From: Methanotorris igneus Kol 5 | GTDB lineage: Archaea > AGJL01 > Methanococci > Methanococcales > Methanococcaceae | Direction: 5' to 3' | Assembly (NCBI RefSeq): GCF_000214415.1 | Contig: NC_015562.1 | Location: 620,001 to 684,000, forward strand | Length of the DNA stretch: 64,000 bases | Notes under the pieces: model-generated | Database searches by the model: none | Seen by the model: only the letters and a program-made list of their open reading frames with translations | Told to the model about the DNA's origin: nothing | Shown: positions 1 through 64,000 of the stretch, piece after piece | Layout: every line of letters begins with the position of its first letter | Numbering within the stretch: position 1 is the first letter of the stretch | Position numbers and translations under genes: made by a program

Positions 1-854
1 ACGATAAAGAAAATGGAACGATAAGGATAACGATAAAAGCGAGGAGAGAGTATTTAATCTTAGATATTAAAAATGAATGGTTTTTCGAAAAAATTAAAGG
101 TTTTGACATTGGAGAGATAATATTAAAAGACAGTGAAGCATTAATAACCTTTAAAAAACCTTTAAATATATTTGATAAAAAAGTCGTTATCGGTGTAGAT
201 AGCAATCTAAAATCCTTAGATTTATTCCATCCAGAAGAAGGGTGGATTAGAATTGATTTATCTGAACTGCGTAGAATAAAGAATGTTTATGATGTTATTA
301 TCGATAAGTTAAAGTCGATTTATAAAAAAGCCCCAAAAAGAATTGGTATCTTGCTAAAAAAGTATTATAATAGAAGAAAAAATCGAGTTGAAGATTTTAT
401 TAACAAATTAACCTCCCAATTGTCAAAGCTTTTCCCAGATGCAATTTTTATCTTTGAAGATTTGGATAAGCTCAGTATGTATAAAAATTCGAAGTTTAAC
501 AGAGATTTGGATAGAACGAGTTGGAGAGAGATTGCAAAAAGGCTAAAATATAAGAGTATTGTTTTTTACGTTAATCCTCACTATACTTCAAAAACCTGTC
601 CCGTATGCGGGAGTAAAATGGAGTCCCAAGAGGGACAGGTTGTAAAATGTGAAAAATGTGGAGTTTTCAATAGGCAGTTCGTCGGCTCTTTTAATATCTT
701 TAAAAGAGGAGTTAAATTAGTTAAAAAACTCTTAGGCGGAGTTGGGGTTCTCCCGGAGCGAAGCGACGGGAACTTAAAAACCGTTAGGTTTTTATGTCCG
801 TGGCTGGGGTGGAGGTCGATGATTTACTCTCCAATGAACCCAGAGGAGAGTTGA
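1..854 (+). CDS. tnpB: TnpB-like RNA-guided nuclease (IS605 OrfB family), 5' end outside window
   Basis: The reading frame is open from the left edge, so the N-terminus is missing; 283 residues are visible. TnpB proteins are RuvC-type nucleases guided by an omega RNA made from the element's right end. Visible signs are RuvC-I 'GVDSN' (Asp at visible residue 66), RuvC-II 'FEDL' (Glu 152), and the zinc ribbon 'TSKTCPVCG'...'CEKCG' that precedes RuvC-III. At RuvC-III the sequence reads 'NRQFVGSFNI' where most family members have an Arg-Asp pair, so the third catalytic acid may be lost. The last ~38 codons run into the structured GC-rich right end, as is usual for TnpB. The element interrupts an ATPase gene whose 3' part resumes at 948. 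Confidence 0.85.
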   Translation, partial: DKENGTIRITIKARREYLILDIKNEWFFEKIKGFDIGEIILKDSEALITFKKPLNIFDKKVVIGVDSNLKSLDLFHPEEGWIRIDLSELRRIKNVYDVIIDKLKSIYKKAPKRIGILLKKYYNRRKNRVEDFINKLTSQLSKLFPDAIFIFEDLDKLSMYKNSKFNRDLDRTSWREIAKRLKYKSIVFYVNPHYTSKTCPVCGSKMESQEGQVVKCEKCGVFNRQFVGSFNIFKRGVKLVKKLLGGVGVLPERSDGNLKTVRFLCPWLGWRSMIYSPMNPEES

Positions 855-948
855 GACCGATGTCACCCAAGTCCATCGTGAGGGTTAATTTAAGCGGGAG
901 TACTTTTATTCACATTTACTCCTAAATCCTCACGATGGATAGACCCCC
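735..948 (+). ncRNA. Omega RNA-like right end of the TnpB element
   Basis: A GC-rich block in AT-rich DNA overlaps the tnpB 3' end. Hairpins seen: TCCCG/CGGGA (751-755/767-771) around the loop GAGCGAAGCGA; AAAAACC/GGTTTTT (776-793); ACTCTCC/GGAGAGT (826-832/845-851) with loop AATGAACCCAGA; and a terminal hairpin with 12-bp arms (872-883/928-939), then AGACCCC. The loop GAACCC can pair with GGGTTC near 744-749, a possible pseudoknot. Related copies without tnpB lie at 23970, 33981 and 55493, with covarying stems. The omega RNA assignment rests on position and fold; the guide would begin just after 948. Confidence 0.65.
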
Positions 949-1463
949 GAGTAAAAATAGAACCTAACAAAATCCTATACTTTTCAATGAATGAGTTAAA
1001 ACTTAACAACATTACATTAATGGATGCATTAAAATCATACTCAGAAATTTTTGGAGTTAATCTATACGATGAAAAAATAATCTTACTACTTGATGAGATC
1101 CAATATGAAAAACAGTGGGATTTGATTTTAAAAAATCTTTATGACACTACTAACATATTTGTAATAGCTACTGGTTCCTCAGCAGTAAAATTAAAAGAAA
1201 GTCCTGATTTAGCAAGGAAAACTTTGCATAAACCAATTTACCCAATGACATTTAGGGAATATATCTATCTAACACATAATATAAAAATTGAAAGCATATT
1301 TGAAGAAGTAATTTTAAATGGTAAGTTAGATAATTTTAAAAAACTATATGCTCGAGTTTATTCCCAAATTACAGAAGATGAGGTTAAGAAATATTTAAGA
1401 ATTGGGTCTTTGCCTTTGCATTGGAAGGGGATGAATTGGATGTTTATGAAAAAATATATTTAG
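948..1463 (+). pseudogene. AAA_14/DUF4143-type ATPase, 3' fragment cut by the TnpB element
   Basis: From 948, directly after the element end, the frame reads 'PNKILYFSMNE', a conserved stretch of this ATPase family, then Walker B 'IILLLDEIQ' and the sensor-like 'VIATGSSAV'. The P-loop half is absent and should lie to the left of the window if the insertion was simple. An ATG at 987 would allow translation of a fragment without a P-loop. Near the end the frame also breaks: after 'GSLPLHWKG' a shifted frame continues 'DELDVYEKIYLDI', and the family's C-terminal domain is missing. Not expected to be functional. Confidence 0.7.
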
Positions 1464-1565
1464 ATATATTCTGCTTTTTCAAATAATATTGCAGTGTTTT
1501 TTAAAATAGTTTACATTAAATTTATAGAACTAAATTAATCAATAAACTAAAATAAAAAATAAATA

Positions 1566-1644
1566 TGGTAGCGGGGGGTGGATTTGAACCACCGATCTCC
1601 GGGTTATGAGCCCGGCGGGATAGGCCTGGCTACCCTACCCCGCT
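1566..1644 (-). tRNA. Initiator tRNA-Met (CAT), CCA encoded
   Basis: Read on the minus strand, the acceptor stem AGCGGGG pairs with CCCCGCT, followed by A and an encoded CCA. The anticodon loop CTCATAA gives CAT. The anticodon stem ends in three G-C pairs (GGG/CCC) and the first acceptor pair is A-T; both are hallmarks of the archaeal initiator rather than elongator Met or Ile2. The T-arm contains GGTTCAAATCC. Confidence 0.95.
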
Positions 1645-1682
1645 TCTCTCAAAACGCATGCGTAATTAAGGATAGTTCTTTT

Positions 1683-1693
1683 AATATATATAT
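1683..1693 (-). promoter_or_regulatory. TATA box of the initiator tRNA gene
   Basis: An AT-only alternating block (AATATATATAT) is centred about 44 bases upstream of the mature tRNA 5' end. Spacing suggests transcription starts about 25 bases downstream of the box, leaving a short leader. Placement is by spacing only. Confidence 0.5.
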
Positions 1694-1804
1694 TTTTTGG
1701 TTTTGTTTTAATATGTGACACAACCCACAATATCAATAATACAATAAAATAATAAAGAAAGTTTAATAATAATTTAAACCACAACGTAATGTGATGGTGG
1801 AATG

Positions 1805-3760
1805 ATGTTTGAGATAAAAGATAGAGATGCGATGGGAAGGATTGGAAAATTAAAAATAAATGGTCATAAAATAGAAACACCTACAATAATGCCTGTAGTT
1901 CATCCAAATCCAAAAAAGCAAGTTGTGCCAATTGAACTAATAAAAAAATTAACAGACATTATAATAACAAACTCATACATAACTTATTCAACACCAAAAT
2001 TAAGAGAAATTGCAGAAGAAAAGGGAATCCATGAGTTAGTTGGATTTGATAAGGTTGTAGTCACAGATAGCGGTTCTTTTCAGTTGAGTGTTTATGGGGA
2101 TATTGATGTTGAACCATTGGAGATAGTAGAGTTCCAAGAGAAAATAGGCGTTGACGTTGGAACTATATTGGATATCCCAACCCCACCTGATGTCGAAAGG
2201 GAGAGGGCAGAGAAAGAGTTAGAGGAAACATTAAGGAGGGCAAAAGCATCAATTGAATTAAAAAAAGAGAAAAACTTTAAGTTGTTGTTAAATGGAACTA
2301 TTCAGGGCTCTACGTATTTAGATTTGAGGAGAAAAAGTGCGGAGGAAATGGGAAAATTAGATTTTGATATTTACCCAATAGGGGCTGTTGTCCCACTAAT
2401 GGAGGAGTATAGGTATAGGGATGTTGCAGAGATTATAATCAATGCAAAAATGTGCCTTCCTACAAATAAGCCAATTCATTTATTTGGTTGTGGACACCCT
2501 ATGGCATTTGCTTTGGCAGTTGCGTTAGGGTGTGATTTGTTTGATTCTGCTGCCTATGCATTGTATGCAAAGGAGGGGAGGTATTTAACTGAGAGAGGGA
2601 CTTTGCATTTAGAAAATTTAAAGGATTTGGATAGATTCCCATGTTCATGCCCAGTTTGTTCCACCTACAAACCAAAAGAGATTTACAGAATGGATAAAAA
2701 GCAGAGAACAAGATTATTGGCAGAACATAACCTATATGTAACCTTTGAGGAAATAAGTAGGATAAAAAATGCTATAAAAGAGGGAAGTTTGTGGGAGTTG
2801 GTTGAGGAGAGGTGCAGATGTCATCCAAAGTTGTTAGATGCGTTGAGGGTTGTTAGGAAATACATGGATTTCATTGAAAGATTCGACCCTGTGACAAAAA
2901 AATCTGCCTTCTTCTACAGTGGGTATGAGAGTCTATTTAGGCCTGAGGTTTTGAGGCATAAAAAGAGGTTATCACGTCTAAAGTTTGACAAAATTTACAT
3001 AACAACGGTATCGAAAAGAGTTGAAAAGCCATATAGTGAAAATTTAAATCTTATCCACTCTGATGTGGACGTTTTGGTTATTGATGATGTCTTTGGACTG
3101 GTGCCATTGTATATAGATACTTTCTACCCATTAGCACAAAGTGAAGTTCCAGACCTGTTTGAATTTGAGAAGGAGTATAATAAACCATTTGTAAAAGAAT
3201 TTATTGAAAAATATAAGGATAAAATTTTGGATATTACCACATACAACTACTACATCAACTACTACAACTCAGAGGCAAATAAAAATAAGATAAATCCTGA
3301 TGCACTTAGGATTAAGAAAATGCTTCAATACCAATACGGATATGACATTATTGATGATGGGTTGATGAAAAAAATAACAATAAAGAGGAGCAAGACCACT
3401 GGAAGGATTAGATATGTGATGTTAGATGGCAAAACATTGTTCTCAATTAGGTCTTATGACAATCTTTTGATCCCAACAGAGGAAGGGGCAAGATTATTAC
3501 ATAAAAAGATACCATATCCAAAATATAGGGTTGTTGTAGATAGAGAGGTTGAAGAATTTGCAAGGGAAGGAAAGTCCGTCTATGCAAAGTTCGTTGTTGA
3601 TTGTGATGAAGAGTTGAGGCCTTATGAGGAGGTTTTGGTGGTTAATGAGGATGATGAATTGTTGGCATTTGGAACAACATTATTAAATGGAAAGGAACTT
3701 ATGGAATTTAATTATGGTATTGCTGTTGATGTAAGAAAAGGGATAAAAAAGGAGGGATAG
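1805..3760 (+). CDS. tgtA: Archaeosine tRNA-guanine transglycosylase (7-cyano-7-deazaguanine tRNA transglycosylase)
   Basis: Exchanges guanine-15 in the D-loop of archaeal tRNAs for preQ0, the first committed step of archaeosine formation. The ~651-residue length with a C-terminal PUA domain is typical of the archaeal enzyme. Visible are the N-terminal barrel start 'DAMGRIGKL', the region 'VVTDSGSFQ' with the catalytic Asp near residue 93, the zinc site 'CSCPVC' near residue 280, and a final ~80-residue PUA-like segment beginning 'YRVVVDREVEEF'. Two ATGs are adjacent (1802, 1805); the second is chosen because GGTGG at 1796-1800 leaves more suitable spacing. The phosphodiesterase gene follows after 2 bases, suggesting cotranscription. 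Confidence 0.95.
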   Translation: MFEIKDRDAMGRIGKLKINGHKIETPTIMPVVHPNPKKQVVPIELIKKLTDIIITNSYITYSTPKLREIAEEKGIHELVGFDKVVVTDSGSFQLSVYGDIDVEPLEIVEFQEKIGVDVGTILDIPTPPDVERERAEKELEETLRRAKASIELKKEKNFKLLLNGTIQGSTYLDLRRKSAEEMGKLDFDIYPIGAVVPLMEEYRYRDVAEIIINAKMCLPTNKPIHLFGCGHPMAFALAVALGCDLFDSAAYALYAKEGRYLTERGTLHLENLKDLDRFPCSCPVCSTYKPKEIYRMDKKQRTRLLAEHNLYVTFEEISRIKNAIKEGSLWELVEERCRCHPKLLDALRVVRKYMDFIERFDPVTKKSAFFYSGYESLFRPEVLRHKKRLSRLKFDKIYITTVSKRVEKPYSENLNLIHSDVDVLVIDDVFGLVPLYIDTFYPLAQSEVPDLFEFEKEYNKPFVKEFIEKYKDKILDITTYNYYINYYNSEANKNKINPDALRIKKMLQYQYGYDIIDDGLMKKITIKRSKTTGRIRYVMLDGKTLFSIRSYDNLLIPTEEGARLLHKKIPYPKYRVVVDREVEEFAREGKSVYAKFVVDCDEELRPYEEVLVVNEDDELLAFGTTLLNGKELMEFNYGIAVDVRKGIKKEG

Positions 3761-3762
3761 AT

Positions 3763-4260
3763 ATGAAGATTGGTATTATGTCAGATACACACGACTATCT
3801 ACCAAACATAAGAAAGGCAATAGAAATTTTTAATGATGAGGGTGTGGATTTAGTCATTCATTGTGGGGATTTTGTCTCATTGTTTGTTATAAAGGAATTT
3901 AAAAACTTGAAGGCAAAGGTTATAGCAACTTATGGAAACAACGATGGGGAGAGATGTAAATTAAAAGAATGGTTAAAAGATGTTAATGAAGAAAATATTA
4001 TTGATGACTATGTTTCCTTTGAAGTTGATGGATTAAAGTTCTTTGTTATGCATGGAACAAACAAAGAAGTTTTGGATGCAATTATTGCCTCAAAGAAGTA
4101 TGATGTTGTCATATATGGGCACACTCATGAGAGGGTATTTAATGAAAAAGATGGGGTCTTAATAATAAATCCTGGGGAATGTTGTGGTTATTTAACTGGA
4201 AAAGCAACCATTGGAATTTTTGACACAAAAACAAAAGAATATGAAGAAATTGAACTGTAA
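3763..4260 (+). CDS. YfcE/MJ0936-type metallophosphoesterase
   Basis: A 165-residue calcineurin-like phosphoesterase. All five metal-binding blocks are visible in order: 'SDTHD' near the N-terminus, 'HCGDF', 'YGNND', 'MHGT' and 'YGHTHER'. Small proteins of this shape are Mn/Ni-dependent phosphodiesterases with broad activity in vitro; the natural substrate is not settled. It starts 2 bases after the tgtA stop and is probably translated from the same message. No signal peptide or membrane segment, so cytoplasmic. Confidence 0.88.
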   Translation: MKIGIMSDTHDYLPNIRKAIEIFNDEGVDLVIHCGDFVSLFVIKEFKNLKAKVIATYGNNDGERCKLKEWLKDVNEENIIDDYVSFEVDGLKFFVMHGTNKEVLDAIIASKKYDVVIYGHTHERVFNEKDGVLIINPGECCGYLTGKATIGIFDTKTKEYEEIEL

Positions 4261-4330
4261 GTTTGCAATAATTTGCTTGTAATATTTTAATTTTATTTTT
4301 TGCCCTATTTTTTATCTTATTTTGTTGATT

Positions 4331-4993
4331 TTACCAATTTGCTCCATTACTGTTTTTTGAACACTCTAAGAATTCGTTAATCGCTTCTTCTACGGTGTTT
4401 TTATCTGTTTTCACTACCCTCGCATATTTATTTCTCAATGCGTTGTAAGATCCCATCCCAATATCTTTCACAATCACAACATCAACATCATTGTCTATTA
4501 AAAAGTTGGCTGTTTCAATGCCCTTTTTCCTTTCCAAATCCTTGGCAGGATTTTCTTTTATAAATGAACCCACTATTTTTCCATCAGATATATCAACAAA
4601 CATAAAATAAGGAGAAAACGCAAATTTCTTGTTTATTTTTGATTTAAATTTATCCTTATCTATACTTTCTATTGGAATAGCAATTCTAAGTTTTTTCTTT
4701 TTAATTGGGTCGATATGGATGGTTATTGAGTCCACATTTTTAATGTTTTCTTTTATTTTACTTTCAACGTCATCAGAAATTTTGTGGGCTTCTTTAAATG
4801 ATAAGTTTTCATCAACTTCAATATGCATTTCACAAAACATAAATGGCCCAGCTTTCCTTGCTTTTAGTTGATGCACACCTTCAACACCTCTAACGTTCAA
4901 CACTGTCTTTCTAATCTCCTCTGCGACCTCCTCATCACAAAAATCCATCAACATTAAAATATCCGTCTTCATTAAATTTATCCCTACGCTCAT
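4331..4993 (-). pseudogene. Cation diffusion facilitator lacking its membrane domain, with NifX-like C-terminal domain
   Basis: The first ~100 residues match the cytoplasmic dimerisation domain of CDF metal transporters ('ILMLMDFCDEE', 'VRGVEGVHQL', 'DDVESKI'). The rest resembles the dinitrogenase iron-molybdenum cofactor (NifX/NifB-like) domain that archaeal CDFs sometimes carry ('NFLIDNDVDVVIVKDIGMGS'). A complete protein should begin with about six membrane helices; here the frame starts inside the terminal repeat of the IS1595-type element, and 'MSV' is encoded by IS sequence. The membrane half is not found on the other side of the element, so a deletion or rearrangement probably removed it. 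A soluble remnant could still be made. Confidence 0.75.
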
Positions 4994-5511
4994 CTTCGTT
5001 TAGGATTACATATATAAATGATAAACTTAATATTGTAATCTTATGAGCGTCGAGGTATATAAATTATTCATACCAAAGGATGAAGAATGTATTGAAGTTA
5101 TAAGAAGGGTTCGATGGGGTAATGGATATATTTGTCCATACTGTGGTTCGAAAGATGTTGTTTTAAAAGGTAAAGAAAGACGCAAACCCTACATCCAAAG
5201 ATACAGATGTAACTCGTGTAAAAGACACTTCAACGATTTAACTGGAACGATATTTGCTAAAAAACGAATAACTTTGGGAGAAATGTTTTATATAGCCAAA
5301 AATTTAGGAAACTCCTCAATCAATCAAATGTCTAAGGAATTGGGAAGAGATTATAGAACAGTTCATTCGTTTGCAAAAGAAATTATGGAGTTATCTGAAA
5401 AGGACAATCTTTTAAAAAAATTACTGGAAAAGAATTGGAGATAGATGAATTCTACGTTAATGCTGGAGATAAAGGCATTAAAAAAGAAAATAGTCGAAAA
5501 AGAGGTCTAAA

Positions 5512-6647
5512 TAGGACTTTCGCAAATACATTTAAATACTTAGATTAACAATAAACCAGCTTCTTTACATAAAGAGATTATAGCATTCCCAACGGCTATT
5601 CGGTTTAGTTCTCTTCTAAACTCATACCAAGTAATCTTTTTATCAATTCTAATCCTCTCTAAAATAAAAAAAGCTCTCATGGCTAACGAGATGTGTCCTA
5701 ATACTGGAAGTCTCTTTCTAACGAAGAAATTTCCGATATTGCAGCACTGTTTAACCCCTCTGTGGAATTCTTCGATTCTCCAAGAGGCGTTTCTGACCTC
5801 TTGGAATTCTTCGAAATCCATAAATAGGTTATTCGTTATATAATATACTGCCTTTCCGTTTTTGGAAAGGCAGAAGAGTTTGACATAGCCCACTTTCCTT
5901 AGATAAACGATTAAGCCGCTCTTAGGAATTTCTCCAAGTTCTTTAATCGAAATCCACTCTCCGTTTTTGGAGAGTTTTATCTTCCTATTTCTTTTAATCC
6001 TGCAGAGGTAAAATAAACCGAACTTATCTATGAGTTTTAAGTTTTCTTTGCTTGAATACCAACTATCAAAGCAGATATATCGAATATTTAAGCCTTTCTC
6101 CACCAAAGATGATATTATTTCTCTGCATAAATCGTTCTTTGTCTTTCCATCTCTTTGTTTATCATAGACTCTAAAATCGATTGGAATGATGTTTTTTCCA
6201 TTTGTAACAATGCAATCAACGATATGTATGCCTTTAACTACTCGTTTGTGTAGGTTACTCCAACAATAATAGGTAAACTCTGTTGATTTGGAGTAAATTT
6301 TGTCTATAACAAAGTCGTCTATAACGATAATGTTATAGTCGGGAATGATAAAATCTCTAACATAGCTAAATAGTCTCTCTTGAGGAGAAATTCCTTCATC
6401 CCAAAGAATTCGATTTATAGTATCGTGGGATATGTTTATTCCGAAAATACGCAACGTTTTTGATAGCTCTACACACGAATTAACCTCTGAAAGTAATATA
6501 AAAAGCATGTAAACGATAGACCCCATCTTTTTTAGCATATTATCCCAAAACAATTTTTGTTATTCAAAATAATAGTATAGGATTGCAATAGATATATTTA
6601 ATTTAGTGATTATAATTAAATATTCGAATATACTTGCGAAAGTTCTA
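5512..6647 (-). mobile_element. IS4/IS701-like insertion sequence, copy 1 (1136 bp)
   Basis: Ends are imperfect inverted repeats TAGGACTTTCGCAAATA / TAGAACTTTCGCAAGTA. The flanks carry a 6-bp direct repeat TCTAAA at 5506-5511 and 6648-6653. Nearly identical to the copy at 43259-44395, so one or both moved recently. It interrupts the IS1595 transposase. Confidence 0.92.
5540..6553 (-). CDS. IS4/IS701-like DDE transposase, copy 1
   Basis: A 337-residue transposase that fills the IS. The DDE acids sit in 'VIDDFVIDK', 'CFDSWYSS' and 'WRIEEFHRGVKQ'; the last resembles the R-E-K signature of IS4-superfamily enzymes. It is full length with no frameshift and differs from copy 2 at only a handful of residues (for example 'YVRDFIIPDYN' against 'YVKDFITSDYN'), so it is probably active or recently so. 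Exact subfamily is uncertain; the 6-bp target duplication is the best extra clue. Confidence 0.88.
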   Translation of the reverse strand: MFWDNMLKKMGSIVYMLFILLSEVNSCVELSKTLRIFGINISHDTINRILWDEGISPQERLFSYVRDFIIPDYNIIVIDDFVIDKIYSKSTEFTYYCWSNLHKRVVKGIHIVDCIVTNGKNIIPIDFRVYDKQRDGKTKNDLCREIISSLVEKGLNIRYICFDSWYSSKENLKLIDKFGLFYLCRIKRNRKIKLSKNGEWISIKELGEIPKSGLIVYLRKVGYVKLFCLSKNGKAVYYITNNLFMDFEEFQEVRNASWRIEEFHRGVKQCCNIGNFFVRKRLPVLGHISLAMRAFFILERIRIDKKITWYEFRRELNRIAVGNAIISLCKEAGLLLI

Positions 6648-7147
6648 TCTAAAAAGAAAAGGCAGAGGTACGTATAAAAGTGAAAGGCCTCCAATAATAA
6701 CCCTATATAATCGAACGGACAAAAGAGTACTTACCTCCGTTGAAACGAATTTAAGCAAGACCAAAATTTGGAAAATGATTAGCGAGGTTAATTCAGACGA
6801 TTTAATTGTTAATACAGACGAATATACCATTTACGAAAATTTAGAATCTCATCCAAAAGTATTTAAACATTTGACAGTTAATCATGCATCGAAAGAATAC
6901 TCTAACGGCATCTCCCACGTTAATAACTGCGAATGCTTCCATTCGATAATCAAACCCCATTTAAGAAAACATCGAGGCATTAGTCGAAGAAATCTCCACT
7001 TATATGTAAGCTTCTATACATTTATCTATAACTATAAATCGAACTGGTTCTCTAAATTACTATCGCTTATATTATGTAATGATACTTGAAGATGAGCGAT
7101 TAAGTTTATCATTATATATATGTAATCCTAAACGAAGATGAGCGTAG

Positions 7148-7448
7148 AGTTTTTAAGTTGTAAATTGCTAATATTTGTGCGGTTATAACCGATAACATAC
7201 AGAAAACGTATTTTTTCTTAAAACCTTTTACATTTGTCCAGAATCTATTCATAATCTGGTTTTTTATAATACTTCTTTAAATATCTCACTAATTCCCTCG
7301 TATAATATAATCCTTTTAAAACCCCATAAGCTAATAATCTCAACTTCAATACTAAATCATAACCCTTAGGTCCCCTACGTTTTGGTTGTTCGATTTTATC
7401 AGTAAGATATTTATCTATCAAAGTTATAACTATCTTAACGGCGTCCAT
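7148..7448 (-). pseudogene. Internally deleted DDE transposase remnant
   Basis: The first 67 codons (7448 down to 7245) read like the N-terminus of an IS5/IS4-type transposase ('KRRGPKGYDLVLKLRLLAYG'). A few bases on, in another frame, a stretch reading 'NRFWTNVKGFKKKYVFCML' and 'AQILAIYNLKTL' resembles the C-terminal helix of such enzymes and runs into the IS1595 terminal repeat. The catalytic middle is missing. The N-terminal assignment is firmer than the C-terminal one. Confidence 0.55.
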
Positions 7449-7539
7449 GGGTATTCACCATTCGATTTTTATCACTTTTTGTATTCTATTTTTAACTCAC
7501 CATATTTAAATTTTTTAATTATGCACCACCCTCAATAAC

Positions 7540-7622
7540 ACAATTATTTCAAATTTTAAGAGAGAATAATTATTTGGAAATTCATTAATTATAAATAAAT
7601 TAAAAAATTCCGCACACGACTA
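7540..7622 (+). repeat. Left-truncated MITE (TAGTCGTGTGCG family)
   Basis: The right end AATTCCGCACACGACTA followed by TA and the adjoining core (TTATTTCAAATTTTAAG...TTCATTAAT) match complete copies such as 32169-32346. The left end is not recognisable. Confidence 0.75.
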
Positions 7623-7690
7623 TAATCAAAATCATTAAAAAGTAAGAAATCTACAAAATAAATTAGGTAAAAATCTAATTTGGTGTTAGT

Positions 7691-8782
7691 ATGAAGTTTT
7701 TTAATAGGGAAAAGGAAACTCACAGAATTTTATCAATTATAAAAGGGGAACCAAGATTAATACACTTTATTTATGGCCCACTAAATTCTGGAAAATCAAC
7801 TTTAATGAGAGAAATTCTTGCCAATAGGTTAGATAAATCAAAATATATACCATTCTTTATTGATTTCAGGACAAGAAATATTCTAAACGTTGATAACTTC
7901 ATCGAATGTCTTTTTGAAGTGGACGAAAAATCGAAAATAGATAATTTTAGAGAGTATGCTAAATCATTAGCTGACTTGTTAGTTAAGAGTTCTGAAGAAG
8001 TATCTTCTTATTACTTGGGAATGCCAATAAAAATTCCAAAACCGTTTTTTGAAAAAATTTTTAATAAAAAGGATAAATCAGGGGATGTTTATCAATATGT
8101 TGAATATTTGTTTGCTAAATTAAATGAAAAAGGAAAAACTCCTATACTAATATTTGATGAATTACAAATGATTAGAAAAGTAACATTAAATGGGAACAGG
8201 TTATTATTGTGGAGTTTATTCCAATTTTTAGTATCTTTAACTAAAGTCCAACATCTCTGCCATGTTTTCTGCTTAAGTTCGGATAGTTTGTTTATTGAGT
8301 ATGTTTATAATATTGGAGAGTTGGAAAATAGAGCCGATTACATCTTAGTAGATGATTTTGATAAACAAACAGCAATAAAATTTATTGATTTTTTAGCAAA
8401 GGAGTATAATATTAACCTGTCTAATAAGGATAAAGAATTAATCTACTCCTATGTTGGTGGTAAGCCAATTTTAATAGAGGTCGTTATTGATAGGTTAAGA
8501 TATGAAAAATTAGGTGAAATTTTAAATTCAATGCTTAGAGATGAAATACAAAAACTAAAATACTTCTTGGAGGACGTTAAAGAGGAAGATGAAGAGTTTT
8601 ATAAGAAAATAGTTGATGCATTAAGGATATTTAAAGAAGATTATGAAGTTGAAGATATGGAAATACCTAAAAAAATTAGAGAGTTTTTGATTAAAAAGAA
8701 TATTTTATTCTTAAATCCACAAAAAGGAACTTTAAAACCACAATCATACTTAGTTTGGAAATCAATAAAAAGAGTTTTATAA
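7691..8782 (+). CDS. Archaeal P-loop ATPase (Arch_ATPase family)
   Basis: A 363-residue STAND-like ATPase of the lineage-expanded archaeal family (MJ-type). The N-terminus 'FFNREKE' leads to the P-loop '[11 protein letters not shown]' (about residues 30-40) and Walker B '[11 protein letters not shown]' (about residues 154-164); a helical C-terminal region follows. Its specific role is unknown; relatives are often linked with mobile elements or defence but this is not established for this gene. A paralogue lies at 58262. The start ATG is preceded by GGTG about 8 bases upstream. It sits between insertion-sequence debris and a remnant coding sequence on the other strand, so it is in accessory territory. 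Confidence 0.8.
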
Positions 8783-9057
8783 ACCAATAATGACGATATA
8801 TCGTTTTTCATATTATTTTTCGAACAAAAATTGATTATGGTGAGAGTATTCTCAAAATTAAAAAATTTTGTTTTGTTTAATGGATTATGTGTATCCTTAC
8901 ACCACCTAATAACCGTAGATTTAGAAATTTTAATACCTTTCTCAACATCTATCTTTTTAACTATTTGAGAATAACTAATATTCTGTTTTCTGAGTGATTT
9001 AATGTAATCTATAAGTTCTAATATCTCATTTTGGGAAAGTTCCTTAATATTAAGCAT
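8641..9057 (-). pseudogene. Helix-turn-helix protein remnant, possibly N-terminus of a LAGLIDADG-type endonuclease
   Basis: From an ATG at 9057 the first ~60 codons form a clear DNA-binding helix-turn-helix of the resolvase-like sort ('ISYSQIVKKID', 'ISKSTVIRWCKD', 'HNPLNK'). Similar N-termini occur on methanococcal homing-endonuclease-like proteins. The remaining codons run antisense over the 3' end of the ATPase gene and look like noise, so the protein appears truncated. The identification is tentative. Confidence 0.4.
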
Positions 9058-9165
9058 AATTATCAACAAAAATTTTTCAATAACAAAAAATATATAACAA
9101 ATATATAACAATTGATATAAAAGTATCTGTTTGCTTTGCAATAATAGATAACATCAAAAGGTGAG

Positions 9166-9729
9166 ATTATAAATAAAAAAGACATCATTGAGTGGGTAGT
9201 ATTTTTACTCGTTCTTTTTTTAGTTTGGAGCCATGTAAATGTTGTTGTGTCTAATAGTATGTATCCAATTATGGAAAGAGGGGATTTGGTAGTTGTGGAG
9301 AATGCACATTTTGAATTTGACCCAAATAATTTAAATGTTGGAGATATTGTTGTTTATAATGCCCACTGGCCTCTATACCAATACAATGAAGTTAAAGGAT
9401 ATATAAGTGTGGATAATAAATCATTTTTTGTATTTGAGGGGGATAAAACAAAACCCGTCATTCATAGAATTATTGAAAAGTTGAATATTGATAATAAAAC
9501 TTACTATGTTGTAAAGGGAGACAACAACCCAACTTACGACCCCGAATTAGTTTCTCCATCACAAATAAGGCAAAAAGTTGTAACAATTAATGGAAAACCT
9601 CTTGTTATACCATATATTGGCTACTTGTCAATATGGTTAAAGAGCCATGTTTATTTGGTGATAATATTACTAATAATACTGTATCTTTACGACCACTTCC
9701 GTGCAAAAAATGAAGGGGAGAAAGAATGA
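9166..9729 (+). CDS. Signal peptidase I, archaeal (SipW-like) type, with non-standard start codon
   Basis: Cleaves signal peptides at the outer face of the membrane. The catalytic Ser lies in 'SNSMYP' (codon at 9256), the His that replaces the bacterial Lys in 'PVIHRI', and the Asp in 'VKGDNNPTYD'. A GTG at 9247 would leave only three residues before the catalytic region and no membrane anchor. The frame extends upstream through a hydrophobic helix 'WVVFLLVLFLVW' to ATT/ATA codons at 9166/9169, just after GGTGA at 9160-9164, so the true start is probably one of these. A second helix is near the C-terminus ('VYLVIILLIILYL'). The next gene overlaps by 4 bases. Confidence 0.75.
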   Translation: MINKKDIIEWVVFLLVLFLVWSHVNVVVSNSMYPIMERGDLVVVENAHFEFDPNNLNVGDIVVYNAHWPLYQYNEVKGYISVDNKSFFVFEGDKTKPVIHRIIEKLNIDNKTYYVVKGDNNPTYDPELVSPSQIRQKVVTINGKPLVIPYIGYLSIWLKSHVYLVIILLIILYLYDHFRAKNEGEKE

Positions 9730-10337
9730 TGAAGAAGTTTATTATATTTGGAATAATGTGTTTATTAGTTTCCTCATGCTTATGCATAGAGCAAAGAAAT
9801 AATTATAAAATTAGCAATGATGACTTATTAAAATACTCGAAAACATTAAAAACAGAGATTAATGGAGTTTCCGTTGAGATTCCATTGAGATGCACAATAA
9901 ATGATGCAATGAAAACAAAACTTGTTAATACATCAGATAAAGAGATAAAAGAATACTACTTAACAAAACCAATTATCTATTTGGAATATAACTTGTCCCT
10001 GTCCCAAAAAGATGGTGGAGTTTCCATAATGGATTTGGTAGGTAAGTTGATTTGGTTGAATAACTTTTATCCACACAAAATGGTAATTCCAATAAATGTA
10101 TCGGAGAACATAACTGCAAAAGTCATTTTGAATAATAAGGAGGGTTATACTACATTCACACCTTCTGAAATTGAGATGATAAAAAATAGCAATAAAACCA
10201 TGATTATAAAAGTAATAAAAACCAACAACAACGCAACTATAACAAAAATAAAAAACACTTTTATAATTGAAGGAAATTCCCTATATGCATTGGACATGGC
10301 AGAGAGTAGGTTTATCATTGCTATTTGCAACAACTAA
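9726..10337 (+). CDS. Secreted protein of unknown function with signal peptide
   Basis: 203 residues. The N-terminus 'MMKKFIIFGIMCLLVSSCLC' is a signal peptide with Cys residues at the possible cleavage site, so the protein may be exported or lipid-anchored. The remainder is hydrophilic, with Asn-rich stretches and several N-x-S/T sites. It overlaps the signal peptidase gene by ATGA, so the two are translationally coupled and may form a processing pair. I do not recognise the family. Confidence 0.6.
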   Translation: MMKKFIIFGIMCLLVSSCLCIEQRNNYKISNDDLLKYSKTLKTEINGVSVEIPLRCTINDAMKTKLVNTSDKEIKEYYLTKPIIYLEYNLSLSQKDGGVSIMDLVGKLIWLNNFYPHKMVIPINVSENITAKVILNNKEGYTTFTPSEIEMIKNSNKTMIIKVIKTNNNATITKIKNTFIIEGNSLYALDMAESRFIIAICNN

Positions 10338-10449
10338 CTTTTTATTTTTAATGCTTTTTTTATACTTTTATTACTTAATAATGAAAGTTAGTATGTTACT
10401 AATTATATACGTTATTTTTTGTTTTTTATTAATTTTAAAGGTGATTTTT

Positions 10450-10983
10450 ATGCAAAAGAAGAGTTTAAAACGAATGACTCTGATATTGTATAATTCCTAT
10501 GACAAAAATAGGTGGCATGAAGCACATAAGAGAGCAATTGCAAGGGCTGCCCCCATCTGTTATGCATTTGATTGTAATCTTGCGATTATGGAGTTCCCAT
10601 GTAAAAAAGAAGATATTTTATCAATAGAAACAACAATTGGAAATTCTGGGGAATACTTGCATAAGTTAATTGAAAAAAATAGGTTTTTGATTATTGATAA
10701 ATATCTACCTCAGTTGGGCATACCAATAGTAGCAACATCAAAACCAGACAAAAAGAAGGCAATAACACCAATGGATGTTGTTAATTTGCTAACAAAAAAG
10801 CCATGTGGCATTTTAGTGGGGCTTGGAAGACATGGATTACCAAAAGATATTGTAAAGATGGGGGAGTATCACTTAGACATTACTGGAAAAGGAGTTTCCC
10901 TTGAAACTTGCACTGCAATAGCGACCATTCCAGCAGTAATCTCAACTTATATAAATGCCAAATTTGGCTATCAACAACAATAA
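10450..10983 (+). CDS. DUF531-like conserved archaeal protein
   Basis: About 177 residues beginning 'MQKKSLKRMTLILYNSYD'. The segments 'NRWHEAHKRAIARAAPICYAF' and 'CGILVGLGRHGLPKD' match my memory of the methanogen-specific DUF531 family; function unknown, probably cytoplasmic. The ATG at 10450 is chosen because GGTGAT lies just upstream at 10440-10445; the longer frame from 10381 would add an unexpected hydrophobic segment. Confidence 0.7.
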   Translation: MQKKSLKRMTLILYNSYDKNRWHEAHKRAIARAAPICYAFDCNLAIMEFPCKKEDILSIETTIGNSGEYLHKLIEKNRFLIIDKYLPQLGIPIVATSKPDKKKAITPMDVVNLLTKKPCGILVGLGRHGLPKDIVKMGEYHLDITGKGVSLETCTAIATIPAVISTYINAKFGYQQQ

Positions 10984-11104
10984 TAGTGACATTAGCCTAA
11001 CTATAAGCTATTTTGTAATTTGCTGACTATTAAATTAATTTCGAGTATTTTTAAGTTCCTAAATTATTAATGATAAATAATGACAAATAATTGCAAATAA
11101 TAAA

Positions 11105-11113
11105 GTTTATATA
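11105..11113 (+). promoter_or_regulatory. Promoter of the ATP synthase operon
   Basis: TTTATATA (11106-11113) preceded by purine-rich AAAG (a BRE-like context) lies about 50 bases upstream of the first gene. Transcription would start near 11135. The first gene has a strong ribosome binding site GGAGGT at 11149-11154. Confidence 0.6.
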
Positions 11114-11160
11114 TGAATTGAATTTGAATAATCTATCAATTTTCAAAAGGAGGTATCCTT

Positions 11161-11469
11161 GTGATTGCCGTAGATGCTATTAAACAAATAAAGCAGGTAG
11201 AAGAAGACGCAATAAAAGAGATAGAGGATGCTAAAAAGAGAGCAGAAGAGATAAAATTAGAAGCGATAGAAAAAGGTAAAGAGTTAATTAAGAAAGCAGA
11301 AGAAGAAGCTCAAGCAAAAGTTGAAGAACTCATCAAAAATGCAGAAGAAGATGCTAAAAAAGAAGCAGAAGAAATCATTTCAAAAGCTAAGGCAGATATT
11401 AAAGATATAGTTTCAGTTGCAAAGGTTAAGGTATTATCCCTCAAATTAGAAGAAATCATTGAATTTTAA
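11161..11469 (+). CDS. ahaH: A-type ATP synthase subunit H (peripheral stalk)
   Basis: A 102-residue, almost wholly charged, heptad-patterned coiled coil ('[11 protein letters not shown]', '[10 protein letters not shown]') as expected for subunit H, which pairs with subunit E to form the peripheral stalk. Starts with GTG, 6 bases after GGAGGT. First gene of the H-I-K-E-C-F-A-B-D operon. Confidence 0.9.
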
Positions 11470-11547
11470 ATTGTTTATTATGTTATAGTGGTGGATCTAC
11501 AAAGCCCTATCCTAAAAGTTTCGTTTAAAATTTTAAAGGTGGTTTTA

Positions 11548-13605
11548 GTGAGACCCGCAAGAATGAACAAAATAAGAGCGGTGATTTTAGATGAAAAGAT
11601 GGATAGTGTTATAAGGAATCTTCATGAAAGTGGATTAGTAGAACTTTATGACATGAGTGCAAAACTTGAGAGTCCAGAGTGGAGGGCATTCTTAGCTCCA
11701 GCAACGTCAGCAGAGTACACAAGACAAATAGCAACATTGATGATAAAGATTGGGAGAATCATTGACTTATTCAAAAGTGTAAAAGAAGAAGAAAAAACCA
11801 GTATTAAAGAATTGTTGAACCCACAACCTCCAAAGAAGAAGAAAATGTCATTCTCATCAGCAGAGGAAGCAATTTCCTATGCAGAGAAAGTTTTGAGTGA
11901 TGTTGATAGGGAGGTTAGTGAACCTTCAGCAAAATTGACAAAATTGGAAAACAGGAAGAACGAATTGAACTTGTTAAAAGAACAAGTAAAATACTTACAG
12001 GACTTTGATGTTGATTTGAAATGTCTTGGAGTTGGTGAGTTTGTATATATTGTATCTGGATTAATCTCAAAAGATAAATTAAGTGAATTAGAAAAATCCT
12101 TAGATGATGTTACAGATGGATACTGTGAAATTGTTAAGGGCAATGTTGTTGTAAGTGAAAATGAAGAAAAAGTTCCAGTAATTATTGCAGTGTTAAAAGA
12201 GTATATGGACAATGTTGGGGCAGAGTTAAGAAAACTTGGGTTTGAAAGGTTTGAAATAAGCAATGTTGAAGGAACACCAAAAGAACTTCTCTCAAAAATT
12301 AATCAAGAACTCAACAACATTACAAGTGAAATAGAAAACATCACCAGTCAATTAAGAAAACTTGCTGAAAAATGGGAAGAAGAATTACTTGCAGTTTATG
12401 AGGTATTGGAAATTGAGAAAGAAAGAGGGGATGCATACTCCTTATGTGGAAGAACAGAAAGAACTTATGTTCTTGAAGCATGGGTACCTCAAAAGTATGC
12501 TGAGAAGGCAAAGGAAATTATCGAAAATGCAGCAGATGGATATGCATTTGTTGAAATTGCAGAACCAGATGAACCAGAAGAGAAGATACCTGTTTTATTA
12601 GACAATCCAAAACCAATAAAGCCATTTGAAATACTTACAGAAATGTTCGCTCCACCAAAATACAATGAAGTTGACCCAACATTGTTAATTGTCCCAGGAT
12701 TCTTGATGTTTTATGGTATAATGCTTACAGATGCTGTATATGGTTTCTTATTAACATTGGTTGGATTGTTCTTATGGAAAAAAATGGGTAAAGTTAGCGA
12801 AGGAGCTTACAATTTAGGTTACATATTAACATTGGCAGGTATCGCAACAGTCATCGCTGGTTTGGTAACTGGAGGTTACTTAGGGGACTTCTTATATCAG
12901 TTCCTTGGATTTGACGTATACAAATCAGGTTTGGCATTAGTAAACCCATTGGGAGAGAGTGCATACATAAGTGAAGCAAACCCATTGTTCAAGATGGGTA
13001 ATATAACAGTCAACAATGGTCCAATGGCAATATTGATATTCTCCATAGTTGTTGGTATATTGCATTTGTTCATTGGATTGCTCGTTGGATTCCTTGAAAA
13101 CATCAAAAGAGGAAACAAAAAAGATGCAATATTAAACCAAGGACTTTGGTTGTTCTTGATATTGGCTATTGTAGTTGGAGTTGCAATAGGCAATCTAACC
13201 ATCATTGGAGCAGCTGTTGTATTGGTAATATTGGTATGTATGGCAAAAGGATTTATGAATGGAGGAATAATGGACGCTCTCCTTGGAGCAATGGATATAA
13301 CAGGATTCTTGGGTAACGTCCTCTCTTACGCAAGGCTTCTGGCGTTGTGTCTTGCTACTGGTGGTTTAGCAATGGCTGTTAACATTATGGCAAAACTTCT
13401 CTGGGATAGTGTCCCAGCAGTTGGTATAATATTGGCAATATTGATGCTATTATTAGGACACACATTCAACTTCGTAATGAACGGTTTAGGTTCCTTCATC
13501 CACTCACTGAGGTTGCACTACGTAGAGTTCTTTGGTCAGTTCTATGAAGGTGGAGGTAAGAAATTCACGCCATTTAAGGCAAAGAGGGAGTTTACCACTC
13601 CATAA
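11548..13605 (+). CDS. atpI: A-type ATP synthase subunit I (a), membrane stator
   Basis: About 685 residues. The N-terminal ~370 residues form the cytoplasmic stalk-binding arm with coiled coils. The C-terminal half has about eight membrane helices and carries the ion half-channels, including 'GFLMFYGIMLTDAVYG' and the helix 'SYARLLALCLATGG' with the essential Arg that faces the K-ring. An upstream start would add 20 residues, but GTG at 11548 is chosen because AAAGGTGG lies at the right distance (11535-11542) and yields the expected 'RPARMNKIR' start. Confidence 0.95.
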   Translation: MRPARMNKIRAVILDEKMDSVIRNLHESGLVELYDMSAKLESPEWRAFLAPATSAEYTRQIATLMIKIGRIIDLFKSVKEEEKTSIKELLNPQPPKKKKMSFSSAEEAISYAEKVLSDVDREVSEPSAKLTKLENRKNELNLLKEQVKYLQDFDVDLKCLGVGEFVYIVSGLISKDKLSELEKSLDDVTDGYCEIVKGNVVVSENEEKVPVIIAVLKEYMDNVGAELRKLGFERFEISNVEGTPKELLSKINQELNNITSEIENITSQLRKLAEKWEEELLAVYEVLEIEKERGDAYSLCGRTERTYVLEAWVPQKYAEKAKEIIENAADGYAFVEIAEPDEPEEKIPVLLDNPKPIKPFEILTEMFAPPKYNEVDPTLLIVPGFLMFYGIMLTDAVYGFLLTLVGLFLWKKMGKVSEGAYNLGYILTLAGIATVIAGLVTGGYLGDFLYQFLGFDVYKSGLALVNPLGESAYISEANPLFKMGNITVNNGPMAILIFSIVVGILHLFIGLLVGFLENIKRGNKKDAILNQGLWLFLILAIVVGVAIGNLTIIGAAVVLVILVCMAKGFMNGGIMDALLGAMDITGFLGNVLSYARLLALCLATGGLAMAVNIMAKLLWDSVPAVGIILAILMLLLGHTFNFVMNGLGSFIHSLRLHYVEFFGQFYEGGGKKFTPFKAKREFTTP

Positions 13606-13622
13606 TCAAACTTTAAATATCT

Positions 13623-13700
13623 AAATGAAACCTTTAAAAAAGGTTTCATCCAAATCGGATGCACTACCTCGCTTCGCTCGGTAGTGCCTCTCATCTAATA
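13623..13700 (+). repeat. Paired hairpins between atpI and atpK (ATGAAA...TTTCAT family)
   Basis: Two palindromes in tandem: GAAACCTTT/AAAGGTTTC at 13627-13649 and GCACTACCTCGC/GCTCGGTAGTGC at ~13660-13688. The first arm pair matches the ends of the palindrome clusters at 16365-16459 and 29605-29784. They could terminate or attenuate transcripts inside the operon and so set subunit ratios; that is inference. Confidence 0.6.
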
Positions 13701-13746
13701 TCTTTAATCCAAAAATTTATTCAACTAAAAAATTGAGGTGATAAGA

Positions 13747-14415
13747 ATGGTATTTGAGAATCCATTAATCTTAGGGGCAATTGGAGCAGGTTTAGCAGTT
13801 GGTATTGCTGGTTTAGGTTCTGGTATTGGTGCAGGTATAACTGGAGCAAGTGGTGCAGGTGTTGTTGCAGAAGACCCAAATAAATTCGGTACCGCTATAG
13901 TCTTCCAAGCACTTCCACAGACACAAGGTTTGTATGGATTCTTAGTTGCAATCTTAATATTGTTCGTCTTTACTAGTGCTCCTGCATGGGCAATGCTCGC
14001 AGCTGGTATAGGTACAGGATTAGCTGGACTCTCAGCTATTGGGCAGGGAATTGCATCAGCAGCAGGTTTGGGAGCAGTTGCTGAAGACGACAGCATCTTT
14101 GGTAAGGCAATGGTCTTCTCAGTCCTTCCAGAGACACAGGCAATTTATGGTTTATTAGTCGCAATCTTGTTATTAGTTGGAGTCTTCAGTGGTCCTGGAG
14201 TACAAGAAATTGCTGCACTTGGTGCTGGTTTGGCAGTTGGTTTCGCAGGTCTCTCTGGTATTGGGCAGGGTATTACTGCTGCTGGAGCTATTGGTGCAAC
14301 AGCAAGAGACCCAGATGCTATGGGTAAAGGGCTTGTTTTAGCAGTTATGCCAGAGACATTCGCAATCTTTGGTTTGTTGATCGCAATCTTAATCATGCTT
14401 GGAATAATGTTCTAA
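13747..14415 (+). CDS. atpK: A-type ATP synthase subunit K (c), triplicated proteolipid
   Basis: About 222 residues made of three tandem helical hairpins, each with the Gly-rich 'GxGxxxAGL' first helix and a second helix bearing the ion-binding site. The site reads 'LPQTQGLYG' in hairpin 1 but 'LPETQAIYG' and 'MPETFAIFG' in hairpins 2 and 3, so only two of three carry the carboxylate. The same pattern is known from M. jannaschii. GAGGTGA upstream selects ATG 13747 over GTG 13738. Confidence 0.95.
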   Translation: MVFENPLILGAIGAGLAVGIAGLGSGIGAGITGASGAGVVAEDPNKFGTAIVFQALPQTQGLYGFLVAILILFVFTSAPAWAMLAAGIGTGLAGLSAIGQGIASAAGLGAVAEDDSIFGKAMVFSVLPETQAIYGLLVAILLLVGVFSGPGVQEIAALGAGLAVGFAGLSGIGQGITAAGAIGATARDPDAMGKGLVLAVMPETFAIFGLLIAILIMLGIMF

Positions 14416-14514
14416 ATTAACTCTTAAATGATAGGGATAAAGGTTTTCAAATATTCAAATAAATTCTTTAAATTTCCTTTAAATTTTTTCAATTAAACAT
14501 TTTTAGGTGAAAGG

Positions 14515-15126
14515 ATGGGTGTAGAAAAAATCACATCCAAAATTTTGGATGATGCAAAAAAGAAGGCGGATGAAATAATTAAAAAAGCAGAAGAGGAAGC
14601 AAACGTTATTTTAAAGAATGCAGAGGAAGAAGCTGAAAAAAGAAAAAATGCAATATTGAAGAAGGGAGAAAAAGAAGCAGAAATGACAAGAAACAGAATA
14701 ATTGCAGAGGCTAAATTAACAGCAAAAAGAATGATCTTAGAAGAAAAAGAGAACATTATAAAAGCGGCAATAGATAAATTGAGAGAAGATTTAGTAAAAC
14801 TCCCAGAAAAACCAGAATACAAGGAAATATTAGCAAAAATGATTAAAAATGGGGCTATTTCTCTTGGTGGAGGAGAGTTAATTGTCCAATTAAATGAAAG
14901 AGATATGGGATTAGTTGAGGACGAAGTTCTTTGGAAGTTAGAAAAAGAGATAGAAGAATCTACAGGAAGGGTTACTATATTGAAGAAAGGAGAACCTGTA
15001 AAAATCATTGGTGGATGTATAATAAGCACAGCAGACGGATCAAAGATTTTAAACAACAGTTTGGAGGCAGTATTCGAGAGAGACATGGAAAATATAAGAG
15101 CAAAAGTTACAGAGATATTATTCTAA
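14515..15126 (+). CDS. atpE: A-type ATP synthase subunit E (peripheral stalk)
   Basis: 203 residues: a long N-terminal coiled coil ('[18 protein letters not shown]') that pairs with subunit H, then a globular C-terminal domain ('GGELIVQLNERD', 'GGCIISTADG') that contacts the A3B3 head. The ATG is preceded by GGTGAAAGG. Separated from atpK by ~100 bases without a clear signal. Confidence 0.93.
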   Translation: MGVEKITSKILDDAKKKADEIIKKAEEEANVILKNAEEEAEKRKNAILKKGEKEAEMTRNRIIAEAKLTAKRMILEEKENIIKAAIDKLREDLVKLPEKPEYKEILAKMIKNGAISLGGGELIVQLNERDMGLVEDEVLWKLEKEIEESTGRVTILKKGEPVKIIGGCIISTADGSKILNNSLEAVFERDMENIRAKVTEILF

Positions 15127-15147
15127 GGTGGTATAATGCATAGAAAA

Positions 15148-15185
15148 GTATTTGCATGCAGCCACAAGGCTGCCTCCGGAGTTGA
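15148..15185 (+). other. Short hairpin upstream of atpC
   Basis: GCAGCC-ACAA-GGCTGC (about 15158-15173) lies ~25 bases before the atpC start and just after the atpE stop. It is GC-rich against its surroundings and could be a processing or attenuation site; no more can be said. Confidence 0.35.
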
Positions 15186-15197
15186 GGGGTGGTTCCA

Positions 15198-16364
15198 ATG
15201 GATATAACGGCGATAGCCCAATTTATGAATATGCCCTTTGATACATTTATGATACTGTTAATATTGGCGAGCATTGTTATATTTTTGGTTATAATTGTAT
15301 ACATATTGAAGTATGTCATTGATTTAGCTCCATTTGCATACACCAACGCGAGAATTAGAAGTATGGAAGCAAGGTTATTGAGTGAAGATAAGTTAAACGA
15401 ATTAATTGAAGCTGGAGGAATAAATGAATTGATTGGATTTTTAGATGACACTGAATATGGGCCATACATTAGCGAAGTGATGAATGAATTAAATGACCCG
15501 ATTGCAATTGAAAAGGCATTAAATATGCATCTTGCAGATGTTTATCAAACATTATCAAATATCTCCCCAGATGAAGCAAAGAAAACATTAAACTTATTGG
15601 CAAAAAAATTTGACATAAAAAACATAAAGACATTATTGAGAGCAAAATTCGTTGGTTTAAATGAGGAAGAAACATTTAAATTGCTCATACCTTTAGGAAC
15701 CATCCCCGTTAATAAGTTAAGGGAGTTAAGTGAAACAAAAAGTGTAGATGAGGTAGTAAGTGGTTTAGAAGGCACAGAATATGCTCCTGTATTGAGTGAG
15801 GCATTGGCAAAATTCGAGCAAACAGGAAACTTGTTGCCACTTGAATTGGCATTGGATAAATATTTACTTGAAAAATTGTGGAAAACAGTTGGCATTGAAG
15901 GTAAAGAAAAAGATCTCTTCAAAGAATTTGTTGGAAGAATGGTCGATATTGAAAGTATAAAGGTAATATTAAGAGGAAAAGCTGACAAATTGCCATCAGA
16001 CGTGCTCTCAGAGTATCTTGTAAACATTGGATATGAACTTGCACCTTGGAAGTTGAAAGAATTGGCTGATGCTGATAGTATTGAAGGTGTTGTAAGTTCA
16101 TTGGAAGGAACAGTATATGCTCAAATATTAGCAGATGCAATGGAAGAATACGAAAAAACAAAATCAGTCTATGCATTTGAAAAAGCACTTGACAAATATC
16201 TTGTTGAATTAGGTAAAAAGTTATCATTAAGAAAACCATTTGGAGTAGGACCAATCATTGGATTCATTACTGCAAAAGAGTTGGAAATTAGAAACTTGAA
16301 GATAATAATAAAAGGAAAACTTGAGAATCTTCCACCAAACCAAATAAGAACATTAATTGCCTAA
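15198..16364 (+). CDS. atpC: A-type ATP synthase subunit C (d), central stalk-rotor coupling
   Basis: About 388 residues with an N-terminal hydrophobic segment 'MILLILASIVIFLVIIVYIL' and then three related helical repeats (each with 'LEGTEYAPVL'/'LEGTVYAQIL'/'LDDTEYGPYI'), as expected for the funnel-shaped subunit joining the stalk to the K-ring. The N-terminal membrane-like segment is an archaeal methanococcal feature as far as I can tell. ATG 15198 follows GAGGGGTGG. The last 44 bases are duplicated at 16460-16503 beyond a palindrome cluster. Confidence 0.93.
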   Translation: MDITAIAQFMNMPFDTFMILLILASIVIFLVIIVYILKYVIDLAPFAYTNARIRSMEARLLSEDKLNELIEAGGINELIGFLDDTEYGPYISEVMNELNDPIAIEKALNMHLADVYQTLSNISPDEAKKTLNLLAKKFDIKNIKTLLRAKFVGLNEEETFKLLIPLGTIPVNKLRELSETKSVDEVVSGLEGTEYAPVLSEALAKFEQTGNLLPLELALDKYLLEKLWKTVGIEGKEKDLFKEFVGRMVDIESIKVILRGKADKLPSDVLSEYLVNIGYELAPWKLKELADADSIEGVVSSLEGTVYAQILADAMEEYEKTKSVYAFEKALDKYLVELGKKLSLRKPFGVGPIIGFITAKELEIRNLKIIIKGKLENLPPNQIRTLIA

Positions 16365-16503
16365 TTGAAGCGAAGTACCCTATCCTGTTTGGATGAAATC
16401 GAACCGTAAGGTTCGAGCTGCAAAACCGAAGGTTTTGCTTAACCTTTTTAAAGGTTTCATTGAGAATCTTCCACCAAACCAAATTAGGGCTCTAATTGCA
16501 TAA
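16365..16503 (+). repeat. Palindrome cluster plus 44-bp duplicate of the atpC 3' end
   Basis: 16395-16459 holds ATGAAA, then TCGAACC/GGTTCGA, CAAAACC/GGTTTTG and AACCTTT/AAAGGTT palindromes, closing with TTTCAT. Bases 16460-16503 repeat 16321-16364 with six differences; translated, both read E-N-L-P-P-N-Q-I-R-x-L-I-A-stop, with only Thr to Ala changed. The upstream copy is in frame with the gene. Confidence 0.8.
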
Positions 16504-16550
16504 ATTTCTTAAATATTCCCTCATAGTAAAAAATTATAAAAGTGATGAAA

Positions 16551-16850
16551 ATGAAAATTGGTGTTGTTGGAGATAGAGATACTGCCATTGGATTTAGATT
16601 GGCAGGTTTAGTTGATGTTTATGAAGTTAATAATAAAGAAGAAGCCGCAAAGGCAATAAAAGAACTCGCTGAAAGGGAAGATATCGGATTAATAATAACA
16701 ACTGAAAGAATTGGTGAAGAGATTAGGGATGTTATCAATTCAGTAGAAAAAGTTGTTGTGGAAATTCCAGATAAGAACGGTCCAATCGTTAGAGAGCACG
16801 ACCCAATAAGAACCCTTGTAAGAAAAGCAGTTGGTGTAGATATGAAATAA
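16551..16850 (+). CDS. atpF: A-type ATP synthase subunit F (central stalk)
   Basis: A 99-residue protein with a CheY-like alternating fold: 'KIGVVGDRDTAIGFRLAG' at the start and 'DIGLIITTERIGEEIRD' in the middle, the family signature. Rotor subunit contacting D and A3B3. ATG 16551 fits the weak AGTGAT ribosome binding site better than the two upstream starts. Confidence 0.93.
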   Translation: MKIGVVGDRDTAIGFRLAGLVDVYEVNNKEEAAKAIKELAEREDIGLIITTERIGEEIRDVINSVEKVVVEIPDKNGPIVREHDPIRTLVRKAVGVDMK

Positions 16851-16887
16851 AAATAAAAAGTAAAAATTGTTTGGCTGAGGTGAAAAT

Positions 16888-18654
16888 ATGGTCGTTGGAA
16901 AGATTATTAAAATTGCAGGACCTGTTGTCGTTGCTGAAGGTATGAAAGGAGCTCAAATGTATGAGGTCGTTAAAGTAGGAGAAGAAAAATTAACAGGAGA
17001 AATTATCCAATTGCAAGGAGATAAGGCAGTTATTCAGGTTTATGAGGAAACAACAGGTATAAAACCAGGTGAGCCAGTAGAGGGGACAGGGGCTCCATTG
17101 TCGGTAGAACTTGGACCAGGAATGTTAAAGGCAATGTACGATGGTATTCAAAGACCATTAACAGCAATTGAAGATAAAACTGGTTCAATTTTCATTCCAA
17201 GAGGAGTCGATGTCCCAGCATTGCCAAGGGATATAAAATGGGAATTCACACCTACTGTAAAAGTTGGGGACTATGTTGAAGAAGGAGATATCATTGGAAC
17301 TGTTCCAGAAACCCCATCAATCGTCCACAAAATAATGGTTCCAATTGGAATAAAAGGAAAAATAAAAGAAATAAAAGAAGGTAAGTTCACTGTTGAAGAA
17401 ACTGTTGCTATTGTTGAGACAGAAGACGGAGAAGAAAAAGAATTAACATTAATGCAAAAATGGCCTGTTAGAAAACCAAGACCATACAAAGAAAAACTTC
17501 CACCAGTTATTCCATTAATCACAGGGCAAAGAGTTGAAGATACATTCTTCGGTTTGGCAAAAGGGGGTACCGCAGCAATTCCTGGACCATTCGGTTCTGG
17601 AAAAACAGTTACACAGCACCAGTTAGCAAAATGGGCTGATGCTGACGTTGTAGTTTACATTGGATGTGGAGAAAGAGGAAACGAGATGACAGAGGTTATT
17701 GAAGAGTTCCCACACTTAGAAGATATCAAAACAGGAAACAAATTGATGGACAGAACTGTATTGATTGCAAACACATCAAACATGCCTGTTGCTGCAAGGG
17801 AAGCATCTGTTTATACAGGAATTACAATAGCAGAGTACTTCAGAGATATGGGGTATGGGGTTCTCTTAACAGCTGATTCAACATCAAGATGGGCAGAGGC
17901 AATGAGGGAAATCTCTGGTAGATTGGAGGAGATGCCAGGGGAAGAAGGTTATCCAGCATATCTTGCATCAAGATTGGCTCAGTTCTATGAGAGGGCAGGA
18001 AGAGTTATAACATTAGGACAAGATAACAGACAAGGATTCGTTTGTATTGTAGGGGCGGTTTCACCACCAGGTGGGGACTTCTCAGAACCTGTTACATCAA
18101 ACACATTGAGGATTGTTAAAGTATTCTGGGCATTAGATGCAAACTTAGCAAGAAGAAGACACTTCCCAGCAATCAACTGGTTGCAAAGTTACTCATTGTA
18201 TGTTGATGACATTGCAGATTGGTGGAGGGAAAACACTGGAGAAGATTGGAAGGAGTTAAGAGATGAGGCAATGAACCTCTTGCAGAAAGAGGCAGAGTTG
18301 CAAGAGATTGTCCAATTAGTTGGTCCTGATGCATTGCCAGACAGAGAAAGAGTTATCTTAGAAGTTGCAAGAATGCTCAGAGAGGACTTCTTACAACAAG
18401 ATGCATTCCACGAAATCGATACATACTGTCCACCAATGAAACAATACTTGATGTTAAAGACCATTATGACATTCTATAACAAGGCATTAGAGGCAGTTTC
18501 AAAAGGAGTTGACCCAGCAGACATAATGAAAGTTTCAGTTAAAGGAGATATTGCAAGAATGAAATACATTCCACATGATGAATTCATAAACAAAAAAGCA
18601 AAAGAGATTATGGATAAAATTGAGGCAGAAATGAATGCTTTAATCAAAAAATAA
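16888..18654 (+). CDS. atpA: A-type ATP synthase catalytic subunit A
   Basis: 588 residues. The catalytic nucleotide-binding subunit, with the P-loop '[11 protein letters not shown]' at residues 233-243, the A-type-specific ~90-residue bulge domain before it ('[18 protein letters not shown]'), Glu finger in '[11 protein letters not shown]', and the C-terminal helical domain. No intein is present. GAGGTGAAAAT precedes the ATG. Confidence 0.97.
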
Positions 18655-18752
18655 AAAATAAATGGTAAAATAAAGATTTGATAATACTTTTAAATCATTC
18701 TTCAAAAATTTCTTTCAAAAAATTTTCAACAAACTCATAGAGGAGGGTTACC

Positions 18753-20150
18753 ATGGCAGCGGCAGAAAAAACTGTCGAATACACATCAGTTTCAAGAATT
18801 GCAGGTCCATTGTTAGTTGTTGAAGGAGTTAAAGGAGCTGCTTACGGAGAAATTGTTGAAGTCATCTGTCCAGATGGAGAAAAGAGAACAGGGCAAGTTT
18901 TAGAGGCAAGAGATGACCTTGCTATTGTTCAGGTATTTGAAGGAACAACAGGATTAAGCACAAACCAAACAAAAGTAAGATTTACAGGAGAAACTGCAAA
19001 AATTGGAGTATCAATGGAAATGCTTGGTAGAATATTCAACGGTGCAGGTAAACCAATCGATGGTGGTCCAGAAATTATTCCAGAAAAGAAATTGGACATT
19101 AACGGTTACCCATTAAACCCAGTTTCAAGAAAATACCCAAGTGACTTCATTCAAACCGGTATCTCAACAATTGACGGTATGAACACACTCGTTAGAGGGC
19201 AAAAATTGCCTATCTTCTCAGGTTCTGGTTTACCACACAACCAACTTGCTGCTCAAATTGCAAGACAGGCAAAAGTTAGAGGAGAAGGAGAGCAATTCGC
19301 AGTCGTCTTCGCTGCAATGGGTATTACTAACGAAGAGGCAAACTACTTTATGGAAGAGTTCAGAAAAACAGGGGCATTAGAAAAAGCAGTTGTCTTCATT
19401 AACCTTGCAGATGACCCAGCAATTGAGAGGATATTAACACCAAGAATCGCTTTAACAGTTGCAGAGTACTTAGCTTATGAGAAAGACATGCACGTTCTCG
19501 TTATCTTAACAGATATGACCAACTACTGTGAGGCATTGAGGGAAATTGCTGCAGCAAGAAATGAGGTTCCTGGAAGAAGAGGTTATCCAGGTTACATGTA
19601 TACTGACTTAGCAACATTGTATGAAAGAGCAGGAAGAGTTAAAGGAAGAAAAGGGACAATTACACAAATCCCAATCTTAACAATGCCTCACGACGATATA
19701 ACCCACCCAATCCCAGACTTGACTGGATATATTACAGAGGGGCAGATTGTTCTTTCAAGAGAGTTACACAGAAAAGGTATCTACCCACCAGTTGATGTCT
19801 TGCCATCATTATCAAGGTTGATGGGTAGCGGTATTGGAGAAGGAAAAACAAGAGAAGATCACTCAAAAGTTATCAACCAGGTCTATGCTGCATATGCAGA
19901 AGGTAGAAGCTTGAGGGACTTAGTTGCTGTTGTTGGGGAAGAGGCATTAACTGACAGAGATAGAGCATACTTGAAATTCGCTGACGAGTTTGAGAAGAGA
20001 TTCGTCATGCAAGGAAAAGATGAAGACAGATCAATTGAAGAAACACTTGACTTAGCATGGGAATTATTAGCAATCTTGCCAGAAGAAGAATTGAAGAGAA
20101 TCCCAGACGAGTTAATTAAGAAATACCATCCAAAATACAGAAAAAAATAA
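18753..20150 (+). CDS. atpB: A-type ATP synthase regulatory subunit B
   Basis: 465 residues. Non-catalytic nucleotide-binding-fold partner of A: the P-loop position reads '[10 protein letters not shown]' and lacks the Gly-Lys-Thr of A, while '[13 protein letters not shown]' and '[20 protein letters not shown]' are B-type signatures. Strong GGAGGGT ribosome binding site 7 bases before the ATG. The 98-base gap from atpA is AT-rich. Confidence 0.97.
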
Positions 20151-20310
20151 TCCTGCCTAACTAAATTTCTTTTTCTTTAAGGGAGCTAAAATTAATTTTT
20201 ATGTTTGTTTTGTTGACATGGGGGAGTAGTTACATAAAATTAAGCTAAGAGGATACTTCACAAATTAGGATCTTTTTAAAATGTTTCATTATAATTTTTG
20301 AGGGATAGTT

Positions 20311-20961
20311 ATGCAACAGGTAAACCCAACAAGGATGGAATTGTTAAAACTGAAAAACAAAATTAAACTTGCTCAGAAAGGACACAAGTTGTTGAAGCAA
20401 AAGAGGGATGCTCTTATTATGGAATTCTTTGATATTATTGAGCAAGCATCAGGTATAAGAGAGAAAGTAAATAAATGCCTTGAAAAGGCATACCAAGATT
20501 TGATAATGGCTCAGGCAGTTATGGGTATTTTGTCAGTTAAAGAGGCATCCTTCGCAGCAAAAAATGATAAAATTAATTTAGATGTGGATACAAGAAACAT
20601 TATGGGTGTTACCGTTCCTGTGTTTGAGATTGAAAATGTTAGGAGAAATGTCTCAGAAAGAGGATACAGCATCTACAACACATGTGCAAAGTTGGATGAG
20701 GCAGCAAAGGCTTTTGAGGAAGCACTGGAATTAATTGTTGAACTTGCTGAAATAGAGACCTCAATAAAATTGCTTGCAGAGGAGATAATCACAACAAAAA
20801 GAAGAGTTAATGCTCTTGAATATGTCATCATTCCAAAGTTAGAAGAAACCAAAAAATACATATCTATGCGATTAGATGAAATGGAAAGAGAAAACTTCTT
20901 CAGATTGAAACTTATTAAGTCAAGAATTGAAAGAAGAGAAAGTGGAGAGAAAGTTGCTTAA
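20311..20961 (+). CDS. atpD: A-type ATP synthase subunit D (central stalk)
   Basis: 216 residues, two long helices forming an antiparallel coiled coil ('[20 protein letters not shown]' at the N-terminus, '[21 protein letters not shown]' near the C-terminus), the rotor axle. The 160-base gap after atpB contains no gene. Last gene of the operon. Confidence 0.95.
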
Positions 20962-21118
20962 AACCTCTCGAGACTTATAAGCAAAGTGGAGGATACATCT
21001 GTATTTCATATTGAAGCAAAGTTTTTAGAACTTTCTTAAGTTTAATTTAGGAAAAATAACTTTAATTAATTTTATTTAATTTAATTTTGATTTTTTATGA
21101 GAATTTTGGGTGGTAATT

Positions 21119-21496
21119 ATGTTTAGAATCCTTGGAAGAGTAGGAAAAATAGAACATGACATAGAAGAGACTAAAAAATATCACTACGACTTCAAATTTA
21201 AGGAAGGGGGCAAAATTGTTCCAATAGTTGCAGATGAAACTGTTGAATTCAAACAGGGGGATGCAAAATCAATAAAAATAAAAGAGATAAAAATACCTCC
21301 AAAGCATTTGGTCTTAATATGTTCATATGCAAGACACAGAGTGGGTCATGTTATTGCAATGGGAGAAGAGTTTCCAGTACCAGTTGAGATGGAAAGATCT
21401 GCTGATAGGGCGATGTTTATTGCAGGGATTGATGGAACTGTGAGTAAAGATGATTTGATTGGAATGGCGTTGTTAATACCTATTGAGACTATGTAA
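21119..21496 (+). CDS. Conserved archaeal protein, DUF22-like
   Basis: About 125 residues beginning 'MFRILGRVGKIEHDIEE'. No membrane segment; segments such as 'VPIVADETVEF' and 'HRVGHVIAMGEEFPVPVE' suggest a small beta-rich fold. I associate this with the DUF22 archaeal family, with limited certainty. ATG 21119 follows GGTGGT; the longer frame from 21110 overlaps that ribosome binding site. Function unknown. Confidence 0.55.
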   Translation: MFRILGRVGKIEHDIEETKKYHYDFKFKEGGKIVPIVADETVEFKQGDAKSIKIKEIKIPPKHLVLICSYARHRVGHVIAMGEEFPVPVEMERSADRAMFIAGIDGTVSKDDLIGMALLIPIETM

Positions 21497-21562
21497 AAAT
21501 TTCCTTTATTTATCATTAAATTTTATTTTTTATAAAAAATATATATTGAATATTTGGGAAAT

Positions 21563-22996
21563 TTATTTTTTTATGGATTTTATTGTACTTACCATAGCCA
21601 TACCTTTTTTCTCAGTTTCTTCCCACTCTTTCTCCGGAACGCTATCTGCCACAATTCCAGCTCCAACTTGGATATATCCTTTATCGTTTACAACCTCAAT
21701 AGTCCTTATTGTTATTGCTAAGTCCATTAAGTCATCCCATCCGAAGTAACCAATTCCCCCACCATAAGCCCCTCTGTACGTTTTCTCTAATTCTTCAATA
21801 ATTTCCATTGCCCTAACTTTTGGAGCCCCACTTAATGTTCCTGCTGGGAATGTTGCTTTAACTGCTAAGAAGGAATCGTAATTATCCTTTAACTCCCCGA
21901 TAACATTACTCACTATATGCTGAACGTGGGAATATTTTTCAATTACCATAAATTCATCAACCTCTACAGTGCCAAATTTCGAGACCTTACCGACATCGTT
22001 CCTTGCCAAATCAACAAGCATAACATGCTCTGCTCTTTCTTTTTCATCATTTAGAAGTATTTCTTCAAGTTTTTTATCTTCTTCCTCCGTCTTCCCTCTT
22101 CCGATTGTTCCAGCAATAGGTCTTGAAATTATATATCTCTTCCCATCCCTAATATCTGTTTTAACTAAGATTTCTGGTGAAGAGCCAATTAATTTCCTCT
22201 CTCCAAAATCCAAATAGTACATATATGGGGATGGGTTAATTTCTCTCAACCTCTTATAAATTTCAAATAAATCATAACCCCTTAAATCAACATCCATCCT
22301 TCTTGACAAAACTACTTGAAATATATCCCCAGCATAGATATATTCTTTTGCTTTTCTAACAGCATCTTCAAATTCTTCTTTTTCAAAGTTGGATTTTATC
22401 TCTATATTGTCATTGTTTTCATTGTTGTTCTCTTCTGTTGCGTTTGGTCTCTCATCTACTTTTTTTGCATTTTCTAAGATACCTTCAAGTTTTTCTATTC
22501 CTTCCCTGCTATCTGATATTAAGTTTATGGTTTTTTCTTTCAAATCAAATGATATAAAATCCTTAACAATAAAAAACTCTGCATCTGGGAAGTTTAAGTC
22601 ATTTACAGGTCTTGGCTGGATTTTGTCTAAATCTATCCAATATCTCACAATATCATAAGCCAAATATCCAACAAGGCCTCCTTTAAATCTCAAATGAGAT
22701 GGAATTTCCTTAACATGTTTTAAATGTTTTAAATATTCGTTTCTCACTTCTCTCAAAGCATCCAATGGACAGTTATATTTGCCTTCTAAGTGCTTTACTT
22801 TCTCCCCAAATTCAGTAAATGGAGTAATCTTTAACTTTCCATTTCTGAACTCTATTTTACCCTCTGCTTTTCCTAATATTGAATACCTCGCTATTTTTGG
22901 AACACCCTCAGCAGATTCTAACAAAAATGTGTTCTCTCCAATAATGCTTTTATATACATTTAATGGTGAAACTTCCATCTTTATTTTTTTGATCAT
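21563..22996 (-). CDS. trpE: Anthranilate synthase component I
   Basis: 477 residues. Converts chorismate to anthranilate with the glutaminase TrpG, the first step of tryptophan synthesis. 'FLLESAEG' near residue 25 is the LLES-type motif for tryptophan feedback binding. Chorismate-site motifs are '[11 protein letters not shown]', '[10 protein letters not shown]', 'VDLARNDVG', '[14 protein letters not shown]' and '[11 protein letters not shown]'. A short Asn/Glu-rich linker (about residues 190-200) separates the two halves. The LLES motif favours TrpE over PabB. trpG is not in the window. It lies 87 bases downstream of the ATP-grasp gene on the same strand. Confidence 0.92.
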
Positions 22997-23083
22997 AATT
23001 TCCCCTGAGTCTTTTCTTTTTCTATATGCAAATCAATTAAGCAAACCTAACTGCAGAAGAACTATAATTATTATCCAAATTAT

Positions 23084-23905
23084 TTACTTCTTTATCCTAC
23101 TAATACAAAAATCAACGATTGCATTGGGCACATCAACAAATTTCATCATCCCTCTAAATTGAGGAGTTATGTTCATTTCTAATATGTAAGATTTATCTCT
23201 ACAAACCAAAACATCAACACCAACAATATCAGCCCCTACTTTCTCAACACATTTTAAAATTAATTCTTCTGTCTCATTATCTAACTTAAACTCCCTAACA
23301 TCCGCCCCAAGAGAAAAGTTTGCCCTCCAGTCATTTTTTGGTATCCTCTCCATAACCCCGATAATATCATCGCCAACAACAAATGCTCTGACATCATTCT
23401 CATATTTTACAAACTCCTGGATAAAGATTTCTCTGTTGTGGAATTTAAGGAGTTCGACAATATTCTTTAACTCCTCCCTGCTATTTACTTTTACAACACC
23501 ATTTCCATAACCGCCATATATTGGTTTGATAACTATTGGAAAATCCATCTTATTTTTTTCCATGGCATTTAGAATCTTCTCAAAGTTATTTGTGTATGTT
23601 AAAAATGATTTTGGCATGTATTTTTTTAATTTTAGATAGGTTAGATATTTATTTTGGCATGTATATACTGTTTCTGAGTTATTTATGACATTTAGTCCTT
23701 CACTTTCAAAAAACTTCAGTGCATATATTCCCTCAAATAAATAATCCCTTTCAACCCTTGATAGAATTAAATCGTAATGATAATTTTCAATGCCGTTAAT
23801 AATCTCCCTACTATCAACAAAATCTACCTTCAAATTTCTCTTTTTAAATGCCTCCAAAATTAGTTCATTCTCCAATGTCTTTTTATGTGCGAGGAGTCCA
23901 ATCAT
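23084..23905 (-). CDS. RimK-family ATP-grasp ligase
   Basis: About 273 residues. ATP-grasp signs are 'FPIVIKPIYGGYGNGVVKV' (Gly-rich ATP loop), 'IFIQEFVKYENDVRAFVVG', and the metal site 'EMNITPQF'. RimK-type enzymes add amino acids, often glutamate, to carboxyl groups. In methanococci the family includes the tetrahydromethanopterin glutamate ligase MptN and the F420 ligase CofF; I cannot tell by eye which this is. Several ATGs are clustered; 23905 is preferred because GAGG ends 6 bases upstream. Confidence 0.75.
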   Translation of the reverse strand: MIGLLAHKKTLENELILEAFKKRNLKVDFVDSREIINGIENYHYDLILSRVERDYLFEGIYALKFFESEGLNVINNSETVYTCQNKYLTYLKLKKYMPKSFLTYTNNFEKILNAMEKNKMDFPIVIKPIYGGYGNGVVKVNSREELKNIVELLKFHNREIFIQEFVKYENDVRAFVVGDDIIGVMERIPKNDWRANFSLGADVREFKLDNETEELILKCVEKVGADIVGVDVLVCRDKSYILEMNITPQFRGMMKFVDVPNAIVDFCISRIKK

Positions 23906-23969
23906 ACTCATCCTCATAAAAATCATTATAAAAAATTAAAAAATTAAAATTAAATTAAAAATAAGATTT

Positions 23970-24230
23970 GGGGTCTGTCCAATGTGAGTATTGGTGAGTA
24001 AATACCCATATTGGACTTGGGCGTCATCAGCCACACAAGGGTGTCTCTGCCCCTGTCGTGGACATAAAAACCTAACGGTTTTTAAGTTCTCGTCGCTTCG
24101 CTCCGAGATGACCCCAAGCTCCACCCATCTATGTTTTTATCTTTATAAAGTCCTATATAAATATATCGAAAACTCATAAACACACATATCCTCACAAATA
24201 CTCACAAAAAACTAAACAGTTTCAAACGGC
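23970..24230 (-). ncRNA. Stand-alone omega RNA-like element A (no TnpB)
   Basis: On the minus strand it starts GCCGTTTGAAACTG, contains the TCTCG-GAGCGAAGCGA-CGAGA hairpin and AAAACCG/CGGTTTT hairpin, then CTGATGACGCCCAAGTCC, a terminal hairpin (GTCCAAT/ATTGGAC) and CAGACCCC. It is nearly identical to element B at 33981 apart from that copy's MITE. 261 bp with no coding capacity. Its left end lies over the carA 3' end and supplies that gene's final codons. It may be a non-autonomous transposon, a guide RNA source, or both. Confidence 0.7.
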
Positions 24231-25292
24231 ATCTTTTAATTTTATCATCTCATCAAATAAGAACTTAGCATCATGTGGTCCCGGCCCTGCTTCTGGGTGG
24301 TATTGGACGCTCCAAATTGGCAAATTCTTGTGCCTTATCCCTTCAACGGTGTTGTCGTTTAGATTTATGTGCATAACTTCAACATCATCAGGGAGAGAGT
24401 CCTCTTTCGTAGCAAAACCATGGTTTTGAGATGTTATATAAACTCTACCAGTGGTTAAATCTTTAACTGGTTGGTTTCCTCCTCTATGTCCAAATTTGAG
24501 TTTGTATGTTTCCCCTCCTAATGCCAAGGTAATAATTTGGTGACCTAAACAAATTCCAGTTATTGGAATTTGTCCGATAAGTTCTTTTACTGTATTTATG
24601 GTTTCTTTAACCCTAACTGGGTCTCCTGGACCGTTGGATACCAAAACGAAATCTGCCTTATATTCTAAAATTTCATCTGCCTTTGTGTTGTATGGAACTT
24701 GGATAACTTCACACCCTCTCTCAGTTAAGCACTTTATTATGCTATTCTTAACTCCGCAATCAATTAAGACACATCTTGCCTTTTTCTCTCCAATAGGTTC
24801 ATTGATTTTTACTTCTTTTGTAGAGACCATTGGAACCAAATCAATTTCCGACAAATCCTTATGCTCTCTTGCTTTTTTCAATAACTCCTCAATATCATCA
24901 TCACTTATTGGTTCTGATGATGTTTTAATGCAAGCTCTTACAACCCCTTTGTCCCTAATCTTTCTTGTTATAAACCTTGTATCAATATTGGATATGCATG
25001 GGATGTCATACTCCTTCAAAAAATCATCCAATTCTCTGCCAGTCAATTCCCTAACAACAAAACCCTCTGCCTTTATGCCATCTGACTCATACCATTCTTT
25101 CCTAACTCCATAGTTCCCTTCTAATGGGTATGTCATTGTGACTATTTGTCCCTTATATGAAGGATCTGTCAAAATCTCAACATATCCCGTCATACTTGTG
25201 TTAAATACTAACTCTCCCAAAATCTCTCTCTCAGCACCATGACCTTTTCCTTTAAAAACAGTCCCATCCTCTAAAACTAAAACAGCATACAT
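24222..25292 (-). CDS. carA: Carbamoyl-phosphate synthase small subunit (glutaminase)
   Basis: 356 residues. Supplies ammonia from glutamine for carbamoyl phosphate, needed for pyrimidines and arginine. The N-terminal domain begins '[20 protein letters not shown]'; the class I glutaminase domain has the Cys nucleophile in '[10 protein letters not shown]', with His and Glu in '[13 protein letters not shown]'. The final codons GCC GTT TGA belong to the left end of element A, so the native C-terminus was replaced by Ala-Val-stop. carB is not in the window. Divergent from serA, with which it shares a 181-base promoter region. Confidence 0.95.
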
Positions 25293-25473
25293 TTTTCCAC
25301 CAAAGATATTTATTGGGTAGTAATTTTAATAATTTTCATAATTCATAATAACTAATGAATCGATGAAAATTAACTATTTAAATAAGAAGACATTAATCAT
25401 GAAATCAATACATCTTATCGTTTTTATATTTTTTGTTTGATTATTAATAAATCTTGGAATTGGGTGATAAAAA

Positions 25474-27045
25474 ATGGTTAAGATATTAGTAACAGACCCA
25501 TTGCATGAGGATGCTATAAAGATTTTAGAAGAAGTTGGTGATGTTGAAATAGCAACTGGCTTAAGCAAAGAGGAATTATTGGAAAAGGTTAAAGATGCAG
25601 AAGTTTTAGTTGTCAGAAGTGGGACAAAAGTAACAAGAGAAGTTATTGAAAATGCAGAAAAATTAAAAGTTATAGGTAGGGCAGGGGTTGGTGTTGATAA
25701 TATTGACTTAGATGCCGCGACTGAGAAAGGGATTATTGTTGTTAATGCCCCTGATGCATCATCAATTTCAGTTGCAGAGCTAACAATGGGTTTAATGCTT
25801 GCAGCAGCAAGAAACATCCCACAAGCAACGGCATCATTAAAAAGAGGAGAATGGGATAGAAAGTCATTTAAAGGTATTGAATTGTATGGAAAAACACTTG
25901 GAATTGTTGGTTTAGGAAGAATTGGACAACAAGTTGCTAAAAGGGCTCAGGCATTTGGAATGAACATAATTGCTTACGACCCTTACATACCAGAGGAAGT
26001 GGCTAACTCACTTGGAATAAAATTGGTTGATTTAAACACACTATGCAAAGAGAGTGATTTCATAACATTACACGTCCCATTAACACCAAAAACAAAACAC
26101 ATGATTGGAAAAGAGCAGATTAACTTAATGAAGAAAAACGCTATAATAGTAAACTGTGCAAGAGGAGGATTAATTGACGAAAAGGCATTGTATGAAGCAT
26201 TAAAAGAAAAGAAAATAAGAGCAGCAGCACTTGATGTCTTTGAAGAGGAGCCACCAAAAGACAACCCATTATTGACCTTAGATAATGTTATTGGAACTCC
26301 ACACCAAGGTGCTTCAACAGAAGAGGCACAAAAAAGTGCAGGAACAATAGTTGCTGAGCAGATAAAGAAGGTATTGAAAGGAGAACCTGCTGAAAATGTT
26401 GTTAACTTGCCAATGCTTCCTCCTGAAAAGATGAGCAAAATAAAACCATATATGGTATTGGCTGAGAAGTTGGGTAACATAATTATTCAATTACTTGACA
26501 AATCTGTGAGAAAAATAGAGATCGTCTATGCTGGAGAATTGGCTAAAGAGAAAACAGATTTAATAAAGAGGGCATTTTTAAAAGGTCTTTTATCACCGAT
26601 ATTACTTGCTGGAATTAACTTAGTTAACGCTCCAGTTATTGCAAAGAATAGAAACATAAAAGTTGTTGAGGGAACATTGTCAGAGAGTGAATATGGAAAC
26701 GCTATAAAAGTTATTGCAGAAGGGGAGACAGATAAAGTTTCAATCACTGGAACTATTGCAAATGGAAAACCAATGTTATGTGAAATTAATGGATATAAAG
26801 TTAACTTCAGCCCAGAGGGAATATTCTGCGTTATAAAGCACATAGATAGACCTGGCACAATTGGAAGAGTTTGCCTAACCCTTGGAGATTATGGAATAAA
26901 CATTGCTGGAATGCAAGTTGGTAGGGAATCCCCCGGCGGAGAGAGCATTATGTTATTAGATGTTGACCATGTAGTTCCAGAAGAGGTTGTAGAGAAAATA
27001 AAGAAACTTGAAAATATAAAGGATATGAAGGTTATCAACTTATAG
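25474..27045 (+). CDS. serA: D-3-phosphoglycerate dehydrogenase
   Basis: 523 residues, the long type. First step of serine synthesis from 3-phosphoglycerate. NAD site 'LGIVGLGRIGQQVAKRA' (about residues 143-159), substrate Arg in 'VNCARGGLIDE', the catalytic His in 'GTPHQGAST', then an intervening ASB domain and a C-terminal ACT domain ('IDRPGTIGRVCLTLGDYGINI') for serine feedback. GGGTGAT precedes the ATG. Confidence 0.95.
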   Translation: MVKILVTDPLHEDAIKILEEVGDVEIATGLSKEELLEKVKDAEVLVVRSGTKVTREVIENAEKLKVIGRAGVGVDNIDLDAATEKGIIVVNAPDASSISVAELTMGLMLAAARNIPQATASLKRGEWDRKSFKGIELYGKTLGIVGLGRIGQQVAKRAQAFGMNIIAYDPYIPEEVANSLGIKLVDLNTLCKESDFITLHVPLTPKTKHMIGKEQINLMKKNAIIVNCARGGLIDEKALYEALKEKKIRAAALDVFEEEPPKDNPLLTLDNVIGTPHQGASTEEAQKSAGTIVAEQIKKVLKGEPAENVVNLPMLPPEKMSKIKPYMVLAEKLGNIIIQLLDKSVRKIEIVYAGELAKEKTDLIKRAFLKGLLSPILLAGINLVNAPVIAKNRNIKVVEGTLSESEYGNAIKVIAEGETDKVSITGTIANGKPMLCEINGYKVNFSPEGIFCVIKHIDRPGTIGRVCLTLGDYGINIAGMQVGRESPGGESIMLLDVDHVVPEEVVEKIKKLENIKDMKVINL

Positions 27046-27208
27046 AGCTTTTTTTAGTTGAATTCTATTTCTTTATTTTTTACTGCAAAAATCTTTTTTA
27101 GTCTAAATATTTGAAAGAATAAATTAATAACAAAATGATTGCATTGTTGGTTTTAGTTTTGAAGTATCTTTTTTGTAAAGTAATTACGTTAAAATAGAGT
27201 CAAAAATA

Positions 27209-27347
27209 TAGCTGTGTGCGTTAAAATTTGAAATATAATTACAATAAATTCTGTGAAGTTATGGCCATATTTTAAATTTTAAGAAGGAATATTTACTATT
27301 TAAAACCCATCGGGTCATAAATAAGTAATAAATTCCGCACACAGCTA
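27209..27347 (+). repeat. MITE, TAGTCGTGTGCG family (139 bp)
   Basis: Ends TAGCTGTGTGCG and its inverse, flanked by TA on both sides. Core without inserted palindromes, so close to the minimal form of the family. It lies in the 27046-27749 gene-free stretch; the rest of that stretch is AT-rich with no further gene. Confidence 0.85.
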
Positions 27348-27475
27348 TAGATACAATTTTTTAATAAAATTAAAAGGATAAACCGGATCTCATTTAGAAT
27401 TACGCTTAATTTGTCGTTTTTCAGAAATTTTATTTATGCCAAAATATATGAAAAGAATTCCACAAACAACTTATA

Positions 27476-27704
27476 TAGTTGTGTGCGAAATAGTTGAATA
27501 ATCTATGATTATTCAACTTCCCTGCAACCGAAGGTTGCAGTGGATTTTTAAACTTATTTATATATCAATGAATTTTCAAATAACTTTTATTCTTCCTTAA
27601 AATTTGAAATAAGGCATAAATCTTTAAGAATTTACCTACAGTATATTCCAAATTATACGGCAAAACCCAAAGGGTTTTGCCAAATTTTCTAACGCACACG
27701 ACTA
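27476..27704 (-). repeat. MITE with three palindromic modules (229 bp)
   Basis: Ends TAGTTGTGTGCG / TAGTCGTGTGCG, flanked by TA. Reversed relative to most copies. Contains AGTTGAATAATC/GATTATTCAACT (27492-27518), CTGCAACC/GGTTGCAG next to it, and GGCAAAACCC/GGGTTTTGCC near 27660-27681. Confidence 0.85.
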
Positions 27705-27749
27705 TAATTCAACACATAATCAACTTTTGTATGTGTGGGGGTTGGGATT

Positions 27750-28877
27750 GTGAAATACCTAACTTTAAAGGATGCAGTATTTTTGACAATAACTTCTATC
27801 ATTGGTGGGGGGATTTTTGTTTTATCTCCATTAACATATTTGATTGCAGGAAAATGTGCAATATATGGGTGGATTTTGGTTTTGATGATAAGTATGGTTT
27901 TGGTTTTACCATTTGCATACGCAACAACAAAGATAACCAAAAGTGGGGGACCATATAAATACGTGATGAGAATTTTTGGGAAAAAGGTGGGAACAATTTT
28001 TGCATATACACTGTGGTTTGCTGGAGTAACTGCGATCTCAGCAGTTGTATCGTTTTTTAGTATAATATTCAACATCTACTTTAACTTTGAGTATGTAGGT
28101 ATTGTTTTGGTTATATTTTTAACACTCCTTATTATAAATGGTGTTAAGGTCGTAGGGAACTTTTTAAGAATTTTTGGAACTTTAACAGTAATCACTTTAT
28201 TGTTTATAATATTTTCAAATAAATTTGATTTATCAGTTTTTGATGCCAAAGTTAATTTGTTTAAGGTTTTGGTAACGAGTTATTTTGGACTTTGGACTAT
28301 GACGGGTTGGGAAGGGATATCAATACCCTCAGAGGCATTTAAAAATCCAGAAAGGGACATTGGCTATGGCTTGATTATTGGGACATTTATTATCGGAATT
28401 TTGTATTTGCTATATACGTTAGTTGTAATCTCATCAAATATAACTTATAGTGAATTGGGGGATGTTATAGGGGCACTAATCGGGAATAATTCCCTCATTT
28501 GGGTTTGTATTCTGTTGATAATTGGAGGATGTGTATTTAGCTGGCTTTTTTCCTTAGGTTGGATGCCCTATGCTCTGTCCCATGACAAAATATTCATCCC
28601 AAAATTTTCAGATGCATTTGTTAAATTAAGAAAAGGCATTCCCACAAATGGTGTTTTGCTGAATTCGTTTATTATCGCTACCCTCTCTATATATCCATCA
28701 AAAACTTTGGTTGATTTGGGGATGTTTCTAACTTTAATATCCTATTTCGTTTTGTATCTCTCTGTTTTTAAGGAAAAGGTATCGGCATTCAAAATAAAGT
28801 TCGTATCTTTATTGGCAGCGGTAATAACTTTATTAATCATTGCATTTAGAGTTTATTTGTTATTTAATGGAAAATAA
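27750..28877 (+). CDS. APC-family amino acid permease
   Basis: About 375 residues and 11-12 membrane helices. The first helix has 'TSIIGGGIFVLSP', matching the unwound Gly-rich substrate site of APC transporters; 'WEGISIPSEAFKNPERDI' is the family's helix 6-7 region. Probably an amino acid or polyamine uptake or exchange protein; substrate unknown. GTG 27750 gives 'KYLTLKDAVFLT' as the cytoplasmic start; GTG 27735 is an alternative. It is isolated between MITE-rich spacers. Confidence 0.85.
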   Translation: MKYLTLKDAVFLTITSIIGGGIFVLSPLTYLIAGKCAIYGWILVLMISMVLVLPFAYATTKITKSGGPYKYVMRIFGKKVGTIFAYTLWFAGVTAISAVVSFFSIIFNIYFNFEYVGIVLVIFLTLLIINGVKVVGNFLRIFGTLTVITLLFIIFSNKFDLSVFDAKVNLFKVLVTSYFGLWTMTGWEGISIPSEAFKNPERDIGYGLIIGTFIIGILYLLYTLVVISSNITYSELGDVIGALIGNNSLIWVCILLIIGGCVFSWLFSLGWMPYALSHDKIFIPKFSDAFVKLRKGIPTNGVLLNSFIIATLSIYPSKTLVDLGMFLTLISYFVLYLSVFKEKVSAFKIKFVSLLAAVITLLIIAFRVYLLFNGK

Positions 28878-29208
28878 TGACCTTAATATCAAAATCATAG
28901 AAAAGAAATAAAAGAAAAAATTTCTATCCTTGTTTTAGTAGATTGAGTACTCAAGCCCTTAACTTACTTTCTTTTTAGGAATTTTCAAAACCTACTCGTT
29001 ACACTCGTAGAAAGCAAGAAAGATTATACAATCTATTTTTAAATCTAACACACAACTATTAACAAAAATCTTAATTCTCCAAACTTATTTAATATATTTT
29101 AAAATTAAACCAAACCTAAATTACACAAATATCAACAAATAACTAAAATCTCCTAAAAATCTCAATTTTAATCCGAAAATATCAGAAGAGTTAATTAGAG
29201 TTGATTTA
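28878..29208. other. Gene-free spacer after the permease
   Basis: No coding or RNA gene seen. A loose inverted arrangement around 28944-29034 (AGATTG...CAATCT with CTACTCGTTACACTCGTAG inside) may be an older, decayed palindrome element; a similar fragment lies near 41080-41130. Confidence 0.4.
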
Positions 29209-29354
29209 TAGTCGTGTGCGGAATATATACGGCAAAACCTTTGGTTTTGCCATTAATTTTTTAAATAACTTTAGCCCCCTTAAAATTTGAAATAAGGGAT
29301 GAATCTTTAAAAATTTATCAGTAGCATATTTCCAACTTCTAACGCACACGACTA
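29209..29354 (-). repeat. MITE, TAGTCGTGTGCG family (146 bp)
   Basis: Ends TAGTCGTGTGCG with TA duplications. One CAAAACC/GGTTTTG palindrome sits near its left end (29230-29250). Confidence 0.85.
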
Positions 29355-29392
29355 TAATAAAATTAAGAGGCATTACCAAGTGAAGTGAGGTA

Positions 29393-29604
29393 TAGTCGTT
29401 CTACAATTAAATAATGGTTAACATAACTCTAATTTAAATTGGAGTTTTGTTAAACTACCTTAAAATTGAAATTTTATTAGGCGAAAACTCCTGCGGAGTT
29501 TTCGCTGCTCGAACCTTCGGTTCGATTAGGCGAAATCAAAGATTTCGCTGCTCAAACCTTCGGTTTGAAGTTGTAAATATGCTATATTTTTTGTAGAACG
29601 ACTA
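29393..29604 (+). repeat. Second MITE family (ends TAGTCGTTCTACA) with four palindromes
   Basis: TA-flanked 212-bp element. In its middle are four palindromes in a row: GCGAAAACTCC/GGAGTTTTCGC, TCGAACC/GGTTCGA, GCGAAATC/GATTTCGC and TCAAACC/GGTTTGA. The flanks resemble the module-free, more decayed copy at 35273-35387. Confidence 0.8.
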
Positions 29605-29784
29605 TAATGCATCCCTTTGATGAAATCGAAGCGAAGCTTCGAGCAGTGTCCACTGCAACCTATGGTTGCAGGGAAGTTGAATAACGTAGTTATTCAACTA
29701 AATCGAAGATTTCACCTAACCGAACCGTAAGGTTCGATCTGCAAAACCGACAGGTTTTGCTTAACTTTTTAAAAGTTTCATATA
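29605..29784 (+). repeat. Palindrome cluster (ATGAAA...TTTCAT family)
   Basis: Starts near GATGAAA (29619) and closes at TTTCAT (~29780), like 16395-16459. Contains CGAAGC/GCTTCG, CTGCAACC/GGTTGCAG (29653-29671), AGTTGAATAAC/GTTATTCAACT (29675-29699), CCGAACC-type and CAAAACC/GGTTTTG hairpins, and AACTTTT/AAAAGTT. Confidence 0.7.
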
Positions 29785-29909
29785 GAAGCAAGAAAAGTAA
29801 ATCAAAAAATCTAATGTCAATATTAAAAATCCAATAATAACATCAAACAAAATAAAAATAATCCTTACCATAATATTAGGATAGCTCAAAATACACAAAT
29901 GGTGAAAAG

Positions 29910-31520
29910 ATGATTTGTATCGGATTGGAAGGAACGGCAGAAAAAACTGGTGTTGGTGTTGTTACCTCTGATGGGGAAGTCTTATTTAATAAAACTATTA
30001 TTTACACCCCTCCAAAGCAGGGTATCCACCCAAGGGAAGCCGCAGATCATCATGCTGAGACCTTCCCAAAACTTATAAAAGAAGCGTTTGAGGTTGTTGA
30101 TAAGGATGAGATTGATTTAATCGCATTTTCTCAAGGCCCAGGATTGGGGCCGTGTTTAAGAGTAACCGCAACAGCGGCGAGAACATTATCATTAGCATTA
30201 AAAAAGCCAATTATTGGGGTGAATCACTGCGTTGCACATATAGAGATTGGAAAATTAACTACCGATGCAGAGGATCCATTGACATTATATGTTAGCGGAG
30301 GGAACACCCAAGTTATTGCCTATGTATCAAACAAATATAGGGTATTTGGAGAAACATTAGATATTGCAATAGGAAACTGTTTAGACCAGTTTGCAAGATT
30401 CTGCAACCTCCCACATCCTGGGGGACCTTATGTAGAGAAACTTGCTGAAAAAGGAGAGAAGCTTATTGATTTGCCATATACTGTCAAAGGTATGGATATT
30501 TCATTCTCGGGGCTATTAACTTCTGCAATGAGGAGTTATGAAAGTGGGGAAAGGTTAGAGGACGTATGCTTTTCCCTCCAAGAGATAGCATTTTCCATGC
30601 TCACAGAGATAACTGAGAGGGCTTTAGCCCACACAAATAAGCCAGAAGTTATGCTTGTTGGAGGGGTTGCGGCAAATAATCGCCTTAGAGAGATGCTAAA
30701 AATAATGAGTGAAGAACAGAATGTTGATTTCTATGTTCCAGAAAAGCAGTTTTGTGGAGATAATGGGGCTATGATTGCTTGGTTAGGGATTTTGCAATAT
30801 ATGAATGGGAAAAGAATGACATTGGAAGAGACAAGAATCATACCAAATTATAGAACAGATATGGTTGAAGTTAATTGGATTAAGGAAATACCAAAAAAGA
30901 AAAGAAAAATTCCCCCACACTTAATAGGAAAGGGTGCAGAGGCAGATATTAAAAAGAGCACTTATCTAAATTGGGATGTTGTGATAAAGGAGAGAATTAA
31001 AAAAAGTTATAGGATCGAGGAGTTGGATAAATTAATAAGAACAAGAAGAACTGTGAGAGAGGGGAGATTCCTTGCTTTAATAAAGAACTTTGACATCCCT
31101 GCCCCTTATGTGTTTGATGTTGATAGAGACAAAGGTATAATAGTTATGAGTTACATACATGGAAAATTGGCAAAGGATGTTATAGAGGAAGGGGATTTGG
31201 ACTGTTGTTATGAAATTGGGGAAATTGTAGCGAAGTTGCATGAAAACAATATTATACACAATGATTTAACAACATCAAACTTTATTGTTGGGAAAGATGG
31301 GAGAACATACATTATTGACTTTGGGCTTGGAAAGTTTTCTGATTTGATTGAGGACAAGGCGGTTGATTTGATTGTTTTAAAGAAGGCGATTTTAACCACA
31401 CACTACAACAAATTCCAAGAAGTTTGGGAGAAAATCATTGAGGGATATAAAACATATGAACTATGGGAAGAAGTCATTAACCACATGGGAGAAGTGGAAA
31501 AAAGAGCAAGATATTTATAA
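29910..31520 (+). CDS. Kae1-Bud32 fusion (KEOPS tRNA t6A synthase and kinase)
   Basis: 536 residues. Kae1 (about 1-325) transfers the threonylcarbamoyl group to tRNA A37; its metal site is 'HCVAHIE' (His 107, His 111) and its ATP fold includes 'YVSGGNTQV' and '[11 protein letters not shown]'. Bud32 (about 345-536) is a small kinase/ATPase with 'GAEADIKKS', the catalytic loop '[13 protein letters not shown]' and 'IDFGLGKFS'. The fused form is known from methanococci. GGTGAAAAG precedes the ATG. marC follows 12 bases later. Confidence 0.96.
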
Positions 31521-31532
31521 AATGGTGAAAAT

Positions 31533-32162
31533 ATGGACTTAAATTTTTTCATCTATTCTTTTACATCATTGTTTATCATTGTTGACCCGATTGGCTTAAT
31601 TCCAGTATTCCATCTTTTAACATACTACTATTCAAAGGATGAGCAAATAGAAATAATAAAAAGTGCCATTATAACTGCAACAATAACACTATTAATATTT
31701 GCGTTCTTTGGAACGTATATTTTTGATTACTTTGGGATAACATTGGACTCATTCAAAGTTGCAGGAGGCTTATTGCTGTTTAAAATTGCATGGGATATGC
31801 TCCATGCTGAGATGTCAAAAACAAAACACTCTCCAAGAGAGGAAGTCGATATACGTATGGGGGGCGTTGCAGTAGTTCCATTGGCAATCCCTTTACTTGC
31901 AGGGCCTGGAGCTATAACAACAACCATAATTTTAATGGGAAAAGCACAAAATTTGACGGATAAAACAACAGTTATATTGTCGATAATCTCAACTATGATA
32001 ATCTCTGGTTTAATACTCTCTGCATCAGATATTGTTGTGAAAAAATTAAAGGTATCAGGTATCAATGCAATAGTAAGGATTATGGGGCTTATATTAGCGG
32101 CAATATCAGTTCAGATTATATTTAGTGGTGCCTATGGATTAATAAAGGCCATCACTGCATAA
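31533..32162 (+). CDS. MarC/NAAT-family membrane protein
   Basis: 209 residues with about six membrane helices. 'SLFIIVDPIGLIPVF' near the N-terminus and 'VPLAIPLLAGPGAITTTI' in the middle are the family signatures. Archaeal members have been reported as neutral amino acid transporters (SnatA-like), but the role here is unproven. Likely cotranscribed with kae1-bud32. The TAA stop is followed after 6 bases by a MITE. Confidence 0.88.
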   Translation: MDLNFFIYSFTSLFIIVDPIGLIPVFHLLTYYYSKDEQIEIIKSAIITATITLLIFAFFGTYIFDYFGITLDSFKVAGGLLLFKIAWDMLHAEMSKTKHSPREEVDIRMGGVAVVPLAIPLLAGPGAITTTIILMGKAQNLTDKTTVILSIISTMIISGLILSASDIVVKKLKVSGINAIVRIMGLILAAISVQIIFSGAYGLIKAITA

Positions 32163-32168
32163 AAATTA

Positions 32169-32346
32169 TAGTCGTGTGCGTTAGAAATTGGAAATATACT
32201 ATTGGTAAATTCTTAAAGATTTATCCATTATTTCAATTTTTTGGCAAAACCTAAAAGGTTTTGCCGTATATTTTAAGGAAGGATAATGATTATTTAAAAA
32301 TTCATTAATGTATATATATAAGTTTAAAAAATTCCGCACACGACTA
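32169..32346 (+). repeat. MITE with one palindromic module (178 bp)
   Basis: Ends TAGTCGTGTGCG, TA-flanked. GGCAAAACC/GGTTTTGCC sits mid-element at 32242-32266, in the same core position as in 34999-35262 and 43047-44419. Confidence 0.88.
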
Positions 32347-32348
32347 TA

Positions 32349-32492
32349 TATGTTGTTTGTGGAATTTCTTTCACATATTTCAACATAATAAATTCTTGAA
32401 AGAACGATAAATCATGTGTAAAATTTCAAATAAAGCACAATTCTTTCTTTAATTTTAATTATGTATCTGGTTATTTATACCGCAACGACTAT
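32349..32492 (+). repeat. Third MITE-like family (GTTGTTTG ends), decayed copy
   Basis: Abuts the previous MITE. Its core GTAAAATTTCAAATAAAG is shared with 39294-39437 (inverse orientation) and with 47240-47330. Ends are degenerate (ATGTTGTTTG / TAGTCGTTGCGG). Confidence 0.5.
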
Positions 32493-32560
32493 AAAAACTA
32501 AAAATAAAAATAAAGCCAATCAAAGAAGTAAAAAAACAAAAAATAAAGGGTGATATCTTG

Positions 32561-32977
32561 ATGCACTTGAAAATGACTGTTGGAAAAATTATGCAATCTT
32601 TAAATGCATTTAAAGGTTCAAAACCAATATGTGATATAGAGGGTTTGTTGATAGTGAGGGGCGTTTGTAGAGATGAGAATTTTGAAAAATACAACAGCAT
32701 AAAGGAATACTTAGAGGCAAAATTAAAAGAGAATGGTTTTGAGATTGCTGATGAGGATGATATTGTATTGTTTGTTGAGAGGATAAACAATGTTTTAAAA
32801 GAGACAATGGCAAGCCCTGACATGTTTGGATTTGAGGCATTAAAAAAGTCATTTGAAAGCATAGGTTGTGAGTGCGACTATGTTATAGGTAAAAAAGGCA
32901 ATTTGATGGTTGGTGTAAGTATGTGGTTCGATAAAAATAGAAAAAACCCAAAGTTCGTTGAAGTTGTTGGGTGCTAA
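32561..32977 (+). CDS. Conserved methanogen protein, DUF2120-like
   Basis: About 138 residues beginning 'MHLKMTVGKIMQSLNAFKGS'. Mixed alpha/beta composition, no membrane segment; four Cys residues, of which a 'CECDY' pair lies toward the C-terminus. I associate it with DUF2120, a small uncharacterised archaeal family, with modest certainty. GGGTGAT at 32547-32553 fits either TTG 32558 or ATG 32561; ATG is preferred. Confidence 0.55.
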   Translation: MHLKMTVGKIMQSLNAFKGSKPICDIEGLLIVRGVCRDENFEKYNSIKEYLEAKLKENGFEIADEDDIVLFVERINNVLKETMASPDMFGFEALKKSFESIGCECDYVIGKKGNLMVGVSMWFDKNRKNPKFVEVVGC

Positions 32978-33091
32978 CTAATTGATTTATAAATTACTTG
33001 AACTTTGCAAAGAATTGGATATGAAATTTCATATTAAAAATTGACAATGATTAAATTATAAATTTTAAAATTTTTTTTAGATATTTCCACA

Positions 33092-33784
33092 TTATGCCAA
33101 CAATAAACCACAAATCCCCCCAACCAACGTTGCTATAAAATTAACATGCTCCTTATTCATAATTCCTCTTCTTTCAAATACTGCACCGCATAAACTATCC
33201 GCCAAATTGCCCAAGATTCCCGAAATTGTTGCAATCCAAATTAAATCAGGACTTTTAAATAATAAATAACTCACAACTCCTATCAAAAAGGCCCCCAGCA
33301 ATCCCATAAATGTTCCAAAGAACGTTATCCCACCATCAGTTCCTTTCTCTACTTTTTTAAGAGTTGTTATTAATCTTGGAGTCTCCTTTGACAAAACCCC
33401 CAATTCAGACGAGAATGTATCTGATGTAGCCGCTGCTATTGAGCCAATGTATCCAAACAACGCCAACTTAAACCCAAAACAATACATAATAACAAATAAT
33501 AATGGAACCAATCCATTAGCAAGGACATTTCTTATTGTTCTTCTACTCTCTGCTAATCCCATTTTTTTCTTTGTGGAGTATCCCATTTTACTTACCAAGA
33601 CCCCTAATATAAAAAAGGAAAGCAAGATTACAAGCCAAGATAACCCAGCTCCCAAAATTATAATAAAAGCCATAATTGAAGATGCACAAATTCCACAATT
33701 ATCCAAGGAATCACTCTTTTTTATCAACAATGCCAAAATACAAACAATCACCACGGCTAAAAAAAATTTTGAAATTATATCCAT
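33092..33784 (-). CDS. DUF92/TIGR00297-family membrane protein
   Basis: 230 residues with about six membrane helices. The signature 'AAATSDTFSSELGVLS' followed by 'GTDGGITFFGTFMGLLGA' is diagnostic of DUF92, which includes the plant phytyl-phosphate kinase VTE6. In archaea it may act on an isoprenoid phosphate, which is inference. Its upstream region toward tRNA-Arg is short and the two are on the same strand. Confidence 0.85.
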   Translation of the reverse strand: MDIISKFFLAVVIVCILALLIKKSDSLDNCGICASSIMAFIIILGAGLSWLVILLSFFILGVLVSKMGYSTKKKMGLAESRRTIRNVLANGLVPLLFVIMYCFGFKLALFGYIGSIAAATSDTFSSELGVLSKETPRLITTLKKVEKGTDGGITFFGTFMGLLGAFLIGVVSYLLFKSPDLIWIATISGILGNLADSLCGAVFERRGIMNKEHVNFIATLVGGICGLLLA

Positions 33785-33861
33785 GAGATCACCAAAAAAT
33801 TATTTGGCACTTTTATGTAGTTTTTATTAATTATTTTGCTTTGACTATAATTAAACATTAA

Positions 33862-33936
33862 CGCCCCCGGAGGGATTTGAACCCTCGACCACTGGGTCCG
33901 AAGCCCAGCATCTTATCCTGGCTCGACCACGGGGGC
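33862..33936 (-). tRNA. tRNA-Arg (TCG)
   Basis: Minus-strand acceptor GCCCCCG pairs with CGGGGGC; the anticodon stem CTGGG/CCCAG encloses CTTCGGA, giving anticodon TCG. The T-arm has GGTTCAAATCC. CCA is not encoded, unlike the tRNA-Met here. Confidence 0.95.
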
Positions 33937-33970
33937 ATAATACTTAGAAAATATGTATAGAATTAATTGA

Positions 33971-33979
33971 ATACATAAA
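33971..33979 (-). promoter_or_regulatory. Probable TATA box of tRNA-Arg
   Basis: TTTTATGTA on the minus strand is centred ~39 bases before the tRNA. Immediately upstream (33981 on) is the left end of element B, so the insertion replaced whatever lay beyond the box, including part of the BRE position. Confidence 0.45.
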
Positions 33980-33980
33980 A

Positions 33981-34382
33981 GCCGTTCAAAACTGTTTAGT
34001 TTTTTGTGAGTATTTGTGAGGATATGTGTGTTTATGAGTTTTCGATATATTTATATAGGACTTTATAAAGATAAAAACATAGATGGGTGGAGCTTGGGGT
34101 CATCTCGGAGCGAAGCGACGAGAACTATAGTTGTGTGCGTTGTAGTTTGGAAATATGCTGCTGATGAATTTTTAACGGCTGTAAGCCGTTTCAAATTTTA
34201 AGGTGGCTTATTACTATTTGAAATTTATTAAGGTATGAATAAGTTTAAAAAATTCCGCACACAACTATAAAAACCGTTAGGTTTTTATGTCCACGACAGG
34301 GGCAGAGACACTCTTGTGTGGCTGATGACGCCCAAGTCCAATATGGGTATTTACTCACCAATACCCATATTGGACAGACCCC
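33981..34382 (+). ncRNA. Stand-alone omega RNA-like element B, interrupted by a MITE
   Basis: Starts GCCGTTCAAAACTG and ends with a perfect 16-bp-arm terminal hairpin (34336-34351/34360-34375) and CAGACCCC. The hairpin TCTCG/CGAGA (34103-34107/34119-34123) has the conserved loop GAGCGAAGCGA. Without the MITE at 34128-34267 it would be ~260 bp, the length of element A, with near-identical sequence. No TnpB. Confidence 0.7.
34128..34267 (+). repeat. MITE inserted in element B (140 bp)
   Basis: Ends TAGTTGTGTGCG, TA-flanked. It contains AACGGCT/AGCCGTT (about 34177-34193). Its position shows that the RNA-like element was in place before this MITE. Confidence 0.9.
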
Positions 34383-34482
34383 AATATAAAAACATACTCT
34401 TTTGAGATAATGAATAAAAAACAAAAATTCAAAGACTAAAAAACTTAGAACTATTATAAAATTTTAAAAAATGTAAAAGAAT

Positions 34483-34683
34483 TTATTTTAAAGCTAATTT
34501 GATGTCTTCTACTTTTACTGTTTTTCTTTTTGCGTGCTTTGCTAATGCAACAGCCTCTTTAGCAATGTCCATTGCAATATCCTCTAAAGCCTCAGCAAGC
34601 TTAACTGCTGCAGCCCTACTAACCCTCTCAGCACCAGCCTTCTTCAAGATTCTTTCCATTGGTGCAACTGGAAGCTCTGCCAT
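34483..34683 (-). CDS. Archaeal histone
   Basis: A 66-residue histone fold without tails: '[19 protein letters not shown]', then the long central helix '[20 protein letters not shown]' and '[14 protein letters not shown]'. Forms dimers and longer stacks that wrap DNA. GAGGTGAT lies 5 bases before the ATG. It stands alone, with its own promoter. Confidence 0.97.
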
Positions 34684-34728
34684 AGAATCACCTCAAAACT
34701 TTCTATGTTATATTCTATACTGGAGGGT

Positions 34729-34736
34729 TATTTAAA
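34729..34736 (-). promoter_or_regulatory. Histone gene promoter
   Basis: Minus-strand CGAAAAG-TTTAAATA is a good BRE-TATA pair, placing the transcription start near 34708 and a leader of ~25 bases. The remaining 34740-34998 is AT-rich; no gene is seen there. Confidence 0.65.
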
Positions 34737-34998
34737 CTTTTCGATTTTGTGTTGAGATATTATCCGTATTTACTCAATAATGATGAGTTCATGGAAATTT
34801 AAACGAAATTACCTGCTAAATGATGAGATTATTATCTCAAAATATCAAAATTTTTAAATATGTTCAATGGATAATTTATGGTTGTTTGATGAATTTTTAA
34901 ACTAAATAAACGACTAAAGTTTAAATGATCCCTATTTACGCTTTAAATTTTGAAGCAACATTTAATAATGCATAAATTTAGAAGTTAATGTTTAACTA

Positions 34999-35262
34999 TA
35001 GTCGTGTGCGTTAGAAGGGTTTTTTGGCAAAACTGAAAGTTTTGCCGTATAATTTGGAAATATGCTACTGACAAAGTCATAAAGATTTATGACTTATTTA
35101 AAATTTTTTGGCAAAACCTAAAAGGTTTTGCCGTATATTTTAAGGATGGATAAATGTTATTTAGAAATTCATTAATGTATAAATAAGTTTAAAAATCCAC
35201 TGCAACCTTCGGTTGCAGGGAAGTTGAATAACTACGTTATTCAACTATTTCGCACACGACTA
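34999..35262 (+). repeat. MITE with four palindromic modules (264 bp)
   Basis: TA-flanked, ends TAGTCGTGTGCG. Modules at all three recurring positions: GGCAAAACT/AGTTTTGCC near the left end, GGCAAAACC/GGTTTTGCC mid-element, and CTGCAACC/GGTTGCAG (35200-35218) plus AGTTGAATAAC-type (35222-35246) near the right end. Confidence 0.88.
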
Positions 35263-35272
35263 TAATAAAGTA

Positions 35273-35387
35273 TAGTTGTTCTGCAGTTAAAAGCAATAAC
35301 CAACTTCAAATTTAAATTAGGATTTGTTAAATAGCCCTAAACTTAAATTTAAGATAGTATTTATGATACTAATTTTTAGAATAACTA
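35273..35387 (+). repeat. Second MITE family, decayed copy without modules
   Basis: TAGTTGTTCTGCAGTTAAA at the left aligns with 29393, and the interior (AATTTAAATTAGGATTTGTTAAA) aligns too. The right end TTTTTAGAATAACTA is degenerate. It stops ~35 bases before cofG. Confidence 0.6.
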
Positions 35388-35421
35388 TTATACTTTAAAA
35401 CAGCATACTTGAGGGATTATT

Positions 35422-36489
35422 ATGATCAGTAGAGAAGAGGCAATAGCGTTCTTAAACTCAAATTCACCAAAGGATATTTTAGAAAAGATAAATTTGATAA
35501 ATGAATTGGAAAAAGATAGAGAAAAATATATAACATACTCAAAAAATGTTTTTATCCCATTGTGCAATTGGTGTAGAAATAAATGCGGATATTGTATTTT
35601 TAGGAGCAATAATCCAAAACTTATGAAAAAGGAAGAAGTCAGAGAAATTTTATTAAAAGGAGATGAGCTCGGCTGCAGAGAGGCGTTATTTACATTTGGA
35701 GAAAGAGTTGATGAACATCCAAAGATAAAAGAGGAATTAAAAAAGATGGGCTATTCTGGAATTTTAGAGTATTTATATGATTTAGAGGATTGGTGCTTAA
35801 GCAACACAAACCTTCTTCCTCACACTAATTGTGGAATTTTAACATATGAAGAGCTAAAAATGCTTAGGGAGGTTAATGCTTCAATGGGATTAATGCTTGA
35901 AAACGTTAGCGAGAGGTTAATGAAAACCATTGCGCATAAAGATAGCCCCGGTAAAGAACCAAAATTGAGAATTGAGATGATTGAAAATGCAGGAAAATTA
36001 AAGATTCCATTTACTACTGGAATATTAATTGGTATTGGAGAAACTAATGAGGAGATAGTGGATTCCATCTTAAAGATTAAGGAGATCCACGAAAAATATG
36101 GACACATTCAAGAGGTCATCATTCAGAATTTTAGAACTAAAAAAGGTATTCCTATGGAGAATTTTGAAGAACCTTCACCAATAAAGATGTTGAAGGTTAT
36201 AATATTAGCAAAGTTGATGTTGGATGATATTTCAATCCAAGTTCCACCAAATCTAAATAAAGAAACTGGACAGTTGTTTTTGTTGGCTGGAATTGATGAT
36301 TGGGGTGGAGTGTCTCCATTAACAAAAGATTATGTGAATCCTGAAGCCCCATGGCCAGAAATTGAGGAATTAAGGAGATTTACTGAGGAATTGGGCTTTA
36401 AATTAAAGATGAGGTTACCTGTCTATGACAAATATATAAAAAAGGAGTGGTTAAGTGAGAGAATTTATGAAAAAATAGTCAAAGAATAA
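35422..36489 (+). CDS. cofG: FO synthase subunit 1 (7,8-didemethyl-8-hydroxy-5-deazariboflavin synthase, CofG)
   Basis: 355 residues. Radical SAM half of the two-protein FO synthase that makes the deazaflavin core of F420, a central methanogen hydride carrier. The cluster motif is 'CRNKCGYC' (CX3CX2C, about residues 51-58); further signs are '[15 protein letters not shown]', 'LPHTNCGIL' and '[17 protein letters not shown]' near the C-terminus. The partner cofH is not in the window. GAGGG precedes the ATG by ~7 bases. Confidence 0.95.
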
Positions 36490-36709
36490 CAAAGAGCTTT
36501 ATAATAAAATTTGGATTTTGGTTGTTCCGCAATTGGTAGAGATAATAAAATATAAATATGGAAAATATAAATATGACTAAGCGAAAATTATAAATATACT
36601 ATGTTTCTACATTCTGAAAATCAAGGAATTCTCTTGTGCATAAGGCAAAAACACATAAAATAATAGTCTCTACTTATCATCAAAAATCATCTACTACTAA
36701 GGTGATGTT

Positions 36710-37528
36710 ATGGATATATTCAACAACATCAAAAACATAGGAAAAATCATTAGATTAGAAAGAATATTCAACAGAACAAGTGCAAAAACTGTTATTGTTC
36801 CAATGGATCATGGTGTTTCATCAGGTCCAATAAAAGGATTAATCAATATGAAAGAAACAATAAATGCTGTTGCCGATGGGGGAGCTAATGCTGTCTTGTT
36901 GCATAAGGGGATTGTTAGACATGGACACAGAGGATACGGAAAAGATGTAGGTTTAATTATCCACTTATCTGCTGGAACTTCTCTTTCACCAGATCCAAAC
37001 AAAAAGGTTATTGTTACCAGTGTTGAAGAAGCTATAAGAATGGGTGCTGATGCAGTTTCAATTCACGTTAATGTTGGGGCAGATACTGACTATGAGATGT
37101 ACCAGGATTTAGGTAGAATTGCAGAGATTTGCGAATACTGGGGAATGCCATTAATTGCTATGATGTACCCAAGAGGTAAGAAAATAGAAAATGAGAGAGA
37201 CCCAGAAGTTGTTGCCCATGCTGCAAGGTTGGGGGCTGAGTTGGGAGCAGATGTCATAAAAACAAACTACACCGGAGATCCAGACACATTCAAAGAGGTT
37301 GTAAAAGGATGTCCTGCACCAATAGTCATAGCAGGGGGACCTAAAACAAACACAGATGAAGAATTCTTAAGAATGGTTAAAGATGCTATCGATGCTGGGG
37401 CAGTTGGTGTAGCAATTGGAAGAAACATATTCCAACATGAAAATGTTAGAGGCATAACAAGAGCGGTATCAAGAATTGTCCATGAAGGAATTGATGTTGA
37501 AGAGGCATTAAAAGAGTTAAAGAAATAA
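36710..37528 (+). CDS. aroA': 2-amino-3,7-dideoxy-D-threo-hept-6-ulosonate synthase (MJ0400 type)
   Basis: 272 residues. Class I aldolase-like enzyme that starts the archaeal route to 3-dehydroquinate from aspartate semialdehyde and a sugar phosphate. Signs are '[13 protein letters not shown]' with the acid of the active site, '[14 protein letters not shown]' and the Schiff-base Lys in '[13 protein letters not shown]'; '[11 protein letters not shown]' is the phosphate loop. It uses the product of Asd, encoded at 46058. GGTGAT precedes the ATG. Confidence 0.93.
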
Positions 37529-37639
37529 TTTAATCACTTTTTTATTTTTTTATTTTTTAGTAAGATTTATTTATCAATTTAGATTAATTAATTCTTAGTT
37601 CAGTCATAATTGAAATCAATAACTAAGATGGTGATAAAA

Positions 37640-38848
37640 ATGAAAGTTATTGAGGGCGGAGTTTGTGCACCGAAAGGATTTAAAGCAAATGGAGTAAAGG
37701 AAGGAAAGTATGGTGTTGCATTAATAGTTTCAGAAAAAGAGGCGGTTGCAAGTGGGGTCTTTACAACAAATAAAGTTGTTGCACATCCTGTAATCCTCTC
37801 AAAAGAAATCTTAAAGAACAATGACAAAATAAGAGCAATCGTGGCAAATAGTGGCAATGCAAACTGCTTTACAAAAAACGGTATGGAAGATGCAAAAGAG
37901 ATGATAAGAGAAACAGCAAAACTCCTCAATATTAAAGAGAATGAAATACTAATTGCTTCAACAGGAGTTATTGGAAGAAAAATGCCAATGGATATTATAA
38001 AGGAGAAGATAAATGAGGCATATAACTTATTAAAAAAAGAAAACAACTCATTAAATGCAGCAAAGGCAATAATGACAACAGATTCCTTCCCAAAAGAGAT
38101 TGCCGTTGAATTTGAGGTCAATGGAAAAAAAGTGAGAATTGGAGCAATAGGTAAAGGTGCTGGGATGATTGCACCAAACATGTTGCATGCAACAATGCTC
38201 TGCTTTATAACAACCGATATAGCAATTGATAGAGAAGATTTAACAAGAGCCCTCCAAAATGCTGTTGATGAAAGCTTTAATAATGCAGTTGTTGATGGGG
38301 ACACTTCAACAAACGACACTGTCTTTATCCTTGCAAATGGAGAAAGTGGAGTTTGCTATGAAGAATGCAAAGAGCAATTTGAAAATGCATTGAAGTTTGT
38401 TTGCACTGAGATTGCCAAAATGATTGTAAAGGATGGAGAGGGAGCAACAAAATTCATGGAGGTTGTTGTTAAAGGAGCAAAAACAAAAGAAGATGCTAAA
38501 AAGGCATCAATGGCAGTTGTTAAATCCCTCTTAGTTAAAACTGCATTATTTGGAGAGGATCCAAATTGGGGAAGGATTGTAGCAGCAGTTGGTTATAGTG
38601 GAGCAGAAATGGACATGAACAAAATTGATGTTATATTAAGCGATAACAAAAGAGAAGTTTATCTTGTAAAAAATGGGGAGCAGATAGCAGATGAAGGAAC
38701 AGAGGAGTTAAAACTTGCAGAAGAGATTATGAAAAATAAGGAGATAAAGATAATTGTAAATTTAAACATTGGAAATGAGGAAAATACTGCTTACGGTTGT
38801 GATTTAAGTTACGAATATGTTAAAATAAACTCAGAATACACTACTTAA
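37640..38848 (+). CDS. argJ: Glutamate N-acetyltransferase (ornithine acetyltransferase)
   Basis: About 402 residues. Recycles the acetyl group from N-acetylornithine to glutamate in arginine synthesis. The self-cleavage site 'GKGAGMIAPNMLHATMLCF' contains the Ala-Thr-Met-Leu motif at which the nucleophilic Thr is exposed; 'SGNANCFTKNGMEDA' and 'DGDTSTNDTVF' are also conserved. GGTGAT (37630-37635) selects ATG 37640 over upstream starts. Confidence 0.96.
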   Translation: MKVIEGGVCAPKGFKANGVKEGKYGVALIVSEKEAVASGVFTTNKVVAHPVILSKEILKNNDKIRAIVANSGNANCFTKNGMEDAKEMIRETAKLLNIKENEILIASTGVIGRKMPMDIIKEKINEAYNLLKKENNSLNAAKAIMTTDSFPKEIAVEFEVNGKKVRIGAIGKGAGMIAPNMLHATMLCFITTDIAIDREDLTRALQNAVDESFNNAVVDGDTSTNDTVFILANGESGVCYEECKEQFENALKFVCTEIAKMIVKDGEGATKFMEVVVKGAKTKEDAKKASMAVVKSLLVKTALFGEDPNWGRIVAAVGYSGAEMDMNKIDVILSDNKREVYLVKNGEQIADEGTEELKLAEEIMKNKEIKIIVNLNIGNEENTAYGCDLSYEYVKINSEYTT

Positions 38849-38894
38849 ACCTATTTATTTTTAATTTGCTTAATCCAACCGAATACTGTTCCAT

Positions 38895-39502
38895 TCAACT
38901 TTTTTTACTTTCAACAATTTTCTTGATTAGTTTTTCTCTTTTGCTTAATGGAGATTTTCCCGTCTTTACATCAAGAAAAACTATCTTTTTTAAATCTCCC
39001 TCATCTAGCCCATCAAACACAATAAAGTCAACTGGAGAACCAATAAATCTGGCATCTTTTGGGTTATATTTGAATTCTGGGAGAAATGGGGCAAAATGTT
39101 CAGTAACCTTTCCTATGATAACCGATTTGCTCTTCTCTATTGCATCTTTCCTTATCTTTTTCTCATATTTCCTCTTCCAATCTTCAAATAACATATCAGC
39201 CTTTTGTTTGGATAATTTTTCAAGTTCTTTATCCTTCCATTCCTCAAATAATTGTCTTGCTCTCTGCTCTATCTCTCCTTTAAGCCCTGAATATAGTTGT
39301 TTGCCTTACAGATGAATGAAGACCTCATTAAATTATATGAAGTAATTAACCTTTATTTGGAATTTTACAGTTAATTTATCGTCCTTTTAAAAAATTTGGT
39401 TGCATCTAAATCCGTGCAAAAAATTGGCAAACAACTATACTTCCACAATAAAAACATAAATGCAAATAAGAGCAATATGCATAAAATTGTTAAGTAATCC
39501 AT
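38895..39502 (-). pseudogene. Membrane-anchored Holliday-junction-resolvase-like nuclease, split by a MITE
   Basis: The C-terminal part (from ~39291 down) has a charged coiled region 'GEIEQRARQLFEEWKDKELE' and a PD-(D/E)XK-type core: 'GSPVDFIVFDG' and 'KKIVFLDVKTGK' (D...D-x-K). The N-terminal part (39502-39440) is a membrane helix 'LCILLLFAFMFLLW' with ribosome binding site GAGGT. The MITE 39294-39437 introduces stops. Removing it with one TA copy joins the parts in frame (W-K-Y-S-G-L-K) as an intact ~153-residue protein. A shorter product from ATG 39194 is possible but lacks the anchor. Confidence 0.75.
39294..39437 (-). repeat. Third-family MITE (TAGTTGTTTGCC ends), 144 bp
   Basis: Perfect terminal repeats TAGTTGTTTGCC / GGCAAACAACTA, flanked by TA at 39292-39293 and 39438-39439. 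Core shares GTAAAATT-CAAATAAAG with 32349-32492. Confidence 0.88.
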
Positions 39503-39532
39503 TTCCATTACCTCAATTAGCAAATAATAAAA

Positions 39533-39826
39533 TTAGCAAAATGTCCTATTTGTTGCTGGGATGCATAATGTTTTTTTGCAGTTTGGACACTGAATTGTGA
39601 CTTCTTTTAACTTGTAATTTTCTTTGAATGGTTTTTTGCAGTATGGACAAAGCCAGATTCTTCCATGGGTTTTTTTACATTCTCCAACTTCTCCAACTGT
39701 AGGATATTTTCTGTAGGTTACTTCACTATCTTCATCTTTGTATTTAAAAAACATCTCCACCATGTCCAAATATATCTCAACAGCAGATTTATTTACACAA
39801 TCTCCACCACAATATGGGCACTCCAT
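39533..39826 (-). CDS. Small zinc-ribbon protein of unknown function
   Basis: 97 residues with Cys pairs 'CPYCGGDC', 'CPYCKKPF' and 'CPNCKKTLC', enough for two zinc ribbons. The middle is acidic and hydrophilic. I do not recognise the family; RNA- or DNA-binding is possible. It begins after GGTGA and ends 30 bases before the split nuclease gene on the same strand, so the two probably formed an operon. Confidence 0.65.
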   Translation of the reverse strand: MECPYCGGDCVNKSAVEIYLDMVEMFFKYKDEDSEVTYRKYPTVGEVGECKKTHGRIWLCPYCKKPFKENYKLKEVTIQCPNCKKTLCIPATNRTFC

Positions 39827-39924
39827 TCTTTCACCAAAGATTCTACTCTTTTTTATTGTAATTTACATCGCAACTCCAAAAATATACTATGTATGTTTAA
39901 TTATATGTAATTTATGGTAATTAA

Positions 39925-40946
39925 GAGGTTGTCGAAAAATTATTTCATCAATGAATTTAAATATTACTCTCTAATACTAATAACTCTCATTAGTGTTAAA
40001 ATATTATGAACGATTGCTACTGCTAAAGTAGCTCTACATCTACTTTCAGGTAGTTTTTCATTTAGAGTTAATCTAAATTTAGTTTTTAGCCCTCCAAATA
40101 TCGCTTCTATTACCCCTCTAATTTTATACAGTTTCTTATCAAACAATTTTTTAACTTTCTTTCTGATTTTAGAAATACCGTAATCCCATTTAAACTCTTT
40201 TGTTTTAACTATTGGAATGAGGTCTATAGATAACAACTCTCTAAGTAAATCTTCATCATCGTAACCACCATCCAACAATATTATCGCACCTTTCACAAAA
40301 TCTAAAGATTTTATCATTTTTAGTAAGTTTTTACTGTCTGAACTATATCCATTATCCCATTTTACCATAACAATCGAAATTAATCCATAATCTTTATAAT
40401 AGCAAGCTAATACGTGCATTTTGTCAAAAACCCGATACTTTACCTTTTTTATTTCATTATTCACAACTCTGATTCTTTCACAATACACTCTTAATAAATG
40501 GACTCCAGTGGAATCAGCTATGTAAATTATAACCGATGATTTTAACGAATTAGCAATAATTAAGTGTAATCCAACGATTATTTTAGTTAAATCGCTTATT
40601 TTAATCCTCTGAAAAGCTTTTCCGTATGTGGAGCTATCTATATGCTTTTTATGTAAATAATCGGAAAGAGTTTCTAAATCTCTTAAACTAATTCTAAAAA
40701 TGTGTTTTATTATTAGAGTAGCTATATATTCATTGTAACTTATAGCTAAAGGCCTTCCTACTTTGCGTTTTTCTTTATATGGAAGTAAAATATTTATAAT
40801 AAATGAAACAAAATCATAAGTGTACTTAATATTGAATATCTTAAACCTCTTATCGTAGGCTTTCCAGTATCCTTTTCTTTTGGTTTTTCTGCCGCTCATA
40901 ATTATTATTACTATTATTTATAGTATTCGTATTTTTCGACAACCTC
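39925..40946 (-). mobile_element. IS5-like insertion sequence (1022 bp)
   Basis: Inverted ends GAGGTTGTCGAAAAAT, flanked by a 9-bp direct repeat GGTAATTAA (39916-39924 and 40947-40955). The ends are intact and the transposase is complete, so the element is recent. Confidence 0.92.
39964..40899 (-). CDS. IS5-like DDE transposase
   Basis: 311 residues with a basic N-terminus. DDE acids are in 'IADSTGVHL', 'ILLDGGYDDEDLL' and near 'RGVIEAIFGGLKTKFR'. Full length, no frameshift. The 9-bp target duplication fits the IS5/IS903 side of the family. Single copy in this window. Confidence 0.88.
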   Translation of the reverse strand: MSGRKTKRKGYWKAYDKRFKIFNIKYTYDFVSFIINILLPYKEKRKVGRPLAISYNEYIATLIIKHIFRISLRDLETLSDYLHKKHIDSSTYGKAFQRIKISDLTKIIVGLHLIIANSLKSSVIIYIADSTGVHLLRVYCERIRVVNNEIKKVKYRVFDKMHVLACYYKDYGLISIVMVKWDNGYSSDSKNLLKMIKSLDFVKGAIILLDGGYDDEDLLRELLSIDLIPIVKTKEFKWDYGISKIRKKVKKLFDKKLYKIRGVIEAIFGGLKTKFRLTLNEKLPESRCRATLAVAIVHNILTLMRVISIRE

Positions 40947-40955
40947 GGTAATTAA

Positions 40956-41422
40956 AAAACATTACAATAATTGGATTATAAACTACAGTTCCCATCAAAC
41001 TTTAAGAAATCCAAAAGGATGCATTTAGCAGTGCCTCTTAGTTTTTTAATATCGTTATTAATTTTTCTAATTATCTTTTCTTGCTCCTTACGAACGAAGT
41101 GAGTAAGTCGTAAAAATTCCGAAGGAATTTTGAGATTATAAAGGGGTTGTGGATTTTGGTATTAGAAAATTGGGAAAAAGTATTACTAATTTCAAATTAA
41201 AATTGAGATTTTTTATATATTAGTTATTTGGTTTTATTTTGTATGTTTTGGGTTTGGATTGGTTTTGGATTGTATAATATCTCTGCTAATTATTGAGATT
41301 TATTAGCATGGTTGTGCGTTGGATTTAAAAATAAACAGCACAACCTTATATAGGAGTTTAGGTATAAAATAAAGATGAAGTTAAGGGTTTGAATTGCTAG
41401 TCCATTAAAACAAGGATGGAAA
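40956..41422. other. Gene-free spacer
   Basis: No gene is recognised. It includes palindromic bits near 41080-41130 (CTTACGAACGAAGTGAGTAAG; AAAATTCCGAAGGAATTTT), similar in style to the loose element near 28944-29034. Confidence 0.4.
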
Positions 41423-42757
41423 CTAAAGTTCAATCCTCTCCCAAGGTAATTCTCCCTCAATTTTGCCCAAATATTTATCCAATAGACCAGCATTTTTTAT
41501 ATTTTTAATTAATCTTATGGGTTTTTCTGAATTCTCCAATATATTACCTAACTCTTCTCCTCCTCTACAAAGGATGCATTGGGCTATCATTGAATTGAAA
41601 TTTTCACTCTCAACACTCACACCAATTTTTTTGAGATTTTTCTCTATGTATTTTATCTTATTTTTGGCGGTTAAATCAAAACTCTCCTTTTCAAAAGGCG
41701 TTCTTGGTTTTGGGACCATTGGATTTATGCTAACCTCAACCTTTCTTATGTTTTCCTTTATTTTTTTAGTGAGGTTTATAATTTCCTCAACATCCTCATC
41801 TCTCTCGTCAACAATTCCAACCATAAAATATAACTTAATCTTATCTATGCCGTGTTCTTTTGCTAATGCTACAGCATTTAAGATGTCATCCTCATTAATA
41901 TCCTTTTTAATTACTTCCCTTAACCTCTCACTCCCTGCTTCTGGGGCAATTGTTAGTGTTTTTAAATTCAATAAACTCAATAACTCATCTGTTATCGTAT
42001 CTGCCCTTAATGAGGATGGGGATATTTGAACTCCTCTCTCATTTAAATATTGGCATAAATCAACGATATACTTATAATCCCCAACAGAAGGGGCTATTAA
42101 AGCAACTTTGTTGACTTTTGTGTATTCTAAACCTTTATCTGTCAAATAAATCAAATCATCAAGTTTTCTAAATCTTGGAGGATAGTAAATACTCCTTGCC
42201 ATGCAGAATCTGCATCTTCTTGGACAACCTCTTCCTATTTCCAACAAAAATGCCTTTCCATAAGCCCCACTCTCATGGGTTATTTGGTTTACTGGATAAT
42301 CATCTATCGTTAATTTTTTTGGGTAAATGCGTTTTATTTTGCCTTCTTTATCTGGGAAATAAACGCCCTCTTTTATCTCATCAAAATTTTTAGTTATTAG
42401 GTTATACATTACTTCCGTTCCTTCTATCTCCCCAATAACAAATGCATCAAAAAACCTACTTAATGGGAAGGGGTTGCTTATTGCACACGGCCCCCCACCA
42501 ATGAAAATAGCATTTGGGTTTTTTGGCTTGAGTTCTTTTATTATCTTTATGGCATTGAAGTAGTCATTTTCATATTGGAGTGTTATTATTATTGCATCGT
42601 AGTTCCTAATTTCATGATAATTTTCGATAAAAAACATCTTACAATCTATATCTCTGTATTTGTTTAAATGGTAGTGGAGAATATGCATAGCAAGACAAGT
42701 AATACCGCCCTTAAATTTATTTGGAAAAATTACCGCAACATTTTTTATATTTTTCAT
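41423..42757 (-). CDS. B12-binding-domain radical SAM protein
   Basis: 444 residues. An N-terminal cobalamin-binding-like domain ('IIKELKPKNPNAIFIGGGPCA') is followed by a radical SAM core with the cluster motif 'CPRRCRFC' (CX3CX2C, about residues 180-187), preceded by 'EIGRG'. 'APEAGSERLREVI' and 'KLYFMVGIVDERDEDVEEI' are typical of the B12-radical SAM group related to YgiQ/HpnR-like proteins. The substrate is unknown; methyl transfer or ring chemistry is possible. Stands alone between IS and MITE regions. Confidence 0.82.
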   Translation of the reverse strand: MKNIKNVAVIFPNKFKGGITCLAMHILHYHLNKYRDIDCKMFFIENYHEIRNYDAIIITLQYENDYFNAIKIIKELKPKNPNAIFIGGGPCAISNPFPLSRFFDAFVIGEIEGTEVMYNLITKNFDEIKEGVYFPDKEGKIKRIYPKKLTIDDYPVNQITHESGAYGKAFLLEIGRGCPRRCRFCMARSIYYPPRFRKLDDLIYLTDKGLEYTKVNKVALIAPSVGDYKYIVDLCQYLNERGVQISPSSLRADTITDELLSLLNLKTLTIAPEAGSERLREVIKKDINEDDILNAVALAKEHGIDKIKLYFMVGIVDERDEDVEEIINLTKKIKENIRKVEVSINPMVPKPRTPFEKESFDLTAKNKIKYIEKNLKKIGVSVESENFNSMIAQCILCRGGEELGNILENSEKPIRLIKNIKNAGLLDKYLGKIEGELPWERIEL

Positions 42758-43258
42758 GTTATCACTATTGAAATATTTTTTGTATAGTCGTCTGTGGATT
42801 TTCTACATTCATTCAACTATAACAAATTTTTAAAGTGTCTAATATTATTTGGTTAATTTTCAAAGTAATCTTTTTATAAAATTTAGTGTAAAATTCGTAA
42901 ACAACCTATTTATAGTTGGTTGTGCAAACGAAGTGATAAGATTAAAAATTAAGATTAAAAATTTTAACCAATTTCTCACAAATAAACATAAAGTACAAAT
43001 TTTTAAACAATTTATTTTGGATGTAGGTAATATTTTTGTATGATTATAGTCGTGTGCATTAAAAATTGAAATATACTTTTTGGCAAATTTTTTAAGATTA
43101 AGTGTATTATTTTAATTTTTTGGCAAAACCTAAAAGGTTTTGCCGTATATTTTAAGGAAGAATAAGGGTTATTTAAAAATTCATTAATGTTATGTATAGT
43201 TTAAAAATCCACTGCAACCTTCGGTTGCAGGGAAGTTGAATAATCGTAGATTATTTAA

Positions 43259-44395
43259 TAGGACTTTCGCAAATACATTTAAATACTTAGATTAACAATA
43301 AACCAGCTTCTTTACATAAAGAGATTATAGCATTCCCAACGGCTATTCGGTTTAGTTCTCTTCTAAACTCATACCAAGTAATCTTTTTATCAATTCTAAT
43401 CCTCTCTAAAATAAAGAAAGCCCTCATGGCTAACGAGATATGCCCCAATATTGGAAGTCTCTTTCTAACGAAGAAATTTCCGATATTGCAGCACTGTTTA
43501 ACCCCTCTGTGGAATTCTTCGATTCTCCAAGAGGCGTTTCTGACCTCTTGGAATTCTTCGAAATCCATAAATAGGTTATTCGTTATATAATATACTGCCT
43601 TTCCGTTTTTGGAAAGGCAGAAGAGTTTGACATAGCCCACTTTCCTTAGATAAACGATTAAGCCGCTCTTAGGAATTTCTCCAAGTTCTTTAATCGAAAT
43701 CCACTCTCCGTTTTTGGAGAGTTTTATCTTCCTATTTCTTTTAATCCTGCAGAGGTAAAATAAACCAAACTTATCGATGAGTTTTAAGTTTTCTTTGCTT
43801 GAATACCAACTATCAAAGCAGATATATCGAATATTTAGGCCTTTCTCCACCAAAGATGATATTATTTCTCTGCATAAATCGTTCTTTGTCTTTCCATCTC
43901 TTTGTTTATCATAGACTCTAAAATCGATTGGAATGATGTTCTTTCCATTTGTAACAATGCAATCAACGATATGTATGCCTTTAACTACTCGTTTGTGTAG
44001 GTTACTCCAACAATAATAGGTAAACTCTGTTGATTTGGAGTAAATTTTGTCTATAACAAAGTCGTCTATAACGATAATGTTATAGTCGGAAGTGATAAAA
44101 TCTTTAACGTAGCTAAATAGTCTCTCTTGAGGAGAAATTCCTTCATCCCAAAGAATTCGATTTATAGTATCGTGGGATATGTTTATTCCGAAAATACGCA
44201 ATGTTTTTGATAGCTCTACACACGAATTAACCTCTGAAAGTAATATAAAAAGCATGTAAACGATAGACCCCATCTTTTTTAGCATATTATCCCAAAACAA
44301 TTTTTGTTATTCGAAATAATGATATTAAGATTGCAATAGATATATTTAATTTAGTGATTATAATTAAATATTCAAATATACTTGCGAAAGTTCTA
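43259..44395 (-). mobile_element. IS4/IS701-like insertion sequence, copy 2 (1137 bp)
   Basis: Same ends as copy 1, flanked by 6-bp direct repeat ATTTAA (43253-43258 and 44396-44401). Nucleotide identity to copy 1 is very high, with scattered changes. Confidence 0.92.
43287..44300 (-). CDS. IS4/IS701-like DDE transposase, copy 2
   Basis: 337 residues, intact, with the same catalytic segments as copy 1 ('VIDDFVIDK', 'CFDSWYSS', 'WRIEEFHRGVKQ'). The few differences include 'LPILGH' for 'LPVLGH' near the C-terminus. Two intact, near-identical copies 38 kb apart indicate recent transposition. Confidence 0.9.
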   Translation of the reverse strand: MFWDNMLKKMGSIVYMLFILLSEVNSCVELSKTLRIFGINISHDTINRILWDEGISPQERLFSYVKDFITSDYNIIVIDDFVIDKIYSKSTEFTYYCWSNLHKRVVKGIHIVDCIVTNGKNIIPIDFRVYDKQRDGKTKNDLCREIISSLVEKGLNIRYICFDSWYSSKENLKLIDKFGLFYLCRIKRNRKIKLSKNGEWISIKELGEIPKSGLIVYLRKVGYVKLFCLSKNGKAVYYITNNLFMDFEEFQEVRNASWRIEEFHRGVKQCCNIGNFFVRKRLPILGHISLAMRAFFILERIRIDKKITWYEFRRELNRIAVGNAIISLCKEAGLLLI

Positions 44396-44477
44396 ATTTA
44401 ACTATTTTGCACACGACTATAGTGTGCACAAAAAAATTTCACAAACAACTATACTTAAAATATTTAAGGTTTTGATT

Positions 44478-45992
44478 ATGAAAGCTCTAATAATTGACTG
44501 CTTAGCAACGGTTGATGGAAAAAAATTGCTAACAAGAGATGTTATTGGTGCAGGGCCGAGAACGGTTAAGGGAATTTTAAAAAGTGAGGGTATAGATGCA
44601 AAAATCGTTCCATTGGAATATTTTAAAGTAGATGATGTGAAAGATTATGACTTATTCTTTATTAGCGGCATGACAGTTGATTTTAAGAGTGTCAAAAATT
44701 TAGTTGATAAAATAAATGAAAATAGGGATGAGAACCAAAAAATCATCATTGGAGGACCAATAGCAAACGATCTCTATCTTTTGGAGAAAATTGAGGGGGA
44801 TATCTCTATTGTTGGGGAAGGGGAGATTACCATAAGGGAACTAATAAAAAAGGACTTCAATGCTGAGAACGTTGAAGGGACAACATACTATGATTATGAT
44901 AAAGAAGAATTAAAAATAAATCCTTTGAGAGAAATCGTTAAAAATATGAAACTTATAACCCCTTCAACTGAAATAGAGGATTATCCAAACTATTTTTCAG
45001 CAAGGGTTTATGTTGAGGTTGTGAGAGGGTGTAGTAATTTTAAAAGAGCCCTATTGTTGTGTGATAATAAAATATGCAATTTATGTGAGAATGGAACCAT
45101 AAGATGCCCATTAAACATAAATCCAGGTTGTGGTTTTTGCTCTGTTCCATCAACTTTTGGTTATGCAAGAAGTAGGGATTTGGAGGATATTTTGTCTGAG
45201 ATTGAGGATTTGTTTAAGAGAGGAGTTAAAAGGGTTGTTTTAAGTGCTCCAGATTTTTTAGATTATCAAAGAGAAGATGACATTTTAATCAACCCAAAAG
45301 AACCACATCCAAATTATGAAGCAATAGAGGAGTTATTATCTAACATTTACGATTTAAAAATCAAATATAATGCTAATGTAAGTATAGAGAATGTTAAAGC
45401 AAATTTGTTTGATGAGAAAGTAGCAAAAATTATCTCTAAGTATCTTCCAAATACACCAATATATATTGGATGTGAGACAGGCGATGAAATGCATTCAAAG
45501 TTATTAGGCAGGCCATCGCTTCCAGAAGATGTTTTAAAGGCTGTTAAAATAGCAAAAAAATACAACTTAAGGCCCCAAGTTTATTTCATATATGGATTAC
45601 CTGGACAAAATCTGGAAAGTGCAATAAATACAATAAACTTTATGGAAAAGATAAAAAATTACATCGACAAAATTACCGTATATAAATTTAAACCACTCCC
45701 AATGAGTGCATTTGAGAACTCTAAACCAACAATGGACAAATCATCAATAATGATAAAGGAAAAAGCAAGAGAGATAAACAAATACATTAAAAAGAGATAT
45801 TTAGGCAAAAAAGTAGAAGTTATAATATCAGAGAGGCATTTTAAAAATAAGAAAGACGCTGTTGGATATATGGTTAGTGGGGGCCCAATGGTTGTTGTAA
45901 AAAACGGAGCAGAGTACATAGGAAAAACAGTAAAAGTTAAAATCATAAAAACTTATGAAAAATTTGTTGAGGGAATTATATTGAAAGATTAG
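44478..45992 (+). CDS. Large radical SAM protein with B12-like N-terminus and TRAM-like C-terminus
   Basis: About 504 residues. The N-terminal ~150 residues resemble a cobalamin-binding Rossmann domain ('DVKDYDLFFISGMTVDF', 'QKIIIGGPIAND'). The radical SAM region has an unusually Cys-rich entry: 'VVRGCSNFKRALLLC', 'CNLCENGTIRC' and 'NPGCGFCSVPSTFGYARS', about eight Cys, suggesting an additional metal or cluster site. The last ~60 residues look like a TRAM RNA-binding domain, which would fit tRNA methylthio- or methyltransfer. Function not known to me. ATG 44478 follows AAGGT; an earlier start at 44424 would lie within repeat-derived sequence. Confidence 0.78.
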   Translation: MKALIIDCLATVDGKKLLTRDVIGAGPRTVKGILKSEGIDAKIVPLEYFKVDDVKDYDLFFISGMTVDFKSVKNLVDKINENRDENQKIIIGGPIANDLYLLEKIEGDISIVGEGEITIRELIKKDFNAENVEGTTYYDYDKEELKINPLREIVKNMKLITPSTEIEDYPNYFSARVYVEVVRGCSNFKRALLLCDNKICNLCENGTIRCPLNINPGCGFCSVPSTFGYARSRDLEDILSEIEDLFKRGVKRVVLSAPDFLDYQREDDILINPKEPHPNYEAIEELLSNIYDLKIKYNANVSIENVKANLFDEKVAKIISKYLPNTPIYIGCETGDEMHSKLLGRPSLPEDVLKAVKIAKKYNLRPQVYFIYGLPGQNLESAINTINFMEKIKNYIDKITVYKFKPLPMSAFENSKPTMDKSSIMIKEKAREINKYIKKRYLGKKVEVIISERHFKNKKDAVGYMVSGGPMVVVKNGAEYIGKTVKVKIIKTYEKFVEGIILKD

Positions 45993-46057
45993 AGCAATAT
46001 TTCTCAATAATTCTCTTAATAAATAAAGAATAAATAAAGAAAAATTTAAAGATTAAT

Positions 46058-47101
46058 TTAAAGGTATTTCTTAACAAATAATTCTGCATTTAGAACACTT
46101 GCTCCAGCAGCTCCCCTTATAGTGTTGTGCTCTAATGCAGTGTATTTAACAGTGAAGATTGGGTCTTTTCTTATTCTACCAACAACAATGGACATTCCAT
46201 TTCCTTCATTTCTGTCTAATCTTGGTTGAGGTCTGTCTGGCTCTTCTTTAACAACAATTGGTTTTGCGTAGGTTGGTAAATCTAAGTCCTTTAATGGGTC
46301 GAATTTATCCATTACCTCTTTTATGTCTTCTGGCTCAGCAGGCTCTTTTGTCTTTACAAATATGCTCTCAACGTGCCCATCAATTACACAAATTCTGTTG
46401 CATGATGCCCCCACTTTAAAATCAGCGAATTTAACTTCACTCCCATCAAACTCCCCCAATATTTTTAAACTTTCAGTTTGCATCTTCTCTTCTTCATTCT
46501 TGATGTATGGAATTACGTTGTCAATTATAGCCATTGATGGAACTCCATCGTAACCTGCCCCACTTACTGCTTGGAGTGTTGTTACATTAACTGCCTCAAT
46601 GCCGAATTTATCCAATATTGGTTTTAATGTTATAACCAAACAAATTGTTGAACAGTTTGGATTTGTTACAATTGCTCCATCCCATTTTCTGTTTTCTCTT
46701 TGAATTTCTATTAATTTAAAGTGCTCCTCGTTAACCTCTGGAACTATTAATGGAACATCTTTCTCCATTCTCATTGCTGATGCGTTTGAAAATACCAATT
46801 TTCCTTCTTTTGCAAATGCTGGTTCAATTTCCCTTGCCAAATCTGCTGGCAATGCTGAAAATACAATATCAACATCCTTAAATGCCTCATGTCTTGGATC
46901 TGTTGGAACAACGACCATCTCTCCTATTTCTTCTGGAATTGGCTCTGCTTGATACCAGTATGCCGCATCCTTATACTTTTTCCCTGCACTTCTTGGGGAC
47001 GCTGCTAAAACTTCCAATTCAAACATTGGGTGATCTGCAAGCATTTGGATGAATCTTTGCCCAACCATTCCTGTAGCTCCTAAAACCCCTACCTTAATCA
47101 T
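46058..47101 (-). CDS. asd: Aspartate-semialdehyde dehydrogenase
   Basis: About 347 residues, archaeal/fungal type. Reduces aspartyl phosphate for threonine, methionine, lysine and, in methanococci, aromatic synthesis. NADP site '[14 protein letters not shown]' at the N-terminus, catalytic Cys in '[11 protein letters not shown]', and substrate residues in '[16 protein letters not shown]'. GGTGA lies 5 bases before ATG 47101, favoured over GTG 47110. The product feeds the ADH synthase at 36710. Confidence 0.95.
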
Positions 47102-47110
47102 AACTTTCAC

Positions 47111-47464
47111 CTTTTTGTTTTAACTTAATTGGTTCATTTTGGACATTATAATTTTTAAGATTTTCGAATTAAAATAACCATTGCAGAATTCATATTAGTT
47201 ATTTAACCATAATGAACTTTTTTAAAGAATAACAAATTAAGCGTATTAAGCGTAAAATTTCAAATAAAGATCAATCTTTCCTTTTAACTTCATTGAAAGT
47301 TATCTGTTATTTATAACGCATAACAACATTAATAATTATCAAATCAAAATTAAAATTTAGAAAAAATTTAAGACGTTTATTTGTTAATTCCAAAATAATA
47401 ACTTCATAGATTTGTTCTTAAATTATAAAAATTAGCCTCCTAAAAAAATTTTTAGATAATAGGT
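47111..47464. other. Spacer with a decayed third-family MITE
   Basis: AT-rich. 47240-47330 contains GTAAAATTTCAAATAAAG and a right part ATTTATAACGCATAACAAC similar to 32349-32492; left end not recognisable. No gene is seen. Confidence 0.4.
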
Positions 47465-48094
47465 TTATTCTTTTAAATAGAAAGTCATTTTTTCCTCATT
47501 TAAAATTAGCCCCCTCTTCCACTTAACAAATAGGTAATATTTTTGGTCTTCTTCTAACTCCTTAACAATTCTTTTTGCTATAACTCTAACAATATCCTTA
47601 TGGGTTCTTTCTTCAAAATCTTTGAAACTTTCAAATGGCTTTTTTTCCCTCTCCTCAATTATTTGCCACATGTGTTTTTTTCCAATTTCTGGGAGAAGTT
47701 CTAACATGTGTTTTTTTGGTGTTATGCTTTGACATTTGTTTAAAAAGTTTATAAATCTCTCTTCATTATTTTTAACTGCCTCCATAACTACATATAACAA
47801 TTCAGTTTTTGCAGTATTTGTTAGATCATCATATTTTATCATTCTTGCAACATAATCTACTTTATCTCTTTTCCCCCTTCCGATGTAGACTCTCTCTGCC
47901 AACTCAACCTCTGTATCATCTTTTAAAACCAACTCCATCAACACAAACTGTTTTTCCCCGATAGCTTGAGCAATGGGTTTTCTCTCGTGGATAGGCCTTG
48001 GATCATCAGGATGTCCATAGGGTAAATAATCTAAAACCCATGCATAATCCTCGAAATCTTTCCTTTTTTTAGCTTTAAAATATTTTTTGACCAT
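47465..48094 (-). CDS. DUF655-family protein
   Basis: 209 residues, highly charged. 'DYAWVLDYLPYGHPDDPRP' is the DUF655 signature; the middle contains a helix-hairpin-helix-like segment 'LELLPEIGKKHMWQIIEERE', so nucleic acid binding is likely. The usual archaeal neighbourhood is eL21-rpoF-DUF655-rsmA, which holds here for the first three. Function unknown, probably in translation or RNA metabolism. Confidence 0.88.
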   Translation of the reverse strand: MVKKYFKAKKRKDFEDYAWVLDYLPYGHPDDPRPIHERKPIAQAIGEKQFVLMELVLKDDTEVELAERVYIGRGKRDKVDYVARMIKYDDLTNTAKTELLYVVMEAVKNNEERFINFLNKCQSITPKKHMLELLPEIGKKHMWQIIEEREKKPFESFKDFEERTHKDIVRVIAKRIVKELEEDQKYYLFVKWKRGLILNEEKMTFYLKE

Positions 48095-48413
48095 AATTAC
48101 ACCTTATTATATTAATTTTGTGATATTGTATATATGATGTAAATCTTTAGCTTATGTTTCTCATTTAGGTTAATAAACAAACAATTTTAATTTTAATACA
48201 AATAATTTATTATTGCACATTTAAAATTTAAAACTTAATTAAATAAATTTGCAAAATTTTATAATAGTTTATGTTTAATGACCAGTATATTTTAATAATC
48301 ATTAAGTAAAATTAAAATAACAATTTTAGCATAAAAATTCAAATAACTCGGATAGAACACAAACTACCTTTTTAATTTCATTTAGAATTTTTATAATTAG
48401 GGTAAAAATAGTA
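48095..48413. other. Gene-free spacer between DUF655 and rpoF
   Basis: AT-rich with no recognised gene, promoter or repeat apart from the remnant at its right edge. In many archaea these two genes nearly touch, so the gap is probably secondary. Confidence 0.4.
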
Positions 48414-48450
48414 GGGTTTGTCCGTCGTGAGTTTTTAGGATGTTTTGTGA
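48414..48450 (-). repeat. Remnant of an omega RNA-like right end (element E)
   Basis: Minus-strand CTCACAAAACATCCTAAAAA-CTCACGACGGACAAACCC aligns with the last ~40 bases of the TnpB right end (928-947). Only half of the terminal hairpin remains, directly after the rpoF stop codon. Confidence 0.45.
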
Positions 48451-48454
48451 GTGT

Positions 48455-48775
48455 TTATAAATACTTTGCAACAATTTCTAAGATTTCATCTTTATTTGAA
48501 GGCAAATCTTCCTTATAGTATATAACTCTCAAATCATCGTAATCTTTTGGAAGGATGTCTGCTATTTTAACTGCGTGCTTTTCATCAACCCCAATTTCCA
48601 TTAATTCTTCAACCAACTTTTTCGCATCCTCAGGAGATAACTTTGCAAATTTTTGGAGATAGTCCAATGCACAGCCATGTTCATAAGATAATTCTTCCCC
48701 TGCCCTATCAATCATAATAGCATTTGCTTCTGAGACAGTTATGTATTTTTGACCAATAATTTCTTTTCCTATCAT
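48455..48775 (-). CDS. rpoF: RNA polymerase subunit Rpo4/F
   Basis: About 106 residues beginning 'MIGKEIIGQKYITVSEANAI'. With Rpo7/E it forms the stalk of archaeal RNA polymerase. Helical HRDC-like C-terminal part 'KLSPEDAKKLVEELMEIGVD' and 'ADILPKDYDDLRVIYYKED' are characteristic. ATG 48775 sits 8 bases after GGAGG; TTG 48790 would start before that site. Confidence 0.93.
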   Translation of the reverse strand: MIGKEIIGQKYITVSEANAIMIDRAGEELSYEHGCALDYLQKFAKLSPEDAKKLVEELMEIGVDEKHAVKIADILPKDYDDLRVIYYKEDLPSNKDEILEIVAKYL

Positions 48776-48862
48776 ATATAATCCCTCCAATAACAGAGAT
48801 TAAAATAGTAAATCCAAAAAATAGATAATCTTTATAAAAATTAAAAAAATAAAAATAACAAA

Positions 48863-49159
48863 TTATGCTTTGCAAGGTCTTAAGTGTTGTGGTCTTGCAA
48901 TGATAAGTTTGTATTTTCCTCCATCTCTAACTTTAACGATGAATGCTCTACCTCTTTGCCCAACAACTATTCCTGTTCTTCCATGGAATCTTGGGTGTGG
49001 CATGCCTTTGTGATATGATGGATCTATTACGATGTGGACATAGTCTCCTTCTTTATATTGCTTCAATGCTCTTGTAATTGGGTAGAGGCCTCTTTCTCTT
49101 GGGTGCTTTGAGAGTTTTTTTCTTGTTTTGCTTCTAAATCCTTCACTCCTTTGTGCCAT
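48863..49159 (-). CDS. rpl21e: Ribosomal protein eL21
   Basis: About 98 residues. N-terminal '[20 protein letters not shown]' and '[26 protein letters not shown]' are diagnostic of the archaeal/eukaryotic large-subunit protein. ATG 49159 follows AGGAGG by 8 bases. Upstream member of the eL21-rpoF-DUF655 group. Confidence 0.97.
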
Positions 49160-49386
49160 AACCAATCCTCCTACGTGTTTTTTATTACGCTCTCATCTAA
49201 TTTGAAAATCTCACATTTAAAATTTTCGCTAAATTATAATTACTATTCTTTATCATAACTTTCTAAAAGAAACTTCAAGAAAATTTCAACAAAGATGCAT
49301 TTCACTTTCGTTGGATAGATAAAGGAAGATAGGGATAAGAAGTCCTGCTTCACTTAACCCAGCAGTATGTATCATTTATGATGAAA

Positions 49387-50700
49387 CTAAGAAGTTTCTT
49401 CATCGTGAACTTCTAAAACATCCAATTCTTTGCAGATACATTTTTTATTTAATATCTCGGAGATTGATGGGGAAGTTCTTCCATCATCTCCGCTTATAAG
49501 TTCTTTTATATACAATCCTCCATCACAAAAAATCTTCATTTCAAAATGATTGTCATCTATTTTATGTGCCCAAACTTTATATACCTTACGGATTCTTGTT
49601 AAATCTGCCCTTCTGTGCAGGACTCTCTTTGGTGTTCTTTGGTATATCGTTAAGTTTTCACAGGTTTCAATGACCTTCTCTATGTCTTCATCGGTTATCT
49701 TCTCTTCACATTCAACCAATGCACGGTATGTTTTTTTATGCGGTTCATTTTTGAAGAAAACGACGTCTTTCCTATTTCCATATTCAAGATTTAGAACCTC
49801 TACCATTCCACTCTTATTAACTTCCTCAGCAATTTTATTCAAATCAATTTTCCTTATTTTTGGTTCTTTTATCTCTAAAACAAATGGCCTCCCATTACCC
49901 AACATTCTAACATCAATATCTTCTCTCCCAGCACCGTGAAATTTTTCATTAGTTCCTTTTGTTGCTTTCATGAATGGTTCTGCAATAATCTCTTCAACTG
50001 AGGTTGGATACCTTTTCCCAGTGAAATTGCATTTTTCACATCCCTTTCCTCTACAAAACCTACAATGCCAGTGTGTTTGTGGAATACCTCTGACTAATTT
50101 CCTATACCTACCTTTTATGAATAACGGGTTAACTTGCAAATAGATATCCTTTGTATATGGGTTGATATGGACAACGATATCTGGATTTGTTTTGTCTGGT
50201 TGTTTGTTCATCTTCACAGCGATTATTTTCCCAATTTCTCTCCCAAATTCTTGCCTTATGCTTTCCATATATGGCGTTTCTATTTCCTCTTCTAATTCCT
50301 TAATCTCTTTTGGTATGTGAGTTCCGACCATAAATGTATCAAATTCATACTCTTTCAATAATTCAATTGCTTTGTTTGCCAACTCCTCTATATGGCTCTT
50401 TTCAAAAATACCTCTACACCATGGGCATTCTTCTATTTTCTCTCCTTCTTTAATTTCTTTGATTTTTATCTCTTTTAATCCACTTCTATATAAGCATTTT
50501 AATAATTCTAAGACCTCATCCTTATTACCTTCTCCACTCTCTTCTATTTTTTTTAATAAAGATTCTAATTCCATAGCTTTGACAAGTTTTAATGCCTTTC
50601 CTCTCTCAAAATTGTTTGTGTGTAATAATTTTGCATACAACCTTCCAAAACATCTATGGCATAACGGATACTTTTTTAAGATTTCAATGTTTATCTCCAT
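49387..50700 (-). CDS. pus10: tRNA pseudouridine synthase Pus10
   Basis: 437 residues. Makes pseudouridine 54 and 55 in archaeal tRNAs. The N-terminal zinc-binding/THUMP-like domain has 'CHRCFGRLYAK' and 'CPWCRGIF'; a further Cys cluster 'HCRFCRGKGCEKC' precedes the catalytic region 'HGAGREDIDVRMLG' with the Asp nucleophile; 'YIKELISGDDGRTSPSIS' lies near the C-terminus. Same strand as eL21, ~230 bases upstream. Confidence 0.95.
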   Translation of the reverse strand: MEINIEILKKYPLCHRCFGRLYAKLLHTNNFERGKALKLVKAMELESLLKKIEESGEGNKDEVLELLKCLYRSGLKEIKIKEIKEGEKIEECPWCRGIFEKSHIEELANKAIELLKEYEFDTFMVGTHIPKEIKELEEEIETPYMESIRQEFGREIGKIIAVKMNKQPDKTNPDIVVHINPYTKDIYLQVNPLFIKGRYRKLVRGIPQTHWHCRFCRGKGCEKCNFTGKRYPTSVEEIIAEPFMKATKGTNEKFHGAGREDIDVRMLGNGRPFVLEIKEPKIRKIDLNKIAEEVNKSGMVEVLNLEYGNRKDVVFFKNEPHKKTYRALVECEEKITDEDIEKVIETCENLTIYQRTPKRVLHRRADLTRIRKVYKVWAHKIDDNHFEMKIFCDGGLYIKELISGDDGRTSPSISEILNKKCICKELDVLEVHDEETS

Positions 50701-50861
50701 AGCACCACCAAATTTATTAATATTTATGGCAATATGTTGCTTAGCAAAAATGCATAAATAATTTTCATTAAGTAAATAAAAATTAAAATCTCATCAGAAT
50801 GTAATTAAATACTCTCAAATTTTAATTGAATTTTGTAAGTAACTATAATGAAGGTGATTTC

Positions 50862-52040
50862 ATGATTATCAGTGCTGATTTGCATATCCACTCCAAATAT
50901 TCAGGTGGTACATCAAAGTATATGGACATAGAGCATATATTAAAATATGGTAAATTAAAAGGTTTGGATTTAATAGGGACGGGAGATTGTTTGCATGAAA
51001 AATGGCTAAATGAGATTAAAAACTATAAGGATAAAAATTTATTACTAACCACTGAAATTGAAGATATAAACAGGGTTCATCACCTTGTTTTTCTCCCATC
51101 AATATCAAAAGTTGAAGAGTTAAGAGAAATATTAAAGAGATACTCAAAAAATATTGATGATGATGGAAGGCCACGGGTTTTAATGGATGGAAAGGAATTA
51201 ATTGAGGTTGTCCATGACGTTGGGGGGCTTATAGGAGCTGCACATGCTTTCACACCGTGGACAAGTTTATATAAGTCATTTGACTCTGTTTATGATTGCT
51301 ATGGAAAAAAACCCGACTTCATAGAACTTGGTTTATCTGCTGACACTGATATGGCAGACATGATTAAAGAATTGAGAGATATTCCATTTTTAAGTAATTC
51401 TGATGCCCACTCTTATCATCCACATAGGTTAGGTAGGGAATTTAATCAATTTGAGGTGGATTCTCTTGGAAATTTGGAGGAAAATTTTGAAGAGATTAGG
51501 AAAGCAATAAAAAACAATAAGATTGTTGCCAATTATGGTCTTGACCCAAAACTTGGAAAATACCACCTAACCGCATGCACAAAATGCTATTTAAGGTTTA
51601 AGTTAGAGGATGCAAAAAGATTAAACTTCAAATGCCCCTGTGGAGGGACTATAAAGAAGGGTGTTTTGAGTAGAGTCGAAGAACTCAGCGATGGACAAAT
51701 TATCCACCCAAAATTTAGACCTCCTTACTACAAAATAATTCCATTGGCGGAGATAATAAGTTTATCAACAAAAAGAGGCATTGGAACTCAAACCGTCAAC
51801 AACTTATGGGAAAAATTTATTGAAAAATATAAAAATGAGATAAACGTGCTTATAAATGCTGATATTGAAGAATTAAAAAAAATAAACGAAGATGTTGGAA
51901 ATACTATTGAGTTATTTAGGGAGGGAAAAATCTACATCTATCCTGGTGGAGGGGGAGAGTATGGAAGAATTATGAAAACCCCTCCAAAGATAAAGTGGTA
52001 TGTTATGCAAAATACACTTGATGCATGGCTCAATAGATGA
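50862..52040 (+). CDS. EndoQ-like PHP-domain endonuclease
   Basis: About 392 residues. The PHP metal motifs are 'ADLHIHSKYS' at the N-terminus, 'GTGDCLH', the His in 'GAAHAFTPW' and 'SNSDAHSYHPHRLGREF'. A zinc finger 'CTKC'...'CPCGG' (about residues 245-265) and a C-terminal HhH-like part 'GTQTVNNLWEKFI' follow. This arrangement matches endonuclease Q, which nicks 5' to deaminated bases (uracil, hypoxanthine), a fitting repair enzyme for a hyperthermophile. AAGGTGAT selects ATG 50862. Confidence 0.78.
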   Translation: MIISADLHIHSKYSGGTSKYMDIEHILKYGKLKGLDLIGTGDCLHEKWLNEIKNYKDKNLLLTTEIEDINRVHHLVFLPSISKVEELREILKRYSKNIDDDGRPRVLMDGKELIEVVHDVGGLIGAAHAFTPWTSLYKSFDSVYDCYGKKPDFIELGLSADTDMADMIKELRDIPFLSNSDAHSYHPHRLGREFNQFEVDSLGNLEENFEEIRKAIKNNKIVANYGLDPKLGKYHLTACTKCYLRFKLEDAKRLNFKCPCGGTIKKGVLSRVEELSDGQIIHPKFRPPYYKIIPLAEIISLSTKRGIGTQTVNNLWEKFIEKYKNEINVLINADIEELKKINEDVGNTIELFREGKIYIYPGGGGEYGRIMKTPPKIKWYVMQNTLDAWLNR

Positions 52041-52085
52041 AAACAAAAAAATAATAATTTATAATAATATTTAAACCCTTAATTG

Positions 52086-53084
52086 TTATTTTTCTTTTTT
52101 TCCTTTAAAGAATGGGTTATCCACGATATCTGACTTCTGTCTATGTATTACCTCCATGTGTGGGTAGGCAATTTCAACATCATTCACTTCTTCTAATTTG
52201 CTCAAGATATTTTTAACAATTTTTGTCTTTATAGCTGCCCACTCAAACACATTAACCAAGTATCTGACCTTTATCTCAATACCACTATCTAAAAAACGCA
52301 TTCTTATAACGGGTTTGTCATAAATTTTTGATTTTGCAAAAATTCTTGGCTTATTTTTCCAAATTTCTGCTAATCTTCTCATCTCTTCGCCAACAATTTC
52401 ATCACAAGCCTCAAGAATCAACTCCTCAGCTTTTCTCCAATTGCTCTCATAGGTAATGGTAACCTTAACGCTATCCCATACATAAGGGGATCCTTTTGAA
52501 AAATTAATAACAGGATTCGTTAGTATGTATGAATTTGGTATATTTAAACTTCTTCCTGTTGGTTCTCCGTCAACCTCCCTTAAACTTACATACATTGTAC
52601 CTATCTTATAAACATCCCCTCCACCAATGCCCTTTATGTAAATTCTATCATTAATTTTAAAGGGGTGCGTAAATACAATAGTTAGCCACCCTACAAAATT
52701 CATAATTGGTTTTTGCAAAGCAAGGGTTAAAGCCGCTCCCACAAGACCAAGGGACATCACAAGAGAACCTACATCTTTATAAACAACAGAGATTGCAATT
52801 AAAATAACACCAAACCATGTCGCATATTTAACCACAGAGGCAACGATGGGATATTCCCTTATATCCACTTTTTCAAAATACTTTCTCAATAATTCCAAGG
52901 TTATATCTAAGAATATTAAAGTTCCTAAAATCAATGCAGTCAATATAATAATTTGATTAATATAATCCCCTAACTTTAGCAAATATTGGTAAAAATTCAA
53001 CTTACAGCCCAAATAATACAGAATTCCAAGTAAAATTATAACCTTTGTTATAAACTTGATTCTAAACACTTGGATTTTTCTCAT
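52086..53084 (-). CDS. MscS-family small-conductance mechanosensitive channel
   Basis: 332 residues: three to four membrane helices in the first ~130 residues, the Gly/Ala-rich pore helix 'SLGLVGAALTLALQKPIMNFVG', then the beta domain 'TVFTHPFKINDRIYIKG' and a C-terminal alpha/beta domain. Relieves osmotic pressure on downshock; M. jannaschii has two such channels. Alone on its strand. Confidence 0.92.
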   Translation of the reverse strand: MRKIQVFRIKFITKVIILLGILYYLGCKLNFYQYLLKLGDYINQIIILTALILGTLIFLDITLELLRKYFEKVDIREYPIVASVVKYATWFGVILIAISVVYKDVGSLVMSLGLVGAALTLALQKPIMNFVGWLTIVFTHPFKINDRIYIKGIGGGDVYKIGTMYVSLREVDGEPTGRSLNIPNSYILTNPVINFSKGSPYVWDSVKVTITYESNWRKAEELILEACDEIVGEEMRRLAEIWKNKPRIFAKSKIYDKPVIRMRFLDSGIEIKVRYLVNVFEWAAIKTKIVKNILSKLEEVNDVEIAYPHMEVIHRQKSDIVDNPFFKGKKEK

Positions 53085-53114
53085 TCATGACACCACATCA
53101 TTTAATTGAACTTA

Positions 53115-53174
53115 TAGTCATTTGTGTTATAAATGGCTAAAAACTAATATTCCAAATATTTACGTCTGAGACTA
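53115..53174 (+). repeat. Very short TA-flanked inverted-repeat element
   Basis: TAGTCATTTGTG at the left and ACGTCTGAGACTA at the right, each beside TA, only 60 bp apart. Probably a deletion derivative of one of the MITE families. Confidence 0.35.
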
Positions 53175-53201
53175 TAATTGAGCTGTTAAATAATTGACAT
53201 A

Positions 53202-53340
53202 TAGTTGTGTGCGGATTTTTAGGCTTATTTATACGTCCATGAATTTCAAATAGTGGTTATTCTTCCTTAAAATTTGAAACAACACCTAATTTCTACGAAA
53301 ATTATTGGGATTTAAGTTCAATTTCTAACGCACACAACTA
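53202..53340 (-). repeat. MITE, TAGTCGTGTGCG family (139 bp)
   Basis: Ends TAGTTGTGTGCG, TA-flanked, reversed, no inserted modules. It lies between the MscS and glycosyltransferase promoters, ~67 bases before the latter's start. Confidence 0.87.
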
Positions 53341-53406
53341 TAAATTCTACAACAACTATATATTATAATTCTTGCTTAATTAAATAAAAATCTTTAACGT
53401 GGGATT

Positions 53407-54447
53407 ATGAAAGTATTGATGCCGACCATTTATTACCCATTCATTGGAGGAATAACAATACATGTAGAAAATTTAGTAAAACATATGGATGATTACGAAT
53501 TTCATATTTTAACATATTATAGCAAAGATTACCACCAAAAATATGAGAATGTTGTTGTGCATAAAGTCCCATACATTCCAAAGATTAGGGGATTATCGTA
53601 TATGATCAATGCCTACAAAATTGGGAAGGAAATAATTAGGAAAGAAAAGATAGATTTAATACACGGCCATTACGCATTTCCGCAGGGGGTTGTTGGGGGA
53701 TTGCTAAAGGGAAATTTACCCCACATTTTAACGTTACATGGTAGTGATGTTTTAAAACTTTCAAAATCCATTATTGGAAAACCTTTTTTTAATTATGCGA
53801 TAAGTAGAGCAGATAAAATCATCTGTGTAAGTAAGTTCTTGAGGGATAATTTAGGCAGTAATTTTAGAGATAAAGCAATTGTCATTCCGAATGGTGTTGA
53901 CTTTAACTTATTTTATGAGGGGGATGATTTGGACTACGGTCTTTTTGTTGGTTCCTTTGTTAAGCAGAAGGGTTTGGATGTTTTAATTGATACTATAAAG
54001 GATATTGATTTTAATTTTAAACTTATAGGAGATGGACCATTGTTTAATAAAATAAGGGAAAAAATAGAAAAGGAAAATATGAAACACGTTGAACTATTGG
54101 GGAAAAAATCCCAAACAGAAGTAGCAGAGTATATGAGGAACTGTAGTTTTCTTATCTTGCCATCTATTTCAGAGGGTCTTGGGATGGTTTTACTTGAAGC
54201 AATGGCTTGTGGAAAAGCAGTTATAGCGACAAATGTTGGGGGTATTAGGGAGATTGTGAAAGATAACTACAACGGCTTTTTAATCCCCCCAAATAATCCA
54301 AAAATTTTAAAAGAGAAAATAGAAATATTAATAAACGACAAAAATTTAAGAAGAAAATTTGGTAAAAATGGAAAAAAATTCTCTAAAAACTTTTCTTGGG
54401 AAAATGTGGCAAAGAAAGTAAGGGCTATTTATGAGGAGATGCTATAA
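53407..54447 (+). CDS. GT4-family glycosyltransferase
   Basis: 346 residues, GT-B fold. N-terminal 'YYPFIGGITIHVENL' and 'HILTLHGSDV' (acceptor side), and C-terminal 'LPSISEGLGMVLLEAMACGKAVIATNVGG' with the E-x7-E nucleotide-sugar motif. Retaining transferase, likely for surface glycans or glycolipid; no linked sugar genes are nearby. Starts at ATG 53407 after GTGGGATT. Confidence 0.92.
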   Translation: MKVLMPTIYYPFIGGITIHVENLVKHMDDYEFHILTYYSKDYHQKYENVVVHKVPYIPKIRGLSYMINAYKIGKEIIRKEKIDLIHGHYAFPQGVVGGLLKGNLPHILTLHGSDVLKLSKSIIGKPFFNYAISRADKIICVSKFLRDNLGSNFRDKAIVIPNGVDFNLFYEGDDLDYGLFVGSFVKQKGLDVLIDTIKDIDFNFKLIGDGPLFNKIREKIEKENMKHVELLGKKSQTEVAEYMRNCSFLILPSISEGLGMVLLEAMACGKAVIATNVGGIREIVKDNYNGFLIPPNNPKILKEKIEILINDKNLRRKFGKNGKKFSKNFSWENVAKKVRAIYEEML

Positions 54448-54498
54448 GCAATAAAAATTTTATAAAAACTTTAAACCAAAGTTCAAAGGATGATGTTT

Positions 54499-55473
54499 AT
54501 GATAAAGGTGGTTTATATAACAAAACGTGGTGAAACCCTTGCAAGCAAAATAAAGAAAATTTTAGATTGGTATTACTATGAAAGTGAAGTTATTCACTCA
54601 AAAAATTTTAAAATAACTGGCAATGAGAGGGGATTTATCTTTATAATGGCAATGGGCATTGTTCTGAGGAAGTTTATTGATGAAATCAAAAACGATAAAA
54701 TGAAGGATGCTTTTGTTATCGTTTGTAGCGAAGATGGAAAATACATTATCCCTATTTTGTCTAACCATTTAGGCGGGGGAAATTATTTCTCTAACCTAAT
54801 TGCTAAAAATTTAAATGCGAATGTTGTTTTTACTACTGCTACTGATGTTAATGGGAAAGTTGGGATTGATGAACTATCTAAAATATATTTTTTGGAAATT
54901 CCAAAAAGAAAAGATATTTTAAAAATAAATAGAAAGGTCTTGGATGAGAAAGTTAATTTAATCCTCCCCAAAAATTGGAAGCCCATTGGAAACGTTTCAA
55001 ATACCTATAATGTCTCTTATCACAATAGGAATTATGTTGTTGTTGATGATGACATTATCTTAAAACCAAAAAAAATTGTTGTTGGTGTTGGAGCAAGGAA
55101 AAATATTGAAAGGCATAAGGTTTATTGGGCAATAAAGAAGACATTATTTTTGAGGGATATCCCATTGTGGAGGGTTGACGCATTTGCTACGATTGATGTT
55201 AAAAAGGATGAGAAGGGGATTTTAGAAACAGTTGGGAATTTTAAAAAACCGTTATTTATTTTTAGTAGGAATGAGGTTAATGAGGTTTATAAATTTAGGA
55301 ACGATTTGGAAAAATCAGATTTTGTTTTTAAAACTATTGGTGTTTATGGTGTTAGCGAACCAGTTTCTATTTTAGGAGTTAAAAAATTGGCAAATAAAAA
55401 TTTTAACGAAATTGAATTAATTTTAAGGAAATTTAAGAAGAATGGTGTTTCTATTGCTATATCAGTTGGATAA
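54499..55473 (+). CDS. cbiG: Cobalt-precorrin 5A hydrolase CbiG
   Basis: About 324 residues. Opens the lactone ring of cobalt-precorrin 5A in anaerobic cobalamin synthesis. N-terminal part with 'FIMAMGIVLRKFID' and 'IPILSNHLGGGNYFSNLIA', and C-terminal 'KKIVVGVGARKNIE' and 'VYGVSEPVSILGVKK' are family signatures. AAGGATGAT upstream fits ATG 54499. The other cob/cbi genes are elsewhere. Element C follows 20 bases after the stop. Confidence 0.93.
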   Translation: MIKVVYITKRGETLASKIKKILDWYYYESEVIHSKNFKITGNERGFIFIMAMGIVLRKFIDEIKNDKMKDAFVIVCSEDGKYIIPILSNHLGGGNYFSNLIAKNLNANVVFTTATDVNGKVGIDELSKIYFLEIPKRKDILKINRKVLDEKVNLILPKNWKPIGNVSNTYNVSYHNRNYVVVDDDIILKPKKIVVGVGARKNIERHKVYWAIKKTLFLRDIPLWRVDAFATIDVKKDEKGILETVGNFKKPLFIFSRNEVNEVYKFRNDLEKSDFVFKTIGVYGVSEPVSILGVKKLANKNFNEIELILRKFKKNGVSIAISVG

Positions 55474-55492
55474 ATTTTATATGGGGTCTGTC

Positions 55493-55785
55493 CAACGTGA
55501 ACAATCATAGACAAATGTCCACGTTGGACTTGGACGTCATCAGCCTCAGTTCCCTCTGGGTTCATCGGGAACATATCATCGGTCTCCGTCCCTGTCGCGG
55601 GGACCCCAGCTCCGCCCATAGATTTAATACTCGGTAAAGTCCGCCTCCTTAGGTCTCCAGTATCCACCTTCATCAGAGGCATCATCCTTATAGTTATATA
55701 TATAAACTCATATATAAAAATTTCGAAAACGAAAATACATTAATGTCCAGATTTGTCAATGAAAAATTAAACAGTTTCAAACGGC
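55493..55785 (-). ncRNA. Stand-alone omega RNA-like element C (longer variant)
   Basis: On the minus strand: GCCGTTTGAAACTG at the left end, then GGCGGAGCTGGGGTCC, GTTCCC/GGGAAC hairpin with loop GATGAACCCAGA, CTGATGACGTCCAAGTCC, a terminal hairpin (GTCCAACGTGGACA/TGTTCACGTTGGAC) and CAGACCCC. It keeps the loop found in the TnpB-linked copy (833-844) that elements A and B lack, but not their GAGCGAAGCGA hairpin. No TnpB. Confidence 0.68.
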
Positions 55786-55840
55786 AAAACCCAAGGTTTT
55801 GTCAAATAGTTATATTTATGATGGGGATGAATGATAATTA

Positions 55841-55977
55841 TAGGTTGTGTACGTTAAAATTTGGACAACCCAGTAAAATTTTTAGTTGGCTTATATTTGT
55901 TTTTAATTTTTAAGGGCTTATGGGAGTTTTTAAAATTTATTATGTACTTTTTAGTTTAAAGAATCTACACACAACTA
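55841..55977 (+). repeat. MITE, TAGTCGTGTGCG family, slightly diverged (137 bp)
   Basis: Ends TAGGTTGTGTACG and CTACACACAACTA, TA-flanked, no modules. Ends 16 bases before the acetyltransferase start. Confidence 0.78.
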
Positions 55978-55993
55978 TATTTTTGGTGAAATC

Positions 55994-56446
55994 ATGATAA
56001 CAATAGACACCGCAAAAAAAGAAGACATTGATGATATGATTAATTTATTAAAGCAACTTTTTGAAATAGAGAAGGACTTCACTCCAAATTACGAAAAACA
56101 AAGAAAAGGTTTAGAACTTCTATTAAATAGCAAAAATGCTGTAATTTTTGTTGCGAGATATAATGGTAAAGTAGTTGGAATGTGTTCCATTCAAACATTA
56201 ATCTCAACTGCTGAAGGAGGAAAGGTTGGGATTTTAGAAGATTTGGTTGTTGATGAGAATTTTAGAGGGAAGGGGATTGGGAGCAAACTTTTATCTGAGG
56301 CAGAAAGATATTGTAAAGAAAAGGGTGGTTTGTTGAGATTATCTCTACTCGCAGATAAAGATAACAAAAAGGCACTTGAATTTTACAAATCCAGAGGGTG
56401 GAAATTTACAAACTTAATATGCTTAAGAAAATTTTTTGGTGAGTAG
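55994..56446 (+). CDS. GNAT-family N-acetyltransferase
   Basis: 150 residues. The acetyl-CoA pyrophosphate loop is in 'VDENFRGKGIGSKLL' (R-G-x-G-x-G/A type), preceded by 'GILEDLVV' and followed by 'DKDNKKALEFYKSRGW'. Substrate unknown. fen starts 2 bases after its stop, so the two are cotranscribed; its own promoter must lie within or beyond the adjacent MITE. Confidence 0.88.
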   Translation: MITIDTAKKEDIDDMINLLKQLFEIEKDFTPNYEKQRKGLELLLNSKNAVIFVARYNGKVVGMCSIQTLISTAEGGKVGILEDLVVDENFRGKGIGSKLLSEAERYCKEKGGLLRLSLLADKDNKKALEFYKSRGWKFTNLICLRKFFGE

Positions 56447-56448
56447 TT

Positions 56449-57429
56449 ATGGGAGTGCAGTTTAATGATTTAATCCCAAAAAAGGAAATTCCAATAAAGT
56501 ACTTATCAGGAAAAACTGTGGCTATAGATGGGATGAATGTCCTTTATCAATTTTTATCAAGTATTAGATTGAGAGATGGGTCCCCTTTAAGGAACAGGAA
56601 AGGAGAGATAACCTCAACATACAATGGCATATTTTACAAAACCATATACATGCTCGAAAATGATATAACACCGGTATGGGTGTTTGATGGAAAACCGCCA
56701 AAATTGAAAGAGAAAACCAGAGAAGAAAGAAGAAAAATGAGAGAAAAAGCAAAAGAGGAATTCACAAAAGCAAAAGAAATGGAAAATATTGATGAGATGC
56801 AAAAATACGCAAAGAGGATGAACTTCTTAACAAAGGACATCGTAGAGAACTCAAAAAAATTATTGGATTTGATGGGGGTACCTTATGTAAATGCCCCAGC
56901 AGAAGGGGAAGGACAAGCATCATACATGGCAAAAAAGGGAGATGTATTCTGTGTTATTAGTCAGGACTATGATGCTTTGCTTTATGGGGCCCCAAGGATA
57001 GTGAGAAACTTAACAGCAACAAAGGAAGAGTTGGAGTTAATAGAGCTGGAAAATGTTTTAAATGAGTTGGGCATTTCTCATGATGATTTAATAGACATGG
57101 CAATTTTGATAGGGACTGATTATAATCCAAAGGGAGTTAAAGGCATTGGTCCAAAAAAAGCTCTCGAAATAGTAAAATCAAAAAACAAAGAACTCTACTT
57201 AAAGGCTGTTGAGAATTATGAAGAAATTAAAAATATATTTAAAAATCCAAAAGTTACTGATGAATACAGCATCAAATTAAAAAAGCCAGATAAAGAAGGT
57301 ATTATAAAGTTTTTGGTTGAGGAAAATGATTTCTCTATGGAGAGAGTTCAGCCACATGTTGAAAAACTCTGTAAATTGATTGAGAAAAAAACCAAACAAG
57401 TAACATTAGATGCATGGTTTGGGAGATGA
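56449..57429 (+). CDS. fen: Flap endonuclease 1
   Basis: 326 residues. Removes 5' flaps in Okazaki fragment maturation and repair. N domain 'GVQFNDLIPKKEI' and 'VAIDGMNVLYQFL', I domain 'PAEGEGQASYMAKKG' and 'ISQDYDALLYG', HhH region 'GTDYNPKGVKGIGPKKA', and a PCNA-binding box 'QVTLDAWF' at the C-terminus. Within the GNAT-fen-pyrK run. Confidence 0.97.
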   Translation: MGVQFNDLIPKKEIPIKYLSGKTVAIDGMNVLYQFLSSIRLRDGSPLRNRKGEITSTYNGIFYKTIYMLENDITPVWVFDGKPPKLKEKTREERRKMREKAKEEFTKAKEMENIDEMQKYAKRMNFLTKDIVENSKKLLDLMGVPYVNAPAEGEGQASYMAKKGDVFCVISQDYDALLYGAPRIVRNLTATKEELELIELENVLNELGISHDDLIDMAILIGTDYNPKGVKGIGPKKALEIVKSKNKELYLKAVENYEEIKNIFKNPKVTDEYSIKLKKPDKEGIIKFLVEENDFSMERVQPHVEKLCKLIEKKTKQVTLDAWFGR

Positions 57430-57433
57430 AAAC

Positions 57434-58210
57434 ATGGAGAGGCCAGTAATGTGCAAAATAAAGGAGATAATAGAGGAAAGTCCAACAGTAAAAACATTCA
57501 TTATAGATAAGGACTTTGATTTTAAACCAGGACAGTTTGCAATGGTCTGGCTTCCAGGAGTTGATGAAAAACCATTTGGATTTTCAACAAAAACAGGTTT
57601 TAGCATAGCAAAGGTTGGGAACTTTACAGCAAAAATGCATGAACTTCAAGAGGGGGATTTGATAGGGGTTAGAGGACCTTATGGAACATATTTTGAGCCA
57701 TTGGGAGATAGAATTTTGGCAGTTGCAGGAGGAATTGGAGCAGCCCCAATTGTTGCTGCGGTGGAGGAGTTTGCAAAACAAGGCATAGAAATAACAACCA
57801 TCATTGGAGCAAGGACTAAGGAAGAACTTTTGTTTTTGGATAGATTTGAAAATTGTGGAGAATTAGAGATTTGCACTGATGATGGAAGTTTTGGATTCCA
57901 TGGTTTCACAACACAGAAGATGAGTGAAATTCTTAAAGAGGAGAAATTTGATTTAGTTATAACATGTGGGCCAGAGATAATGATGAAAAAGGTCGTTGAG
58001 ATTGCAAATGAATATAACATTCCCGTCCAGGTCTCAATGGAGAGGTACATGAAATGTGGTATTGGAATTTGTGGGCAATGTTGCGTAGATGATGAGGGGC
58101 TCTGCGTTTGCAAAGATGGGCCAGTGTTTTGGGGAGATAAGTTGAAATTTGTAACTGAATTTGGAAAATATAAAAGAGATGCGAGTGGAAGCATAGCTCT
58201 AAACAAATAA
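57434..58210 (+). CDS. pyrK: Dihydroorotate dehydrogenase electron-transfer subunit
   Basis: About 258 residues. FAD- and NAD-binding reductase domains ('GQFAMVWLPGVDEKPFGFS', 'AVAGGIGAAPIVAAVEEF') and a C-terminal [2Fe-2S] site 'CGIGICGQCCVDDEGLCVC'. Transfers electrons from PyrD to NAD in pyrimidine synthesis. ATG 57434 lies 4 bases after the fen stop; the longer frame would overlap fen. Confidence 0.92.
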   Translation: MERPVMCKIKEIIEESPTVKTFIIDKDFDFKPGQFAMVWLPGVDEKPFGFSTKTGFSIAKVGNFTAKMHELQEGDLIGVRGPYGTYFEPLGDRILAVAGGIGAAPIVAAVEEFAKQGIEITTIIGARTKEELLFLDRFENCGELEICTDDGSFGFHGFTTQKMSEILKEEKFDLVITCGPEIMMKKVVEIANEYNIPVQVSMERYMKCGIGICGQCCVDDEGLCVCKDGPVFWGDKLKFVTEFGKYKRDASGSIALNK

Positions 58211-58261
58211 TATTTAATATTAATTTTTATGCAAGTCAAATTGCAATTTTTGGTGGTTGAA

Positions 58262-59281
58262 ATGCAAATTAAATTTTATGATAGGGAGAAAGAACTAAAT
58301 TATCTAAAAACCTACTGTCAATTAATCCCAAATTCAATTTTATTTGTTTATGGCCCTAAATCTTCAGGAAAATCAACGGTTATGAAAAGGGTTATTAAAG
58401 ATTTGGAAGATAGGGAAGATTTGGTCTTCTTCTATTACAATCTAAGAAAATATGCTACACCAACAAAAGAGGAATTCTTAAATGTATTTTTTGAAAAGGG
58501 GGATAAAAAATATTTGAGAAATACTTTAGAATTAAACTTTAAGATATTTAAATTTGGAGTTGATGAAGATTATGATTTTAAAAACGTCTCTTTAAACGAC
58601 GTTTTTAGAAAGATAAATGAAGACATTAATGCTGTTGTTGAAGATGGAAAGAAACCAATCTTAATCATTGATGAATTGCAAAAATTAAAAAGTATTTATT
58701 TTAACGGGAGTAAATCTTTATTGAATGAATTATTCAATTTATTTGTATCTTTAACAAAAATGGAACATCTTTGTCACGTTATTTGCTTAACATCAGATAG
58801 CTTATTTATTAATGAGATTTATAACAACTCTTCATTAGCAAAAACATCAAAATATTATTTAATTGATTGGTTAGAAAAAGAAACTATTGAAAAAATATTA
58901 AAAGAAGAAAAATTCAATGAAGAAGAAATAAACTATGCAATAAAATATCTTTCTCTGCCTTATGAGATATCCGATTTGATTGAAAATAAAAAATTGGGAA
59001 TTTCTGTTGAAAAAACCATAAAAAGATGGATAAATATTGAGAGGGATAGGATAAAATATACCATAGACACATCCAACTTTGATGAAAATGATATTATAAA
59101 TATACTGAAAAAATTTGAAAATAAAATAAAAATTGATTACATTGATGTAAAAAGAGAAGAATTTGAGATTTTTAAATATCTAATCGAGAATGAAATTTTA
59201 TTCTACGATGTAATTAATGGCATCATAAAGCCCCAATCATTAACAACTCACTATGCAATAAAAGAACTCATAAGGGATTGA
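58262..59281 (+). CDS. Archaeal P-loop ATPase (Arch_ATPase family), paralogue of 7691-8782
   Basis: About 339 residues. 'FYDREKELNYL' then P-loop 'YGPKSSGKSTV' (about residues 30-40) and Walker B 'PILIIDELQKL'. The segment 'FNLFVSLTKMEHLCHVICLTSDSLFI' closely parallels '[26 protein letters not shown]' of the other copy. GGTGG precedes ATG 58262. The stop is 1 base before fae-hps starts, so it belongs to this transcription run. Cellular role unknown. Confidence 0.82.
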   Translation: MQIKFYDREKELNYLKTYCQLIPNSILFVYGPKSSGKSTVMKRVIKDLEDREDLVFFYYNLRKYATPTKEEFLNVFFEKGDKKYLRNTLELNFKIFKFGVDEDYDFKNVSLNDVFRKINEDINAVVEDGKKPILIIDELQKLKSIYFNGSKSLLNELFNLFVSLTKMEHLCHVICLTSDSLFINEIYNNSSLAKTSKYYLIDWLEKETIEKILKEEKFNEEEINYAIKYLSLPYEISDLIENKKLGISVEKTIKRWINIERDRIKYTIDTSNFDENDIINILKKFENKIKIDYIDVKREEFEIFKYLIENEILFYDVINGIIKPQSLTTHYAIKELIRD

Positions 59282-59282
59282 T

Positions 59283-60449
59283 ATGATAAAATTTGGAGAG
59301 GCAGTTTTTGGAAATGAAGTTAAAGCAGTTATTAATTTAGTCATTGGAAAAGGTAAAGAAATGGATGAAGCATTTACAAATGCATTAACAAGAACCCCAT
59401 GCCCATTATTTGCCAATTTAAGACCAAATTTGATTGTTAAACCACTAACCTTAGTTGTACCAAGGCATCCAATAAGCAGTGAGATACAGGATGAACTGTT
59501 GAATGGAGTTATTCAGTATGGAGTAGCAAAAGCAATAGCGGATTTGGATTTAGAGGAGGATTTAAAGATAATCGCAACCGTTTCAGTTCCAGATGTTCCT
59601 TTAACAACACTAACTAAAAGAAAATTATTCCAATACTACTATGGAGCAACAAAATTGGCAATAAACAGAGCTTTAAATGAATACCCTTCAAAAGAAAAGA
59701 TAAAGAAAGAAAAATACAGGGCTTTACATCCACTCGTAGGATTTAGGGATGTTAGGTTGGAGAGGCCTCCTTATTTGCAAGTGGCATTAGATGTGCCTAC
59801 AATTGAGAATTTAGAGTTTATTTTAAATGCATTGCCAAAAAGCGATAGGATTATTCTTGAGGCAGGGACTCCATTAATCAAGAAGTTTGGTATTGAAGTT
59901 ATTGAGCATATAAGGGAGTATTTTGATGGCTTTATTGTTGCTGATTTAAAAACTCTTGATACTGGAAGGATTGAGGTTAGGATGGCATTTGAAAGCACTG
60001 CAAATGCAGTTTGTATAAGTGGAGTTGCCCCAAAATCAACCATACTAAAAGGCATCCATGAATGCCAAAAATGTGGGATAATGAGTTATTTGGATATGAT
60101 GAATGTGGAAAATCCAATTAATCTATATAACTCCTTAAAGTTAAAACCAGATGTTGTTATTTTGCATAGGGGAATTGATGAGGAAACGTTTGGAGTAAAG
60201 AAGGAATTCAGTATAACTAAAGAAGATGTAGATGCAATATTGGCAATTGCTGGGGGAGTTAGTCCAGAAAATATTGATGAGTTAATTAAAAACTATGACA
60301 TTTTGATAGTTGGTAGGGCAATAACAAAATCAAGAGATCCTGGAAGAGTTGCAAGGATGTTTGTCAATAGGTTGGGGGATGATATTGAGCAATATAGGTT
60401 GTATTTAGATGAAGATGAGGAAATTGATATTTATAGTCGTGTGCGTTAG
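59283..60449 (+). CDS. Bifunctional formaldehyde-activating enzyme / 3-hexulose-6-phosphate synthase
   Basis: 388 residues. The N-terminal Fae domain (about 1-160; 'AFTNALTRTPCPLFANLRPN', 'TKLAINRALNEYPS') condenses formaldehyde with tetrahydromethanopterin; the C-terminal Hps domain (about 165-385; 'LQVALDVP', 'VADLKTLDTG', 'LAIAGGVSPENID') interconverts hexulose phosphate and ribulose 5-phosphate plus formaldehyde. In methanogens it serves pentose synthesis. The last five codons and the stop (Y-S-R-V-R) come from a MITE inserted in the original TAA stop codon. Confidence 0.95.
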   Translation: MIKFGEAVFGNEVKAVINLVIGKGKEMDEAFTNALTRTPCPLFANLRPNLIVKPLTLVVPRHPISSEIQDELLNGVIQYGVAKAIADLDLEEDLKIIATVSVPDVPLTTLTKRKLFQYYYGATKLAINRALNEYPSKEKIKKEKYRALHPLVGFRDVRLERPPYLQVALDVPTIENLEFILNALPKSDRIILEAGTPLIKKFGIEVIEHIREYFDGFIVADLKTLDTGRIEVRMAFESTANAVCISGVAPKSTILKGIHECQKCGIMSYLDMMNVENPINLYNSLKLKPDVVILHRGIDEETFGVKKEFSITKEDVDAILAIAGGVSPENIDELIKNYDILIVGRAITKSRDPGRVARMFVNRLGDDIEQYRLYLDEDEEIDIYSRVR

Positions 60450-60607
60450 AGTTTGGAAATATGCCATTGATAAAGTTATAAAGATTTATCCCTTATTTCA
60501 AATTTTAAGGAGGACTAAAAATTATTTAAAAATTCATTAATGCATAAATAAGTTTAAAATTAATGGCAAAACCAAAGGTTTTGCCGTATAAATTCCGCAC
60601 ACGACTA
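60434..60607 (+). repeat. MITE inserted in the fae-hps stop codon (174 bp)
   Basis: Ends TAGTCGTGTGCG, TA at 60432-60433 and 60608-60609. GGCAAAACC/GGTTTTGCC sits near its right end. Removing it with one TA gives GAT ATT TAA. Confidence 0.9.
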
Positions 60608-60690
60608 TAAGTTGAACCTTTTAATGAATGAATTTAAAATTATGCATTACCATACTTAACACTGTTAATTTTATATACTTGGAGGACAAT

Positions 60691-60999
60691 TATATACGGC
60701 AAAATCCATAAGATTTCGCCATTAATTTTTAAACTTATTATAAAAACTTATAAAATTTTAAGTGGTCATTATTCCTTTTAAATTTTTAAAATTAAGTGTT
60801 TAATACCTCATAAATTTTATTGAAGTTATGTTCATCGAAGCGAAGCTTCGAGCAGCGTCCACTGCAACCTATGGTTGCAGGGAAGTTGAATAACCGTAGG
60901 TTATTCAACTAAATCTTTGATTTCGCCTAATCGAACCGAAGGTTCGAGCAGCGAAAACTCCGCAGGAGTTTTCGCCTAAACTCTTAGCGCACACAACTA
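60691..60999 (-). repeat. Decayed MITE with a dense palindrome cluster
   Basis: Only the right end AGCGCACACAACTA plus TA is clear; the left end is eroded. Modules at 60835-60976: CGAAGC/GCTTCG, CTGCAACC/GGTTGCAG, AGTTGAATAACC/GGTTATTCAACT (60884-60910), TCGAACC/GGTTCGA and GAAAACTCC/GGAGTTTTC. Confidence 0.65.
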
Positions 61000-61025
61000 T
61001 AATAAAGCATCAACCAGTAGAAATA

Positions 61026-61283
61026 TAGTCGTGTGCGTTAGAAACTTTTTGGCAAAATCCAAGGGATTTTGCCGTATATCTTTTGGCAAAACCCAAAGGG
61101 TTTTGCCGTATAAATTTTTAAGGGTTGTACAAGTTATTCCAAATTTTAATGAAAGATAAAGATTATTTGAAATTTATTAATTGTAAATAACTTTAAAAAT
61201 TAACGACAAAACCCCAGGGGATTTTGCCGCATATTTTTATGGCAAAACCTCTGGTTTTACCGTATATATTTCGCACACGACTA
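61026..61283 (+). repeat. MITE with four palindromic modules (258 bp)
   Basis: Ends TAGTCGTGTGCG, TA-flanked. Two GGCAAAACCC/GGGTTTTGCC-type modules near the left end, two more near the right. It ends 16 bases before the next gene's start codon. Confidence 0.88.
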
Positions 61284-61299
61284 TAGAATGAGGGATATC

Positions 61300-62463
61300 A
61301 TGTTTGATTTTGCAATAATAGGTTCTGGAGCAGCAGGAGCTACATTGGCTAAAGAACTATCCACAGACGCAAAAGTTGCCGTTTTAGAAAAAGGAGAACA
61401 CTATCCGAAATATGTAATAGAAGGGAATTTTGTAGATATTGCCTATTTGAATTCCATTGGGGGTTCAACTGTTTGTGCTGTAGGAAATGCTCTTAGAGTC
61501 AAAATAAAGGGAATTAAAATAGAGGATGAAATATATGAAGAAATAGAGAGGGAGTTAAATGTTAAAAGACCACCATACGAATTCTTAAGAGAATATGCAA
61601 AGAAATTTTTGAATCTTGGATTTGAGAGAACTCCAAAATATATAAACTTTGATAAATGCAACAAATGTGGAAAATGTGCACATAAACCATGTAACGCAAA
61701 ATGGACTGCTGCAGAGTTTATAAAAGAATCAAAGGCAGATGTTATTTGTGGTTTTGAAGTGAAAAACATTAGAAAAGAAGGTGATGTTTTTTATATTGAT
61801 GGAGTTGATAAAAATACAAACTCATTGAGAACCATTAAGGCAAAAAATGTTATTATTTCCGCGGGAGGAATCAATTCCCCAAGAATATTAAGTAAAATTT
61901 TGGATAATGAACATATAGGCAAAAATTTGTTTGTAGATACTTTTATTACCGTTGGGGGAATTCTAAAAGATACATATCTAAACAAAGATGTTCAAATGAT
62001 TGTTTATAAAAAATATAGGGATTTCATATTAGCATCTCACTACTCTGAATTGTTGTATAGTAGGATAAATGAGTATGAAAAAACCCGCAAAGAGGATGTA
62101 ATTGGAATAATGATTAAAATTAAGGATGAAAATGTCGGGGAAGTTGGAGAAGATTATGTATCAAAGCCAATGACAAAAAAAGACACACAAATACTTTCAG
62201 AAGGTGTTGGTGAGGCATCAAAAATACTGCACGAATTTGGCGTAGAAAGAATATACTCAACGATTCCAAGAGGTTCCCATCCTGGAGGAACATGTGCTAT
62301 TAAAAAAGTTGTTGATGAGAATTTAGAAACAGAGATTGAGGGGTTATATGTTTGTGACGCCTCAGTATTCCCAGAGGCACCAGGAGCTCCACCAATATTA
62401 GCGATTATTGGAATAGCTAAAAAATTGGCAAGATATCTAAAAAACGAAAAAATGGGTAATTAA
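61300..62463 (+). CDS. FAD-dependent GMC-like oxidoreductase
   Basis: About 387 residues. N-terminal FAD motif 'FAIIGSGAAGATLAKEL', a Cys cluster 'CNKCGKCAHKPC' (near residue 125) that could hold a metal or Fe-S centre, 'NVIISAGGINSPRIL' and the GMC-type C-terminus 'CDASVFPEAPGAPPILAIIGIA'. Substrate unknown; the gene ends alone. GAGGGA at 61290-61295 selects ATG 61300. Its 5' flank is the MITE at 61026-61283, so any promoter must lie in or beyond that element. Confidence 0.8.
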   Translation: MFDFAIIGSGAAGATLAKELSTDAKVAVLEKGEHYPKYVIEGNFVDIAYLNSIGGSTVCAVGNALRVKIKGIKIEDEIYEEIERELNVKRPPYEFLREYAKKFLNLGFERTPKYINFDKCNKCGKCAHKPCNAKWTAAEFIKESKADVICGFEVKNIRKEGDVFYIDGVDKNTNSLRTIKAKNVIISAGGINSPRILSKILDNEHIGKNLFVDTFITVGGILKDTYLNKDVQMIVYKKYRDFILASHYSELLYSRINEYEKTRKEDVIGIMIKIKDENVGEVGEDYVSKPMTKKDTQILSEGVGEASKILHEFGVERIYSTIPRGSHPGGTCAIKKVVDENLETEIEGLYVCDASVFPEAPGAPPILAIIGIAKKLARYLKNEKMGN

Positions 62464-62755
62464 ATTACCAAGTAGCATGATTTAAATTAAAATTCTAAAA
62501 AACATATAAAAAATTTATATGAATGGTTAGCTAAATGTTATAGTCGCTTGTGAAAGTTTTTCCGTCATAGTTTTTTATCACTACCTTAAAACACTGTATA
62601 AAACCATGATTGTGCAACACAACTTATTTAAATTTAATCTACAAAAAGACATCCAAAAGTGCAACATTTAAGGGGATATATATTTCCTAACCTTAAAGGA
62701 GCAAGGTTTTATGCACAATATAACAATATTACACACCTTAATGGAGGAATATACC
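62464..62755 (+). promoter_or_regulatory. Upstream region of the EVE-nuclease operon
   Basis: AGGGGATATATATTT at about 62671-62685 looks like a BRE-TATA pair, ~75 bases before the start. A lone MITE-type end TAGTCGCTTGTG is at 62541-62552 without a partner. Nothing else recognised. Confidence 0.4.
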
Positions 62756-63736
62756 ATGGCATATTTCTTAATTTCGGTATCTAACAAGGAGAATCTCAAG
62801 TTATGTATGAAGTACAAAATGGCAGGTTTTACCAATAGTGTTAATGGGTTCTGGACGTTTGTAGAAGTTGATGAGGGAGACTATATATCATTTCTTTACG
62901 GAGCTCGAGTTTACAATCTTTACAAAGTTATTAAAAAGGTGGTATTAAAAAATGCTAACAAATATGGGCCGTGGTCACCAATAACATTTAAGTCAGGAAA
63001 TACCTACTATTTTCCATTTAGACTACATTTGCAACTGGTGAGAAAATTTGAAGAGTCAATGGTTCGACAAGAGTTTGCATACGTTGCTGAAAACCTGCTT
63101 TTAAGAGGCGGATATCGAAAAACACACTTCCAAGCAGATGAGGTGACATTTTACCAGGTATCTCAAATGGGAGAAAAAGTTAATGATGACTCAAGAGATT
63201 TTGAATATTATCCACCAGATGATGTATTTACCCCAAAGATAACTTTCAATAATAAGTTGCAGGTTATTCCTGAGGTCTTCTCTTTTAAAGAACTAATTCT
63301 TCAATCGCTTGTTAGAAAATTTTTAAGCAAAAATAGGGACATTTTCTGTAAAATACTGCAAAAGATGGGCATTGATGGTAAACCCCAAGATTTCGAGATT
63401 TTAGGAGAAAAAGCATTGCCTGAGGGGCATGTAGATATTTTTATCAAGGAAAAACATCCAAAAGGGACATCCAAAAAGATTGTAATAGAAGTAAAAAGAA
63501 ATTCAGCCAAAAATGAAGATTTTGAGCAACTCAAAAAGTATATGGATGAATTAGGTAACGAATGTATGGGAGGTATACTAATAGCAAAATCCTTTTCTAA
63601 AAGACTTTCAATTCCACAAGAAAATATATTATGTTTAACATACAAATTTGAAAATGTTGGGAGAAACAATTTGTATACTTACGATGAACTTTTAACTAGA
63701 CTACAATTACAATTTTTAGAACGGTGGAGAAAATGA
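62756..63736 (+). CDS. EVE/YTH-like reader fused to a NucS-like PD-(D/E)XK nuclease
   Basis: About 326 residues. The N-terminal ~150 residues resemble the EVE/YTH fold that reads modified bases ('YFLISVSNKENLKLC', 'FWTFVEVDEGDYISFLYGA', 'YYFPFRLHLQLV'). The C-terminal ~150 residues look like the NucS/EndoMS catalytic domain: 'EGHVDIFIKEK' then 'KKIVIEVKRNSAKNEDFEQLKKYMDELG' (Asp and Glu-x-Lys). Such a fusion would fit a modification-dependent (type IV-like) restriction enzyme. GGAGG at 62743-62747 selects ATG 62756. The next gene overlaps by ATGA, so they are coupled. Both domain calls are by eye. Confidence 0.65.
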   Translation: MAYFLISVSNKENLKLCMKYKMAGFTNSVNGFWTFVEVDEGDYISFLYGARVYNLYKVIKKVVLKNANKYGPWSPITFKSGNTYYFPFRLHLQLVRKFEESMVRQEFAYVAENLLLRGGYRKTHFQADEVTFYQVSQMGEKVNDDSRDFEYYPPDDVFTPKITFNNKLQVIPEVFSFKELILQSLVRKFLSKNRDIFCKILQKMGIDGKPQDFEILGEKALPEGHVDIFIKEKHPKGTSKKIVIEVKRNSAKNEDFEQLKKYMDELGNECMGGILIAKSFSKRLSIPQENILCLTYKFENVGRNNLYTYDELLTRLQLQFLERWRK

Positions 63737-64000
63737 ATAAAAGAAAATTTCTTTTCTTAACTTTTGAAGGATTTACATACTCTCAAAAAGAAAGCATAGC
63801 ACCAGATGTTGAAAATATTCAAGTTATTGGATATTCAGAGGGCAAAGATGAATACGAAGCATTTAATAATTTTGTTTTAAGAAATTCCTGGATTTTAGAT
63901 ACTGGCTTCAATGAAATTATATGTATTGAAGTTAAACAAGCCATTTCAGAAGGAAAAAGATTTTATTTAGAAGAGTTCCGTAGCTTATCATCACAAAAGC
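63733..64000 (+). CDS. Unknown partner of the EVE-NucS-like nuclease, 3' end outside window
   Basis: 89 residues are visible, open to the window edge. It starts 'MNKRKFLFLTFEGFTYSQK' and is preceded by GGTGGA; the ATG overlaps the previous stop by 4 bases. Visible text includes 'FNEIICIEVKQAISEGKRFYLEEF'. Family not recognised. Tight coupling suggests a shared function with the nuclease. Confidence 0.6.
   Translation, partial: MNKRKFLFLTFEGFTYSQKESIAPDVENIQVIGYSEGKDEYEAFNNFVLRNSWILDTGFNEIICIEVKQAISEGKRFYLEEFRSLSSQK

Follow-up and report, generated by a model that had tools for sequence, protein, structure and literature searches.

Stand-alone omega-RNA-like elements of Methanotorris igneus Kol 5 are candidate guide-RNA-only transposons of the IS607 type

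Introduction

A role ascribed to TnpB is to keep its transposon in place through cleavage of sites from which the element has been lost, and stand-alone omega-RNAs, which are thought to act in trans, have been reported near bacterial IscB/TnpB systems. In the IS607 family, the ends of the element carry short phased motifs that are inverted at both ends (PMC6188088). The reRNAs of the IS607 TnpBs of ISXfa1 and ISFba1 consist of a right-end scaffold that runs into the flank as guide, with a TAM corresponding to the left flank (PMC10711439, PMC11061315); in ISXfa1, the crossover is GG, the TAM is GGG and the flanking base is part of the scaffold (PMC10711439). A further group of small archaeal elements, the haloarchaeal PATEs, derives from IS605-type Y1 elements (PMC3119063).

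In this study, three short loci without tnpB (here called solos) were analysed in a 64,000-nucleotide stretch of the genome of the hyperthermophilic methanogen M. igneus Kol 5, hereafter the window (genome 620001-684000 of the 1,854,197-bp chromosome), and were followed through the whole genome and its relatives. With the IS607 family (IS607, ISC1904, ISC1926, IS1535 and ISXfa1) they and their autonomous relatives share a homologous serine TnpA, a dinucleotide core, the absence of target duplication, phased end motifs and a right-end TnpB guide RNA; unlike these elements, the solos have neither tnpA nor tnpB, their core is CC (GG on the other strand) and their presumed TAM is (T)GCC instead of the GGG of ISXfa1. 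The scaffold lies in the right end and runs into the flank as in the reRNAs of ISXfa1 and ISFba1 (RAGATH-18), whereas the solos have a candidate promoter of their own, a 5' stem-loop and no TnpB in cis. Like the bacterial stand-alone omega-RNAs, they are guide-RNA loci without a nuclease gene, but they form mobile archaeal families with defined ends, their own candidate promoter and IS607 biology. The PATEs resemble them in being short and transposase-free, in lacking target duplication, and in having palindromes near the termini and nested small elements (PMC3119063); the solos, however, are IS607-derived and encode a maintained guide-RNA structure.

Results

The shared block CTGATGAYGCCCAAGTCC was present with 0-1 mismatches at the three solos and with 3 mismatches at the TnpB right end of the window. 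Chance alone would give 0.05 matches, and four were not reached in any of 100 shuffles. The terminal hairpin and the AGACCCC end were found at all four loci. The common left end proposed in the sequence-only reading of the window was recovered without mismatch in the 24 kb and 55 kb copies, whereas the 34 kb copy has GCCGTTCAAAACTG, with 2 mismatches; moreover, two of the proposed boundaries had to be shifted, the 55 kb element ending at 55483 (not 55493) and the TnpB right end at 947 (not 948). None of the three loci has space for tnpA or tnpB, as had been stated, and the greater length of the 34 kb copy is due solely to a nested inverted-repeat element of 144 bp. The coordinates are collected in Table 1. 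The prediction that each locus carries a different guide was borne out, all 40 of the 40 right flanks compared being different; within the window, the 20-nt guides matched their own loci and two further sites, each with a single mismatch and without GCC.

Table 1. Features of the solos and of the TnpB1 element (window positions unless marked as genome).
Feature	Position	Strand	Remarks
3' part of tnpB (TnpB1, 426 aa)	1..854	+	start 427 bp left of window; Pfam OrfB/Cas12f1-like TNB
Serine tnpA of the IS607-type element of TnpB1	genome 618955-619581		left of tnpB; genome search
Stem-loop in tnpB zinc-finger codons	590..643	+	homologous to 5' stem-loop of non-A solos; fold z = -5.0
TnpB1 omega-RNA scaffold and right end	733..947	+	model match 798-947, 84.9 bits
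Module in TnpB1 right end, 47-48 bp	module hairpin 751-773	+	
Presumed 20-nt guide of TnpB1 element	948..967	+	from position only, after TnpB biology
Family A solo, 258 bp plus GCC target triplet	23970..24230	-	triplet 24230-24228
Family A TATA box TTTATATA	24154..24161	-	
Family A scaffold, terminal hairpin and right end	23970..24126	-	model match 23970-24061, 100.3 bits
Module start in 24 kb family A solo	24109	-	
Presumed 20-nt guide of 24 kb solo	23950..23969	-	flank unique to this copy
Family A solo with nested insertion	33981..34382	+	
TATA box TTTATATA of 34 kb solo	34050..34057	+	
144-bp inverted-repeat element TATAGTTGTGTGCG...CGCACACAACTATA	34126..34269	+	nested in module
Presumed 20-nt guide of 34 kb solo	34383..34402	+	
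Family B solo, 300 bp plus GCC target triplet	55483..55785	-	triplet 55785-55783; without module
TATA box TTTATATA of 55 kb solo	55711..55718	-	preceded by CGAAATT
Family B 5' stem-loop	55635..55688	-	GCCTC...GAGGC, inner AGGT/ACCT
Family B scaffold	55483..55617	-	model match 55483-55600, 98.5 bits; pair counts
Presumed 20-nt guide of 55 kb solo	55463..55482	-	antisense to 3' end of ORF 54490-55473

The whole-genome covariance-model search suggested in that reading returned more copies than had been noted, namely 41 omega-RNA right ends, 11 at TnpB loci and 30 solo. One model, for which 12 right ends were aligned and which has 16 pairs, 10 of them showing compensatory changes, matched both kinds, with E < 1e-19 for 39 of the 41. 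Seven of the TnpB matches were TnpB1 loci (one truncated, four with TnpA) and four were TnpB2 loci, all without TnpA. The solos were assigned to families from alignments. Family A comprised 16 copies of about 258 bp with a left end, three of them enlarged by a nested insert, and an additional copy at genome 365152 without a left end of its own; family B comprised nine copies of 300-350 bp and a hybrid at genome 775365; family C lies at genome 875254 and 199789, and the remaining solo is a weak model match at genome 841560. The copies within family A are close to one another, as are those within family B, so that much of the shared sequence in this genome reflects common descent. Other genomes of the Methanococcales gave 0-10 model matches each, none near 41. 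Members of both family A and family B were also seen in other genera of the order, with the same site rule and an intact structure, and one genome (G033, 89% complete) holds at least 8 solo B copies together with one broken TnpB and no TnpA.

No Y1_Tnp match was found in the genome, which rules out a Y1/IS605 (PATE) origin of the solos; the earlier description of stand-alone, omega-RNA-like, TnpB-less and non-autonomous elements was upheld, while the likeness to PATEs was replaced by an IS607-type assignment. A serine TnpA (PF00239) of 209 aa occurs in four copies adjoining TnpB1, and its best matches include the solved IS607-type proteins MJ0014, ISC1904 and ISC1926, of which MJ0014 is the nearest. 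The TnpA-bearing autonomous elements have the ends TTCCGAAACTG...AGACCCC. At the left junction, GCC is followed by GTTTGAAACTG in the solos and the TnpB2 elements, and by TTCCGAAACTG in the TnpB1 elements. CC preceded the element at 39 of 39 left junctions, and G stood at -3, before this CC, in 37 of 39 elements (27 of 28 among the solos), against 13.5% of the CC dinucleotides in the window (binomial p = 4e-30, with insertions treated as independent); the solos thus follow (T)GCC at 27 of 28 insertions. When the flanks were rejoined, relatives showed exact empty sites for one family B solo (in a CBS-domain gene), one TnpB1 element and one TnpB2 element, and at an MCP gene. The family B site is the one direct exact empty site for a solo; none was found in relatives for family A, whose carA junction is no more than compatible. 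Because homology runs uninterrupted across the rejoined flanks, the GCC triplet belongs to the target. The CC junctions and the exact rejoining agree with a dinucleotide core and the absence of target duplication. Taken together, these elements are very likely non-autonomous IS607-type elements that bear an omega-RNA. Given the GG crossover and GGG TAM of ISXfa1, (T)GCC suggests itself as a candidate for the TAM, and we hypothesize that the G before CC reflects a preference of TnpB and not of TnpA.

The carA gene (ORF 24222-25292) has the 24 kb solo inserted at its 3' end and takes its stop codon from this element (KDAV-stop, the stop lying within the left end of the solo). A single MCP gene is split in two, its halves lying beside two different IS copies about 1.09 Mb apart (genome 618902 and 1705924), which implies IS-mediated rearrangement or misassembly. 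In addition, the end of a repeated palindrome, GCAAAACC...GGTTTTGCC, precedes several insertions, in the left flanks at genome 1132544, 675483, 1627508, 436159, 805793 and 1605298.

The end motifs are inverted between both ends and spaced by about 10 bp. Family A solos have a TGAG motif twice in each end, at offsets 23 and 33 on the left and 15 and 25 on the right, like the resident TnpA+TnpB1 elements. Family B solos carry GACA/GACG/GAACA-type motifs at 25 and 35 and at 16 and 27, which resemble those of the TnpB2 elements and those of the TnpA+TnpB1 elements found in the order's other family. One TnpA family (L251-L254, 81-83% identical) is associated with GACA-type ends in that other family and with TGAG-type ends in the genome of the window. 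By scaffold, A was nearer to TnpB2, with 54/62 against 40/54 for TnpB1, and B was nearer to TnpB1, with 71/90 against 43/64 for TnpB2, in counts taken from single representatives over short segments. This pattern is suggestive of reciprocal mixing, in which A would combine a TnpB2-like scaffold with TnpB1-type ends and B the reverse.

A double-hairpin module of 47-48 bp occurs in some scaffolds and is missing from others, always at one and the same point, both among solos and among TnpB copies (window 24062-24109, 34102-34125 and 751-773, and 27 further copies). All 30 exact module cores in the genome lie within these elements, and within tnpB the module changes the C-terminus of the protein. 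The 144-bp inverted-repeat element occupies the identical point of three solos (34126-34269; genome 435.9 kb and 574.1 kb), as would be expected if solos move as units, and one nested copy bears a further insert.

The TATA box TTTATATA stands at offset 62-67 of 15 out of 16 family A solos with a left end and of 9 out of 9 typical family B solos; it also occurs in solos of other species, and CGAAA stands upstream in most family B copies. A study of a Methanococcus suggested this sequence for promoters of stable RNAs (PMC5512572), and the solos carry at a fixed position what is, by sequence, a candidate promoter of the archaeal stable-RNA type. Its conservation within one family may be mere descent, yet it is kept across families and genera.

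The family B scaffold (55483-55617 in the window) is made up of a pseudoknot strand GGGGTC, a kink-turn-like stem, the terminal hairpin and the GACCCC end. In solos alone, represented by 25 sequences of the solo B type drawn from several genomes, standard pairs made up 94.8% of cells. Double-changed cells, among them those of helix 74-77/132-135 outside the presumed TnpA sites, numbered 46 against 18.4 in shuffles (sd 3.4) and 2-9 in slid versions, a signal that may partly be inherited in blocks because these sequences are related, and the tool itself warns that related rows inflate covariation. The number of solo B pairs with a double change (7) was not above shuffles (178/500). Since the terminal hairpin overlaps presumed TnpA sites, its conservation alone is no evidence of RNA function. 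The long-range GGGGTY/RACCCC pairing was counted separately because MAFFT alignments with module-bearing rows cannot test it; it was complete (6/6) in 38 of the 42 solos with a recognisable 5' strand and had one mismatch in the other four, and in TnpB2-type copies GGGGTT faces AACCCC, with U-A replacing C-G. The GGGGTY strand was lost in 8 further solos of other genomes.

Furthermore, a covarying 5' stem-loop was found in most non-A solos, with 88.8% of cells paired and 34 double-changed cells against 13.3. Its outer stems are wholly different yet alike in fold (AUGCCUC/GAGGCAU, UUGCCCC/GGGGCAG and UCCCACUUC/GGAGUGGGA), and it is homologous to the zinc-finger codons of tnpB, which fold alike in TnpB1 (z = -5.0) and TnpB2. 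Energy folding alone gave no such fold in solo G001_C7 and one G027 solo, and the stem-loop is absent from family A. The maintained RNA structure of B and C has two domains. A kink-turn-like loop, GATGA/TGA, with a covarying stem was observed in the scaffolds of B (for example 55483-55617), C and TnpB1 and was absent from A and TnpB2; it is possibly an L7Ae site. Rfam returned only tRNAs and one weak match antisense to a tRNA, at gathering thresholds or at E = 1, which rules out a known Rfam family as identity, and the solo RNA is not RAGATH-18.

The resident TnpB1 and TnpB2 have NRQ where canonical TnpBs have DRD, the third RuvC Asp being replaced by Gln. In an alignment of 30 sequences spanning archaeal phyla, R367, Q368, D216 and E295 were invariant and D209 near-invariant; Gln occupied the third position in essentially every clade member having the region, whose RuvC and zinc-finger parts were otherwise conserved. 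Q368 was placed at this position from the motif and a PDB alignment. A TnpB structure predicted with 30 sequences (pLDDT 83.3) matched Cas12f and TnpB structures in the PDB. A clade of archaeal TnpBs has NRQ or DRQ for DRD and an extra invariant Asp, D216, in RuvC-I. Rearranged TnpB catalytic sites are a known phenomenon, and the active site may be dead or rearranged; the Gln makes the nuclease activity of the resident TnpBs uncertain. In ISFba1, the RuvC active-site residues that were mutated are D194, E290 and D371 (PMC11061315).

Discussion

The distribution, boundaries, empty sites, promoter sequence and maintained RNA structure of the solos were computed directly from the genomes. With a candidate promoter, a conserved guide RNA and no protein gene, each solo looks able to move by, and to program, borrowed proteins, each time with a different guide. 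We consider it fairly likely that the solos are non-autonomous IS607 omega-RNA genes which TnpA would move and TnpB would read, both in trans; that the solo omega-RNA functions in trans is, taken by itself, a probable reading of the sequences. As judged from the ends, the insertion sites and the biology of the family, the serine TnpA of the autonomous copies would recognise the phased motifs of the ends and release the element in circular form, and a crossover at the CC after TGCC would then insert it anew. The candidate promoter would start an RNA through the 5' stem-loop (except in A), the scaffold, the pseudoknot and the terminal hairpin, and past GACCCC into host sequence. Bound by this RNA, a resident TnpB would be directed to the site in its element-free form, (T)GCC and the next 20 or so bases, so that a site that had lost the element would be cut (and recopied) or occupied. 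The transcription, the TnpB binding and the effect on the target are the steps that we infer. It had been proposed that the solos are either non-autonomous elements or a dispersed guide supply; these alternatives are not exclusive, and the evidence favours both.

Several observations weigh against this explanation, including that families A and B are close copies, that A lacks the 5' stem-loop, that GGGGTY is missing from those eight solos elsewhere, that the solos of G033 coexist with one broken TnpB and no TnpA, and that the resident TnpBs lack the third RuvC Asp. The solos might instead be plain MITE-like IS607 elements in which the omega-RNA is a functionless passenger left by deletion of tnpA and tnpB. 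IS607 mobilisation requires only TnpA and the ends (PMC6188088), the solo ends fit TnpA-type motifs, the copies are young and similar, and some scaffolds elsewhere have decayed. Nevertheless, the compensatory changes in helix 74-77/132-135 and in the 5' stem-loop fall outside the end motifs, the promoter offset is fixed, and A and B persist across genera with their structure intact, which makes a mere passenger rather unlikely.

The Gln at the third RuvC position in a region otherwise conserved would also fit nuclease-dead, TldR-like TnpBs that occupy and silence chromosomal sites with the solo RNAs as a dispersed guide supply. The guides, however, match the DNA beside each insertion, in other words the vanished empty site, and not another host gene as those of TldR systems do, and the invariant second Asp, D216, may restore a rearranged catalytic site; we regard such silencing as improbable. 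It is more improbable still that an unrelated structured RNA, such as a C/D-box sRNA (GATGA/CTGA boxes), happens to be mobile. The kink-turn-like GATGA...TGA of the scaffold and the UGAUGA of the 5' stem-loop recall such boxes, but Rfam offered no family for this RNA apart from the tRNA-related matches, and the same RNA forms the right end of 11 TnpB loci.

What is new in these elements is the combination of guide-RNA-only transposon families with a candidate promoter, a maintained RNA structure and a motif-constrained target site. More tentatively, and at somewhat less than an even chance, the solos may constitute a stable selfish class of long-lived RNA-only families, which TnpA would move and TnpB would hold in place in trans and which would reprogram themselves at each insertion, with mixed scaffold and end types and, in most of those outside family A, a 5' domain from the zinc-finger stem-loop of tnpB. 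This stem-loop suggests that the protein gene itself encodes part of the guide RNA, and the limits assigned to omega-RNAs would then have to take this into account. About 30 natural guides whose targets are known are available in this genome, together with a testable motif preference and several TnpBs for pairing. If guide-only elements use TnpB protection in trans, the RNA itself would be the selfish unit, and from there the separation of effector and guide loci known from CRISPR-Cas12 could plausibly be approached.

Follow-up and report, generated by a model that had tools for sequence, protein, structure and literature searches.

A putative modification-dependent endonuclease of Methanotorris igneus, its small partner gene, and the broken methyltransferase operons beside its relatives

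Does the pair of overlapping genes at the right-hand edge of the DNA analysed here encode a restriction system directed against modified DNA, and to what extent would such a system be new? The window, a stretch of 64,000 nucleotides, corresponds to C1:620001-684000 of the single-contig, 1,854,197-bp genome of Methanotorris igneus Kol 5. It had been predicted that the first gene (gene 1) fuses an EVE/YTH-like base-reader domain to a NucS-like PD-(D/E)XK domain, that it overlaps a second gene (gene 2) by four bases, and that the two may form a new defence unit. The overlap was found as described, as a 4-bp ATGA junction, and extension of the sequence to the right completed gene 2 as a 94-aa reading frame (Table 1). 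The homologues align from 62756 onwards, which makes a longer gene 1 reading frame with its start at 62711 unlikely.

Table 1 Features of the M. igneus locus and remains of methyltransferase operons at related loci (positions refer to the window unless a contig is given)
Feature	Position	Strand	Basis or remark
Duplication, left copy (oxidoreductase gene 3' end and the sequence behind it)	62102..62558	+	
GGAGG, ribosome-binding-site-like, 5' of the gene 1 ATG	62743..62747	+	Sequence
Gene 1, predicted EVE/YTH-like reader and NucS-type PD-(D/E)XK nuclease, 326 aa	62756..63736	+	ORF, homologue alignment, model, fold search
Gene 1 codons	start ATG 62756; stop TGA 63734-63736	+	ORF
Predicted EVE/YTH-like (PUA superfamily) domain, residues ~1-150	62756..63205	+	Fold match only, with conservation; no Pfam match
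PD-(D/E)XK nuclease domain, residues ~175-320	63278..63715	+	Pfam, fold search, invariant residues
Gene 2, small partner, 94 aa	63733..64000	+	Genome sequence; start ATG 63733; runs 17 bp past the window edge to C1:684017
Right copy of the duplication, internally deleted	C1:684178-684420		Beyond the window
L011	methyltransferase residues 1-244; DpnII from residue 81		Gene 1 and gene 2 lie between the two pieces
L026 (G031)	methyltransferase residues 10-110; DpnII from 184		Cassette lies between the two pieces
L017	methyltransferase residues 40-196		
L034	methyltransferase residues 8-275		Internal stop
L042	methyltransferase from residue 47		
L060	methyltransferase residues 47-196		Gene 1 broken too
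L056	methyltransferase from residue 235		
L022, L028			Only the gene downstream of the methyltransferase left

The nuclease half of the original prediction held. Residues 197-282 of the gene 1 protein match PF01939 (NucS_C/Mrr-type nuclease) in Pfam at 1.2e-5, just above its cut-off. The NCBIfam model of NucS gives 5e-8 with the C-terminal domain alone aligning, and its 32.2 bits do not reach the equivalog cut-off of 216; the N-terminal domain of NucS is missing from gene 1. The Pfam search gave no match of gene 1 to PF06044 (DpnI). An alignment of 50 homologues contains 47 invariant columns, so that the observation is not due to chance, and the invariant residues D227, E245, K247, Q258 and Y262 (D-ExK-QxxxY) sit in the stretch that aligns with the NucS active site. 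The C-terminus of an AlphaFold2 model built from these 50 homologues (pLDDT 93.9, pTM 0.92) matches EndoMS/NucS in Foldseek; the modification-dependent enzymes AspBHI and MspJI match the whole chain more weakly, with a low TM-score, and a fold search of viral structures returned partial-domain matches only.

The reader half was borne out by the fold of the model. For the N-terminal 142 residues no convincing sequence match was obtained, none of 34 aligned N-terminal domains matches PF01878 (EVE) or a YTH model in Pfam, and the sole PF01878 match in the M. igneus genome lies elsewhere. In the predicted structure, MJECL36 (2p5d) is the top Foldseek match of the N-terminus (7e-6), and many YTH domains, for example those of Mmi1 and YTHDC1, match it with probability 1.00. 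Within the reader domain, the 50 aligned homologues share two invariant tryptophans (W33 and W73) and an invariant block, R117-GGYRKTH-F125. By its modelled fold alone, the domain is assigned to the EVE/YTH type of the PUA superfamily, and gene 1 as modelled has the fusion of a reader domain to a nuclease domain by which type IV enzymes are recognised.

Among 36 genomes searched in the phylum, the pair is present in two, both Methanococci, where gene 1 and gene 2 strictly co-occur and are 57% and 54% identical between the carriers. When 84,980 species genomes were scanned, 67 loci were obtained, 62 of them with gene 1, spread over many archaeal and bacterial groups; since the scan used two short motifs, these counts underestimate the occurrence of gene 1. 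Masked helper rows with plausible substitutions (A3-A7) were added to the query alignments and shaped the scan patterns only: every match was confirmed against real sequence, and the helper rows were absent from later analyses. Tree neighbours belong to different phyla, which argues for horizontal transfer. Searches of plasmid, phage and IMG/VR sequences gave no relatives, and thus no plasmid or viral carrier was identified.

In many of the relatives, the gene adjoining the cassette is for an amino-methyltransferase (PF01555) that bears an HPPY motif. Intact operons of this type carry a DpnII-family endonuclease as partner at L127 and L163 (PF04556, 2.5e-70 and 1e-70); at L128 and L164 the methyltransferase is followed by other genes, probably alternative endonucleases, without gene 1. 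Of the 62 gene 1 loci, 10 abut broken pieces of such restriction-modification operons. The pieces end 0-60 bp from the cassette at nine loci (L011, L017, L022, L026, L028, L034, L042, L056 and L060), and at L045 C-terminal pieces of the methyltransferase lie about 0.2 kb away. Some breakpoints may share an origin, as L017 and L060 both end at residue 196. Within one genus of the Methanothermococcus group, L163 has the intact methyltransferase and DpnII genes and L026 has the cassette within the same pair, with 80-85% DNA identity on both sides of a 1,273-bp insert that begins at the gene 1 ATG. Fourteen close homologues of the HPPY methyltransferase were found in 92 Mb, 10 of them beside the cassette against about 0.008 expected. 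Where gene 1 is intact and the state of the adjacent methyltransferase is known, the latter is broken in 7 of 7 cases, compared with 3 of 10 in other places (Fisher p 0.006, a guide only, given that the groups were drawn up with the data already in view and that the loci lack phylogenetic independence). The methyltransferase adjacent to gene 1 at L064 is intact, and gene 1 there has lost the nuclease domain. Three new gene 1 loci came from a further archaeal class; in this class, L178 holds a broken, inverted gene 1 flanked by an N-terminal fragment of the methyltransferase and a fragment of the downstream gene, and L174 a weak candidate for a methyltransferase remnant (E 0.08).

Gene 2 has no Pfam match, DpnD/PcfM (PF14207) included; family and fold searches gave no match, and its model has no structural match. 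It lies directly 3' of gene 1 in 16 of the 62 loci, mostly with a 4-bp overlap, and is restricted to one fully supported clade of 24 in the gene 1 tree (15/24). An obligate two-gene unit was therefore rejected, and since gene 2 is found at so few loci and in one clade, gene 1 is regarded as the core of the system. Of the suggested new defence unit there remain a conserved, coupled second gene and a likely role in modification-dependent restriction; conservation of the pair across genomes is real at those 16 loci, but gene 2 is missing at the other 46. Homologues of gene 2 also occur 3' of a DpnI enzyme at L072 and, at L073, 3' of a PLD enzyme with a DpnI-type winged helix (PLD + DpnI_C); winged-helix fusion classes sense Gm6ATC (PMC11037411). 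At L137 a genuine DpnD lies 3' of a different DpnI. Thus placed, as DpnD is behind DpnI, the product of gene 2 would most likely be a small accessory protein of the endonuclease, which probably binds or modulates the nuclease. As a general partner of DpnI, gene 2 was discarded: in sampled genomes of the phylum of the L072 organism, 1 of about 9 well-matched DpnI genes has it. A further homologue, at L105 in a sampled genome from the phylum of the L073 organism, stands 3' of an HNH endonuclease gene.

The domains, the conservation of the active site, the mobility and the broken methyltransferase genes are matters of computation; we infer cleavage, the modified base, the sequence specificity and the role of gene 2. 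A likely explanation of the locus is that gene 1 encodes a modification-dependent (type IV-like) endonuclease which reads the mark set by HPPY methyltransferases and becomes established where the methyltransferase has been lost, with gene 2 as an accessory. A methylated base would be flipped out and recognised by the EVE/YTH domain, and the PD-(D/E)XK domain would cleave the DNA close by. Any cell that makes this mark would have its own chromosome cut, so that the enzyme would gain a foothold chiefly in hosts that lack the methyltransferase or have lost it, and in many lineages it would physically replace part of the methyltransferase operon. The mark would most likely be the product of the HPPY amino-methyltransferases, plausibly N6-methyladenine in GATC, with an action resembling that of DpnI; pointing in this direction are the pairing of the methyltransferase with DpnII, the YTH-like nature of the reader and the gene 2 homologues at L072 and L073. 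This target is deduced from association, and the specificity of the HPPY methyltransferase solely from its DpnII partner, so that the enzyme could plausibly make another amino-methyl mark. The M. igneus genome has no HPPY methyltransferase and no D12 methyltransferase above the cut-off. D12 methyltransferases are absent from the two gene 1 carriers; this is consistent with the explanation but uninformative, because most relatives also lack full-length ones. Evidence against the explanation comes from L055 and apparently L052, with a different methyltransferase directly before gene 1, and from two MAG bins in which both genes occur.

It is conceivable, though we consider it unlikely, that gene 1 depends on a different modification (5mC, 5hmC, 4mC or a phage hypermodification) and that HPPY operons are only a preferred site of landing, restriction loci being insertion hotspots. 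YTH domains are readers of 6mA (PMC11037411), but a YTH-like fold does not prove m6A as the target, since EVE domains read 5mC and 5hmC and are predicted to read mostly modified cytosines (PMC7641849). Methyltransferase remains are absent at most gene 1 loci, the one in M. igneus included, and in two MAG bins (G041 and G052) an intact HPPY methyltransferase occurs together with an intact gene 1. The flanks in G041 differ in GC (0.48 vs 0.37), and mis-binning is a possible cause of the co-occurrence there; a published case of such a conflict shows that the two can coexist if the nuclease is silenced (PMC8989522). A mere hotspot does not readily account for one methyltransferase family being struck repeatedly, with HPPY operons affected in each of the two clades into which the gene 1 tree falls, nor for gene 2 also standing behind enzymes of the Gm6ATC-sensing classes.

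An ordinary type II endonuclease, acting on unmethylated DNA and accompanied by methyltransferases that are the decaying halves of former pairs, is a less probable identity for gene 1. At about ten loci the neighbour of gene 1 is an HPPY methyltransferase, and at L055 a different (DPPY) methyltransferase lies about 12 bp 5' of an intact gene 1, as it does at L052 as far as the contig shows; among the relatives, these two are the only places where an intact non-HPPY methyltransferase precedes gene 1, the second of them apparently so. However, loss of the methyltransferase should make such a cutter lethal to its host, whereas in all seven scorable cases an intact gene 1 lies beside the broken HPPY gene. 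Where HPPY operons are intact, the methyltransferase is partnered by DpnII or by one of two unnamed genes, and gene 1 is absent; the fragments stop at the borders of the cassette, the DpnII gene is truncated too, and a PUA-type reader domain is unexpected in a type II enzyme. Beside the M. igneus pair there is no intact cognate methyltransferase, as a type II system would have.

The order of the two genes, with gene 2 second and the 4-bp overlap, their strict co-occurrence in the two Methanococci and the retention of gene 2 at L070, where gene 1 is degraded, would also fit a toxin-antitoxin-like pair in which gene 2 restrains the nuclease; we think this improbable, as no dedicated antidote is needed at the 46 loci without gene 2, and gene 2 is also found behind unrelated nucleases. 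A role for gene 1 as a mismatch or DNA repair nuclease akin to NucS/EndoMS, to which its nuclease domain is closest by sequence, is hardly credible given a score far below the NucS equivalog cut-off, a different N-terminal domain, and a patchy, horizontally spread distribution beside restriction genes.

If gene 1 is taken as a modification-dependent endonuclease, its architecture is a known one, because putative type IV restriction endonucleases of an EVE-PD(D/E)XK class were catalogued in 2020 by Bell, Wolf and Koonin (PMC7641849), with the same core architecture and the same predicted role in modification-dependent restriction. The pairing of domains, which the original prediction did not recognise, was therefore already described, whereas the conserved second gene adds to it. 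The part of that catalogue considered here names no such family; compared with the class, the reader of gene 1 is invisible to the Pfam EVE and YTH models, and the partner gene and the displacement of methyltransferases are additional. The closest parallel in way of life is that of DpnI and drg (PF06044). DpnI and DpnII alternate at one chromosomal place (PMC3573125), and in Neisseria drg is inserted in dam, which it truncates, among copies of leuS (PMC4269198). In these systems too, a methylation-dependent cutter occupies the place where a methyltransferase otherwise sits, and a small partner gene follows, but the reader is a winged helix instead of an EVE/YTH-like domain, and the displaced gene is a D12-class Dam instead of an HPPY methyltransferase. 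NucS/EndoMS shares with gene 1 the C-terminal nuclease domain with aligned active-site residues, but differs in its N-terminal domain and is a housekeeping enzyme, unlike the sporadic and mobile gene 1. MspJI and AspBHI likewise combine a PUA-superfamily reader and a PD-(D/E)XK nuclease in one chain; their reader, however, is of the SRA type, for 5mC, and the TM-score over the whole gene 1 chain is low. The YTH-type McrB of Thermococcus gammatolerans and MJECL36 have a prokaryotic YTH-like reader fold in common with the gene 1 model, but McrBC is an NTPase-driven two-subunit machine, whereas gene 1 has its own nuclease and no NTPase.

In the open-access subset of the literature, no report was found of a partner gene shared with DpnI-type enzymes, of recurrent HPPY displacement in both domains of life, or of a before/after pair. 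A bolder claim would be that gene 1 represents an endonuclease family not described before, dependent on N6-methyladenine and equipped with a YTH-like reader, a second and unrelated DpnI, carried by a cassette of about 1.2 kb that moves between bacteria and archaea, repeatedly overwrites HPPY/DpnII-type operons and brings a small partner common to several unrelated methylation-dependent nucleases; this we put forward tentatively, with slightly more doubt than conviction. If true, displacement of a methyltransferase by the cutter of its mark has recurred with a differently built enzyme in several archaeal and bacterial lineages, and gene 2 is a partner common to unrelated methylation-dependent nucleases. 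The broken methyltransferase would then reveal the target of the enzyme, so that type IV specificity becomes predictable from the wreckage in a genome, and a YTH-like reader in DNA defence would bear on the proposed prokaryotic origin of the eukaryotic m6A readers (PMC8868631).

The M. igneus pair itself forms an island of about 1.6 kb between an oxidoreductase gene and a second copy of the 3' end of that gene, the flanking duplicated pieces being 97% and 87% identical. Pieces of ileS, the best of them 95% identical, bracket the G031 island in the same manner, and in the sister species synteny is broken at the region matching the M. igneus island. One known way in which restriction-modification genes move is by insertion accompanied by a long target duplication; the island may well have entered M. 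igneus in this way beside the oxidoreductase gene. As a general trait of the loci, long target duplication was not upheld, being detected at 2 of 42 testable loci.

In the second clade of the gene 1 tree, other small co-directional reading frames lie 3' of gene 1. Three recurrent sets were found (L043:6982-7209, L044:2171-2374 and L174:2485-2718; L040:1716-2045, L041:1993-2322 and L027:6978-7250; L024:1925-2191 and L034:4024-4281), and these are possible alternative partners. In Caldicoprobacter (L014 and L047:5165-5989), the gene 11 bp 5' of gene 1 encodes a 274-aa product with cysteines resembling a zinc ribbon and what may be a PD-(D/E)XK motif. The DPPY methyltransferases directly 5' of gene 1 (L052:61-777 and L055:4834-5964) have a C-terminal extension. 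The families downstream of the HPPY methyltransferase at L164:4481-5961 and L128:1459-3050, of 190 and 218 aa and without Pfam match, are possibly uncharacterised restriction endonucleases. The bin of the L073 organism contains, in a row at L130:2949-5847, a Dam-family D12 methyltransferase, a 432-aa gene and an HPPY methyltransferase, although the PLD + DpnI_C enzyme there is expected to cut Gm6ATC.

Word counts gave a few further observations. In the window (1-64000), GATC is depleted (40 seen vs 168 expected, ratio 0.24) despite the missing HPPY and above-cut-off D12 methyltransferases; short stretches of G031 and G003 show little GATC depletion. GCGC is also depleted in the window (2 vs 21), and CTAG strongly so (4 vs 91). 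Avoidance of CTAG might relate to an intact SPPY-type amino-methyltransferase at L150 (G000:C1 around 1833000), which is overlapped downstream by a possible endonuclease gene.
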